IMG/VR virus record: IMGVR_UViG_3300010042_000011
Location: 1-48,074 of that record
DNA from: a virus
DNA: 48,074 bases
Strand: one strand, 5' to 3'
Notes under the pieces: generated by a model
The model's database searches: none
Seen by the model: only the letters and a program-made list of their open reading frames with translations
Told to the model about the DNA's origin: nothing
Translations under genes and position numbers: made by a program
In this document: one piece after another, positions 1 to 48,074 of the stretch
Numbering within the stretch: the stretch's first letter is position 1
Layout: every line of letters starts with the position of its first letter

Positions 1-791
1 ACGGCATCAAACAACTTGGGGTCAAGTTCTTCCGCCTGAATGCCGCCAAACAGCGTACCGAAAATCTGCAAGACTTCGTTCGACCAACTGGCCGGGTCAT
101 AGCAGTTGGTACGGAGCCATGAGTTATCGGCAAAATGAACCGTCAATGTCTGCCAATTGGAATGCAGACCAAAGCCCACAGGCACCTTGCCGGTCTTGGC
201 CAGCGCCGTTGCGAACACCTTGGGGACGACAACACCAATCGGCATTCCGTTCCCGTGGTACGCCTCAATGACCGTCACGCCATCGGTAGCCATGACGGTT
301 TCGCCGTTAAGGCGAATGGACGCGCCAAGAACGGTTTCGGCATTGTCGGACACCACCTTGCCAGCGGCAACCAATGCGTCAATGAACTTCTGCCCGTCTG
401 CAAGTGGCCACTGGTTCAAGTCCGGGTACGTTTCCGGCACGGTTGTCGGGTCGAGTGCCGGGACTAGGGCTTCGTACTTATCCGACTGGATATGAAGCGC
501 CCCGGTGCCGGTAACCGACATGGTGAAAGTCTTGGACGTGTTGTCCAGTGCATCGGCAAACAGCTTGGTATGCACGTAACCGGCAATCTCGCCGGTGATC
601 GGGTGGCCCATGGCTAGTACGCCATCGGTGCCGATAGCCCAGCCGCCGTTAAGAAACGTGTGTTCCATGTACGGCATAAGCTGTTGTCCGGTCGGGGGCT
701 TCAATGCCCCCATGAAGTTCAACGCGGCGATAAGGCCAGCGGCCATTTCGCTTTTAGCGGGCTTACGCCCCCGGCCTGTTCTCGGTGCCAT
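1..791 (-). CDS. DNA sliding clamp-like protein, N-terminal part (cut by window edge)
   Basis: The ATG at 791 follows GAAAGGAA; 263 codons are read before the window ends. I infer a DnaN-like processivity clamp from internal repetition: two successive units each have a helix with an AL pair, a beta strand ending in TDG (residues about 55-57 and 169-171), a hydrophobic strand pair and a second helix (LFADAL near 77-82, VFATAL near 192-197). This is the order of strands and helices in beta-clamp domains. The HIQSDKYEALVPALDP segment resembles the end of DnaN domain 1. The third unit is at the other end of the window (47404-48074, same strand). It lies directly downstream of the helicase and upstream of the DNA polymerase, a fitting place for a processivity factor. 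No close family was recognised, so the call rests on pattern and context. Confidence 0.66.
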   Translation of the reverse strand, partial: MAPRTGRGRKPAKSEMAAGLIAALNFMGALKPPTGQQLMPYMEHTFLNGGWAIGTDGVLAMGHPITGEIAGYVHTKLFADALDNTSKTFTMSVTGTGALHIQSDKYEALVPALDPTTVPETYPDLNQWPLADGQKFIDALVAAGKVVSDNAETVLGASIRLNGETVMATDGVTVIEAYHGNGMPIGVVVPKVFATALAKTGKVPVGFGLHSNWQTLTVHFADNSWLRTNCYDPASWSNEVLQIFGTLFGGIQAEELDPKLFDA

Positions 792-803
792 TGTCAGTTC
801 CTT

Positions 804-2510
804 TCACTCGTATTCATATTGATGGATTTCGGGATACGGCTTCTTGTTAACGTGTACCATGATCCGCCTTGGTTCTTTCAGCCATTGGCGGTTGGCGTAA
901 GGCAAGGCTTGGTCAACGGACGGGGGCAGGTTGTCCGGGTGTTCTGGGTTCTCGACTTTAAACCGGGCGGCCCACCACCCTTTAGCCTTGTGCAACAAGA
1001 ACCCGTCGCTGCCAAGGAATACCAAATCTGTGAACTTCCTTTTACCTGACCAGTAGCTTACCAGCAAGAACGGCTTACCGGAAGGCCCAACCTTCTTTTC
1101 GTAAAAGACATGGCTAATGTCAAACCATTGCATTTGCGGGGCATCGTTGGCTTGCACGTCTACCGTGTAACTGGTTTCCGCAAACTTAACGGCGAAATTA
1201 AACGGTGCCCCGCATACCTCGCAATTCTTGGCGGACGGATGGTTGTAGTTCCCGCACCCGGTATAACCTTGGTGCAGCTTCTTGGTCTCGCATATCTTGA
1301 TGGGCGGGTCACCCGTGCCCTGCCCCTTCCGCTCGGGCAACACCGGGTCATTGATCGGCCCGAGCCGGGAAGCATTACCGGCGAAATCCAGTACCAGACA
1401 ATCCAGCTTGCCCCCGTTCTGCATTGCCCAAAGGCGGCCCTCTAGGGTGTCAAGAATTGACCTGTGGGCACCCCCCAACACGTAATAGGGCCGGACGCCG
1501 CGACCGAGTATCTGGACCCATAGCGCCGGGGAAATGGTGGCGCGAAGGATGGCCATAAGGTCAATTTGGTCATCGTCAAAGCCGGTGGTCAGAACGTTAT
1601 TGTTGACGATAGCCCGGTATTTACCGGCCTTGTAATCGGCAATGCGCTTATCGCGTTCCTTGGCCGGTATCTTGGAATGAACAACGGTTGTCGGAATGCC
1701 AAGCAAGTTTAGCTGGTCACAAATATGCTCGGCATGGGCGATGCCGGTAGCAAAGATCAGCCATTTACGGCGGTTCTGGCCGTAATATAAGATTTCCTGT
1801 ATGGCCTGATAGGTGATGGCCGCTTGGTCAAACGCTTTGGCGGCTTCCGTCTGGTTATAGTCGTTGTCCGATACCCCGACACCGGACAGGTCTACCTTGG
1901 TCGCAGTTGGCCGGGTGATTAGCCGGGTAAGATAGCCTTGCTGGATAAACCAGTTAAAGGCGTCAACCCCGGTCATATCAACAATCTTGTCCTGAAAGAT
2001 TGTTCCCTCAATGATGCTACCCAGTCCGAGCCGCCACCAAGTAGCGGTTGAACCGATGACCCGTAAAAACGGGTTCATTTCCAACAACTGGTCAATGATC
2101 TTCATATACATGCCTTCACTCAACGGATTGAGTAACTGGCATTCATCAATGAACAGTAGGTCTTGTCTGCCGAAATCCTTAATCACCTTATGGACCGATG
2201 CAACACCGCCCCAAGTGATTTGCATTTCCATGTTCCGTTTGCCGAGACCGGCGGAATAGATACCAAGGGGCGCTTGGGGCCATGCCTCAACCAGCTTATT
2301 GACGTTCTGTTGGATTAGTTCCTTGACGTGAACCAGCCCCATCAACCGGGACTGGGGCCGGTATGACAGCGCCCGCCGCATTATGTTCGCCTGTACGTGC
2401 GACTTGCCTACCCCTGTCGGGTAAGCCAGCACGCCGCCCAAACTGGTTGAGTTGTTCAACCAATTGAAGGTTTGGTCTTCGCCGTATGTCTGATAGTCGC
2501 GAACGCTCAT
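804..2510 (-). CDS. Superfamily 2 DNA helicase (DEAD/DEAH-like) with C-terminal zinc ribbon
   Basis: This is a 568-residue helicase that probably unwinds DNA at the phage fork or during recombination. The start chosen is the ATG at 2510, because it overlaps the upstream stop as ATGA; an in-frame ATG 33 bases further upstream exists but lies deeper inside that gene. Visible motifs are Walker A (YPTGVGKS), Walker B (LLFIDECQLL), motif III (GSTATW), and motif VI (QILGRGVRP). After the helicase core there is a four-cysteine cluster (C in KICET, then GCG and CEVCG) that looks like a zinc ribbon. Its neighbours are the Cas4-like nuclease upstream and the clamp downstream, all in one minus-strand operon. 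RadD/SSL2-type helicases have the same layout. Confidence 0.88.
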   Translation of the reverse strand: MSVRDYQTYGEDQTFNWLNNSTSLGGVLAYPTGVGKSHVQANIMRRALSYRPQSRLMGLVHVKELIQQNVNKLVEAWPQAPLGIYSAGLGKRNMEMQITWGGVASVHKVIKDFGRQDLLFIDECQLLNPLSEGMYMKIIDQLLEMNPFLRVIGSTATWWRLGLGSIIEGTIFQDKIVDMTGVDAFNWFIQQGYLTRLITRPTATKVDLSGVGVSDNDYNQTEAAKAFDQAAITYQAIQEILYYGQNRRKWLIFATGIAHAEHICDQLNLLGIPTTVVHSKIPAKERDKRIADYKAGKYRAIVNNNVLTTGFDDDQIDLMAILRATISPALWVQILGRGVRPYYVLGGAHRSILDTLEGRLWAMQNGGKLDCLVLDFAGNASRLGPINDPVLPERKGQGTGDPPIKICETKKLHQGYTGCGNYNHPSAKNCEVCGAPFNFAVKFAETSYTVDVQANDAPQMQWFDISHVFYEKKVGPSGKPFLLVSYWSGKRKFTDLVFLGSDGFLLHKAKGWWAARFKVENPEHPDNLPPSVDQALPYANRQWLKEPRRIMVHVNKKPYPEIHQYEYE

Positions 2511-3385
2511 TTGGCCCGCCCTATCGGATGCCACTGCCCACAACCTGCCCGGATCACGTCAGCCGGGATGATTGCCCGGTAATGCCCGCAATGCCACTGG
2601 CCGCCCTGTACCGGGGTTGCAAACTCGCATGATCGGCAATTAACTTCATACGGTGCGCCCTTGTGGCATATGTCTTTGAAGTCGCAGAACTTGCATTCAA
2701 TATGCGTCGGGTATTCCGACAACCGCTTGGGCGGTGTCTGGGCAGTGATGACCTGTTCTGCCTTCCGCTCTAGCTCGGTCCCGATATCCCAATTCAGTTC
2801 TACTATCTCTATGCGCAATTCGTCGTCGTTCTTGTTAACGGCGCAATAGATCGCGTACCGATAACCGTACTTGCGGCCATAGGTACACATTTGGGCGTAA
2901 TGCCGGGGCTTGGACTTAATGACCCCATCTTTCTTGAGCTTGTCAAAGCTCTTGTCGTTATGGGTCTTATACTCGGTCAGGAACGGACCGATTTGGTACA
3001 GCAGCGCGTACTTTTCGATTGCCGGGGCAATGCCAATGCCGTCCAGTGATCCGCCGAAGTGGCCTTCAACCATGGATACCCGGAACTGCTTACCGTCGTC
3101 GGTGCCTTCCCAGATAGAAAACCCGATATCGCGTAGCCATTCTATGAACCGGGCTTCCTCTTTATGGCCGCGATTGAACAGGCGTTGCATACGGCCCGAG
3201 AACCGGGGGAACATGACCCAGCGCCAATGATACCATAGCCGCCGGTCGCAGGCGTCACCAATGAGCGAAGCGCCCAAGTGGTTCCGGTGGCCGTCGTTGT
3301 ACTTGTGGGCTGTCAGTTCTTCTATGTCCGCCTCAATCTGGCGGGACAATGCTTCGCGCTGGTGCGGATATAGAAGACCGGACAT
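2507..3385 (-). CDS. Cas4/RecB-like PD-(D/E)XK exonuclease
   Basis: This 292-residue protein carries the marks of a PD-(D/E)XK nuclease: a SLIGDACDRRLWYHW entry segment as in Cas4/RecB-type enzymes, the acidic motif GGSLDG (D near residue 115), the E-x-K motif FLTEYKTH, and the QxxxY-like motif YAQMCTYGRKYG. The C-terminal third has many cysteines (CKFCDFKDIC, NCRSCEF, HCGHY), suggesting an Fe-S cluster or zinc site. The likely role is end resection that supplies ssDNA to the annealing ATPase and SSB encoded upstream. The stop overlaps the helicase start by four bases, so the two are probably translationally coupled. A strong terminator lies just upstream, so this gene may need readthrough or its own promoter. 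Confidence 0.82.
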   Translation of the reverse strand: MSGLLYPHQREALSRQIEADIEELTAHKYNDGHRNHLGASLIGDACDRRLWYHWRWVMFPRFSGRMQRLFNRGHKEEARFIEWLRDIGFSIWEGTDDGKQFRVSMVEGHFGGSLDGIGIAPAIEKYALLYQIGPFLTEYKTHNDKSFDKLKKDGVIKSKPRHYAQMCTYGRKYGYRYAIYCAVNKNDDELRIEIVELNWDIGTELERKAEQVITAQTPPKRLSEYPTHIECKFCDFKDICHKGAPYEVNCRSCEFATPVQGGQWHCGHYRAIIPADVIRAGCGQWHPIGRAK

Positions 3386-3397
3386 AGGTAACCCCAG

Positions 3398-3426
3398 ACA
3401 AAAAGAGGGCGCGGCGAACCGCGCCC
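3398..3426 (-). terminator. Intrinsic terminator (minus strand) with UUCG tetraloop
   Basis: Read on the minus strand, GGGCGCGG-TTCG-CCGCGCCC forms a perfect 8-bp stem with the very stable TTCG loop, followed by TCTTTTT. It lies between the SSB gene stop (3466) and the nuclease start (3385). It would reduce transcription of nuclease, helicase, clamp and polymerase relative to SSB and the annealing ATPase. Confidence 0.88.
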
Positions 3427-3465
3427 CAAGTTACCGCTAGAGGAACGCCCTAACGGGGTATTGTG

Positions 3466-4389
3466 TTACTGGCCGGGCCAACCGCCACCTTGGGCAGGCT
3501 GGCCGCCGCCCTGCGGGTTCCACTGCGGCTGTCCGCCGCCCTGCTGGGGCTGCTGGAACTGCTGGCCGCCCTGCGGCTGGAACTGTTGCGGCTGGAACTG
3601 CTGGGGCTGTCCGCCCTGCTGGCCGCCCGGCTGACCGTTAGAAGGGAATGGAGCATTCCCCCCATTTTGCCCGGCCGGAAATCCAGTCGTTGCCGCATTC
3701 GGCTGGAAAGGCGCACCAGCCCCCGGCTGGGCAGCGAATTGCGGCTGACCGCCGAAGTTCTGCCCGTTCTGCTGCCCGTTGTTCCCGTTCGGATTGAACG
3801 CTGGCTGCTGGGGCTGGCCGGGGTTGAACTGGGGCTGTCCACCCTGCGGGCTTCCACCCTGCCCCGGAACGAACTGGGGGGCTGGCTGACCGCCAAAGTT
3901 GGCCGGTGGACCACCCTGCCCGCCCATCTGCCCGCCGCCCTGACCGGACTTGCCCGGCTCATTGCCGTTCACGTCACGATAGCCGCGAAAATTCGTCTGG
4001 GGCTTGGGGTTCGGGTACTGTGGGGTTGGGCTGCTGGTCTGGGTTTCCGCCAGAATGTAGAACGGAATGTTGTACAGTTCCGCCGTGTTCTGGAATACCG
4101 GCTTCCCGGTCACGGCGCAAATGGACGCCATTTCCTGTTCCGCCCGCTTCTTGGTGTCCGGGTCGTTGTGGTACAGGTTGAGGCCGACGAAGTGTTCTTT
4201 CCCGGCTTCCGGGCCTTCGATGCACTTAACCTTGAACTGCAACCGCCCACCTTTGGACGGATCGGACAGCGGCTTCGCTGCCGAGCCGACAATAACGACC
4301 TTGTGCCAACCGTCCGCCCAATTGGGCAGACCGAAGGTTGCCGGGTCGATACCCTGACTGTTGAAACCGTAATTAACGCCTTGGTCCAT
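3466..4389 (-). CDS. DUF669-like phage ssDNA-binding protein with long Gly/Gln/Pro tail
   Basis: Residues 1 to about 135 match the pattern of DUF669 phage proteins: a lysine-rich beta strand region (GGRLQFKVKCIEGPEAGKEHF) followed by NLYHNDPDTKKRAEQEMASICAVTGK. DUF669 proteins are found beside phage recombinases and are treated as ssDNA-binding proteins. Residues from about 140 to 307 are low-complexity, almost only G, Q, P, N, F and A, with repeated QFQPQ and GGQP units, ending in GGGWPGQ. Unlike bacterial SSB, the tip is not acidic. The gene starts four bases after the Sak4-like gene stop, consistent with a functional pair: one coats ssDNA and the other anneals or exchanges strands. Confidence 0.8.
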   Translation of the reverse strand: MDQGVNYGFNSQGIDPATFGLPNWADGWHKVVIVGSAAKPLSDPSKGGRLQFKVKCIEGPEAGKEHFVGLNLYHNDPDTKKRAEQEMASICAVTGKPVFQNTAELYNIPFYILAETQTSSPTPQYPNPKPQTNFRGYRDVNGNEPGKSGQGGGQMGGQGGPPANFGGQPAPQFVPGQGGSPQGGQPQFNPGQPQQPAFNPNGNNGQQNGQNFGGQPQFAAQPGAGAPFQPNAATTGFPAGQNGGNAPFPSNGQPGGQQGGQPQQFQPQQFQPQGGQQFQQPQQGGGQPQWNPQGGGQPAQGGGWPGQ

Positions 4390-4392
4390 GAC

Positions 4393-5088
4393 CTAGCCTT
4401 TCATTATCTTATCGAAAATATGGGAGAGGTTCGGCAACTCCCATGGGTCAAGAAGCCCCGAACGGTCTTTGGCTTCGTTCTGGTTGTCGCGACCAGTGCG
4501 CAGGGCGCGGAAGGTCTGGCCTTCGTTGGTCTTACCAACAACCAGTTGGAAAACTTCGTCAAACATATATGGCAACTGCTGGTCAAGCTGTTGACCGGGC
4601 ATCATCGGACCCCACAACGTCAGTCCCGTTGACTGGTCAACGAAACGCCCTTGCTTGGCCGTGAACACGACATGCCGCCGATTGAGGCCCCGGAAGTCGC
4701 GAAGGATTTGCATAACCTGCATAGCCATTTCGCCGTATGCTTTCCGAGGGTCTTTGTTGTTCTTCATTTCAAAGGCCAATATCTGTTCCGCGATATCGGA
4801 CACGCTGTCCAGACATATGGTCCAGTACTGGCCGCCGTCTTGGTTGGCGGCGAAATAGGTATAGGCAGCGCCGAGCATCTGGATACTATCGACCTGAATA
4901 TACGGGATATTGGCGGCCTTGATGGACAGCAACCCGTTTTCGGCGGACAGCACGATAGGCCGGGGGGCCGTCGCGCAAAGGGTTGTCTTGCCAGCACCGG
5001 ACGGCGCGTAAACCAGCGTCTTAACGCCGTTGTTCGCCACGTCATTTGTGTGGCGAATTTGAATGCTCGGCGGTGGAACGTAGTTCAT
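4393..5088 (-). CDS. Sak4-like RecA-fold ATPase (single-strand annealing/recombination)
   Basis: This 231-residue protein has the AAA_24/RecA-like core of Sak4-type phage recombinases. Walker A is YAPSGAGKTTL near residues 28-38 and Walker B is TICLDSVSD near 89-97. The short length and the adjacent DUF669-type SSB are both typical of Sak4. The protein should bind ssDNA coated by that SSB and promote annealing during recombination-dependent replication. The ATG at 5088 is followed by MNYVPPPS and preceded by a weak AGGA-type site. The alternative is a generic ATP-binding protein, but the neighbourhood favours Sak4. Confidence 0.84.
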   Translation of the reverse strand: MNYVPPPSIQIRHTNDVANNGVKTLVYAPSGAGKTTLCATAPRPIVLSAENGLLSIKAANIPYIQVDSIQMLGAAYTYFAANQDGGQYWTICLDSVSDIAEQILAFEMKNNKDPRKAYGEMAMQVMQILRDFRGLNRRHVVFTAKQGRFVDQSTGLTLWGPMMPGQQLDQQLPYMFDEVFQLVVGKTNEGQTFRALRTGRDNQNEAKDRSGLLDPWELPNLSHIFDKIMKG

Positions 5089-5343
5089 GGGTGACTGTCC
5101 TGTGGGCTAAGGGTGACCAGTATCCGAGTTTAGCATTACCCGGCCTATAATACATATGCCGCTGGTTGCGTTGTGTGAACGCCCTGTAACGGTACTGGTC
5201 TCGACATACGGTTTCAGTACTACCCGTATGCCTTGCGCGTTAGCGCGAAAGCGGGGAACCGGGGGAAAGCCTCTTTCCCTTATCCGTGGCTGGCCGGATT
5301 ACCTACCCGGTGCCTTGTTCCCCTACCCGCGCGCTGGGTTTTG
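5089..5343. other. Non-coding gap in the replication operon
   Basis: These 255 bases lie between the stop of the DUF7173-like gene and the Sak4-like start. No convincing gene is present. A 7-bp hairpin (GGGAAAG-CCT-CTTTCCC, 5263-5279) lacks a long T run on the minus strand. An AT-rich block near 5146-5156 reads TATGTATTAT on the minus strand, with TTCACA 17 bases upstream of TATGTA, a possible sigma-70-type promoter for the Sak4-like and SSB genes. A TGTGGGC heptamer is at 5101-5107. Confidence 0.4.
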
Positions 5344-5805
5344 TTAGGCCTTGGGGGCCGAGATTTCGAGTGTCGGCGCTCCGTCCTTGAGCGTCAAGGC
5401 ATTGTCGATAAGAGCCTTAATCTTGGCCTGTACGGGGTCGTTGACGGACAGGGCCTTGTACTCGGTGACGGAAAGACTGGGCTTCCATTTCACCAGACGT
5501 TCGGCGATGAATGCACCTTCGTTGCCGAGCTTTTCGATAGCCTCGATAGCTTCGTCAGTCTTCCACCCGGCCTTGTCGCTGTTGGTCAGGTCATAAGTAA
5601 CGGCCTTGACGCCCTTGAGCGTGTAGCCGCTGCCAAGGTCCAGATTGTTGGTTCCCTCAACAGCGTTGGGGAATGCCTGCGACATGATGGCCTTGCGAAG
5701 TTCCATTTCCTTGGCGAGAAGCGGGGTAACTTCGCGGGCAATCTGCTGTTTGATTGTCTGCCATTCGACAATCAGAAGGTGAAGCGCGTTAGGCTGTTGG
5801 GTCAT
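5344..5805 (-). CDS. DUF7173-like conserved phage protein of the replication operon
   Basis: This 153-residue protein starts with MTQQPNALHLLIVEWQTIKQQI, an amphipathic helical segment, and continues with DLGSGYTLKGVKAVTYDLTN, a pattern I associate with DUF7173 proteins that sit near phage replication and recombination genes. There are no catalytic motifs. The start at 5805 follows AAAGGAACGGCCCCC, a usable ribosome site. As first gene of the minus-strand operon it is probably expressed early. A role as accessory to the recombinase or SSB is only an inference from position. Confidence 0.6.
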   Translation of the reverse strand: MTQQPNALHLLIVEWQTIKQQIAREVTPLLAKEMELRKAIMSQAFPNAVEGTNNLDLGSGYTLKGVKAVTYDLTNSDKAGWKTDEAIEAIEKLGNEGAFIAERLVKWKPSLSVTEYKALSVNDPVQAKIKALIDNALTLKDGAPTLEISAPKA

Positions 5806-5965
5806 GGGGGCCGTTCCTTTGAGTGGTGCCCGTTCGGGCTGTTCCTTGATGCCCCAAGGTATTCCCAGCGTTTCCCAAGGTCAACCCCCAAAACAAACGA
5901 ATTTTAGGTTGTGCAAATCAGAGTTGAGGCGATATGGTGCGACTTTCCCCACCCGAGCGCCCACC
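5806..5965. promoter_or_regulatory. Divergent promoter/operator region
   Basis: This 160-base gap separates the minus-strand replication operon from the plus-strand HTH and primase genes, so it should hold promoters in both directions. On the minus strand TTGACC is followed after 17 bases by TACCTT. On the plus strand TTGTGC precedes GATATGGT. The direct repeat CCCAAGGT occurs at 5853-5860 and 5874-5881, exactly 21 bp apart, on one face of the helix. The neighbouring HTH protein could bind there. All promoter calls are by eye. Confidence 0.5.
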
Positions 5966-6205
5966 ATGACGCCCACCCCATATAGTAGCCCCCTGCTGGC
6001 CTGTGTACAAAGGCTTGTGCTAGAGCGGCCTGCCAACCTCTTGCTGCGCGATCTAGCCGCTGAAATGGGCGTAACGCCTGTCTGGCTCGGCGGCTTCGCC
6101 AACGGCAAATATGACAACCCGTCTGCGGTCGTCATCGAAAAACTTTACACCCGGCTTACCGGCAACCAGTTGGTCAATACCTGTGTTCCACAATCTACCG
6201 AATGA
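5966..6205 (+). CDS. Small HTH (XRE-like) DNA-binding protein
   Basis: This 79-residue protein starts at the ATG at 5966 (MTPTPYSSPLLACVQ). The segment LRDLAAEMGVTPVWLGGFANGKYDNPSAVVIEKLYTRLTG has the helix-turn-helix spacing of Cro/C1-type regulators: a first helix, the AAEMGVT turn, and a recognition helix. It lies next to the divergent promoter region with a 21-bp spaced direct repeat, so autoregulation and control of the replication operon are reasonable inferences. The 3' end overlaps the primase start. A possible longer reading frame begins at 5804, but that would cover the whole promoter region and is rejected. Confidence 0.72.
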   Translation: MTPTPYSSPLLACVQRLVLERPANLLLRDLAAEMGVTPVWLGGFANGKYDNPSAVVIEKLYTRLTGNQLVNTCVPQSTE

Positions 6206-8609
6206 GTTACGGGCTTACCCGCATTGGGTAGTTTGGAAGCTAGAGACCCTTGAGAATGGGCGGACCACTAAGGTTCCCTATTCGCCTATCCATGGTGGCC
6301 GTGCCAGTTCAACGAACCCACAACATTGGGGAACGTTTGAACAGGTGTTGGCCCTCTATAATGACGGCAATAACGTCTATGGGTATTCCGGCATCGGGTA
6401 CATGATAAACGACGTTGACCCGTTCTGCTTTATCGACTTTGACGACCCCTATAAGAAACACCCGGATGGTTCGCCCGTGAATGCGGACCCGGCTGGTATC
6501 GCCCGCGTGCAACTCGATATCTATAATCGGTTCCGTGGCACCTATATGGAGATATCGCAGTCCGGCAAAGGTCTCCACATTATCAGCCTTGGCCTTACGC
6601 CCAAGGGTAAGCATGTCGCGGCTGTCGAAATGTACAGTCATGCGCGGCTTATGGTGGTCACTGGCAACGTTTACGAAGCCGCGCCCATCACCGATAAACA
6701 AGAGGCCATCAACTGGCTGTATACCGAGCTAACTAGCGCGGAAAAGGTGGTTGGGTACACCGGCACCTTTGAAGACGTTCACGACGACCAGACCGTTATT
6801 AACAAGTGCCTTGCTGCGGCCAATGGTCAGAAGTTCCGCGACCTAGCTAACGGTGACTGGCAACAGTATTATGGCAGTCAGTCGGAAGCCGATTTCGCGC
6901 TTATTGATATCCTTGCCTATTTCACGGAAAGCCGTTTCCAGATCGCCCGCATATTCCGGCTGTCGGCACTCGGTCAGCGTGATAAGGCCGCCCGTGACGC
7001 TTACGTGTTCGGCATGGTGGACAAGGCCTTTGACCTTCACCCGCCGCCGCTGGACATGGACGGTGTTAAGGCCGCGCTAGATGCTGAATGGGCTAAGGTG
7101 GCCGGGGTCGGTACTGGTCAGGGTCGGGATATGAACCCCCCTAATGTTCCTCAAGCGCCCGGCCTGCCGCCCCCTGTCTCGCCAACTGGGGACGACGCAC
7201 CCAGATATACATTCGTTGAAGACGAAGACAACCCCTATCGTAAGCCGGTCCCCGGCCTTCTGGGGCAGATCGCCTACTATATCTATGCGCAGGCCCCGCG
7301 CCCGGTGCCCGAGATAGCCCTTGCCGGTGCCATTGGCCTGATGGCCGGTATCTGTGGGCGGGCCTATAACGTGTCCGGCACCGGCCTCAACCAGTACACC
7401 CTGTTGTTGGCCCGGACGGGTCGCGGCAAGGAAGCCATTAATTCGGGCATGTCCAAGCTGATGAATGCCGTTTGTCTGGTTGGCGATGGTGGCGGTAACT
7501 GCCCCGGCGCTCGGGAGTTTGTTGGCCCAACCACTATTTCCAGTGGTCAAGCCTTGGTGAAGCATCTGGACAAGGGTTCCAAGTCCTTTGTGTCGGTGTT
7601 GGGTGAAGTCGATCTTACGCTAAAGAACATGACTTCCCGGAATGCGAATGCCGGTCTTGTGGCACTCAAGCAAACCATGTTGCGGGCTTATTCGGCGTCC
7701 GGTCGTGGCGAGACCTTGGGCCAGACCATCTATTCCGACAAGGACAAGAATACGTCCGAAATCATTAGCCCGGCATTCTCGATTGTGGGTGAAGGCACCC
7801 CGGCCCGGTTTTACGCCATGCTTGACGAAGACCTTGTTGCCGATGGTCTGTTGCCGCGCTTTACGATCATTGAATATAACGGTGATCGCGTGCCCCTGAA
7901 TATCGAACGCGCCAACGTCCAGCCATCCCCACAATTGGTACACGCCGTTGCCCAGCTATGCGGTTACGCCCTAATGTTGAACCAGCAGTCAAAGCCGGTT
8001 GACGTACAGTTGACCGACGAAGCGCAGGCATTTCTACACCATTTCGACCTTACGGTTGATGGCATAATGAACAAGGCCGACAATGACGTAATCGACCAGC
8101 TTTGGAACCGGGCTTATCTCAAGGCCGCCAAACTGGCTTCGCTTATCGCAATCGGTATCAACATGACTAATCCGGTCATCACATTGGAGTTGGCCGAATA
8201 CGCGGTAACGATGGTGAAGCGTGATACGTCCCGTCTGGTTGCCCGGTTTGTTACCGGGGATATCGGTGACGGCGTGTCCAAACAAATGCTTGATATGAAA
8301 AAGGCATTCCAAGGCGCAATGCGTTTGTCGGACAAGCGTTGCCACTCGCTCGGGATGACTTGGCAGATGCAACAGGACCGGCTTATCCCTAAGCGTTACA
8401 TTATGCAGGCTTTAACGAATATCGCTTCATACAAGAATGCTAAGGAAGGAATGAACCGCGCGCTGGAAAGTCATATCCGGTCACTGTTGGACGCGGGTTT
8501 CATTCAACAGGTTGGTGCTACCCAGCTTGCGACTTACGGGAAGTCAGCCGGGGTCTATTACGTGGTGACTAATCCGGCTTGGCTTATCGGTGGTGTCGAG
8601 GATAATTGA
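6183..8609 (+). CDS. Primase-polymerase/helicase fusion protein
   Basis: This protein of about 808 residues should prime and unwind at the phage origin. The N-terminus (NELRAYPHWVVWKLE, TKVPYSP, GYMINDVDPFCFIDFDD) is typical of phage prim-pol domains, with the DFDD acidic cluster as probable metal site. The C-terminal half resembles DUF3987-type helicases: PGLLGQIAYYIY, a Walker-A-like LARTGRGKEAI (TGRGKE rather than GKS/T), and a probable Walker B/sensor segment FVSVLGEVDLT. The start is uncertain. I chose GTG at 6183, where similarity-like sequence begins and overlap with the HTH gene is 23 bases; an ATG at 6111 would add 24 residues. The candidate origin follows immediately. Confidence 0.84.
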   Translation: MFHNLPNELRAYPHWVVWKLETLENGRTTKVPYSPIHGGRASSTNPQHWGTFEQVLALYNDGNNVYGYSGIGYMINDVDPFCFIDFDDPYKKHPDGSPVNADPAGIARVQLDIYNRFRGTYMEISQSGKGLHIISLGLTPKGKHVAAVEMYSHARLMVVTGNVYEAAPITDKQEAINWLYTELTSAEKVVGYTGTFEDVHDDQTVINKCLAAANGQKFRDLANGDWQQYYGSQSEADFALIDILAYFTESRFQIARIFRLSALGQRDKAARDAYVFGMVDKAFDLHPPPLDMDGVKAALDAEWAKVAGVGTGQGRDMNPPNVPQAPGLPPPVSPTGDDAPRYTFVEDEDNPYRKPVPGLLGQIAYYIYAQAPRPVPEIALAGAIGLMAGICGRAYNVSGTGLNQYTLLLARTGRGKEAINSGMSKLMNAVCLVGDGGGNCPGAREFVGPTTISSGQALVKHLDKGSKSFVSVLGEVDLTLKNMTSRNANAGLVALKQTMLRAYSASGRGETLGQTIYSDKDKNTSEIISPAFSIVGEGTPARFYAMLDEDLVADGLLPRFTIIEYNGDRVPLNIERANVQPSPQLVHAVAQLCGYALMLNQQSKPVDVQLTDEAQAFLHHFDLTVDGIMNKADNDVIDQLWNRAYLKAAKLASLIAIGINMTNPVITLELAEYAVTMVKRDTSRLVARFVTGDIGDGVSKQMLDMKKAFQGAMRLSDKRCHSLGMTWQMQQDRLIPKRYIMQALTNIASYKNAKEGMNRALESHIRSLLDAGFIQQVGATQLATYGKSAGVYYVVTNPAWLIGGVEDN

Positions 8610-8882
8610 ACGCATTAAATGCGCTCGGGTGTATGTAGTAGGTGTTGTAGGTTTGTATTAGGCGAAACACTAGGATTTCCGGGGTTTGTATGAGTGTATA
8701 AGGTGGATTAGGGGGGTCGGTATATATCTCCCGCCTAATGGAATTGATTTCAATTAAACAATTCAATCCAATTAAATGTCCTACTGATCTAATACACCTA
8801 ATACACTAATACAAAAGAAGAGAAAGACTAAGGTTTCCGGGGGTTTCCGGGTGTATTAGGTTTCTAAAACAGGGGTTCATAC
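8610..8882. other. Candidate replication origin: AT-rich region with iterons
   Basis: This 273-base non-coding stretch directly follows the primase/helicase gene and is much more AT-rich than the genome. It holds tandem CTAATACAC (8789-8797, 8798-8806) and CTAATACAAA (8806-8815). Inverted copies are GTGTATTAG (8851-8859) and TTTGTATTAG (8652-8661). There are also tandem GGTTTCCGGG (8832-8841, 8842-8851), repeated GTTTGTAT (8651-8658, 8684-8691), and a small palindrome AATTGA-TT-TCAATT near 8742-8755. Iterons beside an AT-rich block and the replication initiator gene are the hallmarks of an origin. No experimental support is visible. Confidence 0.55.
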
Positions 8883-9038
8883 ATGGAATTGAAATTGATT
8901 TCTATTTCTCAACGCCGGGCATACGAACGCCGGAAACCACAAGACCGTAAATATGCCCTGCTACACAACCATAGGGACAACACCTATGTACGGATTTGGA
9001 GAATGCAGACCGGGTATCCGAACCCCTATAAGCAATAG
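8883..9038 (+). CDS. Small basic hypothetical protein (51 aa)
   Basis: The ATG at 8883 follows CAGGGGTTCATAC. The product MELKLISISQRRAYERRKPQ... is rich in Arg and Lys and ends in YPNPYKQ. It has no recognised domain. High basic charge and the position beside the candidate origin suggest nucleic-acid binding, but this is only an inference. Confidence 0.55.
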   Translation: MELKLISISQRRAYERRKPQDRKYALLHNHRDNTYVRIWRMQTGYPNPYKQ

Positions 9039-9042
9039 CCTG

Positions 9043-9076
9043 TTAACCATTGGACCGACTGACTATATACACGGCC
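9043..9076 (+). promoter_or_regulatory. Intergenic element TTAACC-N23-CGGCC (copy 1)
   Basis: TTAACC begins four bases after the previous stop, and CGGCC ends 45 bases before the next ATG (9122). TATATA lies 15 bases after TTAACC. The same arrangement occurs near 10211, 10755 and 15224. It is probably a promoter or leader element of the small early genes. Confidence 0.45.
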
Positions 9077-9121
9077 ATGGGTAGGCCTTACAAAGGGACA
9101 ACGAAACACGGAGCTACCCAA

Positions 9122-9637
9122 ATGACCAAGACCAAGTACCACGCAATCGACGCAAACGGCACCAAGCATACCCGTTCGACCGAACGCACGTATTCGCACA
9201 CTGTCGTTGCTCGGTACAGCAGGGCGGAACATATGGCCCGTGCAACGCGCCCCGCGTGGACCGAAAGCGACGGCAACAACTGGGACTATAATTTCCGGAT
9301 TGCCAACGGTAACGACCCATACCCGGCCAAGAACTACCTTGCCGATCACCCGGACATGTACAGCGCCGAAAAGATCGCCCAAGGTCAGGTCCGCGCCGAC
9401 GAAGACAATGCCAAGCGCGTCGCCCAATCTGTGGGCTTGGTCAGCGTCACCCGTGAACAGTACATCGCCAACCAGCTTGCCGCCCGTATCGCAGCGGTCG
9501 AGGCTACCGACTTCACGGTTTACCACAACCTTGGCTGGTGCGGTCGCTATGAACTGGCCGTGAAGCTGGCTAACAGCAAGGAAGGCGTCACTAGCTACTA
9601 TACCGACATTACAATTCTGGAAGCGGTGGCCGGGTAA
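9122..9637 (+). CDS. Hypothetical protein (171 aa)
   Basis: The start at 9122 (MTKTKYHAIDANGTKHTRST) was chosen because GGAG lies 9 bases upstream; the frame is open from 9050 but the earlier ATG lacks a good site. The N-terminal half looks like a small beta-rich domain (YHAIDANGTKHTRSTERTYSHTVVARYS) found in many small phage proteins, followed by a helical part and the ending SYYTDITILEAVAG. I do not recognise the family. It is preceded by intergenic element copy 1 and followed closely by another small gene. Confidence 0.7.
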   Translation: MTKTKYHAIDANGTKHTRSTERTYSHTVVARYSRAEHMARATRPAWTESDGNNWDYNFRIANGNDPYPAKNYLADHPDMYSAEKIAQGQVRADEDNAKRVAQSVGLVSVTREQYIANQLAARIAAVEATDFTVYHNLGWCGRYELAVKLANSKEGVTSYYTDITILEAVAG

Positions 9638-9661
9638 TCCCCGGCCCGAAAGGGTAGAACC

Positions 9662-9847
9662 ATGAAGCGGTACGCACTAACGATCTTGTACGAAGCGCCG
9701 GACAAGACCAGCACCGAGAACGAAAAGAAGCGCTTGCCCGATCTGGTGCAAGCCTTCCTGATGGAACGCGGGTACGACCTACGGTTCATCCAGCTTGAGA
9801 CCGTCGAACAGGACGGCGAAAGCACGTCAGCGAAGTGGACACCATAA
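9662..9847 (+). CDS. Hypothetical protein (61 aa)
   Basis: Starts MKRYALTILYEAPDKTST after GAAAGGGTAGAACC. It looks like a small alpha/beta protein: a beta strand, a charged helix (ENEKKRLPDLVQAFLMERG) and a second strand. No family was recognised. It is co-directional with its neighbours and separated by 24 bases from the previous stop and one base from the next start. Confidence 0.62.
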   Translation: MKRYALTILYEAPDKTSTENEKKRLPDLVQAFLMERGYDLRFIQLETVEQDGESTSAKWTP

Positions 9848-9848
9848 G

Positions 9849-10214
9849 ATGGAAACCCAGATTGCAGCCCGTGCCTACACATTGGCAGAACTGGACACGC
9901 TACGCGATGCCCGGACCCGCCAGCAGTTCAACAACAGGCGGGAACGCATGGACCCGGCTATTGTCGCCTCACTGGTGGAAGCCATGGTCCGCACCGACAT
10001 GATGGCAGGCATTGACCCTGCCGAGCTTGCGGCCCAGCAAGACGCCATTGATGCCGAATGGGATGCCCTGCGGGCGCACAACACCACCAAGCGGCACGAA
10101 GAAATCGACCGGCTCATGTCTGGGGGCATGGAACAGAAGGAAGCTGGCTTGCGCACGGCTGGCGGGAACTATCCGGGCCACAAGCTCCACCCGAGCGGAT
10201 TAGGGCATCCTTAA
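9849..10214 (+). CDS. Hypothetical helical protein (121 aa)
   Basis: The ATG at 9849 follows the previous stop by one base. The product METQIAARAYTLAELDTLRD... is largely helical and charged, with Ala-rich segments (DPAELAAQQDAIDAEWDALRAH), and may form a coiled coil between about residues 60 and 100. No family was recognised. Its TAA stop lies inside intergenic element copy 2. Confidence 0.62.
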   Translation: METQIAARAYTLAELDTLRDARTRQQFNNRRERMDPAIVASLVEAMVRTDMMAGIDPAELAAQQDAIDAEWDALRAHNTTKRHEEIDRLMSGGMEQKEAGLRTAGGNYPGHKLHPSGLGHP

Positions 10215-10245
10215 CCATTATTCCCGGACATGGGTAGACACGGCC
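10211..10245 (+). promoter_or_regulatory. Intergenic element TTAACC-N24-CGGCC (copy 2)
   Basis: TTAACC overlaps the TAA stop of the previous gene. CGGCC ends 43 bases before the ATG at 10289. The spacer is one base longer than in the other copies and ends GGTAGACA, close to the TATAGACC of copy 3. Confidence 0.42.
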
Positions 10246-10288
10246 AACGATGACCCATAAGGTGTATCCAGTAAACGGAGATACCGAC

Positions 10289-10486
10289 ATGACCAACCGC
10301 ATTTGGCATCCAGACATGGCCCCCACACTCAAGGGCAAGCACGCCTACGATATCGAGGTTTACATGGCTGGCACGTCGGACGAAATCAAGACGTTCGCTA
10401 ACGTGGTTGCCAACAACCGCGACCAAGCCGCCCGGATCATTGAACGCGATGGTCATAGGGTCCGTAGCGTTAACATGGTCGGGTAA
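10289..10486 (+). CDS. Hypothetical protein (65 aa)
   Basis: The start at 10289 (MTNRIWHPDMAPTLKGKHAYDI) is supported by ACGGAGATACCGAC upstream. Sequence such as VYMAGTSDEIKTFANVVANNRDQAARIIERDGHRVRSVNMVG suggests a beta-alpha-beta fold with a central helix. No family was recognised. It lies downstream of intergenic element copy 2 and probably shares a transcript with the next gene. Confidence 0.62.
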   Translation: MTNRIWHPDMAPTLKGKHAYDIEVYMAGTSDEIKTFANVVANNRDQAARIIERDGHRVRSVNMVG

Positions 10487-10522
10487 TCCCCGACCACCCA
10501 ACCCGAGTAAGGAACCCAAGCC

Positions 10523-10747
10523 ATGAACAGCTATGACGCTAAGACCCAGCCGCACCATAAAGACGTGCGGACCTGCTTTGCCATCGCCTACTTCACCAAT
10601 GAAGCCGATGCACTGGCCCACGCCGACGAGACCAAGGGCGCGACCTACAACGGCGGCATGTTCCACGGAATGGCCTGTGGGCGGGATGCTTCTTGGGACT
10701 ACACCGACAAGCGCGACGGCGTGAAGTACTACGCAACGACGTATTAG
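10523..10747 (+). CDS. Hypothetical protein (74 aa)
   Basis: The ATG at 10523 follows AAGGAACCCAAGCC. The product (MNSYDAKTQPHHKDVRTCFAI...) has aromatic and acidic residues and ends GVKYYATTY. No domain was recognised. The start-site spacing is good and the codon use matches neighbours, so it is likely a real gene. Confidence 0.62.
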   Translation: MNSYDAKTQPHHKDVRTCFAIAYFTNEADALAHADETKGATYNGGMFHGMACGRDASWDYTDKRDGVKYYATTY

Positions 10748-10754
10748 CCAACAG

Positions 10755-10788
10755 TTAACCTAGTGGTCGGGTCACTATAGACCCGGCC
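10755..10788 (+). promoter_or_regulatory. Intergenic element TTAACC-N23-CGGCC (copy 3), with hairpin
   Basis: TTAACC is followed 15 bases later by TATAGA. CGGCC ends 46 bases before the ATG at 10835. Within it GGTCGGGTC-ACTATA-GACCCGGCC can pair over nine positions, including one G-T pair. The hairpin lacks a T run, so it could be a regulator or processing site rather than a terminator. Confidence 0.45.
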
Positions 10789-10834
10789 ACGCATGGCCGT
10801 TAAGGTGTACCCAACAACTGAAAGGGAATACCAA

Positions 10835-11089
10835 ATGAGCAACCTAGTCACGACCGGAACCGCATTCACCGAGCTTACCGCACTTGAAGTCGCCGCGCTG
10901 TCCATTCTGGAAAAGATGTACGGTTGCACGGTGTACGTTAATCCGGTCGGTTATGAACCCGGCTTCTATACCCAGTTGACCCTTGGGGTCTGGTCCAAGC
11001 GGGCGTACCTCGCTGTTGACCAGCACCGGAACATTCTGGTAGACGTTACGGGCGACCGTGATGAAGTCATGCACACATTTGACCGATAG
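10835..11089 (+). CDS. Hypothetical protein (84 aa)
   Basis: The start at 10835 (MSNLVTTGTAFTELTALEVAAL) follows GAAAGGGAATACCAA. Residues 15-30 form a likely helix (LTALEVAALSILEKMYG) followed by beta strands (CTVYVNPVGYEPGFYTQLTLGVW). No recognised family. It is preceded by intergenic element copy 3 and followed after 9 bases by another small gene. Confidence 0.64.
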   Translation: MSNLVTTGTAFTELTALEVAALSILEKMYGCTVYVNPVGYEPGFYTQLTLGVWSKRAYLAVDQHRNILVDVTGDRDEVMHTFDR

Positions 11090-11098
11090 GGGATACCA

Positions 11099-11326
11099 AT
11101 GACAACGTACCGTCTAACATCTGTTCCCATGGTCTACACCCCCGGCTTGGTCCGGGCGGCACGCGCAACCGCTAAGACGGATCGCCTGTACTGGATCAAC
11201 GTATTTCACGAAGGGTACGAAGTGCCCCCGGATGCGGCTGCTGCGCTGGTTATGAGCGAAGTGCCCTTCACCTTGGAAGACGATGGCCAGACCGTCGTAT
11301 TCACCCACCCAGCTACCGAGGCCTGA
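11099..11326 (+). CDS. Hypothetical protein (75 aa)
   Basis: Starts MTTYRLTSVPMVYTPGLVRA after GGGGATACCA. The product looks like a compact alpha/beta protein with an Ala-rich helix (PDAAAALVMSEV). No family recognised. It belongs to the run of closely spaced early genes; the next start is one base after its stop. Confidence 0.6.
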   Translation: MTTYRLTSVPMVYTPGLVRAARATAKTDRLYWINVFHEGYEVPPDAAAALVMSEVPFTLEDDGQTVVFTHPATEA

Positions 11327-11327
11327 C

Positions 11328-11510
11328 ATGACAAAGCTGAATAAGAAGCAAATGCCACGCCTGCATACCGAGCGTAGCAACTGGCTGTTGATCTACCACG
11401 ACTATGTAGACGGCGCGGTTAAGGCACGGCAGGAATACAATATCACCCATGCTAAGACGGAGCTACGTTGCGCCCGTGCGATCCGCGAACGCTACAACAC
11501 GACACGGTAA
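11328..11510 (+). CDS. Small basic hypothetical protein (60 aa)
   Basis: The ATG at 11328 directly follows the previous stop. The product (MTKLNKKQMPRLHTERSNWL...) is basic and helical, with the ending KTELRCARAIRERYNTTR. Nucleic-acid binding is possible from charge alone. No recognised family. Confidence 0.58.
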   Translation: MTKLNKKQMPRLHTERSNWLLIYHDYVDGAVKARQEYNITHAKTELRCARAIRERYNTTR

Positions 11511-11521
11511 GGACCAAGACC

Positions 11522-11635
11522 ATGCGCGACAAGTTCGGACGCCCGATAGCCTACAAGCCTTTGCCCAAGTGCCGGGTATGCGGGAAGCCGCATATCCTCT
11601 TGTTGAAGGGCGTTTGCTATGGGTGCGCCAAGTGA
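11522..11635 (+). CDS. Zinc-ribbon microprotein (37 aa)
   Basis: This 37-residue reading frame starts at ATG 11522 after GTAAGGACCAAGACC. It encodes two CxxC knuckles, CRVCGKPHI and CYGCAK, spaced by about 12 residues, which is the geometry of a zinc ribbon. Such microproteins in phages often bind nucleic acid or a host protein. Its stop overlaps the GTG of the next gene, a sign of translational coupling. Confidence 0.66.
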   Translation: MRDKFGRPIAYKPLPKCRVCGKPHILLLKGVCYGCAK

Positions 11636-11904
11636 GCGGGCGCGATAACTCGGGCCTGCCGTTCGTCGTTCGCTTTGAGTTGTTCCACGACCGGGAGAAG
11701 CCGGGCGATGGTAGGGAACTAATGGTTTTGCTGTCAGACCGTAGGACGGTTTATTATCGCTTCATTCCCATGGACGATAGAGGATGGCCAGTCCTTAGCC
11801 AACTGATGCTTGACGTTGGTTTGTCCGTCGTCCAGAGTACGGACGAAATGATAGGCAGACTGTATCACGGCGACCTAGCCGAATGGGGTAACACCAATGG
11901 ATAG
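11632..11904 (+). CDS. Hypothetical protein (90 aa), GTG start
   Basis: The frame is open from 11449, but most of that overlaps two other genes. The GTG at 11632 overlaps the zinc-ribbon stop (GTGA), so I take it as the start. The product begins SGRDNSGLPFVVRFELFHD and is beta-rich, with MVLLSDRRTVYYRFIPMDD. No family recognised. An internal start cannot be excluded. Confidence 0.55.
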   Translation: MSGRDNSGLPFVVRFELFHDREKPGDGRELMVLLSDRRTVYYRFIPMDDRGWPVLSQLMLDVGLSVVQSTDEMIGRLYHGDLAEWGNTNG

Positions 11905-12103
11905 ACAACCAGATTATTACGTCCCGGTATTCGTCAAGCCGGACGGTACGACTGTCTGCCGTGCCAGACCGTTCCCGGAATACGGGCCGTGGCGCTATGA
12001 CTGGTCAGAAGCGGCAAGACGGGTCAACCAGCACCGGGCCGGGTTGCTCGGGTTTATGGTCGCACTCAAGCCTAACAGCATTGTGCGGGTGTACCTCAAA
12101 TGA
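11897..12103 (+). CDS. Hypothetical protein (68 aa)
   Basis: Starts MDRQPDYYVPVFVKPDGTTV and overlaps the previous gene by eight bases. It contains a possible beta sheet and a helix (SEAARRVNQHRAGLLGFMV). It ends with an ATGA overlap with the next start, so these genes are co-translated. No recognised family. Confidence 0.6.
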   Translation: MDRQPDYYVPVFVKPDGTTVCRARPFPEYGPWRYDWSEAARRVNQHRAGLLGFMVALKPNSIVRVYLK

Positions 12104-12456
12104 CCCAGCTTCCCCCATGGGAACACTGGCAAGGGGATGAAGGATGGGAACCGCTTGCCAACCTTGAGACCGCCCTAGACCAGAACGTCATAGCGGCCCT
12201 GTCTGTGGGCAGGTCTTCGCGCGGCTATCAGGTCTCGGTACGCCGCAACACGGATGGCTGGGAAGTCTATTACGGCACTGACCTAGCCGACGCCATCGCG
12301 CGGGCCGTCATGGGCGGGCCACAGAACCCGGTAACGAAGCCGGTAGAGCTTGCCCCATGGCAAGAGCCGGTTAACCTTGCTAGTCTATTCGATAACATAA
12401 ATACGGATAACGGCGTACAGTACGCCTTTGACAGTGAAGGGATAACGCCGCTATGA
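12100..12456 (+). CDS. Hypothetical acidic protein (118 aa)
   Basis: Starts MTQLPPWEHWQGDEGWEPLA at an ATGA overlap. The central segment ALSVGRSSRGYQVSVRRNTDGWEVYYGTDLADAIARAV looks like a small beta-alpha domain, and the C-terminus is acidic. No recognised family. It also ends in an ATGA overlap with the next gene. Confidence 0.64.
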   Translation: MTQLPPWEHWQGDEGWEPLANLETALDQNVIAALSVGRSSRGYQVSVRRNTDGWEVYYGTDLADAIARAVMGGPQNPVTKPVELAPWQEPVNLASLFDNINTDNGVQYAFDSEGITPL

Positions 12457-12836
12457 GCGAAACCACTAACCTAAACGGTCTAGACTACATCATCAAGGAC
12501 CGCCGTTCGTCTGGTTCAAGTACCTATGACGGCGGGGCGATGGGTGGCACGTTCACCCAGTACCCAAGCGGTATGTGTCACAATCGCGATATCGGATGGC
12601 AGGAAAGCGCATTCGTGGCGGCGAAGGCCTGCCAACAGCTACAGGCCAACCGTTACGCGGAAGCGCTGGAATTTATCGAGGCTTGGGGCTACAAGCCTAC
12701 CGTGATCGAGCTAACCCAAACCGAAATACAGTCTGGGCTTGATCGGGTGCGGTTTGCGGAATTGCTTATCAAGCAGTTGCCGGATAACCATGGCGGTCGC
12801 AACACTTGGTTGTTGCACTACGGTACAGGGGAATAA
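12453..12836 (+). CDS. Hypothetical protein (127 aa)
   Basis: Starts MSETTNLNGLDYIIKDRRSS. Residues about 45-85 are helical (WQESAFVAAKACQQLQANRYAEALEFIEAWGY), the remainder mixed. No recognised family. Four-base overlap with the previous gene and one-base gap to the MazG-like gene suggest one operon. Confidence 0.62.
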   Translation: MSETTNLNGLDYIIKDRRSSGSSTYDGGAMGGTFTQYPSGMCHNRDIGWQESAFVAAKACQQLQANRYAEALEFIEAWGYKPTVIELTQTEIQSGLDRVRFAELLIKQLPDNHGGRNTWLLHYGTGE

Positions 12837-12837
12837 G

Positions 12838-13188
12838 ATGGCCGAACCAATCGAGGGCATTATTACGGCATGGATACCCATGACCGATCCGCACGCCTTG
12901 GCGCTGATTTCCAAGCTAGGCGAGGAAGCGGCGGAACTGGCCAAGGCTTGCAGCCGGGCCACCGCTCAAGGTCTGGACGGCACAAGCCCGGCGCAGGAAG
13001 GCCGGACCAATGGTCTGGAAATCATGCGGGAGTTTAACGACTGTCGCGCGGTTATGCAGGTCATCGGGGAACGCTCGACCGTTGCGGAAGTGGACACCCA
13101 CGGCAGGGAACTTGAAGCCCGGTTCTGGGGCAAGGCGAAGGGCTTCCGCAAGTGGATGGCCTTGATTGACGAACATCTAGCGAAATAG
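12838..13188 (+). CDS. MazG-like nucleotide pyrophosphohydrolase
   Basis: This 116-residue protein starts MAEPIEGIITAWIPMTDPHA. It has the EExxE motif in LISKLGEEAAELAKACSR (residues about 24-41) and an ExxD motif in EIMREFNDCRAVMQVI, the two metal-binding helices of the all-alpha MazG NTP pyrophosphatase fold. Such phage enzymes hydrolyse (d)NTPs and may adjust nucleotide pools or alarmone levels. It is the last early gene before a strong hairpin, consistent with the end of a transcription unit. Confidence 0.75.
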   Translation: MAEPIEGIITAWIPMTDPHALALISKLGEEAAELAKACSRATAQGLDGTSPAQEGRTNGLEIMREFNDCRAVMQVIGERSTVAEVDTHGRELEARFWGKAKGFRKWMALIDEHLAK

Positions 13189-13227
13189 GGCCTAAACCCC
13201 TAGCGCCAAGGCGTAAAACGTGCCCAT

Positions 13228-13260
13228 AGTCCCCTGATAACCAAATCAGGGGACTTTCCT
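13228..13260 (+). terminator. Strong hairpin between early and fibre genes, overlapping a ribosome site
   Basis: AGTCCCCTGA-TAACCAAA-TCAGGGGACT forms a perfect 10-bp stem followed by TTCCT. The ATG at 13261 begins directly after. The only Shine-Dalgarno-like sequence for that gene (CAGGGGA) lies in the 3' arm. The hairpin may act as terminator, translational control, or both. Confidence 0.7.
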
Positions 13261-13521
13261 ATGTCCGAAGCCTCAAGCATGGCCGCTGCGGCCCGTATGA
13301 CCAGCCTGTTTGTGCCGGTCGATTGGGTGCCGCTTACGCCGGGCGTGGACGCGCTTACCCACCCAATCCGGGCAATCCGTGCTAATGGTGGCGGCAACGT
13401 GACCGTGACAACGGCATCTGGTGAAAGCCGCGTTATGGCGTTCTCCGATGGCGAAACCCGCATGATTGCCGCGACCCACATAACCGCTGCCACGGCGTCC
13501 GGGCTGGAAGGCGCGGTCTAA
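13261..13521 (+). CDS. Putative spike/fibre base protein (86 aa)
   Basis: The product MSEASSMAAAARMTSLFVPVDW includes TPGVDALTHPIRAIRANGGGNVTVTTASGESRVMAFSDGE, which resembles small beta-rich spike-base proteins found in alphaproteobacterial phages and gene transfer agents. That resemblance is by pattern only. It overlaps the next fibre gene by one base (TAATG) and is the first gene of a tail-fibre cassette. Its ribosome site lies in a hairpin stem, so translation may be restricted. Confidence 0.6.
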   Translation: MSEASSMAAAARMTSLFVPVDWVPLTPGVDALTHPIRAIRANGGGNVTVTTASGESRVMAFSDGETRMIAATHITAATASGLEGAV

Positions 13522-14231
13522 TGCAGTTCGGCCTTAACTTCTCATTCGGTGGACAGGCTACCGCTGCCCGCGCCCCGGACGACGGGGTTAAGCGCCTGCG
13601 GGGGTTCATACAGGGCGGCGGTATCGTTGTCGGCAGTATCCGTAAGGCCCCCGTCACCCTGTCAGGTGCAATCGGTGCTGGCGGGATTGTCTCGGGCGAT
13701 ATCCGCATTGTATCCCGGTCGCTGGCCGGTACGATCATTGCAGGGGGAACGGTCGTCGGGGCTATGCAGGCCCCGGCTAACGACCTGTCCGGCGTCGTCC
13801 AAAGTGGTGGCGCACTATCGGGCAACCTGAAAGTCTCTAGGCGTCTTGCCGGGTCAATTGGCGCTGGGGGCACTGTGTCCGGCGAACTGGCCAGCACTGC
13901 CCCGGTCACGCGGCTACTTAGCGGTGCGGTCTCGGGCGGCGGCTCGATTGTGGGCACGGTAGTTTCGCGCCGTACTCTTGCCGCTACCGTTACCGCTGGT
14001 GGCACTGTTACCGGCAACCTTGTCGCCTCTAAGCGCCTTGCTGGTGTCGTGGCATTGGGTGGCACGGTAACAGGCAATCTCAAAGTTTCGCGTCGTCTGG
14101 CTGGCGTCATTGCTGCCGGGGGAACTCTTACCGGCAATCTGGTTGTCGGGGCTACGTCTAACCGTCTTCTGAAAGAAGACAACAGTTATGCCCTTCTGGA
14201 AAGCGGCGACAAAATCTTGCTTGAGGTATAA
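13521..14231 (+). CDS. Tail fibre-like protein built from Gly-rich repeats
   Basis: This 236-residue protein consists mainly of about seven or eight repeats of 20-24 residues with the pattern L(A/S)G-x-I/V-x-(A/G)GG-T-V-x-G-N/D/E, for example LAGSIGAGGTVSGEL and LAGVIAAGGTLTGNL. Regular Gly-rich strands of this length suggest a beta-solenoid. The C-terminus LLKEDNSYALLESGDKILLEV resembles the tip motif of small phage fibre proteins. The same repeat occurs in the large tail-tip protein at 39447-45104. Its neighbours are other fibre-like genes. It is probably an accessory fibre on the tail or capsid. Confidence 0.72.
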   Translation: MQFGLNFSFGGQATAARAPDDGVKRLRGFIQGGGIVVGSIRKAPVTLSGAIGAGGIVSGDIRIVSRSLAGTIIAGGTVVGAMQAPANDLSGVVQSGGALSGNLKVSRRLAGSIGAGGTVSGELASTAPVTRLLSGAVSGGGSIVGTVVSRRTLAATVTAGGTVTGNLVASKRLAGVVALGGTVTGNLKVSRRLAGVIAAGGTLTGNLVVGATSNRLLKEDNSYALLESGDKILLEV

Positions 14232-14233
14232 CC

Positions 14234-14797
14234 ATGGCAGACGCAAAGATTACCGAGTTTACGACCTTTACCGATACCGAGCTTGGAGCGCTTGCCTACT
14301 TGGCCGGTGCCATTCCGGGTTCGCCGGGCAGCAATCGTAAACTACAGATCAAACAGGGCTTCTTTACGCCGCAACTAGGCATCCCTAGCAGTGGCGAACC
14401 AACCGGCGTTGTGTTGGCCGCCGGTACTGGCGGCTACTTCTTGCGTATCGGTAGTTTGGTCCTTGTTAAGGGCAACGTCCGCATTACGAACAAGGGTTCA
14501 TCGACCGGGTCTTACGTGACCATTCGTAAACTGCCATACGAAGTTGATCAATCAGGCCCGTACTATCTGCCGGACGGCGTGCATGGCGGGTTCCGGGTTT
14601 ACGGTTCTGCCATGACCGGCCTTAGCGGGTCGCTCGGCGGTAAAGCTGGTTACGATCCCGTAACCCCGACGTTTGACGCTATCCAAGTGTTCCAGTCGTC
14701 AGGCACCGGCAATGACCTTGCCATATCGAATGCAAATCTGGTAAACGCTTGTGTTATCGGGTTTGAAGGAATTTACCATACTTCAATTGCCTTCTAA
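14234..14797 (+). CDS. Putative tail fibre/receptor-binding protein (187 aa)
   Basis: Starts MADAKITEFTTFTDTELGALAYLAG two bases after the previous stop. The first 40 residues resemble attachment segments of phage fibre proteins (KITEFTTFTDTELGALAYLAGA...NRKLQIKQGF). The rest is beta-rich and rich in Gly, Ser and Thr. It lies in the fibre cassette between the repeat protein and a conserved tail-fibre protein. No receptor domain was recognised. Confidence 0.6.
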   Translation: MADAKITEFTTFTDTELGALAYLAGAIPGSPGSNRKLQIKQGFFTPQLGIPSSGEPTGVVLAAGTGGYFLRIGSLVLVKGNVRITNKGSSTGSYVTIRKLPYEVDQSGPYYLPDGVHGGFRVYGSAMTGLSGSLGGKAGYDPVTPTFDAIQVFQSSGTGNDLAISNANLVNACVIGFEGIYHTSIAF

Positions 14798-14825
14798 AGC
14801 TGCCGAACCTTGAAAGGGTTTCTCC

Positions 14826-15221
14826 ATGGCGTCTGAACTGTCGAACTACCTTGCGAATGAAATTCTGGACTGGCTCAAGGCCGGTGCGATGCCCACGGCC
14901 CCGGCTACCGTTTACGTGGCCCTGTTCTCGGCAGACCCAACGGCGGCGGGCACCCTGACCAACGAAGTCACCACCACTATCCGGGTTGCCGGTCGTGTCG
15001 GCGTGACTTGGGGCGCGGTGACCAGCCGGGCCATCACCAACAGCGCAGACGTGGACTTCGGGGCCGCCGCTGGCGGTGCGTCGGTTACCCACTTCGGCCT
15101 GTTCGATGCGTCCAGCGCGGGCAACATGCTGGGCTGGTCCCCGCTCGATACGCCCCGGACCATCGTGGCGGCTGACCCGGTGGTCTTCCCGACCGGCTCG
15201 CTTAACGTCAACTTCAACTGA
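14826..15221 (+). CDS. Phage tail fibre-like protein (131 aa)
   Basis: The product MASELSNYLANEILDWLKAG followed by TAPATVYVALFSADPTAAGTLTNEV is a widely seen small phage tail/fibre protein pattern (YL.N.ILD...YVALF..DPT). The remainder is beta-rich (THFGLFDASSAGNMLGWSPLD). The ATG at 14826 follows GAAAGGGTTTCTCC. It closes the fibre cassette. Confidence 0.72.
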   Translation: MASELSNYLANEILDWLKAGAMPTAPATVYVALFSADPTAAGTLTNEVTTTIRVAGRVGVTWGAVTSRAITNSADVDFGAAAGGASVTHFGLFDASSAGNMLGWSPLDTPRTIVAADPVVFPTGSLNVNFN

Positions 15222-15223
15222 CG

Positions 15224-15257
15224 TTAACCATTCACTGTTAACCCGATGGACCCGGCC
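15224..15257 (+). promoter_or_regulatory. Intergenic element TTAACC-N23-CGGCC (copy 4)
   Basis: TTAACC starts two bases after the stop at 15221. CGGCC ends 41 bases before the ATG at 15299. A second TTAACC lies inside the spacer at 15238-15243. The right block is part of a terminator-like hairpin. Confidence 0.42.
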
Positions 15258-15271
15258 AAGTGCCGGGTTTA
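15250..15271 (+). terminator. Terminator-like hairpin
   Basis: ACCCGGC-CAAGT-GCCGGGT forms a perfect 7-bp stem followed by TTTATC. It lies after the fibre cassette and before the next accessory cluster. The T run is short, so termination may be partial. Confidence 0.6.
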
Positions 15272-15298
15272 TCATGTCCGGGTAATGGAGAACGGATA

Positions 15299-15457
15299 AT
15301 GGGATATACCAAGGCATTCGGAGACAAGTTCACTATGATGGCGGCCAAGCGGTTCAAGACCCGGCCCCAGTCGGTGACCAAGGAACAGCGATTGGTGGTC
15401 AAGCGAGATTACCACGCCAAGAAGACAAGCGAGGCAAAGTCAGATGGTCAATCGTAA
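15299..15457 (+). CDS. Small basic hypothetical protein (52 aa)
   Basis: The ATG at 15299 follows GGAGAACGGATA. The product MGYTKAFGDKFTMMAAKRFK is strongly basic (many Lys and Arg). No family recognised. It overlaps the next gene by 14 bases and lies downstream of intergenic element copy 4. Confidence 0.58.
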   Translation: MGYTKAFGDKFTMMAAKRFKTRPQSVTKEQRLVVKRDYHAKKTSEAKSDGQS

Positions 15458-15821
15458 GCAGCGCCGGGCACTGATGCCCCGACCCACTGCCAAGATCGGC
15501 GGTTGGCTTACCCCTACCCCCAAGTCGCCAATCGGTGAAATCACTGCAACCCCGGCTACGCGCGCCCCAAAGCCTGCCCGCCTTGGTGGCAAGGACAACA
15601 ACCCGCTTGGCATCGGGAAGCCCCTGCCGAAGGACGCTTACCCGGAAGTCCCGCGCGAAGTGTTCGGGCGTCACGTCCAGACTGTGGGCCGTGCCATTCG
15701 CCCCGGCCACAAACACCCCGGCGATACCCAGAACTTGGCGACCGAACCACTGGGGGCCGGTGTCTCGCGTATCCTGTCCCGTGGCCTGAAAAGGCCGGTC
15801 CGGTATCCGTTCGGTGGCTAA
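15444..15821 (+). CDS. Hypothetical basic, Pro-rich protein (125 aa)
   Basis: Starts MVNRKQRRALMPRPTAKIGG. The whole protein is rich in Pro, Arg, Lys and Gly with little predicted secondary structure, so it may be largely disordered. No recognised family. It overlaps the GcrA-like gene by eight bases, which suggests co-expression. Confidence 0.58.
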   Translation: MVNRKQRRALMPRPTAKIGGWLTPTPKSPIGEITATPATRAPKPARLGGKDNNPLGIGKPLPKDAYPEVPREVFGRHVQTVGRAIRPGHKHPGDTQNLATEPLGAGVSRILSRGLKRPVRYPFGG

Positions 15822-16275
15822 GGGCCGGACAGGTCGCCCCGGATGGACAGACGCGGCGACCAAAAGTCTTTGGGGCATGTACCTCAAGGGCCTAAGCTAT
15901 GTGGAAATGGCTGCGGCGCTTGGCGTGACCAAGAACGCCGTAGCTGGCCGGATAGGTCGCCTGCGAGAAGCCGAACGCAAGAAACGGGAAGCTGCGGGCG
16001 TACCTAAACCCCGGCTTCCCAAGAAGCCCCGCAAGTCGTATACCCTGCGGTTCAAGAAGATCAGTCCGGCGAACCACGCCCATCCCCTGTTTCGCCGCAT
16101 TATCGTTCTGATGAATGAACACCAGATATCCCGGCGGGCACTCTGCAAGAGGGTCGGGATATCGGAACAGACGTTCGACAACTACCGGACGCGCGACACG
16201 CCTAAGCTGACCGTTATTGAAGCCATGTACAACGTGTTCGGTAAGACCCTTGCCGAGACAGACATAGAGGATTAG
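15814..16275 (+). CDS. GcrA-like HTH fused to XRE-like HTH
   Basis: Residues about 7-52 (GRPGWTDAATKSLWGMYLKG, then LSYVEMAAALGVTKNAVAGRIGRL) match the N-terminal DNA-binding helix-turn-helix of GcrA, the alphaproteobacterial cell-cycle regulator that acts with RNA polymerase at CcrM-methylated GANTC promoters. A Lys/Arg/Pro linker follows. Residues about 95-150 (RRIIVLMNEHQISRRALCKR, then VGISEQTFDNYR) form a second, XRE-type helix-turn-helix. Typical GcrA has a sigma-binding C-terminus instead. The fusion suggests a phage regulator that uses GcrA-like recognition for late or host promoters. The start overlaps the upstream gene by eight bases. Confidence 0.72.
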   Translation: MAKGRTGRPGWTDAATKSLWGMYLKGLSYVEMAAALGVTKNAVAGRIGRLREAERKKREAAGVPKPRLPKKPRKSYTLRFKKISPANHAHPLFRRIIVLMNEHQISRRALCKRVGISEQTFDNYRTRDTPKLTVIEAMYNVFGKTLAETDIED

Positions 16276-16277
16276 CT

Positions 16278-16487
16278 ATGCGCGGACTGACCATAGAGGC
16301 GATGGAAGCCAAAGCCATGGACTTCCAAGCGGCGGCGGCGATTGCCTACCGCTACGCCATGGTGTACGTCTATGCACCCGAGCAACGCAAAGACGCACAA
16401 GCCAACCAGCGCACGGCATCCATGGCGGCCCGGCGCTACCTGTGGGCAGCGATAGACAGAAAGGCCGAACAATGTTCGTCAAAGTAA
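16278..16487 (+). CDS. Hypothetical helical protein (69 aa)
   Basis: Starts MRGLTIEAMEAKAMDFQAAA two bases after the GcrA-like gene. It is Ala-rich and almost entirely helical. No family was recognised. It overlaps the next gene by 16 bases. Confidence 0.56.
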   Translation: MRGLTIEAMEAKAMDFQAAAAIAYRYAMVYVYAPEQRKDAQANQRTASMAARRYLWAAIDRKAEQCSSK

Positions 16488-16753
16488 CGATCCTGCCAGA
16501 CGGTGCCAAAGCCGACGTGAACGACCCCGGCGTTGACGCGCTAATCTTTCTCGGGCCGGGCGTCTACATCGTTCCGGTCACGGAACGGGGCGTCAAAAAG
16601 GATCGGTCCAAACTGGTGTTCCCAGATGGCCGGGCCGTCGTGCTGGACCACTCGTTCACGTATATGGAAGCCCTGATTATGGGGCAGCACCAGCGCCCCG
16701 GCCTTATCAGCGACGTTGACAAGCAGTTGGGGTCAACGGGCAAGGCCGGGTAA
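16472..16753 (+). CDS. Hypothetical protein (93 aa)
   Basis: The ATG at 16472 (MFVKVTILPDGAKADVNDPG) was chosen over an upstream ATG because the sequence from here looks like a compact beta domain (VKVTILPDG..., VYIVPVTERG, KLVFPDGRAVVLDHS). No recognised family. Its TAA overlaps the next ATG. Confidence 0.58.
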   Translation: MFVKVTILPDGAKADVNDPGVDALIFLGPGVYIVPVTERGVKKDRSKLVFPDGRAVVLDHSFTYMEALIMGQHQRPGLISDVDKQLGSTGKAG

Positions 16754-16875
16754 TGCACTGGTCAGTTGGCGCGGCGTTACTGGCGTGTTGGCTGGCGGTT
16801 GCCGCCATCTGGTTATACGCTCCCGACCTGTACTGGTTTTGGTTCTGCTATCGCTACCCGTTTACGTGCCATTAA
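16753..16875 (+). CDS. Small membrane protein (40 aa)
   Basis: The ATG overlaps the previous TAA (TAATG). The product has one hydrophobic segment, SVGAALLACWLAVAAIWLYA, followed by an aromatic tail (YWFWFCYRYPF). It is probably a single-pass inner-membrane protein. Superinfection exclusion or membrane targeting are possible roles but nothing decides between them. Confidence 0.6.
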   Translation: MHWSVGAALLACWLAVAAIWLYAPDLYWFWFCYRYPFTCH

Positions 16876-16937
16876 CCTAATTATTCCGGCACGGTGGACT
16901 TTCAGATAGCCCGGCCCTATGGTCGGGCTATTCTCTT
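16872..16937 (+). terminator. TTAACC leader with terminator hairpin
   Basis: TTAACC again overlaps a stop codon, but CGGCC follows after 34 bases. CGGCC lies in a hairpin ATAGCCCG-GCCCTATGGT-CGGGCTAT (16906-16931), followed by TCTCTT. The next ATG is at 16952. This combines a possible promoter block with a likely terminator. Confidence 0.6.
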
Positions 16938-16951
16938 ATGGAGTGCCCACA

Positions 16952-17200
16952 ATGTTGTACTATGTTCGCGTCAAGTCGGATCGCGCTAAACGGCGCTGGA
17001 AGGTCCGGGAAGCCAAGAGCGTGTACCATGCTCTTAATGCCATTCATATGGCCATGGCAACCGGCAGTATCGGCGGCACGGATACCGTGACGCGGTTTCC
17101 GGATAATGGCCCGCCCGGCGGGATGATCGAGGTTTTGGCCGACGTGGTGCGGGTCAATAGCGACCTGACCGAGGCCGTACCCTATGGCGGGAGTTACTGA
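16952..17200 (+). CDS. Hypothetical protein (82 aa)
   Basis: The start at 16952 (MLYYVRVKSDRAKRRWKVRE) follows GGAGTGCCCACA. It has a basic N-terminal part, a short helix and a beta-rich end (PPGGMIEVLADVVRVNSDL). No recognised family. It opens the operon that contains the Spo11-like gene. Confidence 0.6.
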   Translation: MLYYVRVKSDRAKRRWKVREAKSVYHALNAIHMAMATGSIGGTDTVTRFPDNGPPGGMIEVLADVVRVNSDLTEAVPYGGSY

Positions 17201-17202
17201 CC

Positions 17203-17382
17203 ATGGCAAAGGTGCTGTATGACAACGCCCCCAAGTACGCCACGGTGGTTATTATCCTAGAGCCGACCGAGGTAGGCACCATGATCGAGGTTATGGCCGC
17301 CGGGGTAATCGGTAAGAAGTTGGCCAAGTCGTCCAAGGCCTATAAGCTGGCCATGTACCTTGAAGGGCAGTTCCCGTCATGA
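17203..17382 (+). CDS. Hypothetical protein (59 aa)
   Basis: Starts MAKVLYDNAPKYATVVIILE two bases after the previous stop. It has a beta strand, then a helical segment (GTMIEVMAAGVIGKKLAKSS). It ends with an ATGA overlap with the Spo11-like gene, suggesting translational coupling. No recognised family. Confidence 0.58.
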   Translation: MAKVLYDNAPKYATVVIILEPTEVGTMIEVMAAGVIGKKLAKSSKAYKLAMYLEGQFPS

Positions 17383-18410
17383 AAGAGGCATTCCAGACAA
17401 GGGCATTCCAGCGCAAGACGTTGGATATGATCGCCAAGGTCAACGCGGTATTGGAAGCGGCGGCGGCGGACGGCTATACTTTCACGCTGCGGCAGATGCA
17501 CTATCAGTTTGTGCATAACAAATGGTACGAAAACACCAAGCAGAATTATGACCGGCTTGGCTATATCGTGGACGAAGGCCGGAAGGCCGGGTTGATTGAT
17601 TGGGACGGCGTGGAAGACCGGGTTAGAAACCTTATGTCCATCCCGAATTATGAAGACCCGACCGACTTTATGCGCTCGGTTGTGGACAACTACGCTGAAA
17701 ACCTTTGGCAGGATCAGGACTATTATGCCGAAGTCTGGGTTGAGAAAGACGCGCTTATCGGCGTTGTCGAACGCCCGGCCAACAAGTACCGGGTGCCGTA
17801 CATGGCATGTCGCGGCTACATGTCCACTTCCGAACAATACCGGGCAGGCAAACGGTTTGCCGAGCAACGCCGGAACGGCAAGAAGTGCGTCTTGTTCTAT
17901 CTGGGTGACCATGACCCGAGCGGCGTTGACATGACCCGTAACAATGACGAATTGGTCAACTGGTTTGCCCGCTCGGGCGCGGTAGAGGTTCACCGCCTTG
18001 GCCTCAACATGGACCAGATTGAAGAACTGGACCTTGCCCCGGACTATGCCAAGGAAAAGGATAGCCGGTTAGCCGGGTACATTCGCGATTATGAGACAGA
18101 TGAAAGCTGGGAACTTGACGCCTTGACGCCCCGCTATATCGACGCGCTCATTGACGCGGCTATTGTGGGTATTCTCGATATGGACAAATTCAACGCGGCG
18201 GCTGATGCCGAGGCCGCTAACCGTGCGATCTTGCAGGGCGTGCGGGACAACTGGTCCAAGGTCGCCCGGTATATGAAGTACCGCAACACGGAAACGCAAA
18301 TGGGCATTATGCCTAGCCAATTCGCCGGGGCGCTGTATAGTCCCCTGACGTTGACTGCTAACGAAGTGCTGGACAAGGCGGAAGACCATGACACCGACAA
18401 TACAGACTAG
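17379..18410 (+). CDS. Spo11/topoisomerase VI subunit A-like protein (TOPRIM)
   Basis: This 343-residue protein appears to be a stand-alone relative of topoisomerase VI subunit A and Spo11, which cut both DNA strands with a tyrosine. An N-terminal winged-helix-like part has FTLRQMHYQFV, matching the position of the catalytic tyrosine motif (Tyr42 here). It continues with YDRLGYIVDEGRKAGLIDWD and an EDRVR segment seen in this family. The TOPRIM part has the acidic residue in WVEKDAL (Glu122) and DxD in LGDHDPSG (Asp177, Asp179). No GHKL ATPase subunit is encoded nearby. A VRR-NUC nuclease follows. It may nick or relax phage DNA or cut host DNA. Mini-A type TopoVI-A homologues are the closest known comparison. 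Confidence 0.72.
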   Translation: MKEAFQTRAFQRKTLDMIAKVNAVLEAAAADGYTFTLRQMHYQFVHNKWYENTKQNYDRLGYIVDEGRKAGLIDWDGVEDRVRNLMSIPNYEDPTDFMRSVVDNYAENLWQDQDYYAEVWVEKDALIGVVERPANKYRVPYMACRGYMSTSEQYRAGKRFAEQRRNGKKCVLFYLGDHDPSGVDMTRNNDELVNWFARSGAVEVHRLGLNMDQIEELDLAPDYAKEKDSRLAGYIRDYETDESWELDALTPRYIDALIDAAIVGILDMDKFNAAADAEAANRAILQGVRDNWSKVARYMKYRNTETQMGIMPSQFAGALYSPLTLTANEVLDKAEDHDTDNTD

Positions 18411-18585
18411 CGAAGGGCGGTTGCTGCGGGCCGTGCTGGACTACCAGATTACCCATGCGTCCCGCGCCAACGCGATTACCCTAAGCAAGGCTATTGAAGA
18501 CGGGTTTATCTATGCCACGTCCTACGGTAACCTGACCATCACCAAGGAAGGCCGGGAACGGCTCGGCGAACTAGAGGATAAGTGA
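18388..18585 (+). CDS. Hypothetical protein, possible winged helix (65 aa)
   Basis: Starts MTPTIQTSEGRLLRAVLDYQ and overlaps the Spo11-like gene by 23 bases. The order helix, helix, strand pair (YATSYGNLTITKEGRERLGEL) resembles a small winged-helix domain. No recognised family. It could be a DNA-binding partner, by position only. Confidence 0.58.
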   Translation: MTPTIQTSEGRLLRAVLDYQITHASRANAITLSKAIEDGFIYATSYGNLTITKEGRERLGELEDK

Positions 18586-18587
18586 CC

Positions 18588-19073
18588 ATGGTAGACCCGG
18601 CAGTCTATGCCCGATCTGGCACGGAACACGGCGAACAAGTCGCCCTGTTTGCTTGGGCGGCGTTGAACGTCCAGAACGCCCCCGAATTGCGCTGGCTCCA
18701 TGCCATCCCCAACGGCGGGGAACGCCATAAGGCTGTCGCGGCCAGCATGAAGGCCGAAGGGGCGCGAACAGGCGTGGTTGACGTGTTCTTGCCGTGCCCA
18801 CGGCCCATATGGAACAAGGACGAATACGTTAGGGGCGAACTGCATTTGGCCCGTAACTGGTATCACGGCCTGTACATCGAAATGAAGAAACCCGCCGCCA
18901 AGCTCAAGCGGGGACCGAACGGTCCCGGTCCTTGGGACTATGGTGGGGTATCGGATGACCAGAAAGAGTTTCTGGACTTCGTAACCGCCCAAGGCTACAA
19001 GGGCGTGGTTTGCTACTCATGGGTAGAAGCAGCAAACGCAATCAAAATCTACCTAACGGGATCGGGACTATGA
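18588..19073 (+). CDS. VRR-NUC domain nuclease
   Basis: This 161-residue protein carries the VRR-NUC (PD-(D/E)XK) pattern: GEQVALFAWAAL, a WLHAIPNGGERH segment, GARTGVVDVFLP with the metal-binding Asp, YIEMKKP with the E-x-K motif, and SDDQKEFLDFVTAQGYKGVVCYSW with the conserved Q and Val strand. Phage VRR-NUC proteins act as Holliday junction or flap nucleases. It is preceded by the Spo11-like operon and ends in an ATGA overlap with the next gene. The ATG at 18588 is chosen; a GTG six bases upstream is possible. Confidence 0.86.
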   Translation: MVDPAVYARSGTEHGEQVALFAWAALNVQNAPELRWLHAIPNGGERHKAVAASMKAEGARTGVVDVFLPCPRPIWNKDEYVRGELHLARNWYHGLYIEMKKPAAKLKRGPNGPGPWDYGGVSDDQKEFLDFVTAQGYKGVVCYSWVEAANAIKIYLTGSGL

Positions 19074-19582
19074 ATAGAACGGAAGACATTGACAGTGCCT
19101 TGGCAACCCTTGCCAACGCCGTGGCCAGTGGCGAGAACGCCAACCCGCACGAAATCATGGGGCCGGTTACCATCCTGTTGGGTGGTGCCCTGATTGACCT
19201 TAACCGGATCGCCAACGCGGTTGAGAAGCTGTCCCGGTTTGAGATTACCAAGGTTGGCGAGGTTCTTATGGGCAGCAGCGACGGCCTGACCGTGGAAGAA
19301 CGTCAGACAATCGAGGCGTTGCGCCGGGGGGATATTCAGGTCGTCAGTACGCCACCGAAACCAGAACGCCCGTGGACCGAATGGCACGGTATCCTAGAAC
19401 ACCCGTTCGACATTTCCGCCGACGACATTGTTGACGTGCGGTTCCGCGAACCAACGGCAGGCGACCGGGCACCCGATTTGCTCGGCGTCCGCGCTGACAG
19501 TGTGGGCTGGATCAATACCGGACGCCCAACCAATGCCGACGTTGTAGCTTATCGTTTAACCGATAAGTCGGTTGTCGAATAG
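19070..19582 (+). CDS. Hypothetical protein (170 aa)
   Basis: Starts at the ATG of an ATGA overlap with the nuclease (MNRTEDIDSALATLANAVAS). The N-terminal half is helical (LLGGALIDLNRIANAVEKLSRFE), and the C-terminal half is mixed, with WTEWHGILEHPFDISADDIVDVRFRE. No recognised family. The tight coupling suggests a functional link with the nuclease. Confidence 0.64.
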   Translation: MNRTEDIDSALATLANAVASGENANPHEIMGPVTILLGGALIDLNRIANAVEKLSRFEITKVGEVLMGSSDGLTVEERQTIEALRRGDIQVVSTPPKPERPWTEWHGILEHPFDISADDIVDVRFREPTAGDRAPDLLGVRADSVGWINTGRPTNADVVAYRLTDKSVVE

Positions 19583-19585
19583 CAG

Positions 19586-19614
19586 TTGACACGGCTTCGG
19601 ATAGCCCGTAAGAA
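19586..19614 (+). promoter_or_regulatory. Possible sigma-70-type promoter
   Basis: TTGACA (19586-19591) is followed after 17 bases by TAAGAA, a weak -10. It lies between the stop at 19582 and the ATG at 19644. The -35 is perfect, the -10 poor. Confidence 0.35.
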
Positions 19615-19643
19615 GGGGGTAACACCAAAACGGAGTTACCCCC

Positions 19644-19865
19644 ATGGAATACACAACCGAGATTGACGGCATCGAATACACCTTCACCATTGATTATACG
19701 ATGGGCGTAGTCGATAACGGTCGCGGCGGCACTGTCTGGGGCGTGGAAGAATGGTACGTCACCCACGTTGACGACCACAAGATTGACCGTTCCACCCGTG
19801 GTATCTGGTCCGCCAAGCTGAATGCCGAAGAAGTGGTTGACGCCATCATTAATTGGGAAAGGTAA
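19644..19865 (+). CDS. Hypothetical protein (73 aa)
   Basis: The ATG follows ACGGAGTTACCCCC. The product MEYTTEIDGIEYTFTIDYTM is beta-rich and ends in a short helix (LNAEEVVDAIINWER). No recognised family. It is followed after four bases by another small gene. Confidence 0.6.
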   Translation: MEYTTEIDGIEYTFTIDYTMGVVDNGRGGTVWGVEEWYVTHVDDHKIDRSTRGIWSAKLNAEEVVDAIINWER

Positions 19866-19869
19866 TAGC

Positions 19870-20133
19870 ATGAACATGCTAGAGACATTTAAGGACTTGT
19901 ACGGCGCTCAAGTCCGCGACTTGAACGTAAACCGAGAACGGATCGTTGAGGCCCAAGACCGGGTTTTTGCCTTGCGCGAAGAACTGCGCATTGCCGAACT
20001 GGCCTTGGCAAGCCATACCAGCGAACGGGCGGTTTTGATTATCGCTGCCAAGGGTTCCCTGTCCACGGTTCGCGCGCTGGACGACGCGGCTACCGCCGCC
20101 CGTCAGGCGGAAGAATGGGAGAACCTGAATTGA
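19870..20133 (+). CDS. Coiled-coil hypothetical protein (87 aa)
   Basis: Starts MNMLETFKDLYGAQVRDLNV. Almost the whole sequence is helical and charged, with a likely coiled coil in about residues 15-45 (NRERIVEAQDRVFALREELR). No recognised family. Start chosen by the short spacing from the previous stop and the GGAAAGG site upstream. Confidence 0.62.
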   Translation: MNMLETFKDLYGAQVRDLNVNRERIVEAQDRVFALREELRIAELALASHTSERAVLIIAAKGSLSTVRALDDAATAARQAEEWENLN

Positions 20134-20351
20134 TCCGTAACCCCATCCCCAGCGTCGTGGACGCTGCCCACCACCATGCCCTGTTGTACGGCAACCTTAT
20201 CGGCGGCCTCGACCTGACCGTTGCCAAGGCCAACAACAATGCCGTCGCATGGAATACCGTCACTGTCGGCAGCTTCCTTGCCCAGTGCCAACGCAAATGG
20301 GATACCCAATCGGGCATCTATCAACGGTTCGTTGAAGGTATCGTCAATTGA
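20130..20351 (+). CDS. Hypothetical protein (73 aa), probable TTG start
   Basis: A TTG at 20130 overlaps the previous stop (TTGA) and follows GGGAG at a good distance; an ATG at 20115 is the alternative and adds five residues. The product includes HHHALLYGNLIGGLDLTVAK and a helical end. No recognised family. Confidence 0.55.
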   Translation: MIRNPIPSVVDAAHHHALLYGNLIGGLDLTVAKANNNAVAWNTVTVGSFLAQCQRKWDTQSGIYQRFVEGIVN

Positions 20352-20353
20352 GC

Positions 20354-20788
20354 ATGTCCTATGAGCATTTCCGGGCGGTGCGGATAGCGTCGGAAGGCGC
20401 TATGCCCAGCATGTTGCACCGGGGGCAGGTCATCAACAACACCGGCAACAGTCGGCAGGTACGCCGGGCGCGGGAACGTGACCGGGAACGGGGGCCTGTA
20501 TTTAGTGACCGGCTGGCTTATGCCCTGTCGCAGATTGAGCCGGGCATGGGGTTGTTTAGTTACTCTCCCATGTCCCCAACCACTGGACGCCGGGTAAAGC
20601 GTTACCGGGCCGCCTACCTTTCCGAAAGGATGCCAGCTAGTGAGACTAACGCGCGGCGGTATCAAGCCCTGTTCCCAATGTCTGAAAGCCCGGAAGTTCA
20701 TCAAGGACAAGCTGGGGCGGTTAATCAAGAAGAAACCCTAAGACCGCTAATCATTGGCGCGATAGCGGCGACTGTTCTATTGTCCTGA
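20354..20788 (+). CDS. Hypothetical protein (144 aa)
   Basis: Starts MSYEHFRAVRIASEGAMPSM. The middle is very basic (RQVRRARERDRERG) and the last 15 residues are hydrophobic (LIIGAIAATVLLS). No recognised family. A second reading frame lies within its 3' part (20640-20741), so either the C-terminus of this protein or the nested frame may be spurious. Confidence 0.5.
   Translation: MSYEHFRAVRIASEGAMPSMLHRGQVINNTGNSRQVRRARERDRERGPVFSDRLAYALSQIEPGMGLFSYSPMSPTTGRRVKRYRAAYLSERMPASETNARRYQALFPMSESPEVHQGQAGAVNQEETLRPLIIGAIAATVLLS
20640..20741 (+). CDS. Nested small CxxC protein (33 aa), alternative frame
   Basis: A GTG at 20640 with GAAAGGA nine bases upstream opens a frame encoding VRLTRGGIKPCSQCLKARKF and a Lys-rich end. 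The CxxC plus basic helix looks like a plausible small phage protein. It overlaps the 3' part of the larger frame, so only one may be real. Confidence 0.3.
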   Translation: MRLTRGGIKPCSQCLKARKFIKDKLGRLIKKKP

Positions 20789-20818
20789 TACCGGAATTAC
20801 CCGGCTAGAGGAAACGAC

Positions 20819-21115
20819 ATGTCTAACCAGTTTCGCACCGTAACGCCTGCCATGACCGTTGCCCGTAGCTCGGGTAATGTCGCGTTCGTCCTGACTGCCT
20901 TGCTGGTACTTGTGGGCAGCTTCGTTATCGCCTTCCTGCTGTTCACAATGCCCACAGTCAAAACCGTGGTTATCGAGGGCCAACCCGTCACGTTCTCCAT
21001 TCCTGCCGGTCAGGAAGAAGCGGCACGCGAAGAAAGCTGCCGGTGGTTTACGGAAATGATGACCGAACTTGGCGACACGACCGAAGGCGGAACCTGCGCT
21101 AAGTATCTCGATTAA
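20819..21115 (+). CDS. Single-pass membrane protein (98 aa)
   Basis: Starts MSNQFRTVTPAMTVARSSGN after GAGGAAACGAC. Residues about 21-43 form one strong transmembrane segment (VAFVLTALLVLVGSFVIAFL). The C-terminal half contains two cysteines (EESCRWF, GGTCAKYLD) that might form a disulfide in the periplasm. No recognised family. It could be involved in lysis control or exclusion, but the lysis genes are 1 kb away. Confidence 0.64.
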   Translation: MSNQFRTVTPAMTVARSSGNVAFVLTALLVLVGSFVIAFLLFTMPTVKTVVIEGQPVTFSIPAGQEEAAREESCRWFTEMMTELGDTTEGGTCAKYLD

Positions 21116-21141
21116 TCGGCAACCATAATAAGACTACCCCG

Positions 21142-21169
21142 TTGACAGGAAAACATTGACGGGTAATAA
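21142..21169 (+). promoter_or_regulatory. Possible sigma-70-type promoter
   Basis: TTGACA (21142-21147) is followed after 16 bases by TAATAA. It lies in the 97-base gap before the ATG at 21213. The -35 is perfect; the -10 is only a partial match. Confidence 0.38.
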
Positions 21170-21212
21170 CCAACGGCAGCGAATAACCGCTGTCTCAACC
21201 AAGGAAAACACT

Positions 21213-22031
21213 ATGGCTCCCAAGACCCCCAAGACCAACACCGAAGCCCCTGCCGTGTTCAACCCGTCTGAAAACGACGTAAGCCTTATGCAGGCGATTG
21301 ACAGCGGCGCGGCTTCTGGTAACTTCCGCTACGTCAGTTCCGCCGAGGCCAGCCATTTGGTCACCGCCGGGCTGGTGATCGTCAACACTGGTATGCTGGA
21401 CGCAAGCGGCAATGCCGCTGCCCAGCTTACCGAGAACGGCAAGAAAGCCCTTCCGCCCATGACCGACCAGACCAACGCCCCTGTTACCGGCACCGCGACC
21501 GGCGCACTTGCCGCCGCTGCCCCGGCTGTCGCCGCCCCGGTGACCTTCGCCATTGCCAACGTCGCCCCGCCTGCCATCAAGCGCACCCCGCCCAAGGGCG
21601 GCGGCCAGAAACCGAAGTATCCCCAGCTTGATACGCTGGAAGTCGGTCAGGCCCTGTTCATCCCGGCCCCGGCTGGCGCGGACACCAAGAAGCTGTCCAA
21701 GCAGTTCGGTTCGATGATGTCGGACCGCAATTCCAACAACAAGGACAAGTTCTTCACCAGTCGCGGCATCCCGGACGGCAAGGAAGCCGGTTTCGTCGGC
21801 GTCAACGAAGACGGCACCCCGAACCCGGAAGCCTATGCCGGTGTCGCCGGTACTGGCCTCTACCGCCGTCCGCTGGACGAACGCAAGACGCGCGCACCCC
21901 GCAAGACTGCCGAGCAGAAGGCCGCTGATGCGGCAGCGCTGGCAGCATCGGCCAACGCTGGCACGGCTGGCATTCCCGGCACGCCCGGCACCGATGGCGA
22001 CAACGGCGGCACCCCGCCCGCGAACGTCTAA
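21213..22031 (+). CDS. Hypothetical protein with Ala/Pro linker and Gly-rich end (272 aa)
   Basis: The start at 21213 (MAPKTPKTNTEAPAVFNPSE) follows AAGGAAAACACT. Residues 15-85 look like a small winged-helix-like domain (DVSLMQAIDSGAASGNFRYV). Then comes an Ala/Pro linker, a second domain around 140-200 (YPQLDTLEVGQALFIPAPAG, ending in FFTSRGIP) similar in pattern to small phage proteins with an L-x-VG-x-(S/A) strand, and a Gly/Pro-rich end (AGIPGTPGTDGDNGG). It stands alone between a possible promoter and a strong terminator, so it may be abundantly made. Confidence 0.62.
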   Translation: MAPKTPKTNTEAPAVFNPSENDVSLMQAIDSGAASGNFRYVSSAEASHLVTAGLVIVNTGMLDASGNAAAQLTENGKKALPPMTDQTNAPVTGTATGALAAAAPAVAAPVTFAIANVAPPAIKRTPPKGGGQKPKYPQLDTLEVGQALFIPAPAGADTKKLSKQFGSMMSDRNSNNKDKFFTSRGIPDGKEAGFVGVNEDGTPNPEAYAGVAGTGLYRRPLDERKTRAPRKTAEQKAADAAALAASANAGTAGIPGTPGTDGDNGGTPPANV

Positions 22032-22060
22032 GCCATAGCCGGGCAACCGGCTGGCCACGG

Positions 22061-22097
22061 AAGGGGTTGGGCTTAATCGCCCGGCCCCTTTTCTTTT
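22061..22097 (+). terminator. Intrinsic terminator before the lysis cassette
   Basis: AAGGGG-TT-GGGC-TTAATC-GCCC-GG-CCCCTT forms a two-part stem followed by TTCTTTT. It ends the 21213 gene transcript. Confidence 0.85.
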
Positions 22098-22142
22098 GCC
22101 ACCTGTGGGCTTATGGTCGCGCGATCATCAAGAGGCCCAACC

Positions 22143-23120
22143 ATGAAATTTACAGCGGAAATGCTTGCCCCGGTAACGGCTGCGGGCGCAAAGGCCAAGG
22201 CGAACGTTGCTTCTCTGGTCCTGTCAGTCAACCTGTACGGCGGCAAGCTGGGGCTAGATCAGCCGCACCGCTTCGCCCAGTTCGTCGCCCAGCTTTCGCA
22301 CGAAAGCATGGGCTTTATTCACGACGCGGAAATCTGGGGACCGACACCGGCCCAACAGCGTTACGAAGACCGTAAAGACCTTGGCCATTCCAACAAGGTC
22401 GCCAACGAAGCCCATACCTACCGGGGGCGTACCACAATCCAGATTACGGGCCGCGCAAACTATATTGCGTTCCGCGACTGGGTGCGTACCCACATTGATC
22501 CGAACTGCCCCGATTTCGAGGCGAACCCGGACGCGGTGAATACCGATCCATGGGAAGGCCTTGCCCCAATCTGGTATTGGGACAGCCGTAACCTCAACAA
22601 GTATGCCGACACCGGCAACAACGAAATGATTACGCGGGTAATCAATGGTGGTCTGAATGGCTACGGCGACCGGCTGGAACGATACTCCATTATTGGTATG
22701 TCCATTCTCGGGTTCAAGTACACCGCTGCGGATCGGCTCAAGGTGCAGACCAAGGGCCAAGAACTCGGCGTCTATGACGGCGACCTTGACGGCGTGGACG
22801 GCCCCAAGACGCGGGCGGCCATTCATCAAATGCTTGTCCTGATGGGCAGTACGCCCGTTACCCAGACCAAGGCCGCCCCGGTTACCGAAGTTGTACCCGT
22901 AGCGCCGAAGTCGGCGGACCGGGTTTCCATGGGCCGGGTTGCCGGTGGCCTGTCAGCAACCGCGATGGTCGCAACGCCATTCGTACCGGATGATCCGTAC
23001 ATTAAGGCGGCCCTGCTGGTTGTCGGTATCGTCGGCGTGGTTGTTCTGGTCTGGAAAGCCGAACTTATCGCAAGCCGGGTAAGGGCCGCGCTCAAGGCGT
23101 TTGGTGTCGCAATTGAATAG
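22143..23120 (+). CDS. GH19 (chitinase-like) endolysin with C-terminal membrane segment
   Basis: This 325-residue protein cleaves the peptidoglycan glycan chain. The GH19 core spans about residues 1-195, with catalytic HESMGF near 54-59, YRGRTTIQITGRANY, a WYWDSRNLN segment and ITRVINGGLNGYGDR. Residues 205-245 (QELGVYDGDLDGVDGPKTRA) resemble a peptidoglycan-binding repeat. An Ala/Pro linker and a hydrophobic segment (AALLVVGIVGVVVLVWKAEL) follow. The terminal membrane segment is unusual for an endolysin and might hold it at the inner membrane until holin action. The start at 22143 has AGAGG upstream. Confidence 0.88.
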   Translation: MKFTAEMLAPVTAAGAKAKANVASLVLSVNLYGGKLGLDQPHRFAQFVAQLSHESMGFIHDAEIWGPTPAQQRYEDRKDLGHSNKVANEAHTYRGRTTIQITGRANYIAFRDWVRTHIDPNCPDFEANPDAVNTDPWEGLAPIWYWDSRNLNKYADTGNNEMITRVINGGLNGYGDRLERYSIIGMSILGFKYTAADRLKVQTKGQELGVYDGDLDGVDGPKTRAAIHQMLVLMGSTPVTQTKAAPVTEVVPVAPKSADRVSMGRVAGGLSATAMVATPFVPDDPYIKAALLVVGIVGVVVLVWKAELIASRVRAALKAFGVAIE

Positions 23121-23406
23121 TTTCCGCGTGATCCTTGATTATTGGTGGCTGGTGCCCCTTGTCGCCTTGGCGGCGGGGGCGTACAGGTTGTTTGGCTGGC
23201 GCGGCCTAGTCGCCGTCGCCACGCTGGGGGCCGCTGGCGGCATCTACACCAAGGGCCGTACCGATCAACGCGCCGAAGCCGACCGGGCCGCCCAGAAGGC
23301 CCGCGCCGAGGCCTTAGCCAAAAGGGGAAAGATAGATGCCGAAATTTCTAACCTTAGTCCTGACGCTCGGGCTGACCGCCTTGCTAAGTGGATGCGTGAC
23401 GACTGA
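23104..23406 (+). CDS. Rz: Inner-membrane spanin (Rz-like)
   Basis: About 100 residues. An N-terminal membrane segment (WWLVPLVALAAGAYRLFG...) is followed by a charged helical part (RAEADRAAQKARAEALAKRG), the layout of i-spanins. It spans the periplasm and, with the outer-membrane partner, fuses the membranes at the last step of lysis. The start is uncertain: GTG at 23104 has an AAGGCG site; TTG codons at 23101 and 23113 are alternatives. The last 71 bases overlap the lipoprotein partner in another frame, which is the classical Rz/Rz1 arrangement. Confidence 0.78.
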   Translation: MSQLNSFRVILDYWWLVPLVALAAGAYRLFGWRGLVAVATLGAAGGIYTKGRTDQRAEADRAAQKARAEALAKRGKIDAEISNLSPDARADRLAKWMRDD

Positions 23407-23545
23407 CCTTTGCGCCGGGTTTAAGTCAATCCACCCGTCTGTTAAAGACAGCTTTGCCCCCGCGTCCGGTAACCTGCCTTCCACAGACGCTCAAATCTTA
23501 TCGCATAATGAATATGGGGCTTCCGCCTGCGGGTGGAAGTCCTAA
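23336..23545 (+). CDS. Rz1: Outer-membrane spanin lipoprotein (Rz1-like)
   Basis: This 69-residue protein begins MPKFLTLVLTLGLTALLSGC, a lipoprotein signal with lipobox LLSGC (Cys20). The mature part (GFKSIHPSVKDSFAPASGNL, then TDAQILSHNEYGASACGW) resembles phage o-spanins that end in HNEYG and a CGW-type tip. It overlaps the i-spanin gene in a different frame and completes the spanin pair. Confidence 0.84.
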   Translation: MPKFLTLVLTLGLTALLSGCVTTDLCAGFKSIHPSVKDSFAPASGNLPSTDAQILSHNEYGASACGWKS

Positions 23546-23575
23546 TTTAATTAGCCCTTAGTTGGACCGGGACTT

Positions 23576-23854
23576 ATGGACGAAACAACAAGGCTGGCGT
23601 CGGATATGCAGCAGCTTACCAAGCGAGTTGACGACCTGTCGTTCCGCGTTGCGGGATGGGAAGCACGCGCCGAAAGTCTGGAAAGCAAAATCTCCACGCT
23701 TGGCCAGATTATCGACCTAAAGCTAACTGCTGTTAACAACAGCGTTGCCGTGTGGAACCGTATAGGCATGGTGATCCTGTCCGCCTTCCTTGTCTCGGTC
23801 GTCGGCGTTGTCGTCGCGTTCGCACTCGCTGGCGGGTTCAATATCCCCCGTTGA
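23576..23854 (+). CDS. Holin-like membrane protein (92 aa)
   Basis: Starts MDETTRLASDMQQLTKRVDD. Residues 1-60 form an amphipathic coiled coil and residues 64-87 one transmembrane segment (MVILSAFLVSVVGVVVAFAL). Its place directly after endolysin and spanins supports a holin or holin-regulator function. Sequence alone does not prove pore formation. Other small coiled-coil membrane proteins of phages have the same shape. Confidence 0.6.
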   Translation: MDETTRLASDMQQLTKRVDDLSFRVAGWEARAESLESKISTLGQIIDLKLTAVNNSVAVWNRIGMVILSAFLVSVVGVVVAFALAGGFNIPR

Positions 23855-23886
23855 CCGCCCGGCAACCTGTGGGCTATGTTCCGCCC

Positions 23887-24423
23887 ATGGACCAGACTTC
23901 ACCAGTACCGCAAACCGTATGGGACCGCCTTGCAGACCCGGCTTTAAAGCTGGCGTTTGCGCGGTTTATGGCCAGTCGTCCAGACAGCCAGCAGGGCCGG
24001 TTTGAGGCTGCAAAGCTGACCCTGCCCAATGAGCCGGACAATTCGTTCCTGATCTTTCAGGTTATGGAGTACTGGCCTGCGGACGTTCTGGTCATCGCCG
24101 AGCGTGAACGTTTGGCCCGCACGACCGGCACGGCAGACCTGCCCACAATGGAACAGACGGCACGCGAGGTTTACAACCTTGCCGTTGACCAGACCAAGAC
24201 TGTCAAAGAACGGCTTGAGGCCTACCGGCTTTACGGCGAACTTACCCAGATGATCGGCAAGGCCAGCACCACCAATAATACCGTGAACAATACATACAAC
24301 GATCACCGGGGCGTTTTCATTGTCCCGGAACGGGTAACGGATGCCGGACAAGCGGCCTTTGCCATCAAGGCGGAAAATCAACAGGCAAGGCTTGTGGCGG
24401 CAAATCATGCACCTGCCCGCTGA
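23887..24423 (+). CDS. terS: Terminase small subunit-like protein
   Basis: This 178-residue protein starts MDQTSPVPQTVWDRLADPAL. It lies immediately upstream of the terminase large subunit and overlaps it by 17 bases. Most of the sequence is helical (FEAAKLTLPNEPDNSFLIFQ...TVKERLEAYRLYGELTQMIG). The C-terminal part is less structured. No canonical DNA-binding motif was recognised, so the call relies mainly on position and length. TerS would recognise the packaging site and activate the motor. A TGTGGGC heptamer lies 12 bases before the start. Confidence 0.7.
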   Translation: MDQTSPVPQTVWDRLADPALKLAFARFMASRPDSQQGRFEAAKLTLPNEPDNSFLIFQVMEYWPADVLVIAERERLARTTGTADLPTMEQTAREVYNLAVDQTKTVKERLEAYRLYGELTQMIGKASTTNNTVNNTYNDHRGVFIVPERVTDAGQAAFAIKAENQQARLVAANHAPAR

Positions 24424-26077
24424 ATTACCGCCTATTGATAAACAGCAATGGGCGTTTATTCCTGATAGCTCCCAAGAGATTGCACTACAGGCGAACGTAA
24501 ACGTTCTACTGCTTACCGGGGGCCGGGGCTGGGGTAAAACCGAAGTCCAGCTTATGCGGTATCGGCAGTTGGTCGGACTTGGTTACGGCACCTATTGGCG
24601 CGGCATTATCTTTGATCGGGAATACAAGAACCTTGACGATCTTATCGTTAAGTCCAAGCGCCTGTTCTATAACGCCAAGGGTCCAGCCGCAACGTTCCTG
24701 TCTTCCACGTCCGCCCTTGGGTGGAAATGGGATACCGGCGAAGAACTGTTGTTCCGGCAGGCTAAGAAGGAAGATGATTACTGGTCATACCATGGCCATG
24801 AATACGCTTTCGTTGGTTGGAACGAACTGACTAAGTATCCGACCATCAAACTGTTCCATAAAATGTTCTCGATCAACCGTACCGGCTTTGATCCCGAGAA
24901 ACATACCCCCCGGTTTACCGGGCAAATCATGTCCGGCAATATGTCGGACGTGGATGAATGGAACCACGCCGCCGACATGGTTACGGGCGCGTTGCTCTAC
25001 CACCACTATCTAGGCCGCCCCTTCATGGTCGGGGATTACATCACTAAGGACGGTCGCCCGCTCCCGCCGATCCCGCTTGAGACAGTGGCGACGACAAACC
25101 CCTATGGCCCCGGACATAACTGGGTCAAGGCGGAATTTATTGATGCCGCGCCTTATGGTGTCGTGACTTCCAAAGAACGGACTATCGTAAATCCGAAGAC
25201 CAAGAAAGAGGAAGTCATTAAGCGCACGCAAATGACTATCTTTGGTTCGTTTACGGAAAACCCGTATCTGTCGCCCGAGTACATTGCCGGTCTGTATGAA
25301 CAGACAGACGATAACATTATTCGGGCTTGGATACACGGCGACTGGGATATTGTTGCCGGTGGTGCGTTTGATGACGTATGGAACAAGGCTATACATGTTC
25401 TGCCCCGCTTCCGCATTCCGAAGTCTTGGCGCGTTGATCGCTCCATGGACTGGGGTTCGTCGCACCCGTTTAGTGTGGGCTGGTGGGCGGAAGCTGATGG
25501 CACCGAAGCCGTGTTCTATGACCCCAAGATAGGGCGCGAACGGGTGTTCTGCCCGCCCAAGGGTACGCTTATCCAGATCGCCGAGCTTTACGGGTCAACC
25601 AAGATCGGCGCTAATCAGGGCGTCAAGTGGTCGTCAACGAAACTGGCGGAAGCCGTTAAAGAAGTCGAGATTAGGCTTATGTCCGAAGGCTGGATTGTCA
25701 GCCAGCCGGTGCCCGGTCCTGCGGATAACCAGATTTCCAACGTCAACGAAAGCGACACCGATACCCTAGAAAAGAAGATGGCTAAGGTTGGCGTGCGCTG
25801 GGAAAAGTCGGACAAGTCGTCCGGCACCCGTGCTATTGGCCTTGAGCTAATGCGCGAACGTCTGGACGCGGCTAAACACCATGAGAACCCGGCGCTGTAC
25901 TTCATGGACGTTTGCCGGGCTTCCATTGCCACTATCCCCGTTCTTCCGCGTGACCCCGACAATTTGGACGACGTGGACACTAGCGCGGAAGACCACCCAT
26001 ATGATATGACCCGTTACAGGTGCCTTAAAGCCAGCAACAACTTGGCTCAAGTTATCCGGGTCAACTTCGGAACATAG
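24407..26077 (+). CDS. terL: Terminase large subunit (packaging ATPase/nuclease)
   Basis: This 556-residue motor protein translocates DNA into the prohead and cuts the concatemer. Walker A is LLLTGGRGWGKTEV near residues 34-47. The Walker B strand ends in YAFVGWNEL, with the catalytic Glu conserved. The C-terminal nuclease begins with RSMDWGSSHPFSVGWW, containing the first metal-binding Asp, and further acidic residues follow (DNLDDVDTSAEDH). The start at 24407 overlaps the TerS gene. The portal gene begins five bases after its stop. Confidence 0.92.
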   Translation: MHLPAELPPIDKQQWAFIPDSSQEIALQANVNVLLLTGGRGWGKTEVQLMRYRQLVGLGYGTYWRGIIFDREYKNLDDLIVKSKRLFYNAKGPAATFLSSTSALGWKWDTGEELLFRQAKKEDDYWSYHGHEYAFVGWNELTKYPTIKLFHKMFSINRTGFDPEKHTPRFTGQIMSGNMSDVDEWNHAADMVTGALLYHHYLGRPFMVGDYITKDGRPLPPIPLETVATTNPYGPGHNWVKAEFIDAAPYGVVTSKERTIVNPKTKKEEVIKRTQMTIFGSFTENPYLSPEYIAGLYEQTDDNIIRAWIHGDWDIVAGGAFDDVWNKAIHVLPRFRIPKSWRVDRSMDWGSSHPFSVGWWAEADGTEAVFYDPKIGRERVFCPPKGTLIQIAELYGSTKIGANQGVKWSSTKLAEAVKEVEIRLMSEGWIVSQPVPGPADNQISNVNESDTDTLEKKMAKVGVRWEKSDKSSGTRAIGLELMRERLDAAKHHENPALYFMDVCRASIATIPVLPRDPDNLDDVDTSAEDHPYDMTRYRCLKASNNLAQVIRVNFGT

Positions 26078-26082
26078 AAACC

Positions 26083-27597
26083 ATGCCAAACGTCGATTTT
26101 CATTTGCCGGAAATTCGGGCCTATATGCCCATGTACCAGCTTATCAATGACTGTGTTGCTGGGTCGATTGCCGTCAAGGGAAAGGGCGTCAAGTACCTTC
26201 CGAAACCCGCCCCGGCTGACCTGTCAAAGGAAAACGGGCTTCGCTATGACCAGTACCGCGAACGCGCGGTGTTCTACAACGTCACCCGGCGGACGCTCGG
26301 CGGACTTGTGGGCCAAATGTTCGACCAAGAACCCATCATCAAACTGCCGGAAGCCCTCAAGGTTCTGGAGACCGATGCCACGGGAACCGGCATTGGTATC
26401 GTTGGTTTGGCCAAGGGGCTGGCGCGGTCGGTGGTGTCCAAGGGTCGCGGCGGCCTGTTTGTCGATTACCCGGACGCCGCCGAAGCGACGACCTTGCAGG
26501 AATTAGAGGAAAACGGCGTCCGTCCGACTATCAACTATTATAAGCCGGAACAGATCATCAACTGGCGGGTCGAGGCGCGCGGGGCCGAAGAAGTTACTAC
26601 CTTGGTCGTTCTCAAGGAACCTTACGTCATCAAGGATGACGGTTTTGAACAAGTCAAGCGGACCCAGTGGCGCGTTCTCAAGCTGACCGGATTACGGGGG
26701 ACTGATGGTCAGTTGACCGGCAAGTCCGCCTATTCGTGCGAAATCTGGCGCGATAACCGTACCGCCCCATGGAAAACGTTCAACCCGACCGATGCGGCGG
26801 GTAATCCTTTGAACGATATTCCGTTCAAGTTCGTTGGGGCGGAAAACAACGACCCGGACATTGACGAACCGCCTATGTTCGACCTTGCCGACTTGAATGT
26901 TGCGCATTACCGGAACAGCGCCGACTATGAAGAGACCTGCTATGTTGTCGGACAGCCCACACTGGTTCTGGCGGGCCTGACTGCCGAATGGTACAAGGAC
27001 GTTCTTGGCGGTCGGGTGGACTTCGGTAGCCGGGGCGGTGTCCCGCTCCCGGTTGGCGCGACGGCGGAACTGTTGCAGGTCCAAGAAAACACTATGGCCT
27101 TTGAGGGCATGGGCCACAAAGAACGCCAGATGGTTGCCCTTGGTGCCAAGCTGGTGGAACAGAAGCAGGTACAGCGCACGGCGACGGAAGCCGGTATTGA
27201 TGCCAACAACGAAACGTCAACGCTGGTGTCGTCTGCGGAAAACGTATCGGCGGCCATGACATGGGCAATCGAGGTTGCAGGCCAGTACGCCGGTACGACG
27301 GGTGGCGAATTTACCCTGAATACCGAGTATGAGCTTAACACCCTGTCGCCCGGCGAACAGAAGGAAGTTATTGCCACTTGGCAGGCTGGCGCGATTAGCT
27401 GGACCGAAATGCGTACCCGGTTGCGTCATGGCGGGTTGGCCACACAGGACGATAAGACCGCCAAGAAGGAAATTGACGAAGAAATGGAAGCGCAGGCAAC
27501 CGCCGACGCTGAAACCTTGGCGACCCAGACGGACGAAACTATCCGGGCCGCCGAAGCGGCGGCAGTGGCCAAAGCTGCAAACACTCCAACCCCATAA
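26083..27597 (+). CDS. Portal protein (DUF4055-like)
   Basis: This 504-residue protein starts MPNVDFHLPEIRAYMPMYQL. The segment RAVFYNVTRRTLGGLVGQMFDQEPII matches the core of DUF4055 phage proteins, taken to be portals. The C-terminal part is helical and acidic (EIDEEMEAQATADAETLATQ). It lies between the large terminase and head morphogenesis genes, the standard portal position. It would form the dodecameric ring through which DNA enters. Confidence 0.87.
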   Translation: MPNVDFHLPEIRAYMPMYQLINDCVAGSIAVKGKGVKYLPKPAPADLSKENGLRYDQYRERAVFYNVTRRTLGGLVGQMFDQEPIIKLPEALKVLETDATGTGIGIVGLAKGLARSVVSKGRGGLFVDYPDAAEATTLQELEENGVRPTINYYKPEQIINWRVEARGAEEVTTLVVLKEPYVIKDDGFEQVKRTQWRVLKLTGLRGTDGQLTGKSAYSCEIWRDNRTAPWKTFNPTDAAGNPLNDIPFKFVGAENNDPDIDEPPMFDLADLNVAHYRNSADYEETCYVVGQPTLVLAGLTAEWYKDVLGGRVDFGSRGGVPLPVGATAELLQVQENTMAFEGMGHKERQMVALGAKLVEQKQVQRTATEAGIDANNETSTLVSSAENVSAAMTWAIEVAGQYAGTTGGEFTLNTEYELNTLSPGEQKEVIATWQAGAISWTEMRTRLRHGGLATQDDKTAKKEIDEEMEAQATADAETLATQTDETIRAAEAAAVAKAANTPTP

Positions 27598-27609
27598 GGA
27601 CGCCGGACT

Positions 27610-27825
27610 ATGGCTAATCGCTCCCAAGCCGTTTTCAACGTCATCACCCGCCAACAAGTCTATATCGAGGGATTAAAGGAAGGTCAGCAGCGCGCGGCGT
27701 TGCTGGCCTTTGCTGCCATGGAAGCCGAAGTCAAGGCAGTGCTGGCCGGGCTACCTGTCGAGAACGTCGGCGATTTGACGCAAGCCCAGATTAGGGCCTT
27801 GTTGCGCCAGTTGAAGGGCATATAG
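27610..27825 (+). CDS. Head morphogenesis protein, N-terminal part ending at in-frame TAG
   Basis: Starts MANRSQAVFNVITRQQVYIE and reads 71 codons to TAG at 27823-27825. The segment LTQAQIRALLRQLKGI is typical of the N-terminal helical region of MuF-like head morphogenesis proteins and should continue uninterrupted. The frame stays open beyond the TAG into the MuF part, with no second stop. This piece alone has no recognised function. It may be the product of termination at a leaky or mutant amber codon, or reflect a sequencing error. Confidence 0.7.
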   Translation: MANRSQAVFNVITRQQVYIEGLKEGQQRAALLAFAAMEAEVKAVLAGLPVENVGDLTQAQIRALLRQLKGI

Positions 27826-27882
27826 ACTAAGTTCTATTCGGCGGCGGTTACCCGTCTTATTGCCTTTCTGGGTGACTGGCTG

Positions 27883-28611
27883 GTGTACGAAATCCGGGAA
27901 ACCCCATACCTGCTATCAGATGCCGACAACCCGGTTGTACCGCTGCCGTCCCTGTCCAGCCTTTGGCCGTCAATCTCAACCGCCGACATGGGCGCAACCG
28001 GCGACACCCTGCTAGGCCTACTGGCCGCGCTAGGGCTGTCTGCCAACCGCGATATGACCCGGCGCGTTAAAGGCGGCATTGCGGACAATATGACCCTTGC
28101 CCAGTTCACGGCGTTTATTGTGGGCACTGGTGTCCTTAATGGCCGTGACGGGATTATGAACAAGGGTAAACATGCCCTGACTTCGGCAATCGCGACGACC
28201 ATGCAACAGGTCATTAGTCAATTACGGGATAGGGCCTATGGGCTACTGACCGACTTCTATATGTGGAATAGCGTTATCGACGGCGCAACGACCGACATTT
28301 GCCGGGGTCGCAATGGGCGGACATTCCGGCGCGGCCAAGGCCCCATTCCGCCAGCGCACTTTAATTGCCGTTCGTCCACAGTTCCGATCTTCCTGCGGGA
28401 GACAATCGAACTGCCCACAAGCTATTACCGATGGTTAACGGATCAACCCGCCCCCTTCGTGCGGGATATCCTGCCCCGGCGGTTGCAAGAGGTTTTGCGG
28501 CGTGGCGAACTACGGGCGACCGATCTACCCAAGTTTAGCGACCCAGCCCCGTTGACGCTGGACGAATACAAATCTAAGACTAATCGCATTAAAACCGGAA
28601 CGGATGGTTAA
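27883..28611 (+). CDS. MuF-like head morphogenesis protein, main part
   Basis: From the GTG at 27883 this gives 242 residues. The frame is continuous from just after the TAG at 27823-27825, and codons between (KFYSAAVTRLIAFLGDWL) read as normal protein, so the true product is probably the fused 333-codon frame 27610-28611. The MuF signature is GATTDICRGRNGRTFRRGQG followed by PIPPAHFNCRSS, with its cysteines and His. MuF proteins are minor head components connected to portal and DNA injection. If translation begins at 27883, part of the helical domain is lost. The ribosome site before the GTG is weak. Confidence 0.85.
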   Translation: MYEIRETPYLLSDADNPVVPLPSLSSLWPSISTADMGATGDTLLGLLAALGLSANRDMTRRVKGGIADNMTLAQFTAFIVGTGVLNGRDGIMNKGKHALTSAIATTMQQVISQLRDRAYGLLTDFYMWNSVIDGATTDICRGRNGRTFRRGQGPIPPAHFNCRSSTVPIFLRETIELPTSYYRWLTDQPAPFVRDILPRRLQEVLRRGELRATDLPKFSDPAPLTLDEYKSKTNRIKTGTDG

Positions 28612-28613
28612 CA

Positions 28614-29354
28614 ATGGCTCTCAAACACAAGATTACCAAGGCAGCATTTGACAAGCTGTCCGACGAACTGAAAGGCGAGTATGTAGAAGACGCCGACAAG
28701 AAGGGCGGTTACACGCTTGACGTTGAGGGCCTTCCCGAGCCGGAAAATGATGGCGCACTCAAGCGCGCCAAGGATCGCGAGAAAATCCGCGCCGACGAAG
28801 CCGAAGCGGAAGCCGAACGGCTCGATACCGAATTGACGGCCCTCAAGGGCAATCAAGGCAAGGGTGAAAAGGATATCGCACGCCTGACCAAGGCGCACGA
28901 AAAGACCATTGCCGACATGACGGCGGACCACGAAGCCAAGGTTGGCAAGCTGACCAAGTTTATTGATAAGGAAATCAAGGGCGGTAAGGCGGAAGCCTTG
29001 GCAACCAAGATTTCCACGGTGCCGAAACTCTTGGCCGGTGAAATCGGGAAACGCCTGTCCGTCAACTATGACGGCGACGAACCGGCCCTAGAAATTCTGG
29101 GTGCGGACGGCAAGCCGGACAGCAAGTTGACACTCGATAAACTGGGCGAAGAATTTGTTGCCAACAAGGATTTTTCGTCTATTATGATCGGCAGCAAGGC
29201 AAGGGGTAGCGGTGCTGCCCCCAATAATATCCCCGGTTCGGGTGGCAGTGCCATCCCCGGCGACAAGCCGCTAGATTTGGCAAGCGCCCCGACCAATGAC
29301 TTGCTGGCGCATGTCCGATCCGTACAGGCAAACAAAGCGGCGAACGGGCAGTAA
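28614..29354 (+). CDS. Capsid scaffolding protein
   Basis: This 246-residue protein starts MALKHKITKAAFDKLSDELK. The central part is a charged coiled coil (KIRADEAEAEAERLDTELTA through KGEKDIARLTKAHEKTIADM). The C-terminus is a structured segment and a flexible Gly/Pro tail. Acidic, helical proteins directly upstream of the major capsid gene are typical scaffolds (DUF4355-like). It should guide prohead assembly and be removed before packaging. Confidence 0.85.
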   Translation: MALKHKITKAAFDKLSDELKGEYVEDADKKGGYTLDVEGLPEPENDGALKRAKDREKIRADEAEAEAERLDTELTALKGNQGKGEKDIARLTKAHEKTIADMTADHEAKVGKLTKFIDKEIKGGKAEALATKISTVPKLLAGEIGKRLSVNYDGDEPALEILGADGKPDSKLTLDKLGEEFVANKDFSSIMIGSKARGSGAAPNNIPGSGGSAIPGDKPLDLASAPTNDLLAHVRSVQANKAANGQ

Positions 29355-29397
29355 ACCCATTCGCCAGTCGCCGCATTACCACAGGGGATAACAGGCC

Positions 29398-30357
29398 ATG
29401 GGCCTTTCCGATTTTGAAGTCTTCACCGAATTTACCTACACCGCCGCGACGGAAGTTCTGCGCCAGCAGATCGACCTTTTCAACGCTGCCACCGCCGGGG
29501 CTATCGTCCTGCGGGCGGCTGCTAACGTCGGCGACTACACGGACAGCACCTTCTACGCGAAGGTTGCCGACCTTGTACGCCGCCGTAACGTCTACGGTTC
29601 CGGCGACGTGACGGAGAAGGAACTTTCCATGCTGACCGAAACGTCGGTCAAGGTCGCAGCGGGCACGCCGCCCGTTCGCGTCGATCCGGCATGGTGGACT
29701 TGGATACAGCGCAACCCGGAAGAAGGCGGCGTCATCTATGGCAAGCAGCTTGCCGTCGATATGATGGCCGATATGCTGAACACGGCAATCATGGCGGGCG
29801 TTGCTGCCCTGTCCAACGTTGCCGGTGTCATCAATGACGCTTCCGCTGGCACCGCCGACTTTGGCGACCTGCTTGGCGGTGCTGCCAAGTTCGGCGACCA
29901 GTCGCAGGCTATCCGCGTCTGGATTTCCCATTCCAAGGTCATGTTTGACATTTGGGGCGTTGCTCTTGCGAACAACGCAAGCCTGTTCTCGTTCGGAACC
30001 ATCAACGTCCGTCAGGACGGCTTTGGCCGCCCTATCGTCATCACTGACAGCCCGTCGCTGGTCAACCTGACACCCAACCCCGACGTTTACCGGACCCTTG
30101 GTCTGGTGTCCGGCGGCATCATGGTCGAGCAGAACAACGATTTCGACCAGAACGTTGAAACGTCCAACGGCAGCGAAAACATCAAGCGGACTATTCAGTC
30201 CGAATGGACCTACAACCTGTCCGTCAAGGGCTTTGCTTGGGACAAGTCGTCCGGCGGTCATTCTCCGAATGACGCGGCTATCGCGTCGTCGGCGAACTGG
30301 GACAAGATCGTCACCAGCAACAAAGACCTTGCCGGTGTTATGGTCCTGACCCAGTAA
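29398..30357 (+). CDS. Major capsid protein
   Basis: This 319-residue protein starts MGLSDFEVFTEFTYTAATEV after CAGGGGATAACAGGCC, a strong ribosome site. Length, position after the scaffold, and codon use biased to C-ending codons all suggest a highly expressed HK97-fold capsid protein. Segments such as RVWISHSKVMFDIWGVALAN and FGRPIVITDSPSLV are typical of the P- and A-domain strands in phage capsid proteins. A pair of hairpins lies directly after the stop. Confidence 0.9.
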   Translation: MGLSDFEVFTEFTYTAATEVLRQQIDLFNAATAGAIVLRAAANVGDYTDSTFYAKVADLVRRRNVYGSGDVTEKELSMLTETSVKVAAGTPPVRVDPAWWTWIQRNPEEGGVIYGKQLAVDMMADMLNTAIMAGVAALSNVAGVINDASAGTADFGDLLGGAAKFGDQSQAIRVWISHSKVMFDIWGVALANNASLFSFGTINVRQDGFGRPIVITDSPSLVNLTPNPDVYRTLGLVSGGIMVEQNNDFDQNVETSNGSENIKRTIQSEWTYNLSVKGFAWDKSSGGHSPNDAAIASSANWDKIVTSNKDLAGVMVLTQ

Positions 30358-30363
30358 CACGGG

Positions 30364-30426
30364 TTCACAGTCGGGAGCTACTGTGAATAGGCGGGGTTGC
30401 TGGAAACGGCTTCCCCGCCTTTTTCT
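30364..30426 (+). terminator. Tandem hairpins and terminator after the capsid gene
   Basis: The first hairpin is TTCACAGT-CGGGAGCT-ACTGTGAA (30364-30387), an 8-bp perfect stem. The second, AGGCGGGG ... CCCCGCCT (30389-30420), is followed by TTTTCTC and is a classical terminator. It should raise capsid over tail gene expression and may stabilise the capsid mRNA. Confidence 0.9.
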
Positions 30427-30448
30427 CAAACAATAAGGAATGCCAAGA

Positions 30449-30937
30449 ATGATGCGCCGTGACACCCGTATCCTGTTCTTCACTGTCGGGGTAATCCCGA
30501 CCGACGAAGAAACCGAACTTGCCTATAAGCTGTCCAACAACATCGGCTTCCGTAACGGCTCCATGTCAGCCGTTGGCGCTGTCGAGGCTGCGGACGGCGT
30601 TGCCGCCCTCGATCCCGAGTTTATCCCCGGCAACTATTCGGAAGCCTATCCGACCGTGACCAGCAAGTCCGACGTGGACAAGCTGGACAAGGAAATTGCC
30701 GCCGCCGACAAGGCCGGGACCGCGCGTCCTGTGGGCACTGGTCCCGCTACGCTCGACAACTCGACCGGCAACGGCCCCGGTTCCGCTGGCCGCCGTGGCA
30801 AGCGTGGTGGTCCTTCCCAGACCGAGCCGGAACCCGTGCCCGCAACCCCGGCAGCGCCCCCAGCGACACCGGCAGCGCCCGCCACCACTCCCGCGACCCC
30901 TGCCCCCGCTGGTGGCGGTTGGAACCCGAACGCCTAA
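30449..30937 (+). CDS. Head-associated protein with Pro/Ala-rich tail (162 aa)
   Basis: The start at 30449 (MMRRDTRILFFTVGVIPTDE) is nine bases after AAGGA; an ATG at 30440 is too close to it. Residues 1-70 are structured. The last 80 residues are Pro, Ala, Gly and Thr-rich (PATPAAPPATPAAPATTPAT) and probably disordered. It lies between the capsid and head-tail adaptor genes. A capsid decoration or head-completion role is possible. Confidence 0.64.
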   Translation: MMRRDTRILFFTVGVIPTDEETELAYKLSNNIGFRNGSMSAVGAVEAADGVAALDPEFIPGNYSEAYPTVTSKSDVDKLDKEIAAADKAGTARPVGTGPATLDNSTGNGPGSAGRRGKRGGPSQTEPEPVPATPAAPPATPAAPATTPATPAPAGGGWNPNA

Positions 30938-30950
30938 GAAAGGCTGACCA

Positions 30951-31328
30951 ATGTTTACCCCTGCCGTACTGCTTTACTTTACCGCGTCTGCCGTGCCCAC
31001 GGGACCGGAAACCACGGCTATCGAGACCTTGCAGAACGATGGCCGTTATTCGGTGTTCGTCCGCAACGCTACCGGCAAGAACTATGAAGGCGGCGAACCG
31101 GAAGCTGCCGACTTCGTTGCCGGGACGATCCCAACCGCATATGCGGACGCGGGCGATTACCCGGTAATCGACCCGTCTGCCCTGCCTGATCCGACCAACA
31201 TTCCGGCAACGTCCAAGGTCATCCGGTCCGGCGTGGAATTTGCGGCCCCGGCGGCGACCGGCTCTTACGCCAACGGCTACACCCCTACCATTGTCGGCGG
31301 TGCCGTAACCGCCATCGCCGGAAGCTAA
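30951..31328 (+). CDS. Hypothetical structural protein (125 aa)
   Basis: Starts MFTPAVLLYFTASAVPTGPE after AGAAAGGCTGACCA. It is beta-rich and ends GAVTAIAGS. No recognised family. Location between capsid and neck genes suggests a virion role. Confidence 0.6.
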   Translation: MFTPAVLLYFTASAVPTGPETTAIETLQNDGRYSVFVRNATGKNYEGGEPEAADFVAGTIPTAYADAGDYPVIDPSALPDPTNIPATSKVIRSGVEFAAPAATGSYANGYTPTIVGGAVTAIAGS

Positions 31329-31331
31329 GTC

Positions 31332-31865
31332 ATGGCAATAGATATCACGGTTGAAGACGGCACGGGCGTTGCGACGGCCAATTCTTTTGTGTCGGTTGCT
31401 GACGCCCGCGCCTATTCGCTCAACCGTGGTATCACTCTCCCGGCAGATGACGACACGGTTGCCGCTTGGCTTATCGTTGCCGGTGACTGGTTGAACGGTA
31501 AGCGCGGCCAGTTCAAGGGCACGAAGACCTATTCCACGCCCATGGTGTTCCCGCGCTCGGGCATGTATATCGACGGCGCTACCACCGAATACCCGGTTAC
31601 GACCGTGCCCCCGGAAATCAAGGCGGCCCAAATTCAGCTTGTGATTGCCCAGCAAGCCGGTATTGCACTGGACAGCCCGTCCGTCGGTGGCGTGCTGCCA
31701 ATCATCCGGGAAAAGGTGGACGTGCTGGAAACCGAGTACGCAACCCCGGCCATGATGGGCGCTATGACTTCCACGGCTTGGCTCACTGACGACATGCCAG
31801 CGGTTGACGCGCTGTTGGCCCCCTTCCTGTCGGTCCTGTCCGGCTTCCGCGTTTTCCGGGTGTAG
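31332..31865 (+). CDS. Head-tail adaptor (DnaT-like family protein)
   Basis: This 177-residue protein starts MAIDITVEDGTGVATANSFV. The pattern ANSFVSVADARAYSLNRGI and later EIKAAQIQLVIAQQAGI is typical of a phage family often labelled DnaT-like ssDNA-binding, but its constant place after the capsid gene indicates a head-completion adaptor. No DNA-binding function is implied. Next gene starts two bases after its stop. Confidence 0.74.
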   Translation: MAIDITVEDGTGVATANSFVSVADARAYSLNRGITLPADDDTVAAWLIVAGDWLNGKRGQFKGTKTYSTPMVFPRSGMYIDGATTEYPVTTVPPEIKAAQIQLVIAQQAGIALDSPSVGGVLPIIREKVDVLETEYATPAMMGAMTSTAWLTDDMPAVDALLAPFLSVLSGFRVFRV

Positions 31866-31866
31866 C

Positions 31867-32247
31867 ATGGGCGAATATGACCGCCAAATTGCGTTGGCCG
31901 TTCGCATGATTGCCCAGAAGGGGCAGTTGGTGCAATGGAAGAAACCGGGAGCGGCCACCGGAACGCTGGCGAACCCAATTTCCGGCACGCCGGAATTTAT
32001 TGATACCCGTATCTTGTTCCTGCCAAACAAGCGGGACGGTCTAGCGTCGTTCCTATCGGTTATCCAAGATACCGAAGTCCCGACCGGCGGCATTAAAGGC
32101 CTTATGGCTACCGTGCCGTTTGAACCGCTCTTGGTTGATACGGTCATCCGTGGAACCGAAGAACTTGTCTTAGACGGCAAGAACGGTATCGAGGCCCTAG
32201 CGCCTAACGGGGAAATCATTCTCTACTTCTTGAGGTTTACCCGGTAA
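31867..32247 (+). CDS. Head closure-like protein (126 aa)
   Basis: Starts MGEYDRQIALAVRMIAQKGQ. Features such as LVQWKKPGAATGTLANPISG and later VIRGTEELVLDGKNGIEALA are typical of small beta-barrel head-closure or neck proteins. Its position between the adaptor and tail-completion genes agrees. The frame is open upstream, but the ATG at 31867 starts one base after the previous stop. Confidence 0.7.
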   Translation: MGEYDRQIALAVRMIAQKGQLVQWKKPGAATGTLANPISGTPEFIDTRILFLPNKRDGLASFLSVIQDTEVPTGGIKGLMATVPFEPLLVDTVIRGTEELVLDGKNGIEALAPNGEIILYFLRFTR

Positions 32248-32700
32248 ATGCCAACGACCCAAGAAGCCGCTTACACCGCCATGGTTACCGCCTTTGAAAC
32301 GGGATGGAACGCCGGGACGCCCGCTATTGTGGGCAGTGCCCCGCCTATCCGTATCAAGGACGTTGAGACCGGGGATATTCCCAAGACGCATTTTTCCCGC
32401 CTGTCCATTAATACAGTGCTGGAATATCAGTCCACTTTGCGCGATGGTGAATTGGGCCAGCGGTACACGGTCGAGGGCAACGTTATCGTCCAAGTCTTCG
32501 CCTTTAAGGGCAACGACAAGGCCGTTGAAGCTGCCGAGTATGCCCGGCGCATGGCCATCATTGCCCGCAATTGTTTCCGGGGCGTATGTCTTCCCGGTGG
32601 TATCCAGTTTCGGAATGTCCGGGTACAGGACGCCCGTACCGAAGAAAAATTCATCCGGCGTAACGTCGTTGCCGAATTTCAATACGACGAAATAGGATAG
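32248..32700 (+). CDS. Tail terminator/completion-like protein (150 aa)
   Basis: Starts MPTTQEAAYTAMVTAFETGW directly after the previous stop. The order helix, PPIRIKDVETGDIPKTHFSR, beta hairpins and RRNVVAEFQYDEIG at the end resembles tail terminator proteins that sit upstream of the tail tube gene. No catalytic motifs. Role inferred from pattern and position. Confidence 0.7.
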   Translation: MPTTQEAAYTAMVTAFETGWNAGTPAIVGSAPPIRIKDVETGDIPKTHFSRLSINTVLEYQSTLRDGELGQRYTVEGNVIVQVFAFKGNDKAVEAAEYARRMAIIARNCFRGVCLPGGIQFRNVRVQDARTEEKFIRRNVVAEFQYDEIG

Positions 32701-32710
32701 GGAAAAGGCC

Positions 32711-34612
32711 ATGGCCGATAATTGCGACCCCCGCAAGATTGACAGTAACGCGACCGGGCTTTCTTTCGCCGAAACCATTTGCGGGCGTCTGCCCACAGTG
32801 GCCGAAGACGGTTTTGACCCGACTTGGTATGAGTTGGAGCCGAACGAATATACCGACTTCGGCGGCGACCCGACGACCATGGCCCGGAACCCTATCAACG
32901 CCAGCCGCCAGCGCAAGAAGGGCGTCTTGGTCGATATGGACGCAACCGGCGGGTTCAACCAAGACAAGACCCAGACGGCCCTTAACCGGCTGTATCAGGG
33001 TTTCTTTTTCGCCGACTTCCACGAAAAGGCGACGACCGAGCCGATGAACGGCGCGGCTATCGTCATCACCGAAGCCGATGCCGCAACCGACACTATCGCG
33101 GCTGCGGAAGGCCTGTCCATGTTCCGCGTCAACCAACTCGTTTTGGTGTCCGGCTTCGCGACGGCGGCCAACAACGGCGTTGCACTGGTGACGGCGGTAA
33201 CGGATACCGCTATCACGCTTGGCAAGTCGCTGGTTGACGAAGACGCCCCGGACGGAGTTGTTGTCCAGTCGGTCGGTTTCCAGCTTGCCGCTGCGGGTGC
33301 CACGATTACGGTTGTTGGCGGCCTTCCCCGGCTCAACCTTACCGGCGGTGCCCCAACCGCTGCAACGGGTGTCCTGACCGTCGCCGCTGGCAACGTGACG
33401 GACGGCGATACCGTGGACATTGGCGGCGAAGAATACACCTTCGGCCCCGACCTTGGGCAGGTTCCGATTGGCGCGACCGACGATGACACGGCAGCGAACT
33501 TCGCGGCTGCGATCAACGGCGGCGTTATCGGTGTCACGGCGTCCAAGCTGGTCACGGCTACGGTTGTCGATAACGCCGTTACCCTGACCGCCATTGTCAA
33601 GGGCACTGGCTCCAATCTGGTCCGCACGGTCGAGGCCGGGGCCAACCTGTCCTTCGGCGCGGCAACGCTGACCGGCGGCACCGGCTTTAGTTTGCTCGAA
33701 ACTGGCCTTATCGTCGGTGAATGGGTGTTCCTTGGTGGCGATAGCGCGGCGGCCCGGTTCGCAACGACTGTGGGCTTTGCCCGTATCGCTTCCATTGGTG
33801 ACCAGTTCGCCTTGTTCGACAAGACGACCTTTACCCCGGCTGCTGAAACCGGCGTCGGCAAGTCCGTCCACCTGTACACCGGGTTGACGCTTCGTAACGA
33901 AAAAGACCCGGACCTTATCACGACCCGGTATTATGAGTTTGAGCGCACCTTGGGCAAGGACGCGGACGGCACACAGGCGGAATATCTGACCCGTTCTGTG
34001 GCCAACGAACTTACCCTTAACGTGCCGGTCGCTGACAAGCTGAACGTTGACGTTACTTTCGTGTCTGGCGATCACGAAACCCGTACCGGGGCGGAAGGAC
34101 GTAAGCCCGGACCATTCGTCCCGGCACCCGGCGAAGACGCAATTAACACGTCTTCCAACATTGTCCGTTCGCGCATGTCGATCATTGATCCGACGACTTC
34201 GCGCGCCACGGCGCTGTTTGCCTATATGACGGAAGGAACGTTGACCATCAACAACAACGTGTCTCCCGTCAAGGCCGTTGCCAATCTCGGCAGCATTGAC
34301 GTGTCGGTCGGCAATTTCGACGTTGGCGGCGAAGCAACCGTCCTGTTCTCGACTGTCGCGGCTATCCGGGCCGTTCGCGCCAACGCGGACGTTACCTATG
34401 ATATCATCGCGGCGGCCAACAATGCCGGGTTTGTCTATGACATTCCATTGCTGACCCTTAACGGCGGCCAACTTAACGTTGAGCCGGGCGAACCCGTTAC
34501 CATCGAACTGGAACAGATGGGCGCGGAAAACCCGAACGGGTATACCCTTCTGTATACGTCGTTCCCGTTCCTGCCCACAATTGCGCACCCGGTCCCTAAC
34601 GCGGACGTTTGA
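32711..34612 (+). CDS. Major tail tube protein with inserted domain (633 aa)
   Basis: Starts MADNCDPRKIDSNATGLSFA. Most siphophage tube proteins are 150-300 residues long, so this one is oversized. Residues about 215-335 hold a separate unit (ATGVLTVAAGNVTDGDTVDI, later GTGSNLVRTVEAGANLSFGA) with the GDTVxIGGxEYTF pattern found as an add-on domain in many phage structural proteins. The rest resembles a tube fold. A terminator follows and then the tail chaperone genes. The inserted domain may project from the tail surface. Confidence 0.78.
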   Translation: MADNCDPRKIDSNATGLSFAETICGRLPTVAEDGFDPTWYELEPNEYTDFGGDPTTMARNPINASRQRKKGVLVDMDATGGFNQDKTQTALNRLYQGFFFADFHEKATTEPMNGAAIVITEADAATDTIAAAEGLSMFRVNQLVLVSGFATAANNGVALVTAVTDTAITLGKSLVDEDAPDGVVVQSVGFQLAAAGATITVVGGLPRLNLTGGAPTAATGVLTVAAGNVTDGDTVDIGGEEYTFGPDLGQVPIGATDDDTAANFAAAINGGVIGVTASKLVTATVVDNAVTLTAIVKGTGSNLVRTVEAGANLSFGAATLTGGTGFSLLETGLIVGEWVFLGGDSAAARFATTVGFARIASIGDQFALFDKTTFTPAAETGVGKSVHLYTGLTLRNEKDPDLITTRYYEFERTLGKDADGTQAEYLTRSVANELTLNVPVADKLNVDVTFVSGDHETRTGAEGRKPGPFVPAPGEDAINTSSNIVRSRMSIIDPTTSRATALFAYMTEGTLTINNNVSPVKAVANLGSIDVSVGNFDVGGEATVLFSTVAAIRAVRANADVTYDIIAAANNAGFVYDIPLLTLNGGQLNVEPGEPVTIELEQMGAENPNGYTLLYTSFPFLPTIAHPVPNADV

Positions 34613-34640
34613 TAGCTGGACGGCAGACTAAGGCGCTGGT

Positions 34641-34677
34641 AGAAGGGGGATAGGGCGAACCTAGTCCCCTTCTCGCT
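34641..34677 (+). terminator. Terminator after the tail tube gene
   Basis: AGAAGGGGGATAGG-GCGAA-CCTAGTCCCCTTCT forms a long stem with two mismatches, followed by CGCT. The T run is weak, so it may be partial. It fits high tube expression relative to downstream tail genes. Confidence 0.65.
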
Positions 34678-34691
34678 ATGGAGCAAATTCA

Positions 34692-35114
34692 ATGATTAAC
34701 GGTATTTTCGGCGCATTCCAGACGGACAACGATTTGGAAGTCTCTGGCCGGTGGTTCGATTTCCCGGCAAACACAGACGGTACTAAGCCCGGCTTTAAGC
34801 TGGCGCGCATGGCCGATACCAACCCGAAATATCTGGCCGGGTTGGAAGCCCTGCAAAAGGAACTTGGCCGGGATATCGAGCTTGATATTCTGACCGATGC
34901 GCAGGCCCGCCCGCATATGCGCAAGCTGTTTGTTGATACTGTTCTTGTGGAATGGCGCAACATTCAGGACAAGGACGGCAGGGTCATGGAGTACAGCAAG
35001 GAACAGGCTACCCAGCTTCTGACCGCCCTTCCCGACCTGTACCGCGTGTTGGTCACCGAAGCCCAGAAAATGACCAACTACCGTAACGCGGCGCTGGTCA
35101 CAGTCTCGGAATAG
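34692..35114 (+). CDS. Tail assembly chaperone (gpG-like)
   Basis: This 140-residue protein starts MINGIFGAFQTDNDLEVSGR. It lies between the tube and tape-measure genes, where siphophages encode two overlapping assembly chaperones. It is helical with an acidic middle part (FVDTVLVEWRNIQDKDGRVM). It should coat the tape measure during assembly. The next frame is open across its last 28 bases (see findings). Confidence 0.76.
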   Translation: MINGIFGAFQTDNDLEVSGRWFDFPANTDGTKPGFKLARMADTNPKYLAGLEALQKELGRDIELDILTDAQARPHMRKLFVDTVLVEWRNIQDKDGRVMEYSKEQATQLLTALPDLYRVLVTEAQKMTNYRNAALVTVSE

Positions 35115-35125
35115 TAAAGGGCGCG

Positions 35126-35506
35126 GTGTTGAATGCCTATGGCAACAACAAGCACCTAGCCGCCGCCCTAAGACAAGCCAAGCAAGCCGGGGACACTGCC
35201 TTTATAGAGCAACACCGGCTTGCATCAATCAAGGTGCCCGAACAATGGAAGCTGTACTTCCAAGCGTATCTAAGGTTGGAAGGCGACCGACCTAGCGACC
35301 TAGCGCCCATCCCTTGGTCAGCCATGGCCCATTACTGCCGGTTCTATCGTCTGACAACGGACCAGTCAGATTGGCTTATCGAGATTATAGAACAGGTTGA
35401 TAACGCCGTTCTAGAAAAGCGAAAGAAGGACGCGGACAAAGGTGGCAAAAACCCTAAGCAGTCTGGCGGCAAGACTAAACAGGCTGGCAGATCAAATAGA
35501 CGATGA
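35126..35506 (+). CDS. Second tail assembly chaperone (gpT-like)
   Basis: Starts at GTG 35126 after AAAGGG, 11 bases after the first chaperone stop. The product LNAYGNNKHLAAALRQAKQA is helical and ends with a Lys/Gly-rich tail. It lies in the -1 frame relative to the first chaperone. In many phages such a gene is read by frameshift; here no standard slippery heptamer is seen, so separate initiation is more likely. It overlaps the next gene by 65 bases. Confidence 0.65.
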   Translation: MLNAYGNNKHLAAALRQAKQAGDTAFIEQHRLASIKVPEQWKLYFQAYLRLEGDRPSDLAPIPWSAMAHYCRFYRLTTDQSDWLIEIIEQVDNAVLEKRKKDADKGGKNPKQSGGKTKQAGRSNRR

Positions 35507-35882
35507 ACAGAAAGCCGCCAAGGTTGGGACAGCCATGGCGGTTATCAACTATCTGATAGACCAAACCCCGGTTGATACATCGGAAGCCCTGTCCAACTGG
35601 CAAGCGTCCACCGGGGGCGGTGTTCCCGGTGCGATCGGTCCAATTGTGCCCGGTGAAGCAGGCTCCACGCGGGCCGCCAGCGCCAGCGAAGCGAAATCGA
35701 GGGCCAAGGCTATCTTTGAGGCCGCCCCGGCTTCCTTGCCGCTGGTAATCTCGAATGCGGCGGGCCATATTGTGCCCTTGAACGAAGGTAGTTCGGCCCA
35801 GCATCCGGGTGGCTTCGTTGAGGCGTCCCTACTTGTGGGCACGTCGTTCTTGCGCAACCGCAAATGGTTCCGGGGTATCTGA
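35442..35882 (+). CDS. HK97 gp10-like tail completion protein (146 aa)
   Basis: Starts at GTG 35442 (AKTLSSLAARLNRLADQIDD). The pattern of an N-terminal helix, DQTPVDTSEALSNWQASTGG and a later HIVPLNEGSSAQHPGGFVEA resembles HK97 gp10-type neck proteins (the TPVDTG-x-L-x-N-W motif). The gene lies before the tape measure rather than in the neck cluster. It overlaps the second chaperone by 65 bases. Confidence 0.72.
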   Translation: MAKTLSSLAARLNRLADQIDDEQKAAKVGTAMAVINYLIDQTPVDTSEALSNWQASTGGGVPGAIGPIVPGEAGSTRAASASEAKSRAKAIFEAAPASLPLVISNAAGHIVPLNEGSSAQHPGGFVEASLLVGTSFLRNRKWFRGI

Positions 35883-37705
35883 TGGACGAAAAAATCGTAA
35901 TTACGATATCCGGGAATATCAATACGGACATTGCTGCCCGTATTCGGGACATTGCCCTAGCAGCTACCGAAGCCCATACCGACCTTGCCATTCTCAAGAA
36001 TGAGCTAAAAAGCTTTAGCGCGGTCGCCGGGCTACGTCAAGCGGCTGCGGATACCCGTAAGTTTAAGAGCGAAGTCACGGGCGTTAACAGCGAAGCCAAG
36101 AAGCTGGCCGGAACGCTCAAGAGCATTGATAATACCACCATTAACCTGCGGAAAAACTCAAGCGCGTTGGGTGGTTCGCTTAACGGCCTTCTGGCCGGGT
36201 TTAGCCTGTTGTTTATTGCCCGTGAATGGACACAGGCAAGTGACGCGCTGACGACCATACAGAACAAGTTGCGGGGCTTGACGCCGGACATTGAACGGCA
36301 GGTTGCTCTACAGCAAGAACTGTTCCGGGTCGCCAATCTTACCCGTTCCGGTATCGAGGGAACGACGGACGGGTTTGTCCGGTTTAGCAAGGCCCTTAAC
36401 GGCGCGTCTGACGTGGAAGTTCTGCGGTTTGTCGAGACCCTGAATAAGCAACTTATTGTTGCCGGTCGCACTTCCGGCGAAGTCAATTCTATCGTTGTCC
36501 AGCTTGGACAGGCGCTTACGTCTGGCCGTCTACAGGGCGACGAATTTAGGTCGCTGTCGGAAAACCTGCCTCGCGAAGCCTTGGAAGAATTTGCCAAGGT
36601 GTTGGGCGTTGGCGTTGACCAGTTGAAGCAACTGTCATCGGAAGGCAAGATTACGTCCGAAGTGATCCGCGAAGCCATGGCCAATCTGGCTGATAGTGCG
36701 GACGCGGCTTTCGCGCGGACCATCCCCACAATTGAACAGGCCATTACCGTTCTAAACAACAAGTTCATTGAGTGGACCAAGAACACGTCAGCCGGTGCCC
36801 AGCTTGTCGCGCTGGCAATTGGTTTGGTTGGTGAAAACCTCAATATCATTGTACCGCTGGTTGTCGCTCTTGGCGCGGCTTGGGCAATCGTTAAGACGGT
36901 CGGCATTGTGCAAGCCCTTATTGGCATTACTGCGGCGCTGGTTGCCATGGCCCCGGTGCTGGTCACCAATGCCGTTGCCACCATTGCCTTGGTCGCTCCA
37001 TGGGTATTGTTGGCCGGTGCCATCCTGACCGCTGCCGGTGTTATCTTGATGCTGACCGGGCAATGGGATAACTTCACCAAGTTTATTAGCTCAAGTCTAA
37101 AGCCGGTAGAAGATATGGCGGTAAAGCTCGGGCTGCTTAGTGACGGCCTGTCATCCGGCAGCACCCCGGCCAACGCGCTTGCGCAGGCGTTCGGTGGTAT
37201 GGGTGGCGAGGCCAAGGCGGCCAGTTCGGAAGTGTCGGAACTTGGCAACGCTACGGAAAAGGCGTCCAAGAAAATCGTGGCCGCTAATGACAATATCATC
37301 CGTTCGTACTTCAAGTTGACCGCTGCCCGGACGGCGGCGAACAAGGCCAATTACGACGCACTGGTTGCGGCTGGCGGTACTAGCGGGAGCTTTACGGCGC
37401 TAGGGTCGCCGACCGGCAGCGGCACCGGCTCCATAACCAAGCTGCCCGCCATGGCGCGCGGCGGTACGGGTATCGTCAAGGGCCGGTCATCGGGCGACAA
37501 GAACGTTGTGCGCTTCCGGGCCAACGAAGGGGAACGGGTGACCGTCGAAACCCGCAAGCAACAGCGGGAGAACGACGACCAACAGCCGCCTAGCAGCGGT
37601 GCGCCGACGTTCGTATTCAATATCCAGACACCGGACGCCGATAGCTTCCGCCTGTCACGCGGCCAGATGGCAAGCGACATGGCGGCATCACTCAACAGGG
37701 GCTAA
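35882..37705 (+). CDS. Tail tape measure protein
   Basis: This 607-residue protein starts at ATG 35882 within a TGATG overlap. Residues 60-260 match the tape-measure N-terminal domain (LQGDEFRSLSENLPREALEE, GVGVDQLKQLSSEGKITSEV). The middle has hydrophobic stretches (LVAMAPVLVTNAVATIALVA) likely to insert into the host membrane during DNA injection. The C-terminus has Gly-rich ARGGTGIV and FRANEGERVTV segments typical of these proteins. At about 600 residues, the tail should be moderately short for a siphovirus. Confidence 0.9.
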   Translation: MDEKIVITISGNINTDIAARIRDIALAATEAHTDLAILKNELKSFSAVAGLRQAAADTRKFKSEVTGVNSEAKKLAGTLKSIDNTTINLRKNSSALGGSLNGLLAGFSLLFIAREWTQASDALTTIQNKLRGLTPDIERQVALQQELFRVANLTRSGIEGTTDGFVRFSKALNGASDVEVLRFVETLNKQLIVAGRTSGEVNSIVVQLGQALTSGRLQGDEFRSLSENLPREALEEFAKVLGVGVDQLKQLSSEGKITSEVIREAMANLADSADAAFARTIPTIEQAITVLNNKFIEWTKNTSAGAQLVALAIGLVGENLNIIVPLVVALGAAWAIVKTVGIVQALIGITAALVAMAPVLVTNAVATIALVAPWVLLAGAILTAAGVILMLTGQWDNFTKFISSSLKPVEDMAVKLGLLSDGLSSGSTPANALAQAFGGMGGEAKAASSEVSELGNATEKASKKIVAANDNIIRSYFKLTAARTAANKANYDALVAAGGTSGSFTALGSPTGSGTGSITKLPAMARGGTGIVKGRSSGDKNVVRFRANEGERVTVETRKQQRENDDQQPPSSGAPTFVFNIQTPDADSFRLSRGQMASDMAASLNRG

Positions 37706-37706
37706 G

Positions 37707-38297
37707 ATGGCCAACGACTTTGATAACGTCCGGTTGCCGGAAGACATTGAGCGCGGCACCACGGGCGGCCCCAGCTTCAAGACGACTGTAATAACCATGG
37801 CGTCCGGCAAGGAACAGCGGAACCAAGAATGGGAAGTCGTGCGGGGCACTTATGACATTGGCTATGGTATCCAAGATCGCGACGACCTAGAGAAGGTGTA
37901 TGCGTTCTTTCACGCCCGGCGCGGACGCCTGCGGGGGTTCCGTTTCCGCGACTGGCTGGATTTTAGCGTCACGGCTGGACCTGTGGGCACTATCCCCGGT
38001 CAGCCAAACCAACGCCAGCTTGTGCGCCAATATGCGGACGTGGAAGTCCCGTATATTCGGATCATCACAAAGCCGGTAATCGGAACCCTTAAGGTCTATA
38101 AGAATTTCGTCATAACCGACGATTACACCTTATTGGACGACGGGGTTATTCAGTTCCCCACAGACCCCGGCGGCAATGTCTTGGCTACCTTTGACTTTGA
38201 TATTCCGGTCCGGTTCGACATTGACAGTCTAAAGGTCCAGCTTACGACGTACCGGGCCGGGTCCATTCCGTCTATCCAGATTATCGAGTTGATTTGA
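37707..38297 (+). CDS. DUF2460 distal tail protein (GTA gp12-like)
   Basis: This 196-residue protein starts MANDFDNVRLPEDIERGTTG. The pattern PEDIERGTTGGPSFKTTVIT through YAFFHARRGRLRGFRFRDWL is diagnostic of DUF2460, the distal tail protein of the Rhodobacter gene transfer agent (orfg12) and related siphophages. It joins the tube to the hub. It is directly followed by the DUF2163 gene, the same order as in the gene transfer agent. Confidence 0.9.
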   Translation: MANDFDNVRLPEDIERGTTGGPSFKTTVITMASGKEQRNQEWEVVRGTYDIGYGIQDRDDLEKVYAFFHARRGRLRGFRFRDWLDFSVTAGPVGTIPGQPNQRQLVRQYADVEVPYIRIITKPVIGTLKVYKNFVITDDYTLLDDGVIQFPTDPGGNVLATFDFDIPVRFDIDSLKVQLTTYRAGSIPSIQIIELI

Positions 38298-39127
38298 TGC
38301 GCGCGGTATCCCCCGACTTTAGCGATGCAATCGGCCAGAACGTTACGCGGCTTTGCCGTCTGTGGACGATTGAGCGCAAAGACGGGACCGTCTTTAGGTT
38401 TACCGATCATGATAGAGATATCCCATTTGACGGTAATATCTACTCGGCAGAACGTGCATTCGAGGCAACCGCCGTACAGGCGACCTTGAACAGCGCGGCG
38501 GCGGACCTTGACGTTACGGTGCTGCTGTCGCCCGGTTCTATCCAGTACGAAGACATGAAGCGCGGCATGTACGATGACGCCCCGGTGTCGCTGCAAGTCG
38601 TCAATTGGAACGACGTTACAGCCGGTGCCATGGACCTGTTTGAAGGCCGGGTTTCTACCGTATCCCTGCCTAACCAGCAACAGGCGACCGTTGCGCTTAT
38701 CGGCGGCGTAACTCTGACCAACCGTTACTTTACGGAGCGGTATTCCCCCAAGTGCCGGGCGCTGTTTGGGGACGACCGTTGTAAGGTTGACCTTACCCCG
38801 TATACCAACAACTTTACCGTCACAACGGTAGCGTCTAGCCAGTCGTTTACCGCTGCGGCCTTGGTCGCACTGCCGACAAACCAGTTGATCCTTGGAACGC
38901 TGGAATGGCTGACCGGGCAGAACGCGGGGACCAAGCTACGGATTGCCGGGAACAACGCCGGGGCAATCTCGCTACTGTTCCGCCCGCCGTTCCTGATTAC
39001 TCCCGGCGACACTGGCCGGGTGATACGCGGTTGCGCCAACACGGTTGATGCCTGTTTGTCGTACAATAACATTGCCAATTATCGCGGCGAACCCTACGTG
39101 CCGGGTGACGATGGGTTGGGGGTATAA
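38297..39127 (+). CDS. DUF2163/BR0599 hub protein (GTA gp13-like)
   Basis: This 276-residue protein starts MRAVSPDFSDAIGQNVTRLC. It has the DUF2163 N-terminal part (TDHDRDIPFDGNIYSAERAF) and the BR0599 C-terminal part. Four cysteines at CRALFGDDRC and GCANTVDAC match the cluster-binding residues of the gene transfer agent hub protein, which is reported to bind an iron-sulfur cluster. It is expected to form the tail-tip hub with the DUF2460 protein and the large downstream protein. Confidence 0.9.
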   Translation: MRAVSPDFSDAIGQNVTRLCRLWTIERKDGTVFRFTDHDRDIPFDGNIYSAERAFEATAVQATLNSAAADLDVTVLLSPGSIQYEDMKRGMYDDAPVSLQVVNWNDVTAGAMDLFEGRVSTVSLPNQQQATVALIGGVTLTNRYFTERYSPKCRALFGDDRCKVDLTPYTNNFTVTTVASSQSFTAAALVALPTNQLILGTLEWLTGQNAGTKLRIAGNNAGAISLLFRPPFLITPGDTGRVIRGCANTVDACLSYNNIANYRGEPYVPGDDGLGV

Positions 39128-39129
39128 CC

Positions 39130-39447
39130 ATGGTTTTCACGGCAGGTAAGCGCGACAAGAATGCCCGTTTCCGCATGGACGCCAAGACTGGCGGTTTCAA
39201 GCTCATTTCGGAAGCGCAGGTTAACGAACAACCGGAAGGCGATAAGCCGCAAGTACCGGAAAATCCGGGCATTCGTAAGCAGGCGTTTTCAACCTATGGC
39301 GTCAGTATCCCGGTATCTATTGGCCGTCGCGCCGTAACCGGAAACGTTATCGACGCAACAGATATCACGCCGGTATTGATACCGGGCAAAACAACTGTTA
39401 CGGAAATAAAGGTTCCCATTTATTACAACGACGGCGGCATAGACTGA
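39130..39447 (+). CDS. Small tail-tip protein (105 aa), in place of GTA peptidase gene
   Basis: Starts MVFTAGKRDKNARFRMDAKT. The first half is basic and charged, and the end (GVSIPVSIGRRAVTGNVIDA) is beta-rich. In the Rhodobacter gene transfer agent this position holds an NlpC/P60 peptidase (orfg14); no such Cys/His motif is seen here. The segment STYGVSIPVSIGRRAVTGNV resembles the start of tail-tip attachment proteins, so this may be a detached N-terminal piece of the downstream hub protein. One-base overlap with it. Confidence 0.66.
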   Translation: MVFTAGKRDKNARFRMDAKTGGFKLISEAQVNEQPEGDKPQVPENPGIRKQAFSTYGVSIPVSIGRRAVTGNVIDATDITPVLIPGKTTVTEIKVPIYYNDGGID

Positions 39448-42400
39448 TGACCGAGGGCAAATGGACAGGCGGCACAACGACCGTTTATAACGATCCTATC
39501 CAAGATGCCCGGTTGGATAACCTTGAACATCAAACCGGCATTCCTAACACGCCCATAGGATACCGTACCGAACGGATCGAGACCACAGAACCGCCGGTCT
39601 GGGAATATTACGCCACGTTCGTTGTGTCGTTCGGCGAACGTGTTGCCAAGCCCGGCACCCATGTTGAGGTTGCCCGCCTGTGGGCTAATGATATCATCAT
39701 CTATGACCGTTCGGCCAGCTTCACCGCCCCGGCCATCGCTAACACGTCTTACCCATGGGGCCGCTCGGTAATCAATACCGAGCTTGGCGGCGGTATCAAC
39801 CCTTTGCCGGTAGAGGCTCAACGGTCGTTTGGTTTCCAGTTCTTTGACGGCAGCGAAGACCAAGGCCCCGTCTTCCGGGGTATGCACTATCGCGGCCTGA
39901 TGACAGGTCGGTTTACCGACTTTAATGTTACCGAGTACGGCAATTCCATTCCGACCATCACGGCGGAACTTATCGACATTGTAGACGGGTCCGAAACCAA
40001 CGACGCCGGGGATATGTTCTACCGGCGCATGGTCGAGGCGTACACGGCAGAAATACGGTCCGACTTTGATGCCCTGTACCGCGTCCACGTCACGGAACAG
40101 GGGGTCTATGTAGACAAGGCCCGGTTGTCCACCAAGGCGCAAAGTTTTGGTGTCCGGCTTATGGGTGATCCGTCTTCGCCATCTTATGAGACTATTGCCG
40201 ACCCGGATACCGTGTTTACGTTTATCCCCGAAATGAATGCCGCTTTCACGCAAGGCAATGATAATACATTCAAGAAACGCTTGTATGACCTGACCAGTGG
40301 TAAGGTAACTGCATATCTGGAATGGGAAACCTGCCAAGTCTTTATGCCCTTCCCGGTAACGGCTGGCGGGTTTAAAGATTTCTTCGTGTTCTGCGGTTCT
40401 GTAGAGGAAGTCTATGCCGGTGAATGGCCCATCGGTATTATGGTCGTCCGGCCCGGCTCAATCAATTACGGCTGGATTGACAACTTCACCACCAGCGCCA
40501 TGGTCGGGGCCGTTGTCGGCCCCCAGAACGACGGGTCAACCAGCTTGTTTGTGGCCACTGCAAACGGCGTTGAAGAACTGGTTGTGAAGTCTGCGGGCAG
40601 CGATACAACCCACAGTCCCGTTGGCGTGGCCGTGACCCGTTCTGTGTTCTATACGGCTGGCGTTGACGGCGACGTGGTACAGGTTTGGTATGATGCCGCC
40701 CGTAACCGGGTAATCGTCTTGACGGACGCCGGGAAGGTCATTGCGCTGGACGCGGCGACCAAGGTTACCGCTTGGGCGGTCTCGGGCGTCACCCTGCCCG
40801 GCGCGAAGACCGCCCGCACCAAGACGGCGGAAGCCCTGTCCAACCTTGCAGGGGGCACCCTTGTCCTGTCGCAGGCCGGAAGCTCAACCGAGGTAACCAG
40901 CATTGACTTGGTGGCCGGAACAAAGACGGATATCACGGTCCCCGACAACGACACGGTAACCGAGCTTGGCCCGCTGTTCTGGGAAAGCTCAAGCAAGGCC
41001 CTTTACGGGGCCGGTTCGCCGTATGTCGTCCTTGGTATGGTGCCGAGCGTTAGCGATGATCCGAACCGTTATAACGCTGCCGAGGTTATGCGCGCCTATT
41101 CTATCCGGGCCGGTTACACCGACATGGACATTGCAACCTTCGGCATGGATGACATGTACGTTGACGGTTACATTGCCAGCGGCCCGGTGTCGCTCCAAAT
41201 GATCGCCAATGGCCTGTCGCAGCTTTACGGGTTCAACTGGTCCGAACGTGCCGGTACGATCACCTATAAGAACAGCTATGTTGACGGCGTTCTTAACATC
41301 GACGCCACGGCCCCGGCTGACCGTCTGGCTAACCTGACCGATGGCCAGAACAGCCAGCATTTTAATGTTGAGCGGCTGGCAAGCCAAGACTTTCCGTCTG
41401 TCCTATCGTTGACCTACTTTGACGGGGATAACGGGTACAAGCGCGGTTACAACGAAGTTCCCGGCCCGCTTGACAACTTCGGCGCGGTCCGTTCGGACAT
41501 GTCGTTGCCCCTGACCATTGATGCCGAGTACGCGCAAGAACTGTTGTTCGCGGCCATGTACAGAATGTGGGCAAATCAGGTTGAATACCAAATCCGGCTT
41601 CCGTCCGAATTTATCATTTTGGAAGTCGGCGACGTGCTGGTGTTCACGGCAGACAATACGACGTATACCGGCCTGCTAGATCGTCACCGGATCAACGCGG
41701 ATAACAGCGTTAGCCTTACCGTGTCCGAACCGCCACAAGCCCAGTACCCCATTCGCGTGCCGGTACAGCCCACAGTGAAGGTGCCCAGCAAGGCAGCGAT
41801 GCCCATTAGGGCCGTGTTGCTCGATATCCCGGACCGTACCGCCGGACAAAACCGTCCGGGCGTGGTCAACCTTCTTGTCCTTATGTCTGGCTATGTTCCT
41901 GACAGCTTCCGGGGCGGTCTGCTGGACCTGTCCCGTGGAACCGGCGAATGGGGCGAAGCCTTGGCATTCGGTGCTGCCGAAGAAGGCTATATTGGCTATC
42001 TGACCGAAGACTTAGGCGATTGGGCGTATCCGTTTGAAACGGACACCTACAACAGCCTGTATGTGGACGCCGGTACGATCCCGGCGGCCAAGTTCGTCAA
42101 TGCCACGGAAGGCCAGCTTGACGACGGCGCGAACGTCGTGGCGCTCGGTGAAGGCTCGGCGGTTGAGCTTGTCCAGTTTGCCAACGCCGACAACGTCGGC
42201 GGCAATATCTGGCGTTTGTGGAACCTACGCCGGGGCCGGTTCGGGACGGAGCTTTACAGCGGCGTATGGTCGGAAGGTGCAACCCTGTCGTTCCTTGATA
42301 ACGCCAAGGTCGTCAATATGGTGTTTCCCGACGTTGAAAGCGGGAACAATGATTTACTGTACCGGGCGTACATGGCGAAGCAGCCAGTTTGGCAAGCCGA

Positions 42401-45104
42401 TGTAAATTCCCTTACGGTCGAGTATAACAGCCGTAAGCCGTATGCCCCGGTCAACATCACGGTACGCCGTAACCCGAGCAATGACAGCTTGCGCATTGAG
42501 TGGACCCGCCGCACGCGGTTTCTCAATTCGCCGTCTACCCCGTTCGATACCACCTATTCGCTGGACGAAACGGCGGAAGAATTTGAAATCAATATCGTTA
42601 CCAACAGCGGCGTAAGGGTGCTGCGGTCAGATACCGATTTCGCGATCTATACCGCAAGCGAGCAAACAAGTGACGGGCTTTCGCTGACCGATACCGACAT
42701 TGAACTTGCCATTTACCAGATCAGCGCGGACACGGTTGGCCGGGGCTTTGGTGCATGGCAAGAACTGCCAATCTATGCCCTCAATGCGGCGGTATTGGGT
42801 GGCAAGATTTCGGCCAATGGTAACGTGTCCGGCAACGTCCGGGCAGTGACCAACCTTGCCGGAACGATCAGCGCCGGGGGCGCGATTGACGGGCACTTCG
42901 CCGAAGTCGTGGCCGTTGAACTGTCCGGCTCGATTGCTGGCACTGGCACCCTGTCCGGCGCGTTCCGTGCCATGCCCCTGACCGGCTCCATTGTGGGCGG
43001 TGGTGCCCTGTCGGGGACGATCCCAGCCTATGTGTTGTTGGCGGGCGTGATCGTTGGCGGCGGTGCGGTGTCCGGGCGCGTGGCGTACCTTGATTTTGCT
43101 GGTGCGGTCGCTGGTGGGGGTTCCCTGTCGGGTGCCGTCGTGGTGCGCCGTGATCTTGGGGGCGCTGTCAGCGGTGGCGGTGCCGTCATTGGCGCGATCA
43201 CCACGCCCGCTGTAACGCTGTCCGGGACCATCGGTGCCGGTGGTGCGCTTATGGGTAACATGGCGGACCCAGTGGCCCCGGTTGAGCTTTCCGGCGTCAT
43301 TGGTGGCGGCGGCGTATTGACTGGCGAGATTGGCGAACCAGTCATGGCATTCCGTTATCTGCGGCTGCTGTTTACGGGGTCTTACACGTCCTATATTGCC
43401 GCCCATGAAATCGCATTCCGCGACGCAATGGACGTTGATATTAGGCCGGTTGATAACAACGCTACGTATGTCACGGCAAGTTCAAGCTATAGCCCATCTT
43501 ACCCGCCGACCAACGCCTTTAACCTGACCACTGGCGGCAATCCATGGGAGTGCGCTTCTGGGGACGTTAACGGCTGGATCAAGATTGACACAGGCGGGGC
43601 ATACGAACCGACCCGCGTTGTCTACACCAATGGCCCGTTCTTTAGTGAGATTGCAACCGGCTTTATGGTGCAAGGCTCCAACGATGACACGACTTGGACA
43701 ACCCTTTGGGAAGTGACCGGAAACCCGAACACTGTTAATGCGGTCAGCACCTATGATAAGCCGAACTTTATCAAGTTGCGCGGGGCTGTCGGTGCGGGTG
43801 GTGAAGTGTCTGGCGACATGGCACCACCAAATGACGGCATCACCGGCACCATTGGTGGCGGCGGTGCTGTCGGCGGTGATATGGCTTTCCCGACACCGAT
43901 TGAGCCGCCGGAAGGTCCGACCCGTTTCTGGCGTATTCTGGTTGACCAGACCCAGAATGTTGGTGACGCTTACGTTTGCATTGGCGAATTTGAAATGTCG
44001 GTTGTTACCGGCACGCCCATGGACGGCAGCGACGAAACGACCGGCAAGACGGTCCTGTTTAGTAGCGAGTATACGACCGGCGGGTTTGGTGGCGATGCTA
44101 TCAACGCGATTAACAATACATACGGTGATGCTGGTCCGATCTTCTCGGCAGGAACCGCATGGTTGAGCTTTGGCGGAACTGGTGCCGGGCAGTATATTGG
44201 CGTTGACTTCGGCGCAGGAACCGAGCGCGACATTCGCGAGGTTCGTATCCTTGCCAACCATACCAATGACCGTTCAATCAAGGACGGGCGTATCCAGCGG
44301 TCTAGCAACGGCGTCCACTGGTTTGATGTATGGACACTGCCCACACAGTCGGCTTGGACCATGGGCGAATGGCGCACCTTTACCCGGTCGTTCCCGGAAC
44401 CCGAGGGCAACCCGGACATTGGGGATACCAACACCGGGGGGACCACTACCCCAACCGTTCATAGCGTTAGCTCGGGAGAGTTTACCGGAACGTCAGCAGT
44501 TCTAGACACCCCGGCGGAACTTGCTGCCGGTGACTTGCTGGTCTTCATATCGGACGCTGACCGCAGCAATTCCGGGATGGAAGGTTGGTCCCGGTCCGGC
44601 CCTAACAGTATCCCCGGTTGGATACGCTACCGCCTCGCAACCAGCGACGACGCCGCCGGGGCAACGATCACGATTAACGGAATGAACGGGGGACCGGACA
44701 CGCATTTCGCGGCGCTGCTTTGCATCCGGGGCGTGGACCTGACAACGCCGGTCATCGGTTCACAAGAACTGTATGAACTGTTTGACTATAACATAGGGAC
44801 CGCAACGGACACCCCGTCCGTAAGCATCGCCGGGCCTAACCGTATGCTGCTGGGTATCAACGTCCTGTATGGCGAGTATATGTCATCGGGTGCCACGGTC
44901 ACCGGGTACAGCGGTTCCGGTCTGGCGGAACAGGTGGACCACGTTATTGACGGGTCGGACCGCCCCAGCGCAAGCAGCCGGTTCGCATCCCTGTACGTCG
45001 GCAGCAAGGTTGTAAACGCCGGGCTACACAACACCACCATAACGGCGGCTGGCAGCGGGTCCGGGGCCGCCCTCAATACCACCTACGTTATCAAGGGGGC
45101 TTGA
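39447..45104 (+). CDS. Giant tail-tip/central fibre protein with Gly-rich repeats and discoidin-like domains (1885 aa)
   Basis: Residues about 1-1080 correspond to the hub and receptor-binding base of gene-transfer-agent/siphophage tail-tip proteins (GMHYRGLMTGRFTDFNVTEY, AYAQELLFAAMYRMWANQVE-like hub segment, RLPSEFIILEVGDVLVF). Residues about 1115-1300 hold eight or nine Gly-rich repeats, for example LTGSIVGGGALSGTIP. Residues about 1300-1448 and 1490-1645 look like two F5/8 (discoidin) carbohydrate-binding domains, with AFNLTTGGNPWECASGD and QGSNDDTTWTTLW in the first. More repeats lie between them. The last 230 residues are a separate beta-rich domain. It should contact the host receptor, perhaps a glycan. 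Confidence 0.85.
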   Translation: MTEGKWTGGTTTVYNDPIQDARLDNLEHQTGIPNTPIGYRTERIETTEPPVWEYYATFVVSFGERVAKPGTHVEVARLWANDIIIYDRSASFTAPAIANTSYPWGRSVINTELGGGINPLPVEAQRSFGFQFFDGSEDQGPVFRGMHYRGLMTGRFTDFNVTEYGNSIPTITAELIDIVDGSETNDAGDMFYRRMVEAYTAEIRSDFDALYRVHVTEQGVYVDKARLSTKAQSFGVRLMGDPSSPSYETIADPDTVFTFIPEMNAAFTQGNDNTFKKRLYDLTSGKVTAYLEWETCQVFMPFPVTAGGFKDFFVFCGSVEEVYAGEWPIGIMVVRPGSINYGWIDNFTTSAMVGAVVGPQNDGSTSLFVATANGVEELVVKSAGSDTTHSPVGVAVTRSVFYTAGVDGDVVQVWYDAARNRVIVLTDAGKVIALDAATKVTAWAVSGVTLPGAKTARTKTAEALSNLAGGTLVLSQAGSSTEVTSIDLVAGTKTDITVPDNDTVTELGPLFWESSSKALYGAGSPYVVLGMVPSVSDDPNRYNAAEVMRAYSIRAGYTDMDIATFGMDDMYVDGYIASGPVSLQMIANGLSQLYGFNWSERAGTITYKNSYVDGVLNIDATAPADRLANLTDGQNSQHFNVERLASQDFPSVLSLTYFDGDNGYKRGYNEVPGPLDNFGAVRSDMSLPLTIDAEYAQELLFAAMYRMWANQVEYQIRLPSEFIILEVGDVLVFTADNTTYTGLLDRHRINADNSVSLTVSEPPQAQYPIRVPVQPTVKVPSKAAMPIRAVLLDIPDRTAGQNRPGVVNLLVLMSGYVPDSFRGGLLDLSRGTGEWGEALAFGAAEEGYIGYLTEDLGDWAYPFETDTYNSLYVDAGTIPAAKFVNATEGQLDDGANVVALGEGSAVELVQFANADNVGGNIWRLWNLRRGRFGTELYSGVWSEGATLSFLDNAKVVNMVFPDVESGNNDLLYRAYMAKQPVWQADVNSLTVEYNSRKPYAPVNITVRRNPSNDSLRIEWTRRTRFLNSPSTPFDTTYSLDETAEEFEINIVTNSGVRVLRSDTDFAIYTASEQTSDGLSLTDTDIELAIYQISADTVGRGFGAWQELPIYALNAAVLGGKISANGNVSGNVRAVTNLAGTISAGGAIDGHFAEVVAVELSGSIAGTGTLSGAFRAMPLTGSIVGGGALSGTIPAYVLLAGVIVGGGAVSGRVAYLDFAGAVAGGGSLSGAVVVRRDLGGAVSGGGAVIGAITTPAVTLSGTIGAGGALMGNMADPVAPVELSGVIGGGGVLTGEIGEPVMAFRYLRLLFTGSYTSYIAAHEIAFRDAMDVDIRPVDNNATYVTASSSYSPSYPPTNAFNLTTGGNPWECASGDVNGWIKIDTGGAYEPTRVVYTNGPFFSEIATGFMVQGSNDDTTWTTLWEVTGNPNTVNAVSTYDKPNFIKLRGAVGAGGEVSGDMAPPNDGITGTIGGGGAVGGDMAFPTPIEPPEGPTRFWRILVDQTQNVGDAYVCIGEFEMSVVTGTPMDGSDETTGKTVLFSSEYTTGGFGGDAINAINNTYGDAGPIFSAGTAWLSFGGTGAGQYIGVDFGAGTERDIREVRILANHTNDRSIKDGRIQRSSNGVHWFDVWTLPTQSAWTMGEWRTFTRSFPEPEGNPDIGDTNTGGTTTPTVHSVSSGEFTGTSAVLDTPAELAAGDLLVFISDADRSNSGMEGWSRSGPNSIPGWIRYRLATSDDAAGATITINGMNGGPDTHFAALLCIRGVDLTTPVIGSQELYELFDYNIGTATDTPSVSIAGPNRMLLGINVLYGEYMSSGATVTGYSGSGLAEQVDHVIDGSDRPSASSRFASLYVGSKVVNAGLHNTTITAAGSGSGAALNTTYVIKGA

Positions 45105-45306
45105 CGGGGCCGCGACCTGTGGGCTAGGGTGCCAGCACTTCGCCGAAACGCCCTTTGGTCGCTAGGCCTTTGGATTGGCCCGCACTGATCCATAGCAGCG
45201 AAACGGTAATGACCCCGGCAGCGCCGGACTTGTCCGAACCAGATAGAATTAACCCCCGTACCAGAAATGGCGCGGGGGTTTTTCATTTTCCGGCACGGTG
45301 GAAAAC
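45105..45306. other. Intergenic region between convergent genes
   Basis: This 202-base gap separates the tail-tip stop from the polymerase stop. It has no credible gene and no tRNA. It contains a TGTGGGC heptamer (45118-45124) and the terminator at 45251-45284. Confidence 0.7.
45251..45284 (+). terminator. Terminator between convergent transcription units
   Basis: AACCCCCG ... CGGGGGTT forms an 8-bp stem followed by TTTC on the plus strand, so it ends late transcription. On the minus strand the tail is TTAATTCT, weaker. It may work in both directions. Confidence 0.85.
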
Positions 45307-47400
45307 TTAGTCAGCGGTGCCCCAGTTCGGGCCGGTGGTAGCGTCCACCTTAACGGGAATGGACAAACGGACAGCGTTTTCCATTGTGTGTTTAATGAAC
45401 CGGAACGCCTCTTGCATTAACGGGCTATCGTCAATGACGGACCAGTCTAATTCGTCATGCACGGTCAGGCGCGGAACGCCCGTGTAATCGAATACGCCGC
45501 TGTTCCAACAGTCCAGCATTCCCCGTTTCATAATGTCCGGTTCGCTGCCCTGAAACTTGTAGTTCACGGCCCGATAGAGAAACGCCAACTGGATAAACGA
45601 ACCATAATGCGCCAAAGCCTGTTCATAGGGCAGTGCCGGGCCTTTTTCACGGCCTTTCGTGAACCCGCGTTGCTCCCATAGGTTGAAGCGAATACGGCGG
45701 CCTAGCAGGGTCGTGACATACCCACACTGTTCCGCTTCGTTGGCAATCGCTTGCATAGTCTCCCGGACGTATGGCGCACCGGAATGGTAGGCCATGAAAA
45801 AGCCCTTAGCTTTCTCGATTGGCATACCGAGCTTATAGGAAAGGCTTTTCTCTGACTGGCCATAGAGTAGCCCAAAATTGGTATTCTTGATGGGGCGGCG
45901 GTTCATGGTTATCGCTTCGGACTGCTTGTCCATGTTCGCGATCCGGTTGCCGTCCATCACATAATTGGTATCCCAGCCCATAAGCGGGGCAACGTTCTGG
46001 TAAACGTTGAAATGATAATCCATGTCTGGGTCATCAATGTACGACCGGCGTAGCCGTTCCGCCGAGCCGTCGCCGTTGTCCACGGCGTTATGCGCCAGAA
46101 TGCGATAATGGATTTGGCTATAGTCGTGCTTACGCCAGTGCGAATGTCCGGGGTCCGGCTTGAAGGCCTTGCGAACGCGCTTACCCAGCTTAGTACGGCT
46201 GGGAATGTTCTGCCCGTTCGGGTCCGACATGGAGAAGCGGCCAACCATCGTTCCGTTGCTTTCGCCCTTTAGCGGGTGAATGACCGGGTACAGGTAGCCC
46301 TTAACGTTCTTGTCGATAAGGTACGACTTTAGGAACGTGCCCTTAATCTTCTCATGCTCCCGGATATCGTGCAACAGGTTGCCGACCGGGTGTTCTAGCG
46401 CCTCTAGCCATTCCTTTTCGATCTTAGGCGACCCGTTCGGCTGGGTCGGGGTTGGCTTGTTCCGGGGGTAGCTTACCCCCAGATGATCCAACAACTTGCC
46501 TATCTGGCGGCTGTCGCTGCTTTCGTCGCCCTTGGTATTGACCAGCCTATACCCAAACTCGTGTTCAATCTGTTGGTACAGGCGTGCAATATCGCCGTCC
46601 ATTTCGACGTACATAGCTTCCGCATATGGAACGTCAACGAACACCCCGGCCATACGCATTTTTATCAGCATCGGCAAAAGCCCATGCTCTAGGTCATAGA
46701 TAGTACCAAGGTCTTGCTCGGCGATGATCGGCCATTGTTGCTTGATGACACGAAGCGGCAAATCCGCGTCCGCCTCGCCATACGGGCCAACCAACGACGG
46801 GGGCGCGCGGTATAGTTCTTTCCGCCAGTGCGTTTTAGGCGGCTTATAGGCGTCCATAATCCATTGCTGGACCAGATCAGCCTGTTTGCCCTCGCCAAGG
46901 TACTTGTGGGCCAGAATGTCCAGCCCGACGAATGCGTTATTATCAATGATCGCTTCGGCAAACTGGATATCGTGGAACGGGCCTTTAACCTCAACGCCTT
47001 CTTCGGCAAACCACCCGATATCGTACAACAGGTTTGCGCCGACCTTGGGCTTATCGTTACCGCCAAGGACGTGTTGAGCGTAGCGCAGGCATTGGGTGGC
47101 ATCTAGGTTAAGGTGCCCTTCTACTTCGTGCCGCATAGGGAAATACCATTTTCCGGTATTCCCTAGCCGATCCTCTACCGCCAGCGAATAGCCGACGATA
47201 TGGCCCTTATGTCGTGCCCAGCCCGGACCAGCCTGTTGTAATTCCGGGTCTTTGGTCTCGGTATCAAAGGAAATGATTACGGCAGCGTCAAGGTTCGGAA
47301 ACTCGGTCGGCGGCTTCCACCCGGTTGCAGGAATAGGCGGAAGGGCGCGCAAATGCGCGTCCTTCCTACCGGCTAGATTGACGCCATCAAATAGGCCCAT
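45307..47400 (-). CDS. DNA polymerase, family A, with 3'-5' exonuclease
   Basis: This 697-residue replicative polymerase has an intact proofreading domain: ISFDTETKD (Asp46, Glu48), VGANLLYDIGWF and YGEADADLPL. Polymerase motif A is KHDYSQIHYRIL (Asp426), motif B is RRPIKNTNFGLLYG (Lys505, Phe509) and motif C is VHDEL (Asp649). In motif A most family A enzymes have Glu where this one has His431; that Glu is the steric gate against ribonucleotides in E. coli Pol I. Phe509 aligns with E. coli Phe762. The gene follows the clamp-like gene by three bases, so polymerase and processivity factor are co-expressed. Confidence 0.93.
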   Translation of the reverse strand: MGLFDGVNLAGRKDAHLRALPPIPATGWKPPTEFPNLDAAVIISFDTETKDPELQQAGPGWARHKGHIVGYSLAVEDRLGNTGKWYFPMRHEVEGHLNLDATQCLRYAQHVLGGNDKPKVGANLLYDIGWFAEEGVEVKGPFHDIQFAEAIIDNNAFVGLDILAHKYLGEGKQADLVQQWIMDAYKPPKTHWRKELYRAPPSLVGPYGEADADLPLRVIKQQWPIIAEQDLGTIYDLEHGLLPMLIKMRMAGVFVDVPYAEAMYVEMDGDIARLYQQIEHEFGYRLVNTKGDESSDSRQIGKLLDHLGVSYPRNKPTPTQPNGSPKIEKEWLEALEHPVGNLLHDIREHEKIKGTFLKSYLIDKNVKGYLYPVIHPLKGESNGTMVGRFSMSDPNGQNIPSRTKLGKRVRKAFKPDPGHSHWRKHDYSQIHYRILAHNAVDNGDGSAERLRRSYIDDPDMDYHFNVYQNVAPLMGWDTNYVMDGNRIANMDKQSEAITMNRRPIKNTNFGLLYGQSEKSLSYKLGMPIEKAKGFFMAYHSGAPYVRETMQAIANEAEQCGYVTTLLGRRIRFNLWEQRGFTKGREKGPALPYEQALAHYGSFIQLAFLYRAVNYKFQGSEPDIMKRGMLDCWNSGVFDYTGVPRLTVHDELDWSVIDDSPLMQEAFRFIKHTMENAVRLSIPVKVDATTGPNWGTAD

Positions 47401-47403
47401 TGA

Positions 47404-48074
47404 TTAGCCCTGTTCGCCCGTGTCGGTGCCTTGGTTCGCCGCCAGCCAAGCCCCAATGTCGAAATCGGAAGTTTGGTCCACGTCGTCCACAGTGCGGGTG
47501 TCGGTCTGGATACCGTGCGCCCGGTCATAGTCAGCCTGCCCGGCCAAAAATTCCGGGTCGGTGGCCATGCCCTGTACCGCGCCGGTCAGGCCGGGGCGGA
47601 AGTTCGGGTCCGCAACCGTATGGTCACGCTTGGGCGCTTCGTTGGCATTCCAGCCCTGTGGCGCTTCTTCGGCGGGCGGGGCGACGGTTTGGGCCACGCT
47701 CGGCGTTCCCCAGCCCCCAGCAGCGGCGGCAGGCGCTGGCGTACCCCAACCCCCGGCGGCGGCTTGTGGGCCGCCCCAGTTCGCCGCTGGTGCCTGCGGT
47801 TCCGGCTCGGGAAGCGGGGTCATGGCTGCGATCACGCCCCGGATCAGATCGCCGAAGAAAACCAGCCGGTCGTTACCGTTGCCGTCCGTCGCCACGGCGT
47901 AGGTTTTGGCATGGTCGCGAACGGCCAGCAGACGCTTGCCGGATAGGTCAATCGTGAAATTGATGGTATCGAGCGAAAGCGCCGCGCCCATAGCCTTGTC
48001 GGGATGGGTGCGAACCAGACCGGGCCGAATGATAACCCGGTTATCGTCTTCGGCGAACGGTAGGACGGCGGCCA
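47404..48074 (-). CDS. DNA sliding clamp-like protein, C-terminal part (cut by window edge) with Trp-Gly-rich tail
   Basis: The frame is open to the window edge, so the ATG at 47991 is internal. The first 90 residues (AAVLPFAEDDNRVIIRPGLV, then KAMGAALSLDTINFTIDLSG, LVFFGDLIRGVIAAMTP) form a third clamp-like unit that completes the two units at 1-791. Joining the ends with a one-base overlap gives one frame of 486 codons. After the clamp domain there is a tail of about 130 residues rich in Pro and Ala with WG repeats (GGWGTP twice, NWGGP) and an acidic end (DFDIGAWLAANQGTDTGEQG). Bacterial clamps end at the third domain, so the tail is unusual and may recruit polymerase or SSB. Confidence 0.64.
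   Translation of the reverse strand, partial: AAVLPFAEDDNRVIIRPGLVRTHPDKAMGAALSLDTINFTIDLSGKRLLAVRDHAKTYAVATDGNGNDRLVFFGDLIRGVIAAMTPLPEPEPQAPAANWGGPQAAAGGWGTPAPAAAAGGWGTPSVAQTVAPPAEEAPQGWNANEAPKRDHTVADPNFRPGLTGAVQGMATDPEFLAGQADYDRAHGIQTDTRTVDDVDQTSDFDIGAWLAANQGTDTGEQG

Follow-up and report, generated by a model that had tools for sequence, protein, structure and literature searches.

Why should a phage genome contain no copy at all of GANTC, and what would the phage gain by the loss? The window analysed here is an entire IMG/VR record (IMGVR_UViG_3300010042_000011; 48,074 b). An exact count over its 48,074 bp gives zero for each of GAATC, GATTC, GAGTC and GACTC, just as an earlier note, made by reading the letters, had claimed; GATC is frequent, as the note also said, with 124 copies against 125 expected. 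The expectation of about 188 GANTC sites given in the note was too high, because Markov models give 85 (maximal order), 86 (order-3 simulation) and 107 (order 2). When synonymous codons were shuffled across 52 genes (42.1 kb; n = 300) with proteins and codon usage held constant, GANTC occurred 74.6 ± 6.4 times and never fewer than 55 times, compared with none observed. Words one mismatch from GANTC stand at 0.99 of expectation in the window, and coding DNA retains no site in either strand. GANTC loss in the window exceeds codon and composition effects, and the Markov and codon-shuffled controls that the note had proposed bear out its argument for steady selection.

Judged by its predicted proteins, the record is a Septimatrevirus/Titanvirus-like siphophage: the portal, head protein, terminase large subunit (TerL) and primase are homologous to those of the group, and replication genes and gene content are common to both. 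The high genome-wide nucleotide identity required for the genus Septimatrevirus was not found: a megablast search with positions 1-25000 returned no match. The phage is in all likelihood a lytic, tailed siphophage, and phylogeny points to the Sphingomonas order as the likely host order. The features relevant to the argument are as follows.

1..48074, no strand: whole record; counts are zero for GANTC, CCWGG, 27 of the 64 hexamer palindromes and numerous further enzyme sites
6111..8609, + strand: primase/helicase, 43% identity to Septimatrevirus primases
15814..16275, + strand: GcrA-like protein of 153 aa, with an N-terminal GcrA-type HTH and a C-terminal Cro/C1 HTH
18582..19073, + strand: VRR-NUC-like nuclease (phrog_824; Pfam VRR_NUC slightly below cut-off)
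24341..26077, + strand: terminase large subunit (phrog_2), relatives found
26083..27597, + strand: portal protein, 50-52% identity to Septimatrevirus portals
29398..30357, + strand: major head protein, the basis of the tree, grouping with Sphingomonas phages Kimi and Eidolon
45307..47400, - strand: family A DNA polymerase

The loss is not peculiar to GANTC, a point that the earlier note missed; the genome has been purged of numerous restriction sites, and GANTC is only one among them. By the elimination criteria of Rusinov (expected count >15 and observed/expected <0.1), both GANTC (0 against 85-107) and CCWGG (0 against 116-133, and 124 in synonymous shuffles) are eliminated, as are about ten hexamers with expectations above 15. 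Of 182 palindromic enzyme sites considered, the window lacks 61; GRGCYC has no copy, nor does GCCGGC, for which synonymous shuffles give 51. The losses follow exact words: RGATCY is missing (20 expected) while GATC is not depleted, GACN4GTC occurs 0 times against 18 expected whereas GACN5GTC occurs 22 times against 17, and CCSGG is over-represented despite the absence of CCWGG. CCGG, CCATGG and GATATC, like GATC, occur at about expectation or higher. With dozens of further sites missing, any explanation specific to GANTC is incomplete. Several non-palindromic words are also low in the window, in part because GAG/CTC is depleted.

The trinucleotide GAG/CTC is, as a separate observation, almost eliminated in much of the Septimatrevirus-like family. 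Among the family genomes compared, no gene is a clean correlate of its loss, polymerase type likewise failed as one, and literature searches on codon usage in Septimatrevirus and on the avoidance of trinucleotides turned up nothing relevant.

The closest relative (G001) has a head protein 95% identical to that of the window, at a nucleotide identity of 74%, and carries 122 CCWGG and 10 GANTC sites, 9 of the latter being GASTC. None of its aligned CCWGG (0 of 69) or GANTC (0 of 6) sites survives in the window, compared with 52% of aligned CCSGG.

Within the family, GANTC depletion follows the class of the host. The five tested relatives with alphaproteobacterial hosts have 1, 1, 0, 1 and 0 copies against 98, 89, 101, 88 and 49 expected, or 3 against approximately 425 when pooled, whereas all 13 relatives with beta- or gammaproteobacterial hosts have 79-193 copies (0.69-1.15 of expectation), even though most of these also strip palindromes. 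Depletion is thus seen in 5 of 5 and 0 of 13, respectively, and is confined within the family to phages of CcrM hosts. The link to CcrM-bearing alphaproteobacteria made by the earlier note is supported, and equal avoidance in phages of hosts without CcrM, which it had named as a refutation, was not seen inside the family. Parsimony on the head-protein tree gives three origins of the loss, and every depleted clade includes alpha-host isolates and has no other known host; because only two or three phylogenetically independent host contrasts exist, a corrected test cannot reach significance. Outside the family, unrelated alphaproteobacterial phages retain GANTC, with DSS3phi2 at 0.86, CcrColossus at 0.88, HTVC010P at 0.74 and SIO1 at 0.43 of expectation. 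CcrM alone is therefore insufficient for the loss and is ruled out as its sole cause.

Alphaproteobacterial chromosomes are methylated at GANTC, and CcrM has been studied as a cell-cycle methyltransferase. We found CcrM in 56 of 60 genomes of the Sphingomonas order, whose chromosomes hold GANTC at 0.41 of expectation, so that the loss in the phage far exceeds theirs. We suggest that the phage probably lost GANTC to escape cleavage of the unmethylated site, as one of its many eliminated recognition words. Host restriction would be evaded through missing targets rather than through protected DNA, and alpha-infecting branches would drop GANTC since the unmethylated site is, or often was, cut in their hosts. 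The nuclease specific for unmethylated GANTC, which we infer, would be cheap to carry, because CcrM already shields the host chromosome. Protection by a phage-encoded GANTC methyltransferase found no support in a search for the two main phage families, PF05869 and PF01555, which gave no match in the phage or its relatives.

A search of the likely host order for one candidate restriction endonuclease family found no GANTC nuclease. The candidate came from tracing short CcrM-like methyltransferases to their neighbour genes in 115 alphaproteobacterial genomes: two belong to DpnII-type GATC systems, and three pair with a PD-(D/E)XK ORF, a homologue of which adjoins a CcrM-like methyltransferase in Neisseria gonorrhoeae. 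This ORF, a candidate endonuclease of unproven specificity, occurs in 6 of 385 genomes of the class and in 0 of 298 of the Sphingomonas order, which rules it out as the cause of GANTC loss in the phage. Among methyltransferase matches in 398 genomes of the phylum there was no distinct HinfI-like full-length class, the matches being either full-length CcrM at >=57% identity or shorter enzymes. In a plasmid scan for HinfI-type methyltransferases, the first matches were CcrM copies on chromids or plasmids; those that followed had <=45% identity and came mostly from other genera.

The chief alternative is that no cleavage is involved: CcrM would methylate GANTC in phage DNA and GcrA would bind there, so that transcription of phage or host is mis-set or the cell-cycle circuit is titrated. 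The association of the loss with alphaproteobacterial hosts, where CcrM is very common, fits this account. SAR11 is not known to have a restriction-modification (R-M) system, yet about half of the pelagiphages are GANTC-poor (PMC9516812). The GcrA-like protein of the window and G001 also speaks for it, and GcrA homologs are encoded by phiCbK-like Caulobacter phages too (PMC3556154). By sequence, the protein is predicted to contain the GcrA DNA-binding HTH (Pfam PF07750, 43.6 bits against a cut-off of 26.9; alignment to the GcrA DNA-binding domain, PDB 7ye1/5yiu, E about 8e-4). It is not a full-length GcrA with a sigma-70-binding C-terminus, because its C-terminus is a Cro/C1 HTH (PF13443 is also matched), and it scores 23 bits against the NCBIfam GcrA equivalog, whose cut-off is 280. 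Only these two genomes carry the gene; its lack in Kimi, Eidolon, RcSpartan and PmaS-R3, all likewise GANTC-free, rules it out as the cause. A regulatory cost would moreover be expected near promoters, and titration should spare some sites, yet every coding site on both strands is gone; nor is the loss general, as CcrColossus and DSS3phi2 illustrate. The all-or-none loss of GANTC, the same as for CCWGG and the hexamers, favours cleavage, and we regard the regulatory account as rather unlikely. The earlier note had offered a HinfI-type nuclease and avoidance of the CcrM/GcrA circuit side by side; the pattern leans to the former. What stands of its interpretation overall is selection and the alpha-host link, but not the uniqueness of GANTC or the sufficiency of CcrM.

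Two further scenarios seem improbable to us, in equal measure. A generalist phage may face many hosts and R-M systems, and have met GANTC by chance through the HinfI-like system of an alphaproteobacterial host. The many lost sites, partly common to relatives with alpha, beta and gamma hosts, agree with this, as does the stronger hexamer avoidance of broad-host-range plasmids (PMC10359461), but it leaves the confinement of GANTC loss to alpha-isolate clades unexplained; it is also compatible with escape from cleavage, the two not being mutually exclusive. Alternatively, the absence may be a relic of ancient exposure to GANTC restriction, inherited by alpha-infecting clades and no longer under selection. 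The clades are old and G001 retains its few, mainly GASTC, sites; however, the depleted clades are far diverged in head protein, the window has none of about 107 expected sites, and mutation without selection should have restored some even across the divergence between the window and G001. A bias in composition, codon use or mutation, or chance alone, is scarcely credible and for the window is ruled out by the shuffles and neighbouring words, since GAWTC (0 of 80) and GASTC (0 of 27) are both missing with trinucleotides accounted for, even if GAG/CTC depletion lowers the GASTC expectation in several relatives.

Escape from cleavage leads to a broader and more tentative idea, which we consider unlikely but credible: a widespread, unrecognised alphaproteobacterial defence may destroy GANTC DNA that lacks the CcrM mark, with CcrM serving also as a self-mark. 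Phages would then either delete GANTC, as in this family and some pelagiphages, or bring their own GANTC methyltransferase. One family whose members infect alpha-, beta- or gammaproteobacteria, with GANTC lost on the alpha side only, is a natural experiment that makes it testable whether the CcrM mark also tells self from non-self DNA. As a practical cue, GANTC-free contigs of the family point toward alphaproteobacterial hosts.

Site elimination is already known as an anti-restriction strategy. Non-temperate DNA phages eliminate orthodox type II palindromic sites with no need for a protective methyltransferase (Rusinov et al. 2018, PMC6286503), as here; that study paired sites with known host enzymes, whereas our host is only inferred, dozens of sites are lost in one genome and GANTC loss tracks host class within one family. 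Broad-host-range IncP-1 plasmids, as cited in Shaw et al. 2023 (PMC10359461), are likewise stripped of 6-bp palindromes and mostly retain 4-bp ones; the window is a phage and additionally lacks the 5-bp sites GANTC and CCWGG. Septimatrevirus, Titanvirus and Lokivirus (PaMx42, phage 73, RcTitan, Loki) share its Cas4-like exonuclease, Sak4, primase, helicase and polymerase and a similar hexamer-palindrome loss (0.31-0.47 of expectation), but portal identity is just 46-53%, the genera are distinct, and beta- and gamma-host members retain GANTC. Many alphaproteobacterial phages encode GANTC methyltransferases (PMC5537653, PMC7139368, PMC6536676), and there too selection acts on the GANTC state of phage DNA; they methylate the site where the window deletes it, which is an alternative solution to the same problem. 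The GANTC-poor pelagiphages of SAR11 also have GANTC-methylating alphaproteobacterial hosts and face no identified host R-M system (PMC9516812); those are other phages, particularly Autographivirinae, of another host order, whereas here beta- and gamma-host relatives serve as internal controls.

The absence of GANTC from the window is exact: its four words are missing from both strands of the 48,074 bp, whereas GATC occurs 124 times. The total loss claimed in the earlier note therefore stands; its expectation of about 188 copies was an overestimate, as a maximal-order Markov model, an order-3 simulation and an order-2 model give 85, 86 and 107 copies, respectively. Synonymous codon shuffling of 52 genes (42.1 kb), with proteins and codon usage kept constant, yields 74.6±6.4 copies, and never fewer than 55 across 300 trials. 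Both halves of the motif are lost (GAWTC, 0 observed against 80 expected; GASTC, 0 against 27), and words of five bases that differ from GANTC at one position stand at 0.99 of expectation.

The window is an entire IMG/VR virus record, from a siphophage. Its gene set matches those of Septimatrevirus/Titanvirus/Lokivirus siphophages, and includes a helicase, a Cas4-like exonuclease, Sak4, a single-strand binding protein, a primase and polymerase A, together with terminase, portal, head and tape-measure proteins. Its portal is about 51% and its primase 43% identical to those of known phages; in its closest relative, contig 3300032004_000011 (G001), the head, terminase and portal proteins are 95%, 89% and 78% identical. 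Methyltransferases of families PF05869 and PF01555 were found neither in the window nor in its relatives, and GANTC has thus been removed rather than masked by those enzymes. A tRNA-Ser (tga) predicted by ARAGORN at 41998-42095 lies entirely within the ORF of an 1885-aa tail protein and is probably a false positive. Glycine-rich repeats of the LAGxIxAGGxxSGN type occur in the ORF at 13521-14231, a possible fibre protein, and at about 42600-43900 in the large tail protein.

Within this phage family, the loss follows the class of the host. GANTC is nearly or wholly absent from phages of Sphingomonas (Kimi, 1 observed against 98 expected; Eidolon, 1/89), Rhodobacter (RcSpartan, 0/101; RcTitan, 1/88) and Paracoccus (PmaS-R3, 0/49). 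CcrM, which methylates GANTC, is established as an alphaproteobacterial enzyme that beta- and gammaproteobacterial hosts would lack. Equal avoidance in phages of such hosts would have spoken against the earlier note's appeal to CcrM, but thirteen relatives infecting Burkholderia, Variovorax, Achromobacter, Pseudomonas, Stenotrophomonas, Xanthomonas, Escherichia, Acinetobacter, Serratia or Brenneria retain 79 to 193 copies, or 0.69-1.15 of expectation. Most of these thirteen are stripped of hexamer palindromes and CCWGG, as are the alpha-host phages, and the contrast between host classes is therefore specific to GANTC. In a head-protein tree of 67 rows, parsimony gives three origins of the depletion. 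Independent contrasts number two on supported branches and three on all branches, too few for a corrected test. All depleted clades include isolates from alpha hosts, and none includes an isolate from another known host. The window falls in the clade of Kimi and Eidolon (support 97/91), a placement on which its presumed host rests.

GANTC is one among many words lost from the window, and the sharpness and specificity of the losses are the signature of recognition-site removal. Hexamer palindromes total 306 against 827 expected, and 27 of the 64 are at zero, among them GCCGGC, CCCGGG, ACCGGT, GGCGCC and CCGCGG (maximal-order expectations of 56, 51, 33, 24 and 21). No site is present for 61 of 182 palindromic enzyme specificities. 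Closely related words are discriminated: RGATCY is observed 0 times against 20 expected versus 124/125 for GATC, CCWGG 0/116 versus 351/297 for CCSGG, and GACN4GTC 0/18 versus 22/17 for GACN5GTC. CCATGG, GATATC and TGGCCA are not avoided in the window. Separately, the core Shine-Dalgarno word GGAGG is absent from both the window and G001, with 31.8 +/- 4.9 copies expected in the window under synonymous shuffling.

The losses differ between lineages. G001, which aligns with the window over 32 kb at 74% identity, holds 122 CCWGG and 10 GANTC sites; of its aligned sites, the window retains 0 of 69 CCWGG and 0 of 6 GANTC, versus 68 of 130 CCSGG. Either the window lineage purged CCWGG once the two had diverged or G001 regained it; on both readings, the number of copies of one site shifts independently of that of others, as host restriction would predict. 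Other lineages lose other sites: related IMG/VR contigs L030, L050, L057, L063, L065 and L070 have 0-1 GATC against 16-34 expected.

The most likely explanation is that nucleases of alphaproteobacterial hosts would attack unmethylated GANTC, and that the phage would survive by offering no target; the restriction step is one that we infer. In coding DNA the loss is all-or-none, the same as for known enzyme sites, which favours cleavage. If the effect were regulatory and acted through GcrA, the reader of methylated GANTC, losses should instead cluster near promoters. The window encodes a protein with a GcrA-type domain:

Window 15814-16275: GcrA-like protein, 153 aa (PF07750, 43.6 bits; cut-off 26.9)

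Its GcrA-like HTH aligns to GcrA of PDB 7ye1 and 5yiu; a Cro/C1 HTH replaces the GcrA C-terminus, and the protein scores far under the full-length GcrA model. The fusion is common to the window and G001 only, and the gene was not found in other GANTC-free relatives, which rules it out as the reason for the loss. CcrM alone is likewise ruled out, as unrelated alphaproteobacterial phages keep GANTC (Ruegeria DSS3phi2, 0.86 of expectation; CcrColossus, 0.88; HTVC010P, 0.74; SIO1, 0.43). The earlier note was correct in its observation and half right in its interpretation. The Pelagibacter phage HTVC010P, which mostly retains GANTC, has no CTNAG (113 expected).

Of 60 genomes from the order to which a Sphingomonas MAG belongs, 56 contain a CcrM homologue; across 115 alphaproteobacterial genomes, 87 give CcrM-like matches at E below 1e-30. 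In sampled chromosome sequence of that order, GANTC stands at 0.41 of its expected frequency, and the depletion in the window therefore goes far beyond that of its presumed hosts. A search for a nuclease acting on GANTC showed that, in some alphaproteobacterial genomes, a short CcrM-like methyltransferase adjoins a PD-(D/E)XK ORF, forming a candidate restriction-modification pair in small-genome members of the class:

L190 2929-4394: methyltransferase and PD-(D/E)XK ORF
L191: methyltransferase and PD-(D/E)XK ORF
L192 2770-4104: methyltransferase and PD-(D/E)XK ORF

The nuclease ORF is about 180 aa, with a homologue in Neisseria gonorrhoeae that is 52% identical. The pair's specificity is possibly GANTC; the nuclease was found in none of 298 Sphingomonas-order genomes and, class-wide, in 6 of 385.

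A further anomaly, which may merit more attention than GANTC, is the near elimination of GAG/CTC in much of the family, irrespective of host class. RcSpartan has 5 copies in 44 kb against 853 expected, and in 11 genes checked its Glu codons are 404 GAA and 0 GAG, with 0 CTC. The counts are 12/775 in PmaS-R3, 28/758 in KL1, 29/856 in Eidolon, and 27-32 against about 800 in Septimatrevirus members. Avoidance is partial in the window (0.44 of expectation) and G001 (0.48), with Kimi at 1.12 and T7 at 0.97. Many remaining copies in phage 73 and PmaS-R3 lie in GGAGT contexts resembling ribosome-binding sites. A search for a gene-content correlate gave no clean gene. Ordinary restriction sites are longer than this three-base word. 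In Kimi, which does not avoid GAG/CTC, CAG/CTG stands at 0.44 of the expected count, as though another three-base word were avoided.

Finally, site elimination against restriction is well known in lytic phages (PMC6286503), GcrA homologues occur also in phiCbK-like phages (PMC3556154), and GANTC-poor pelagiphages, for which no nuclease is known either, have been published (PMC9516812). GANTC methyltransferases, several of them unrelated to CcrM, are encoded by many other alphaproteobacterial phages (PMC5537653, PMC7139368) and are the alternative answer to the same threat. What is new here, besides the puzzle of what would attack GANTC, is a host-linked, repeated loss of the word within one family that supplies its own internal controls.
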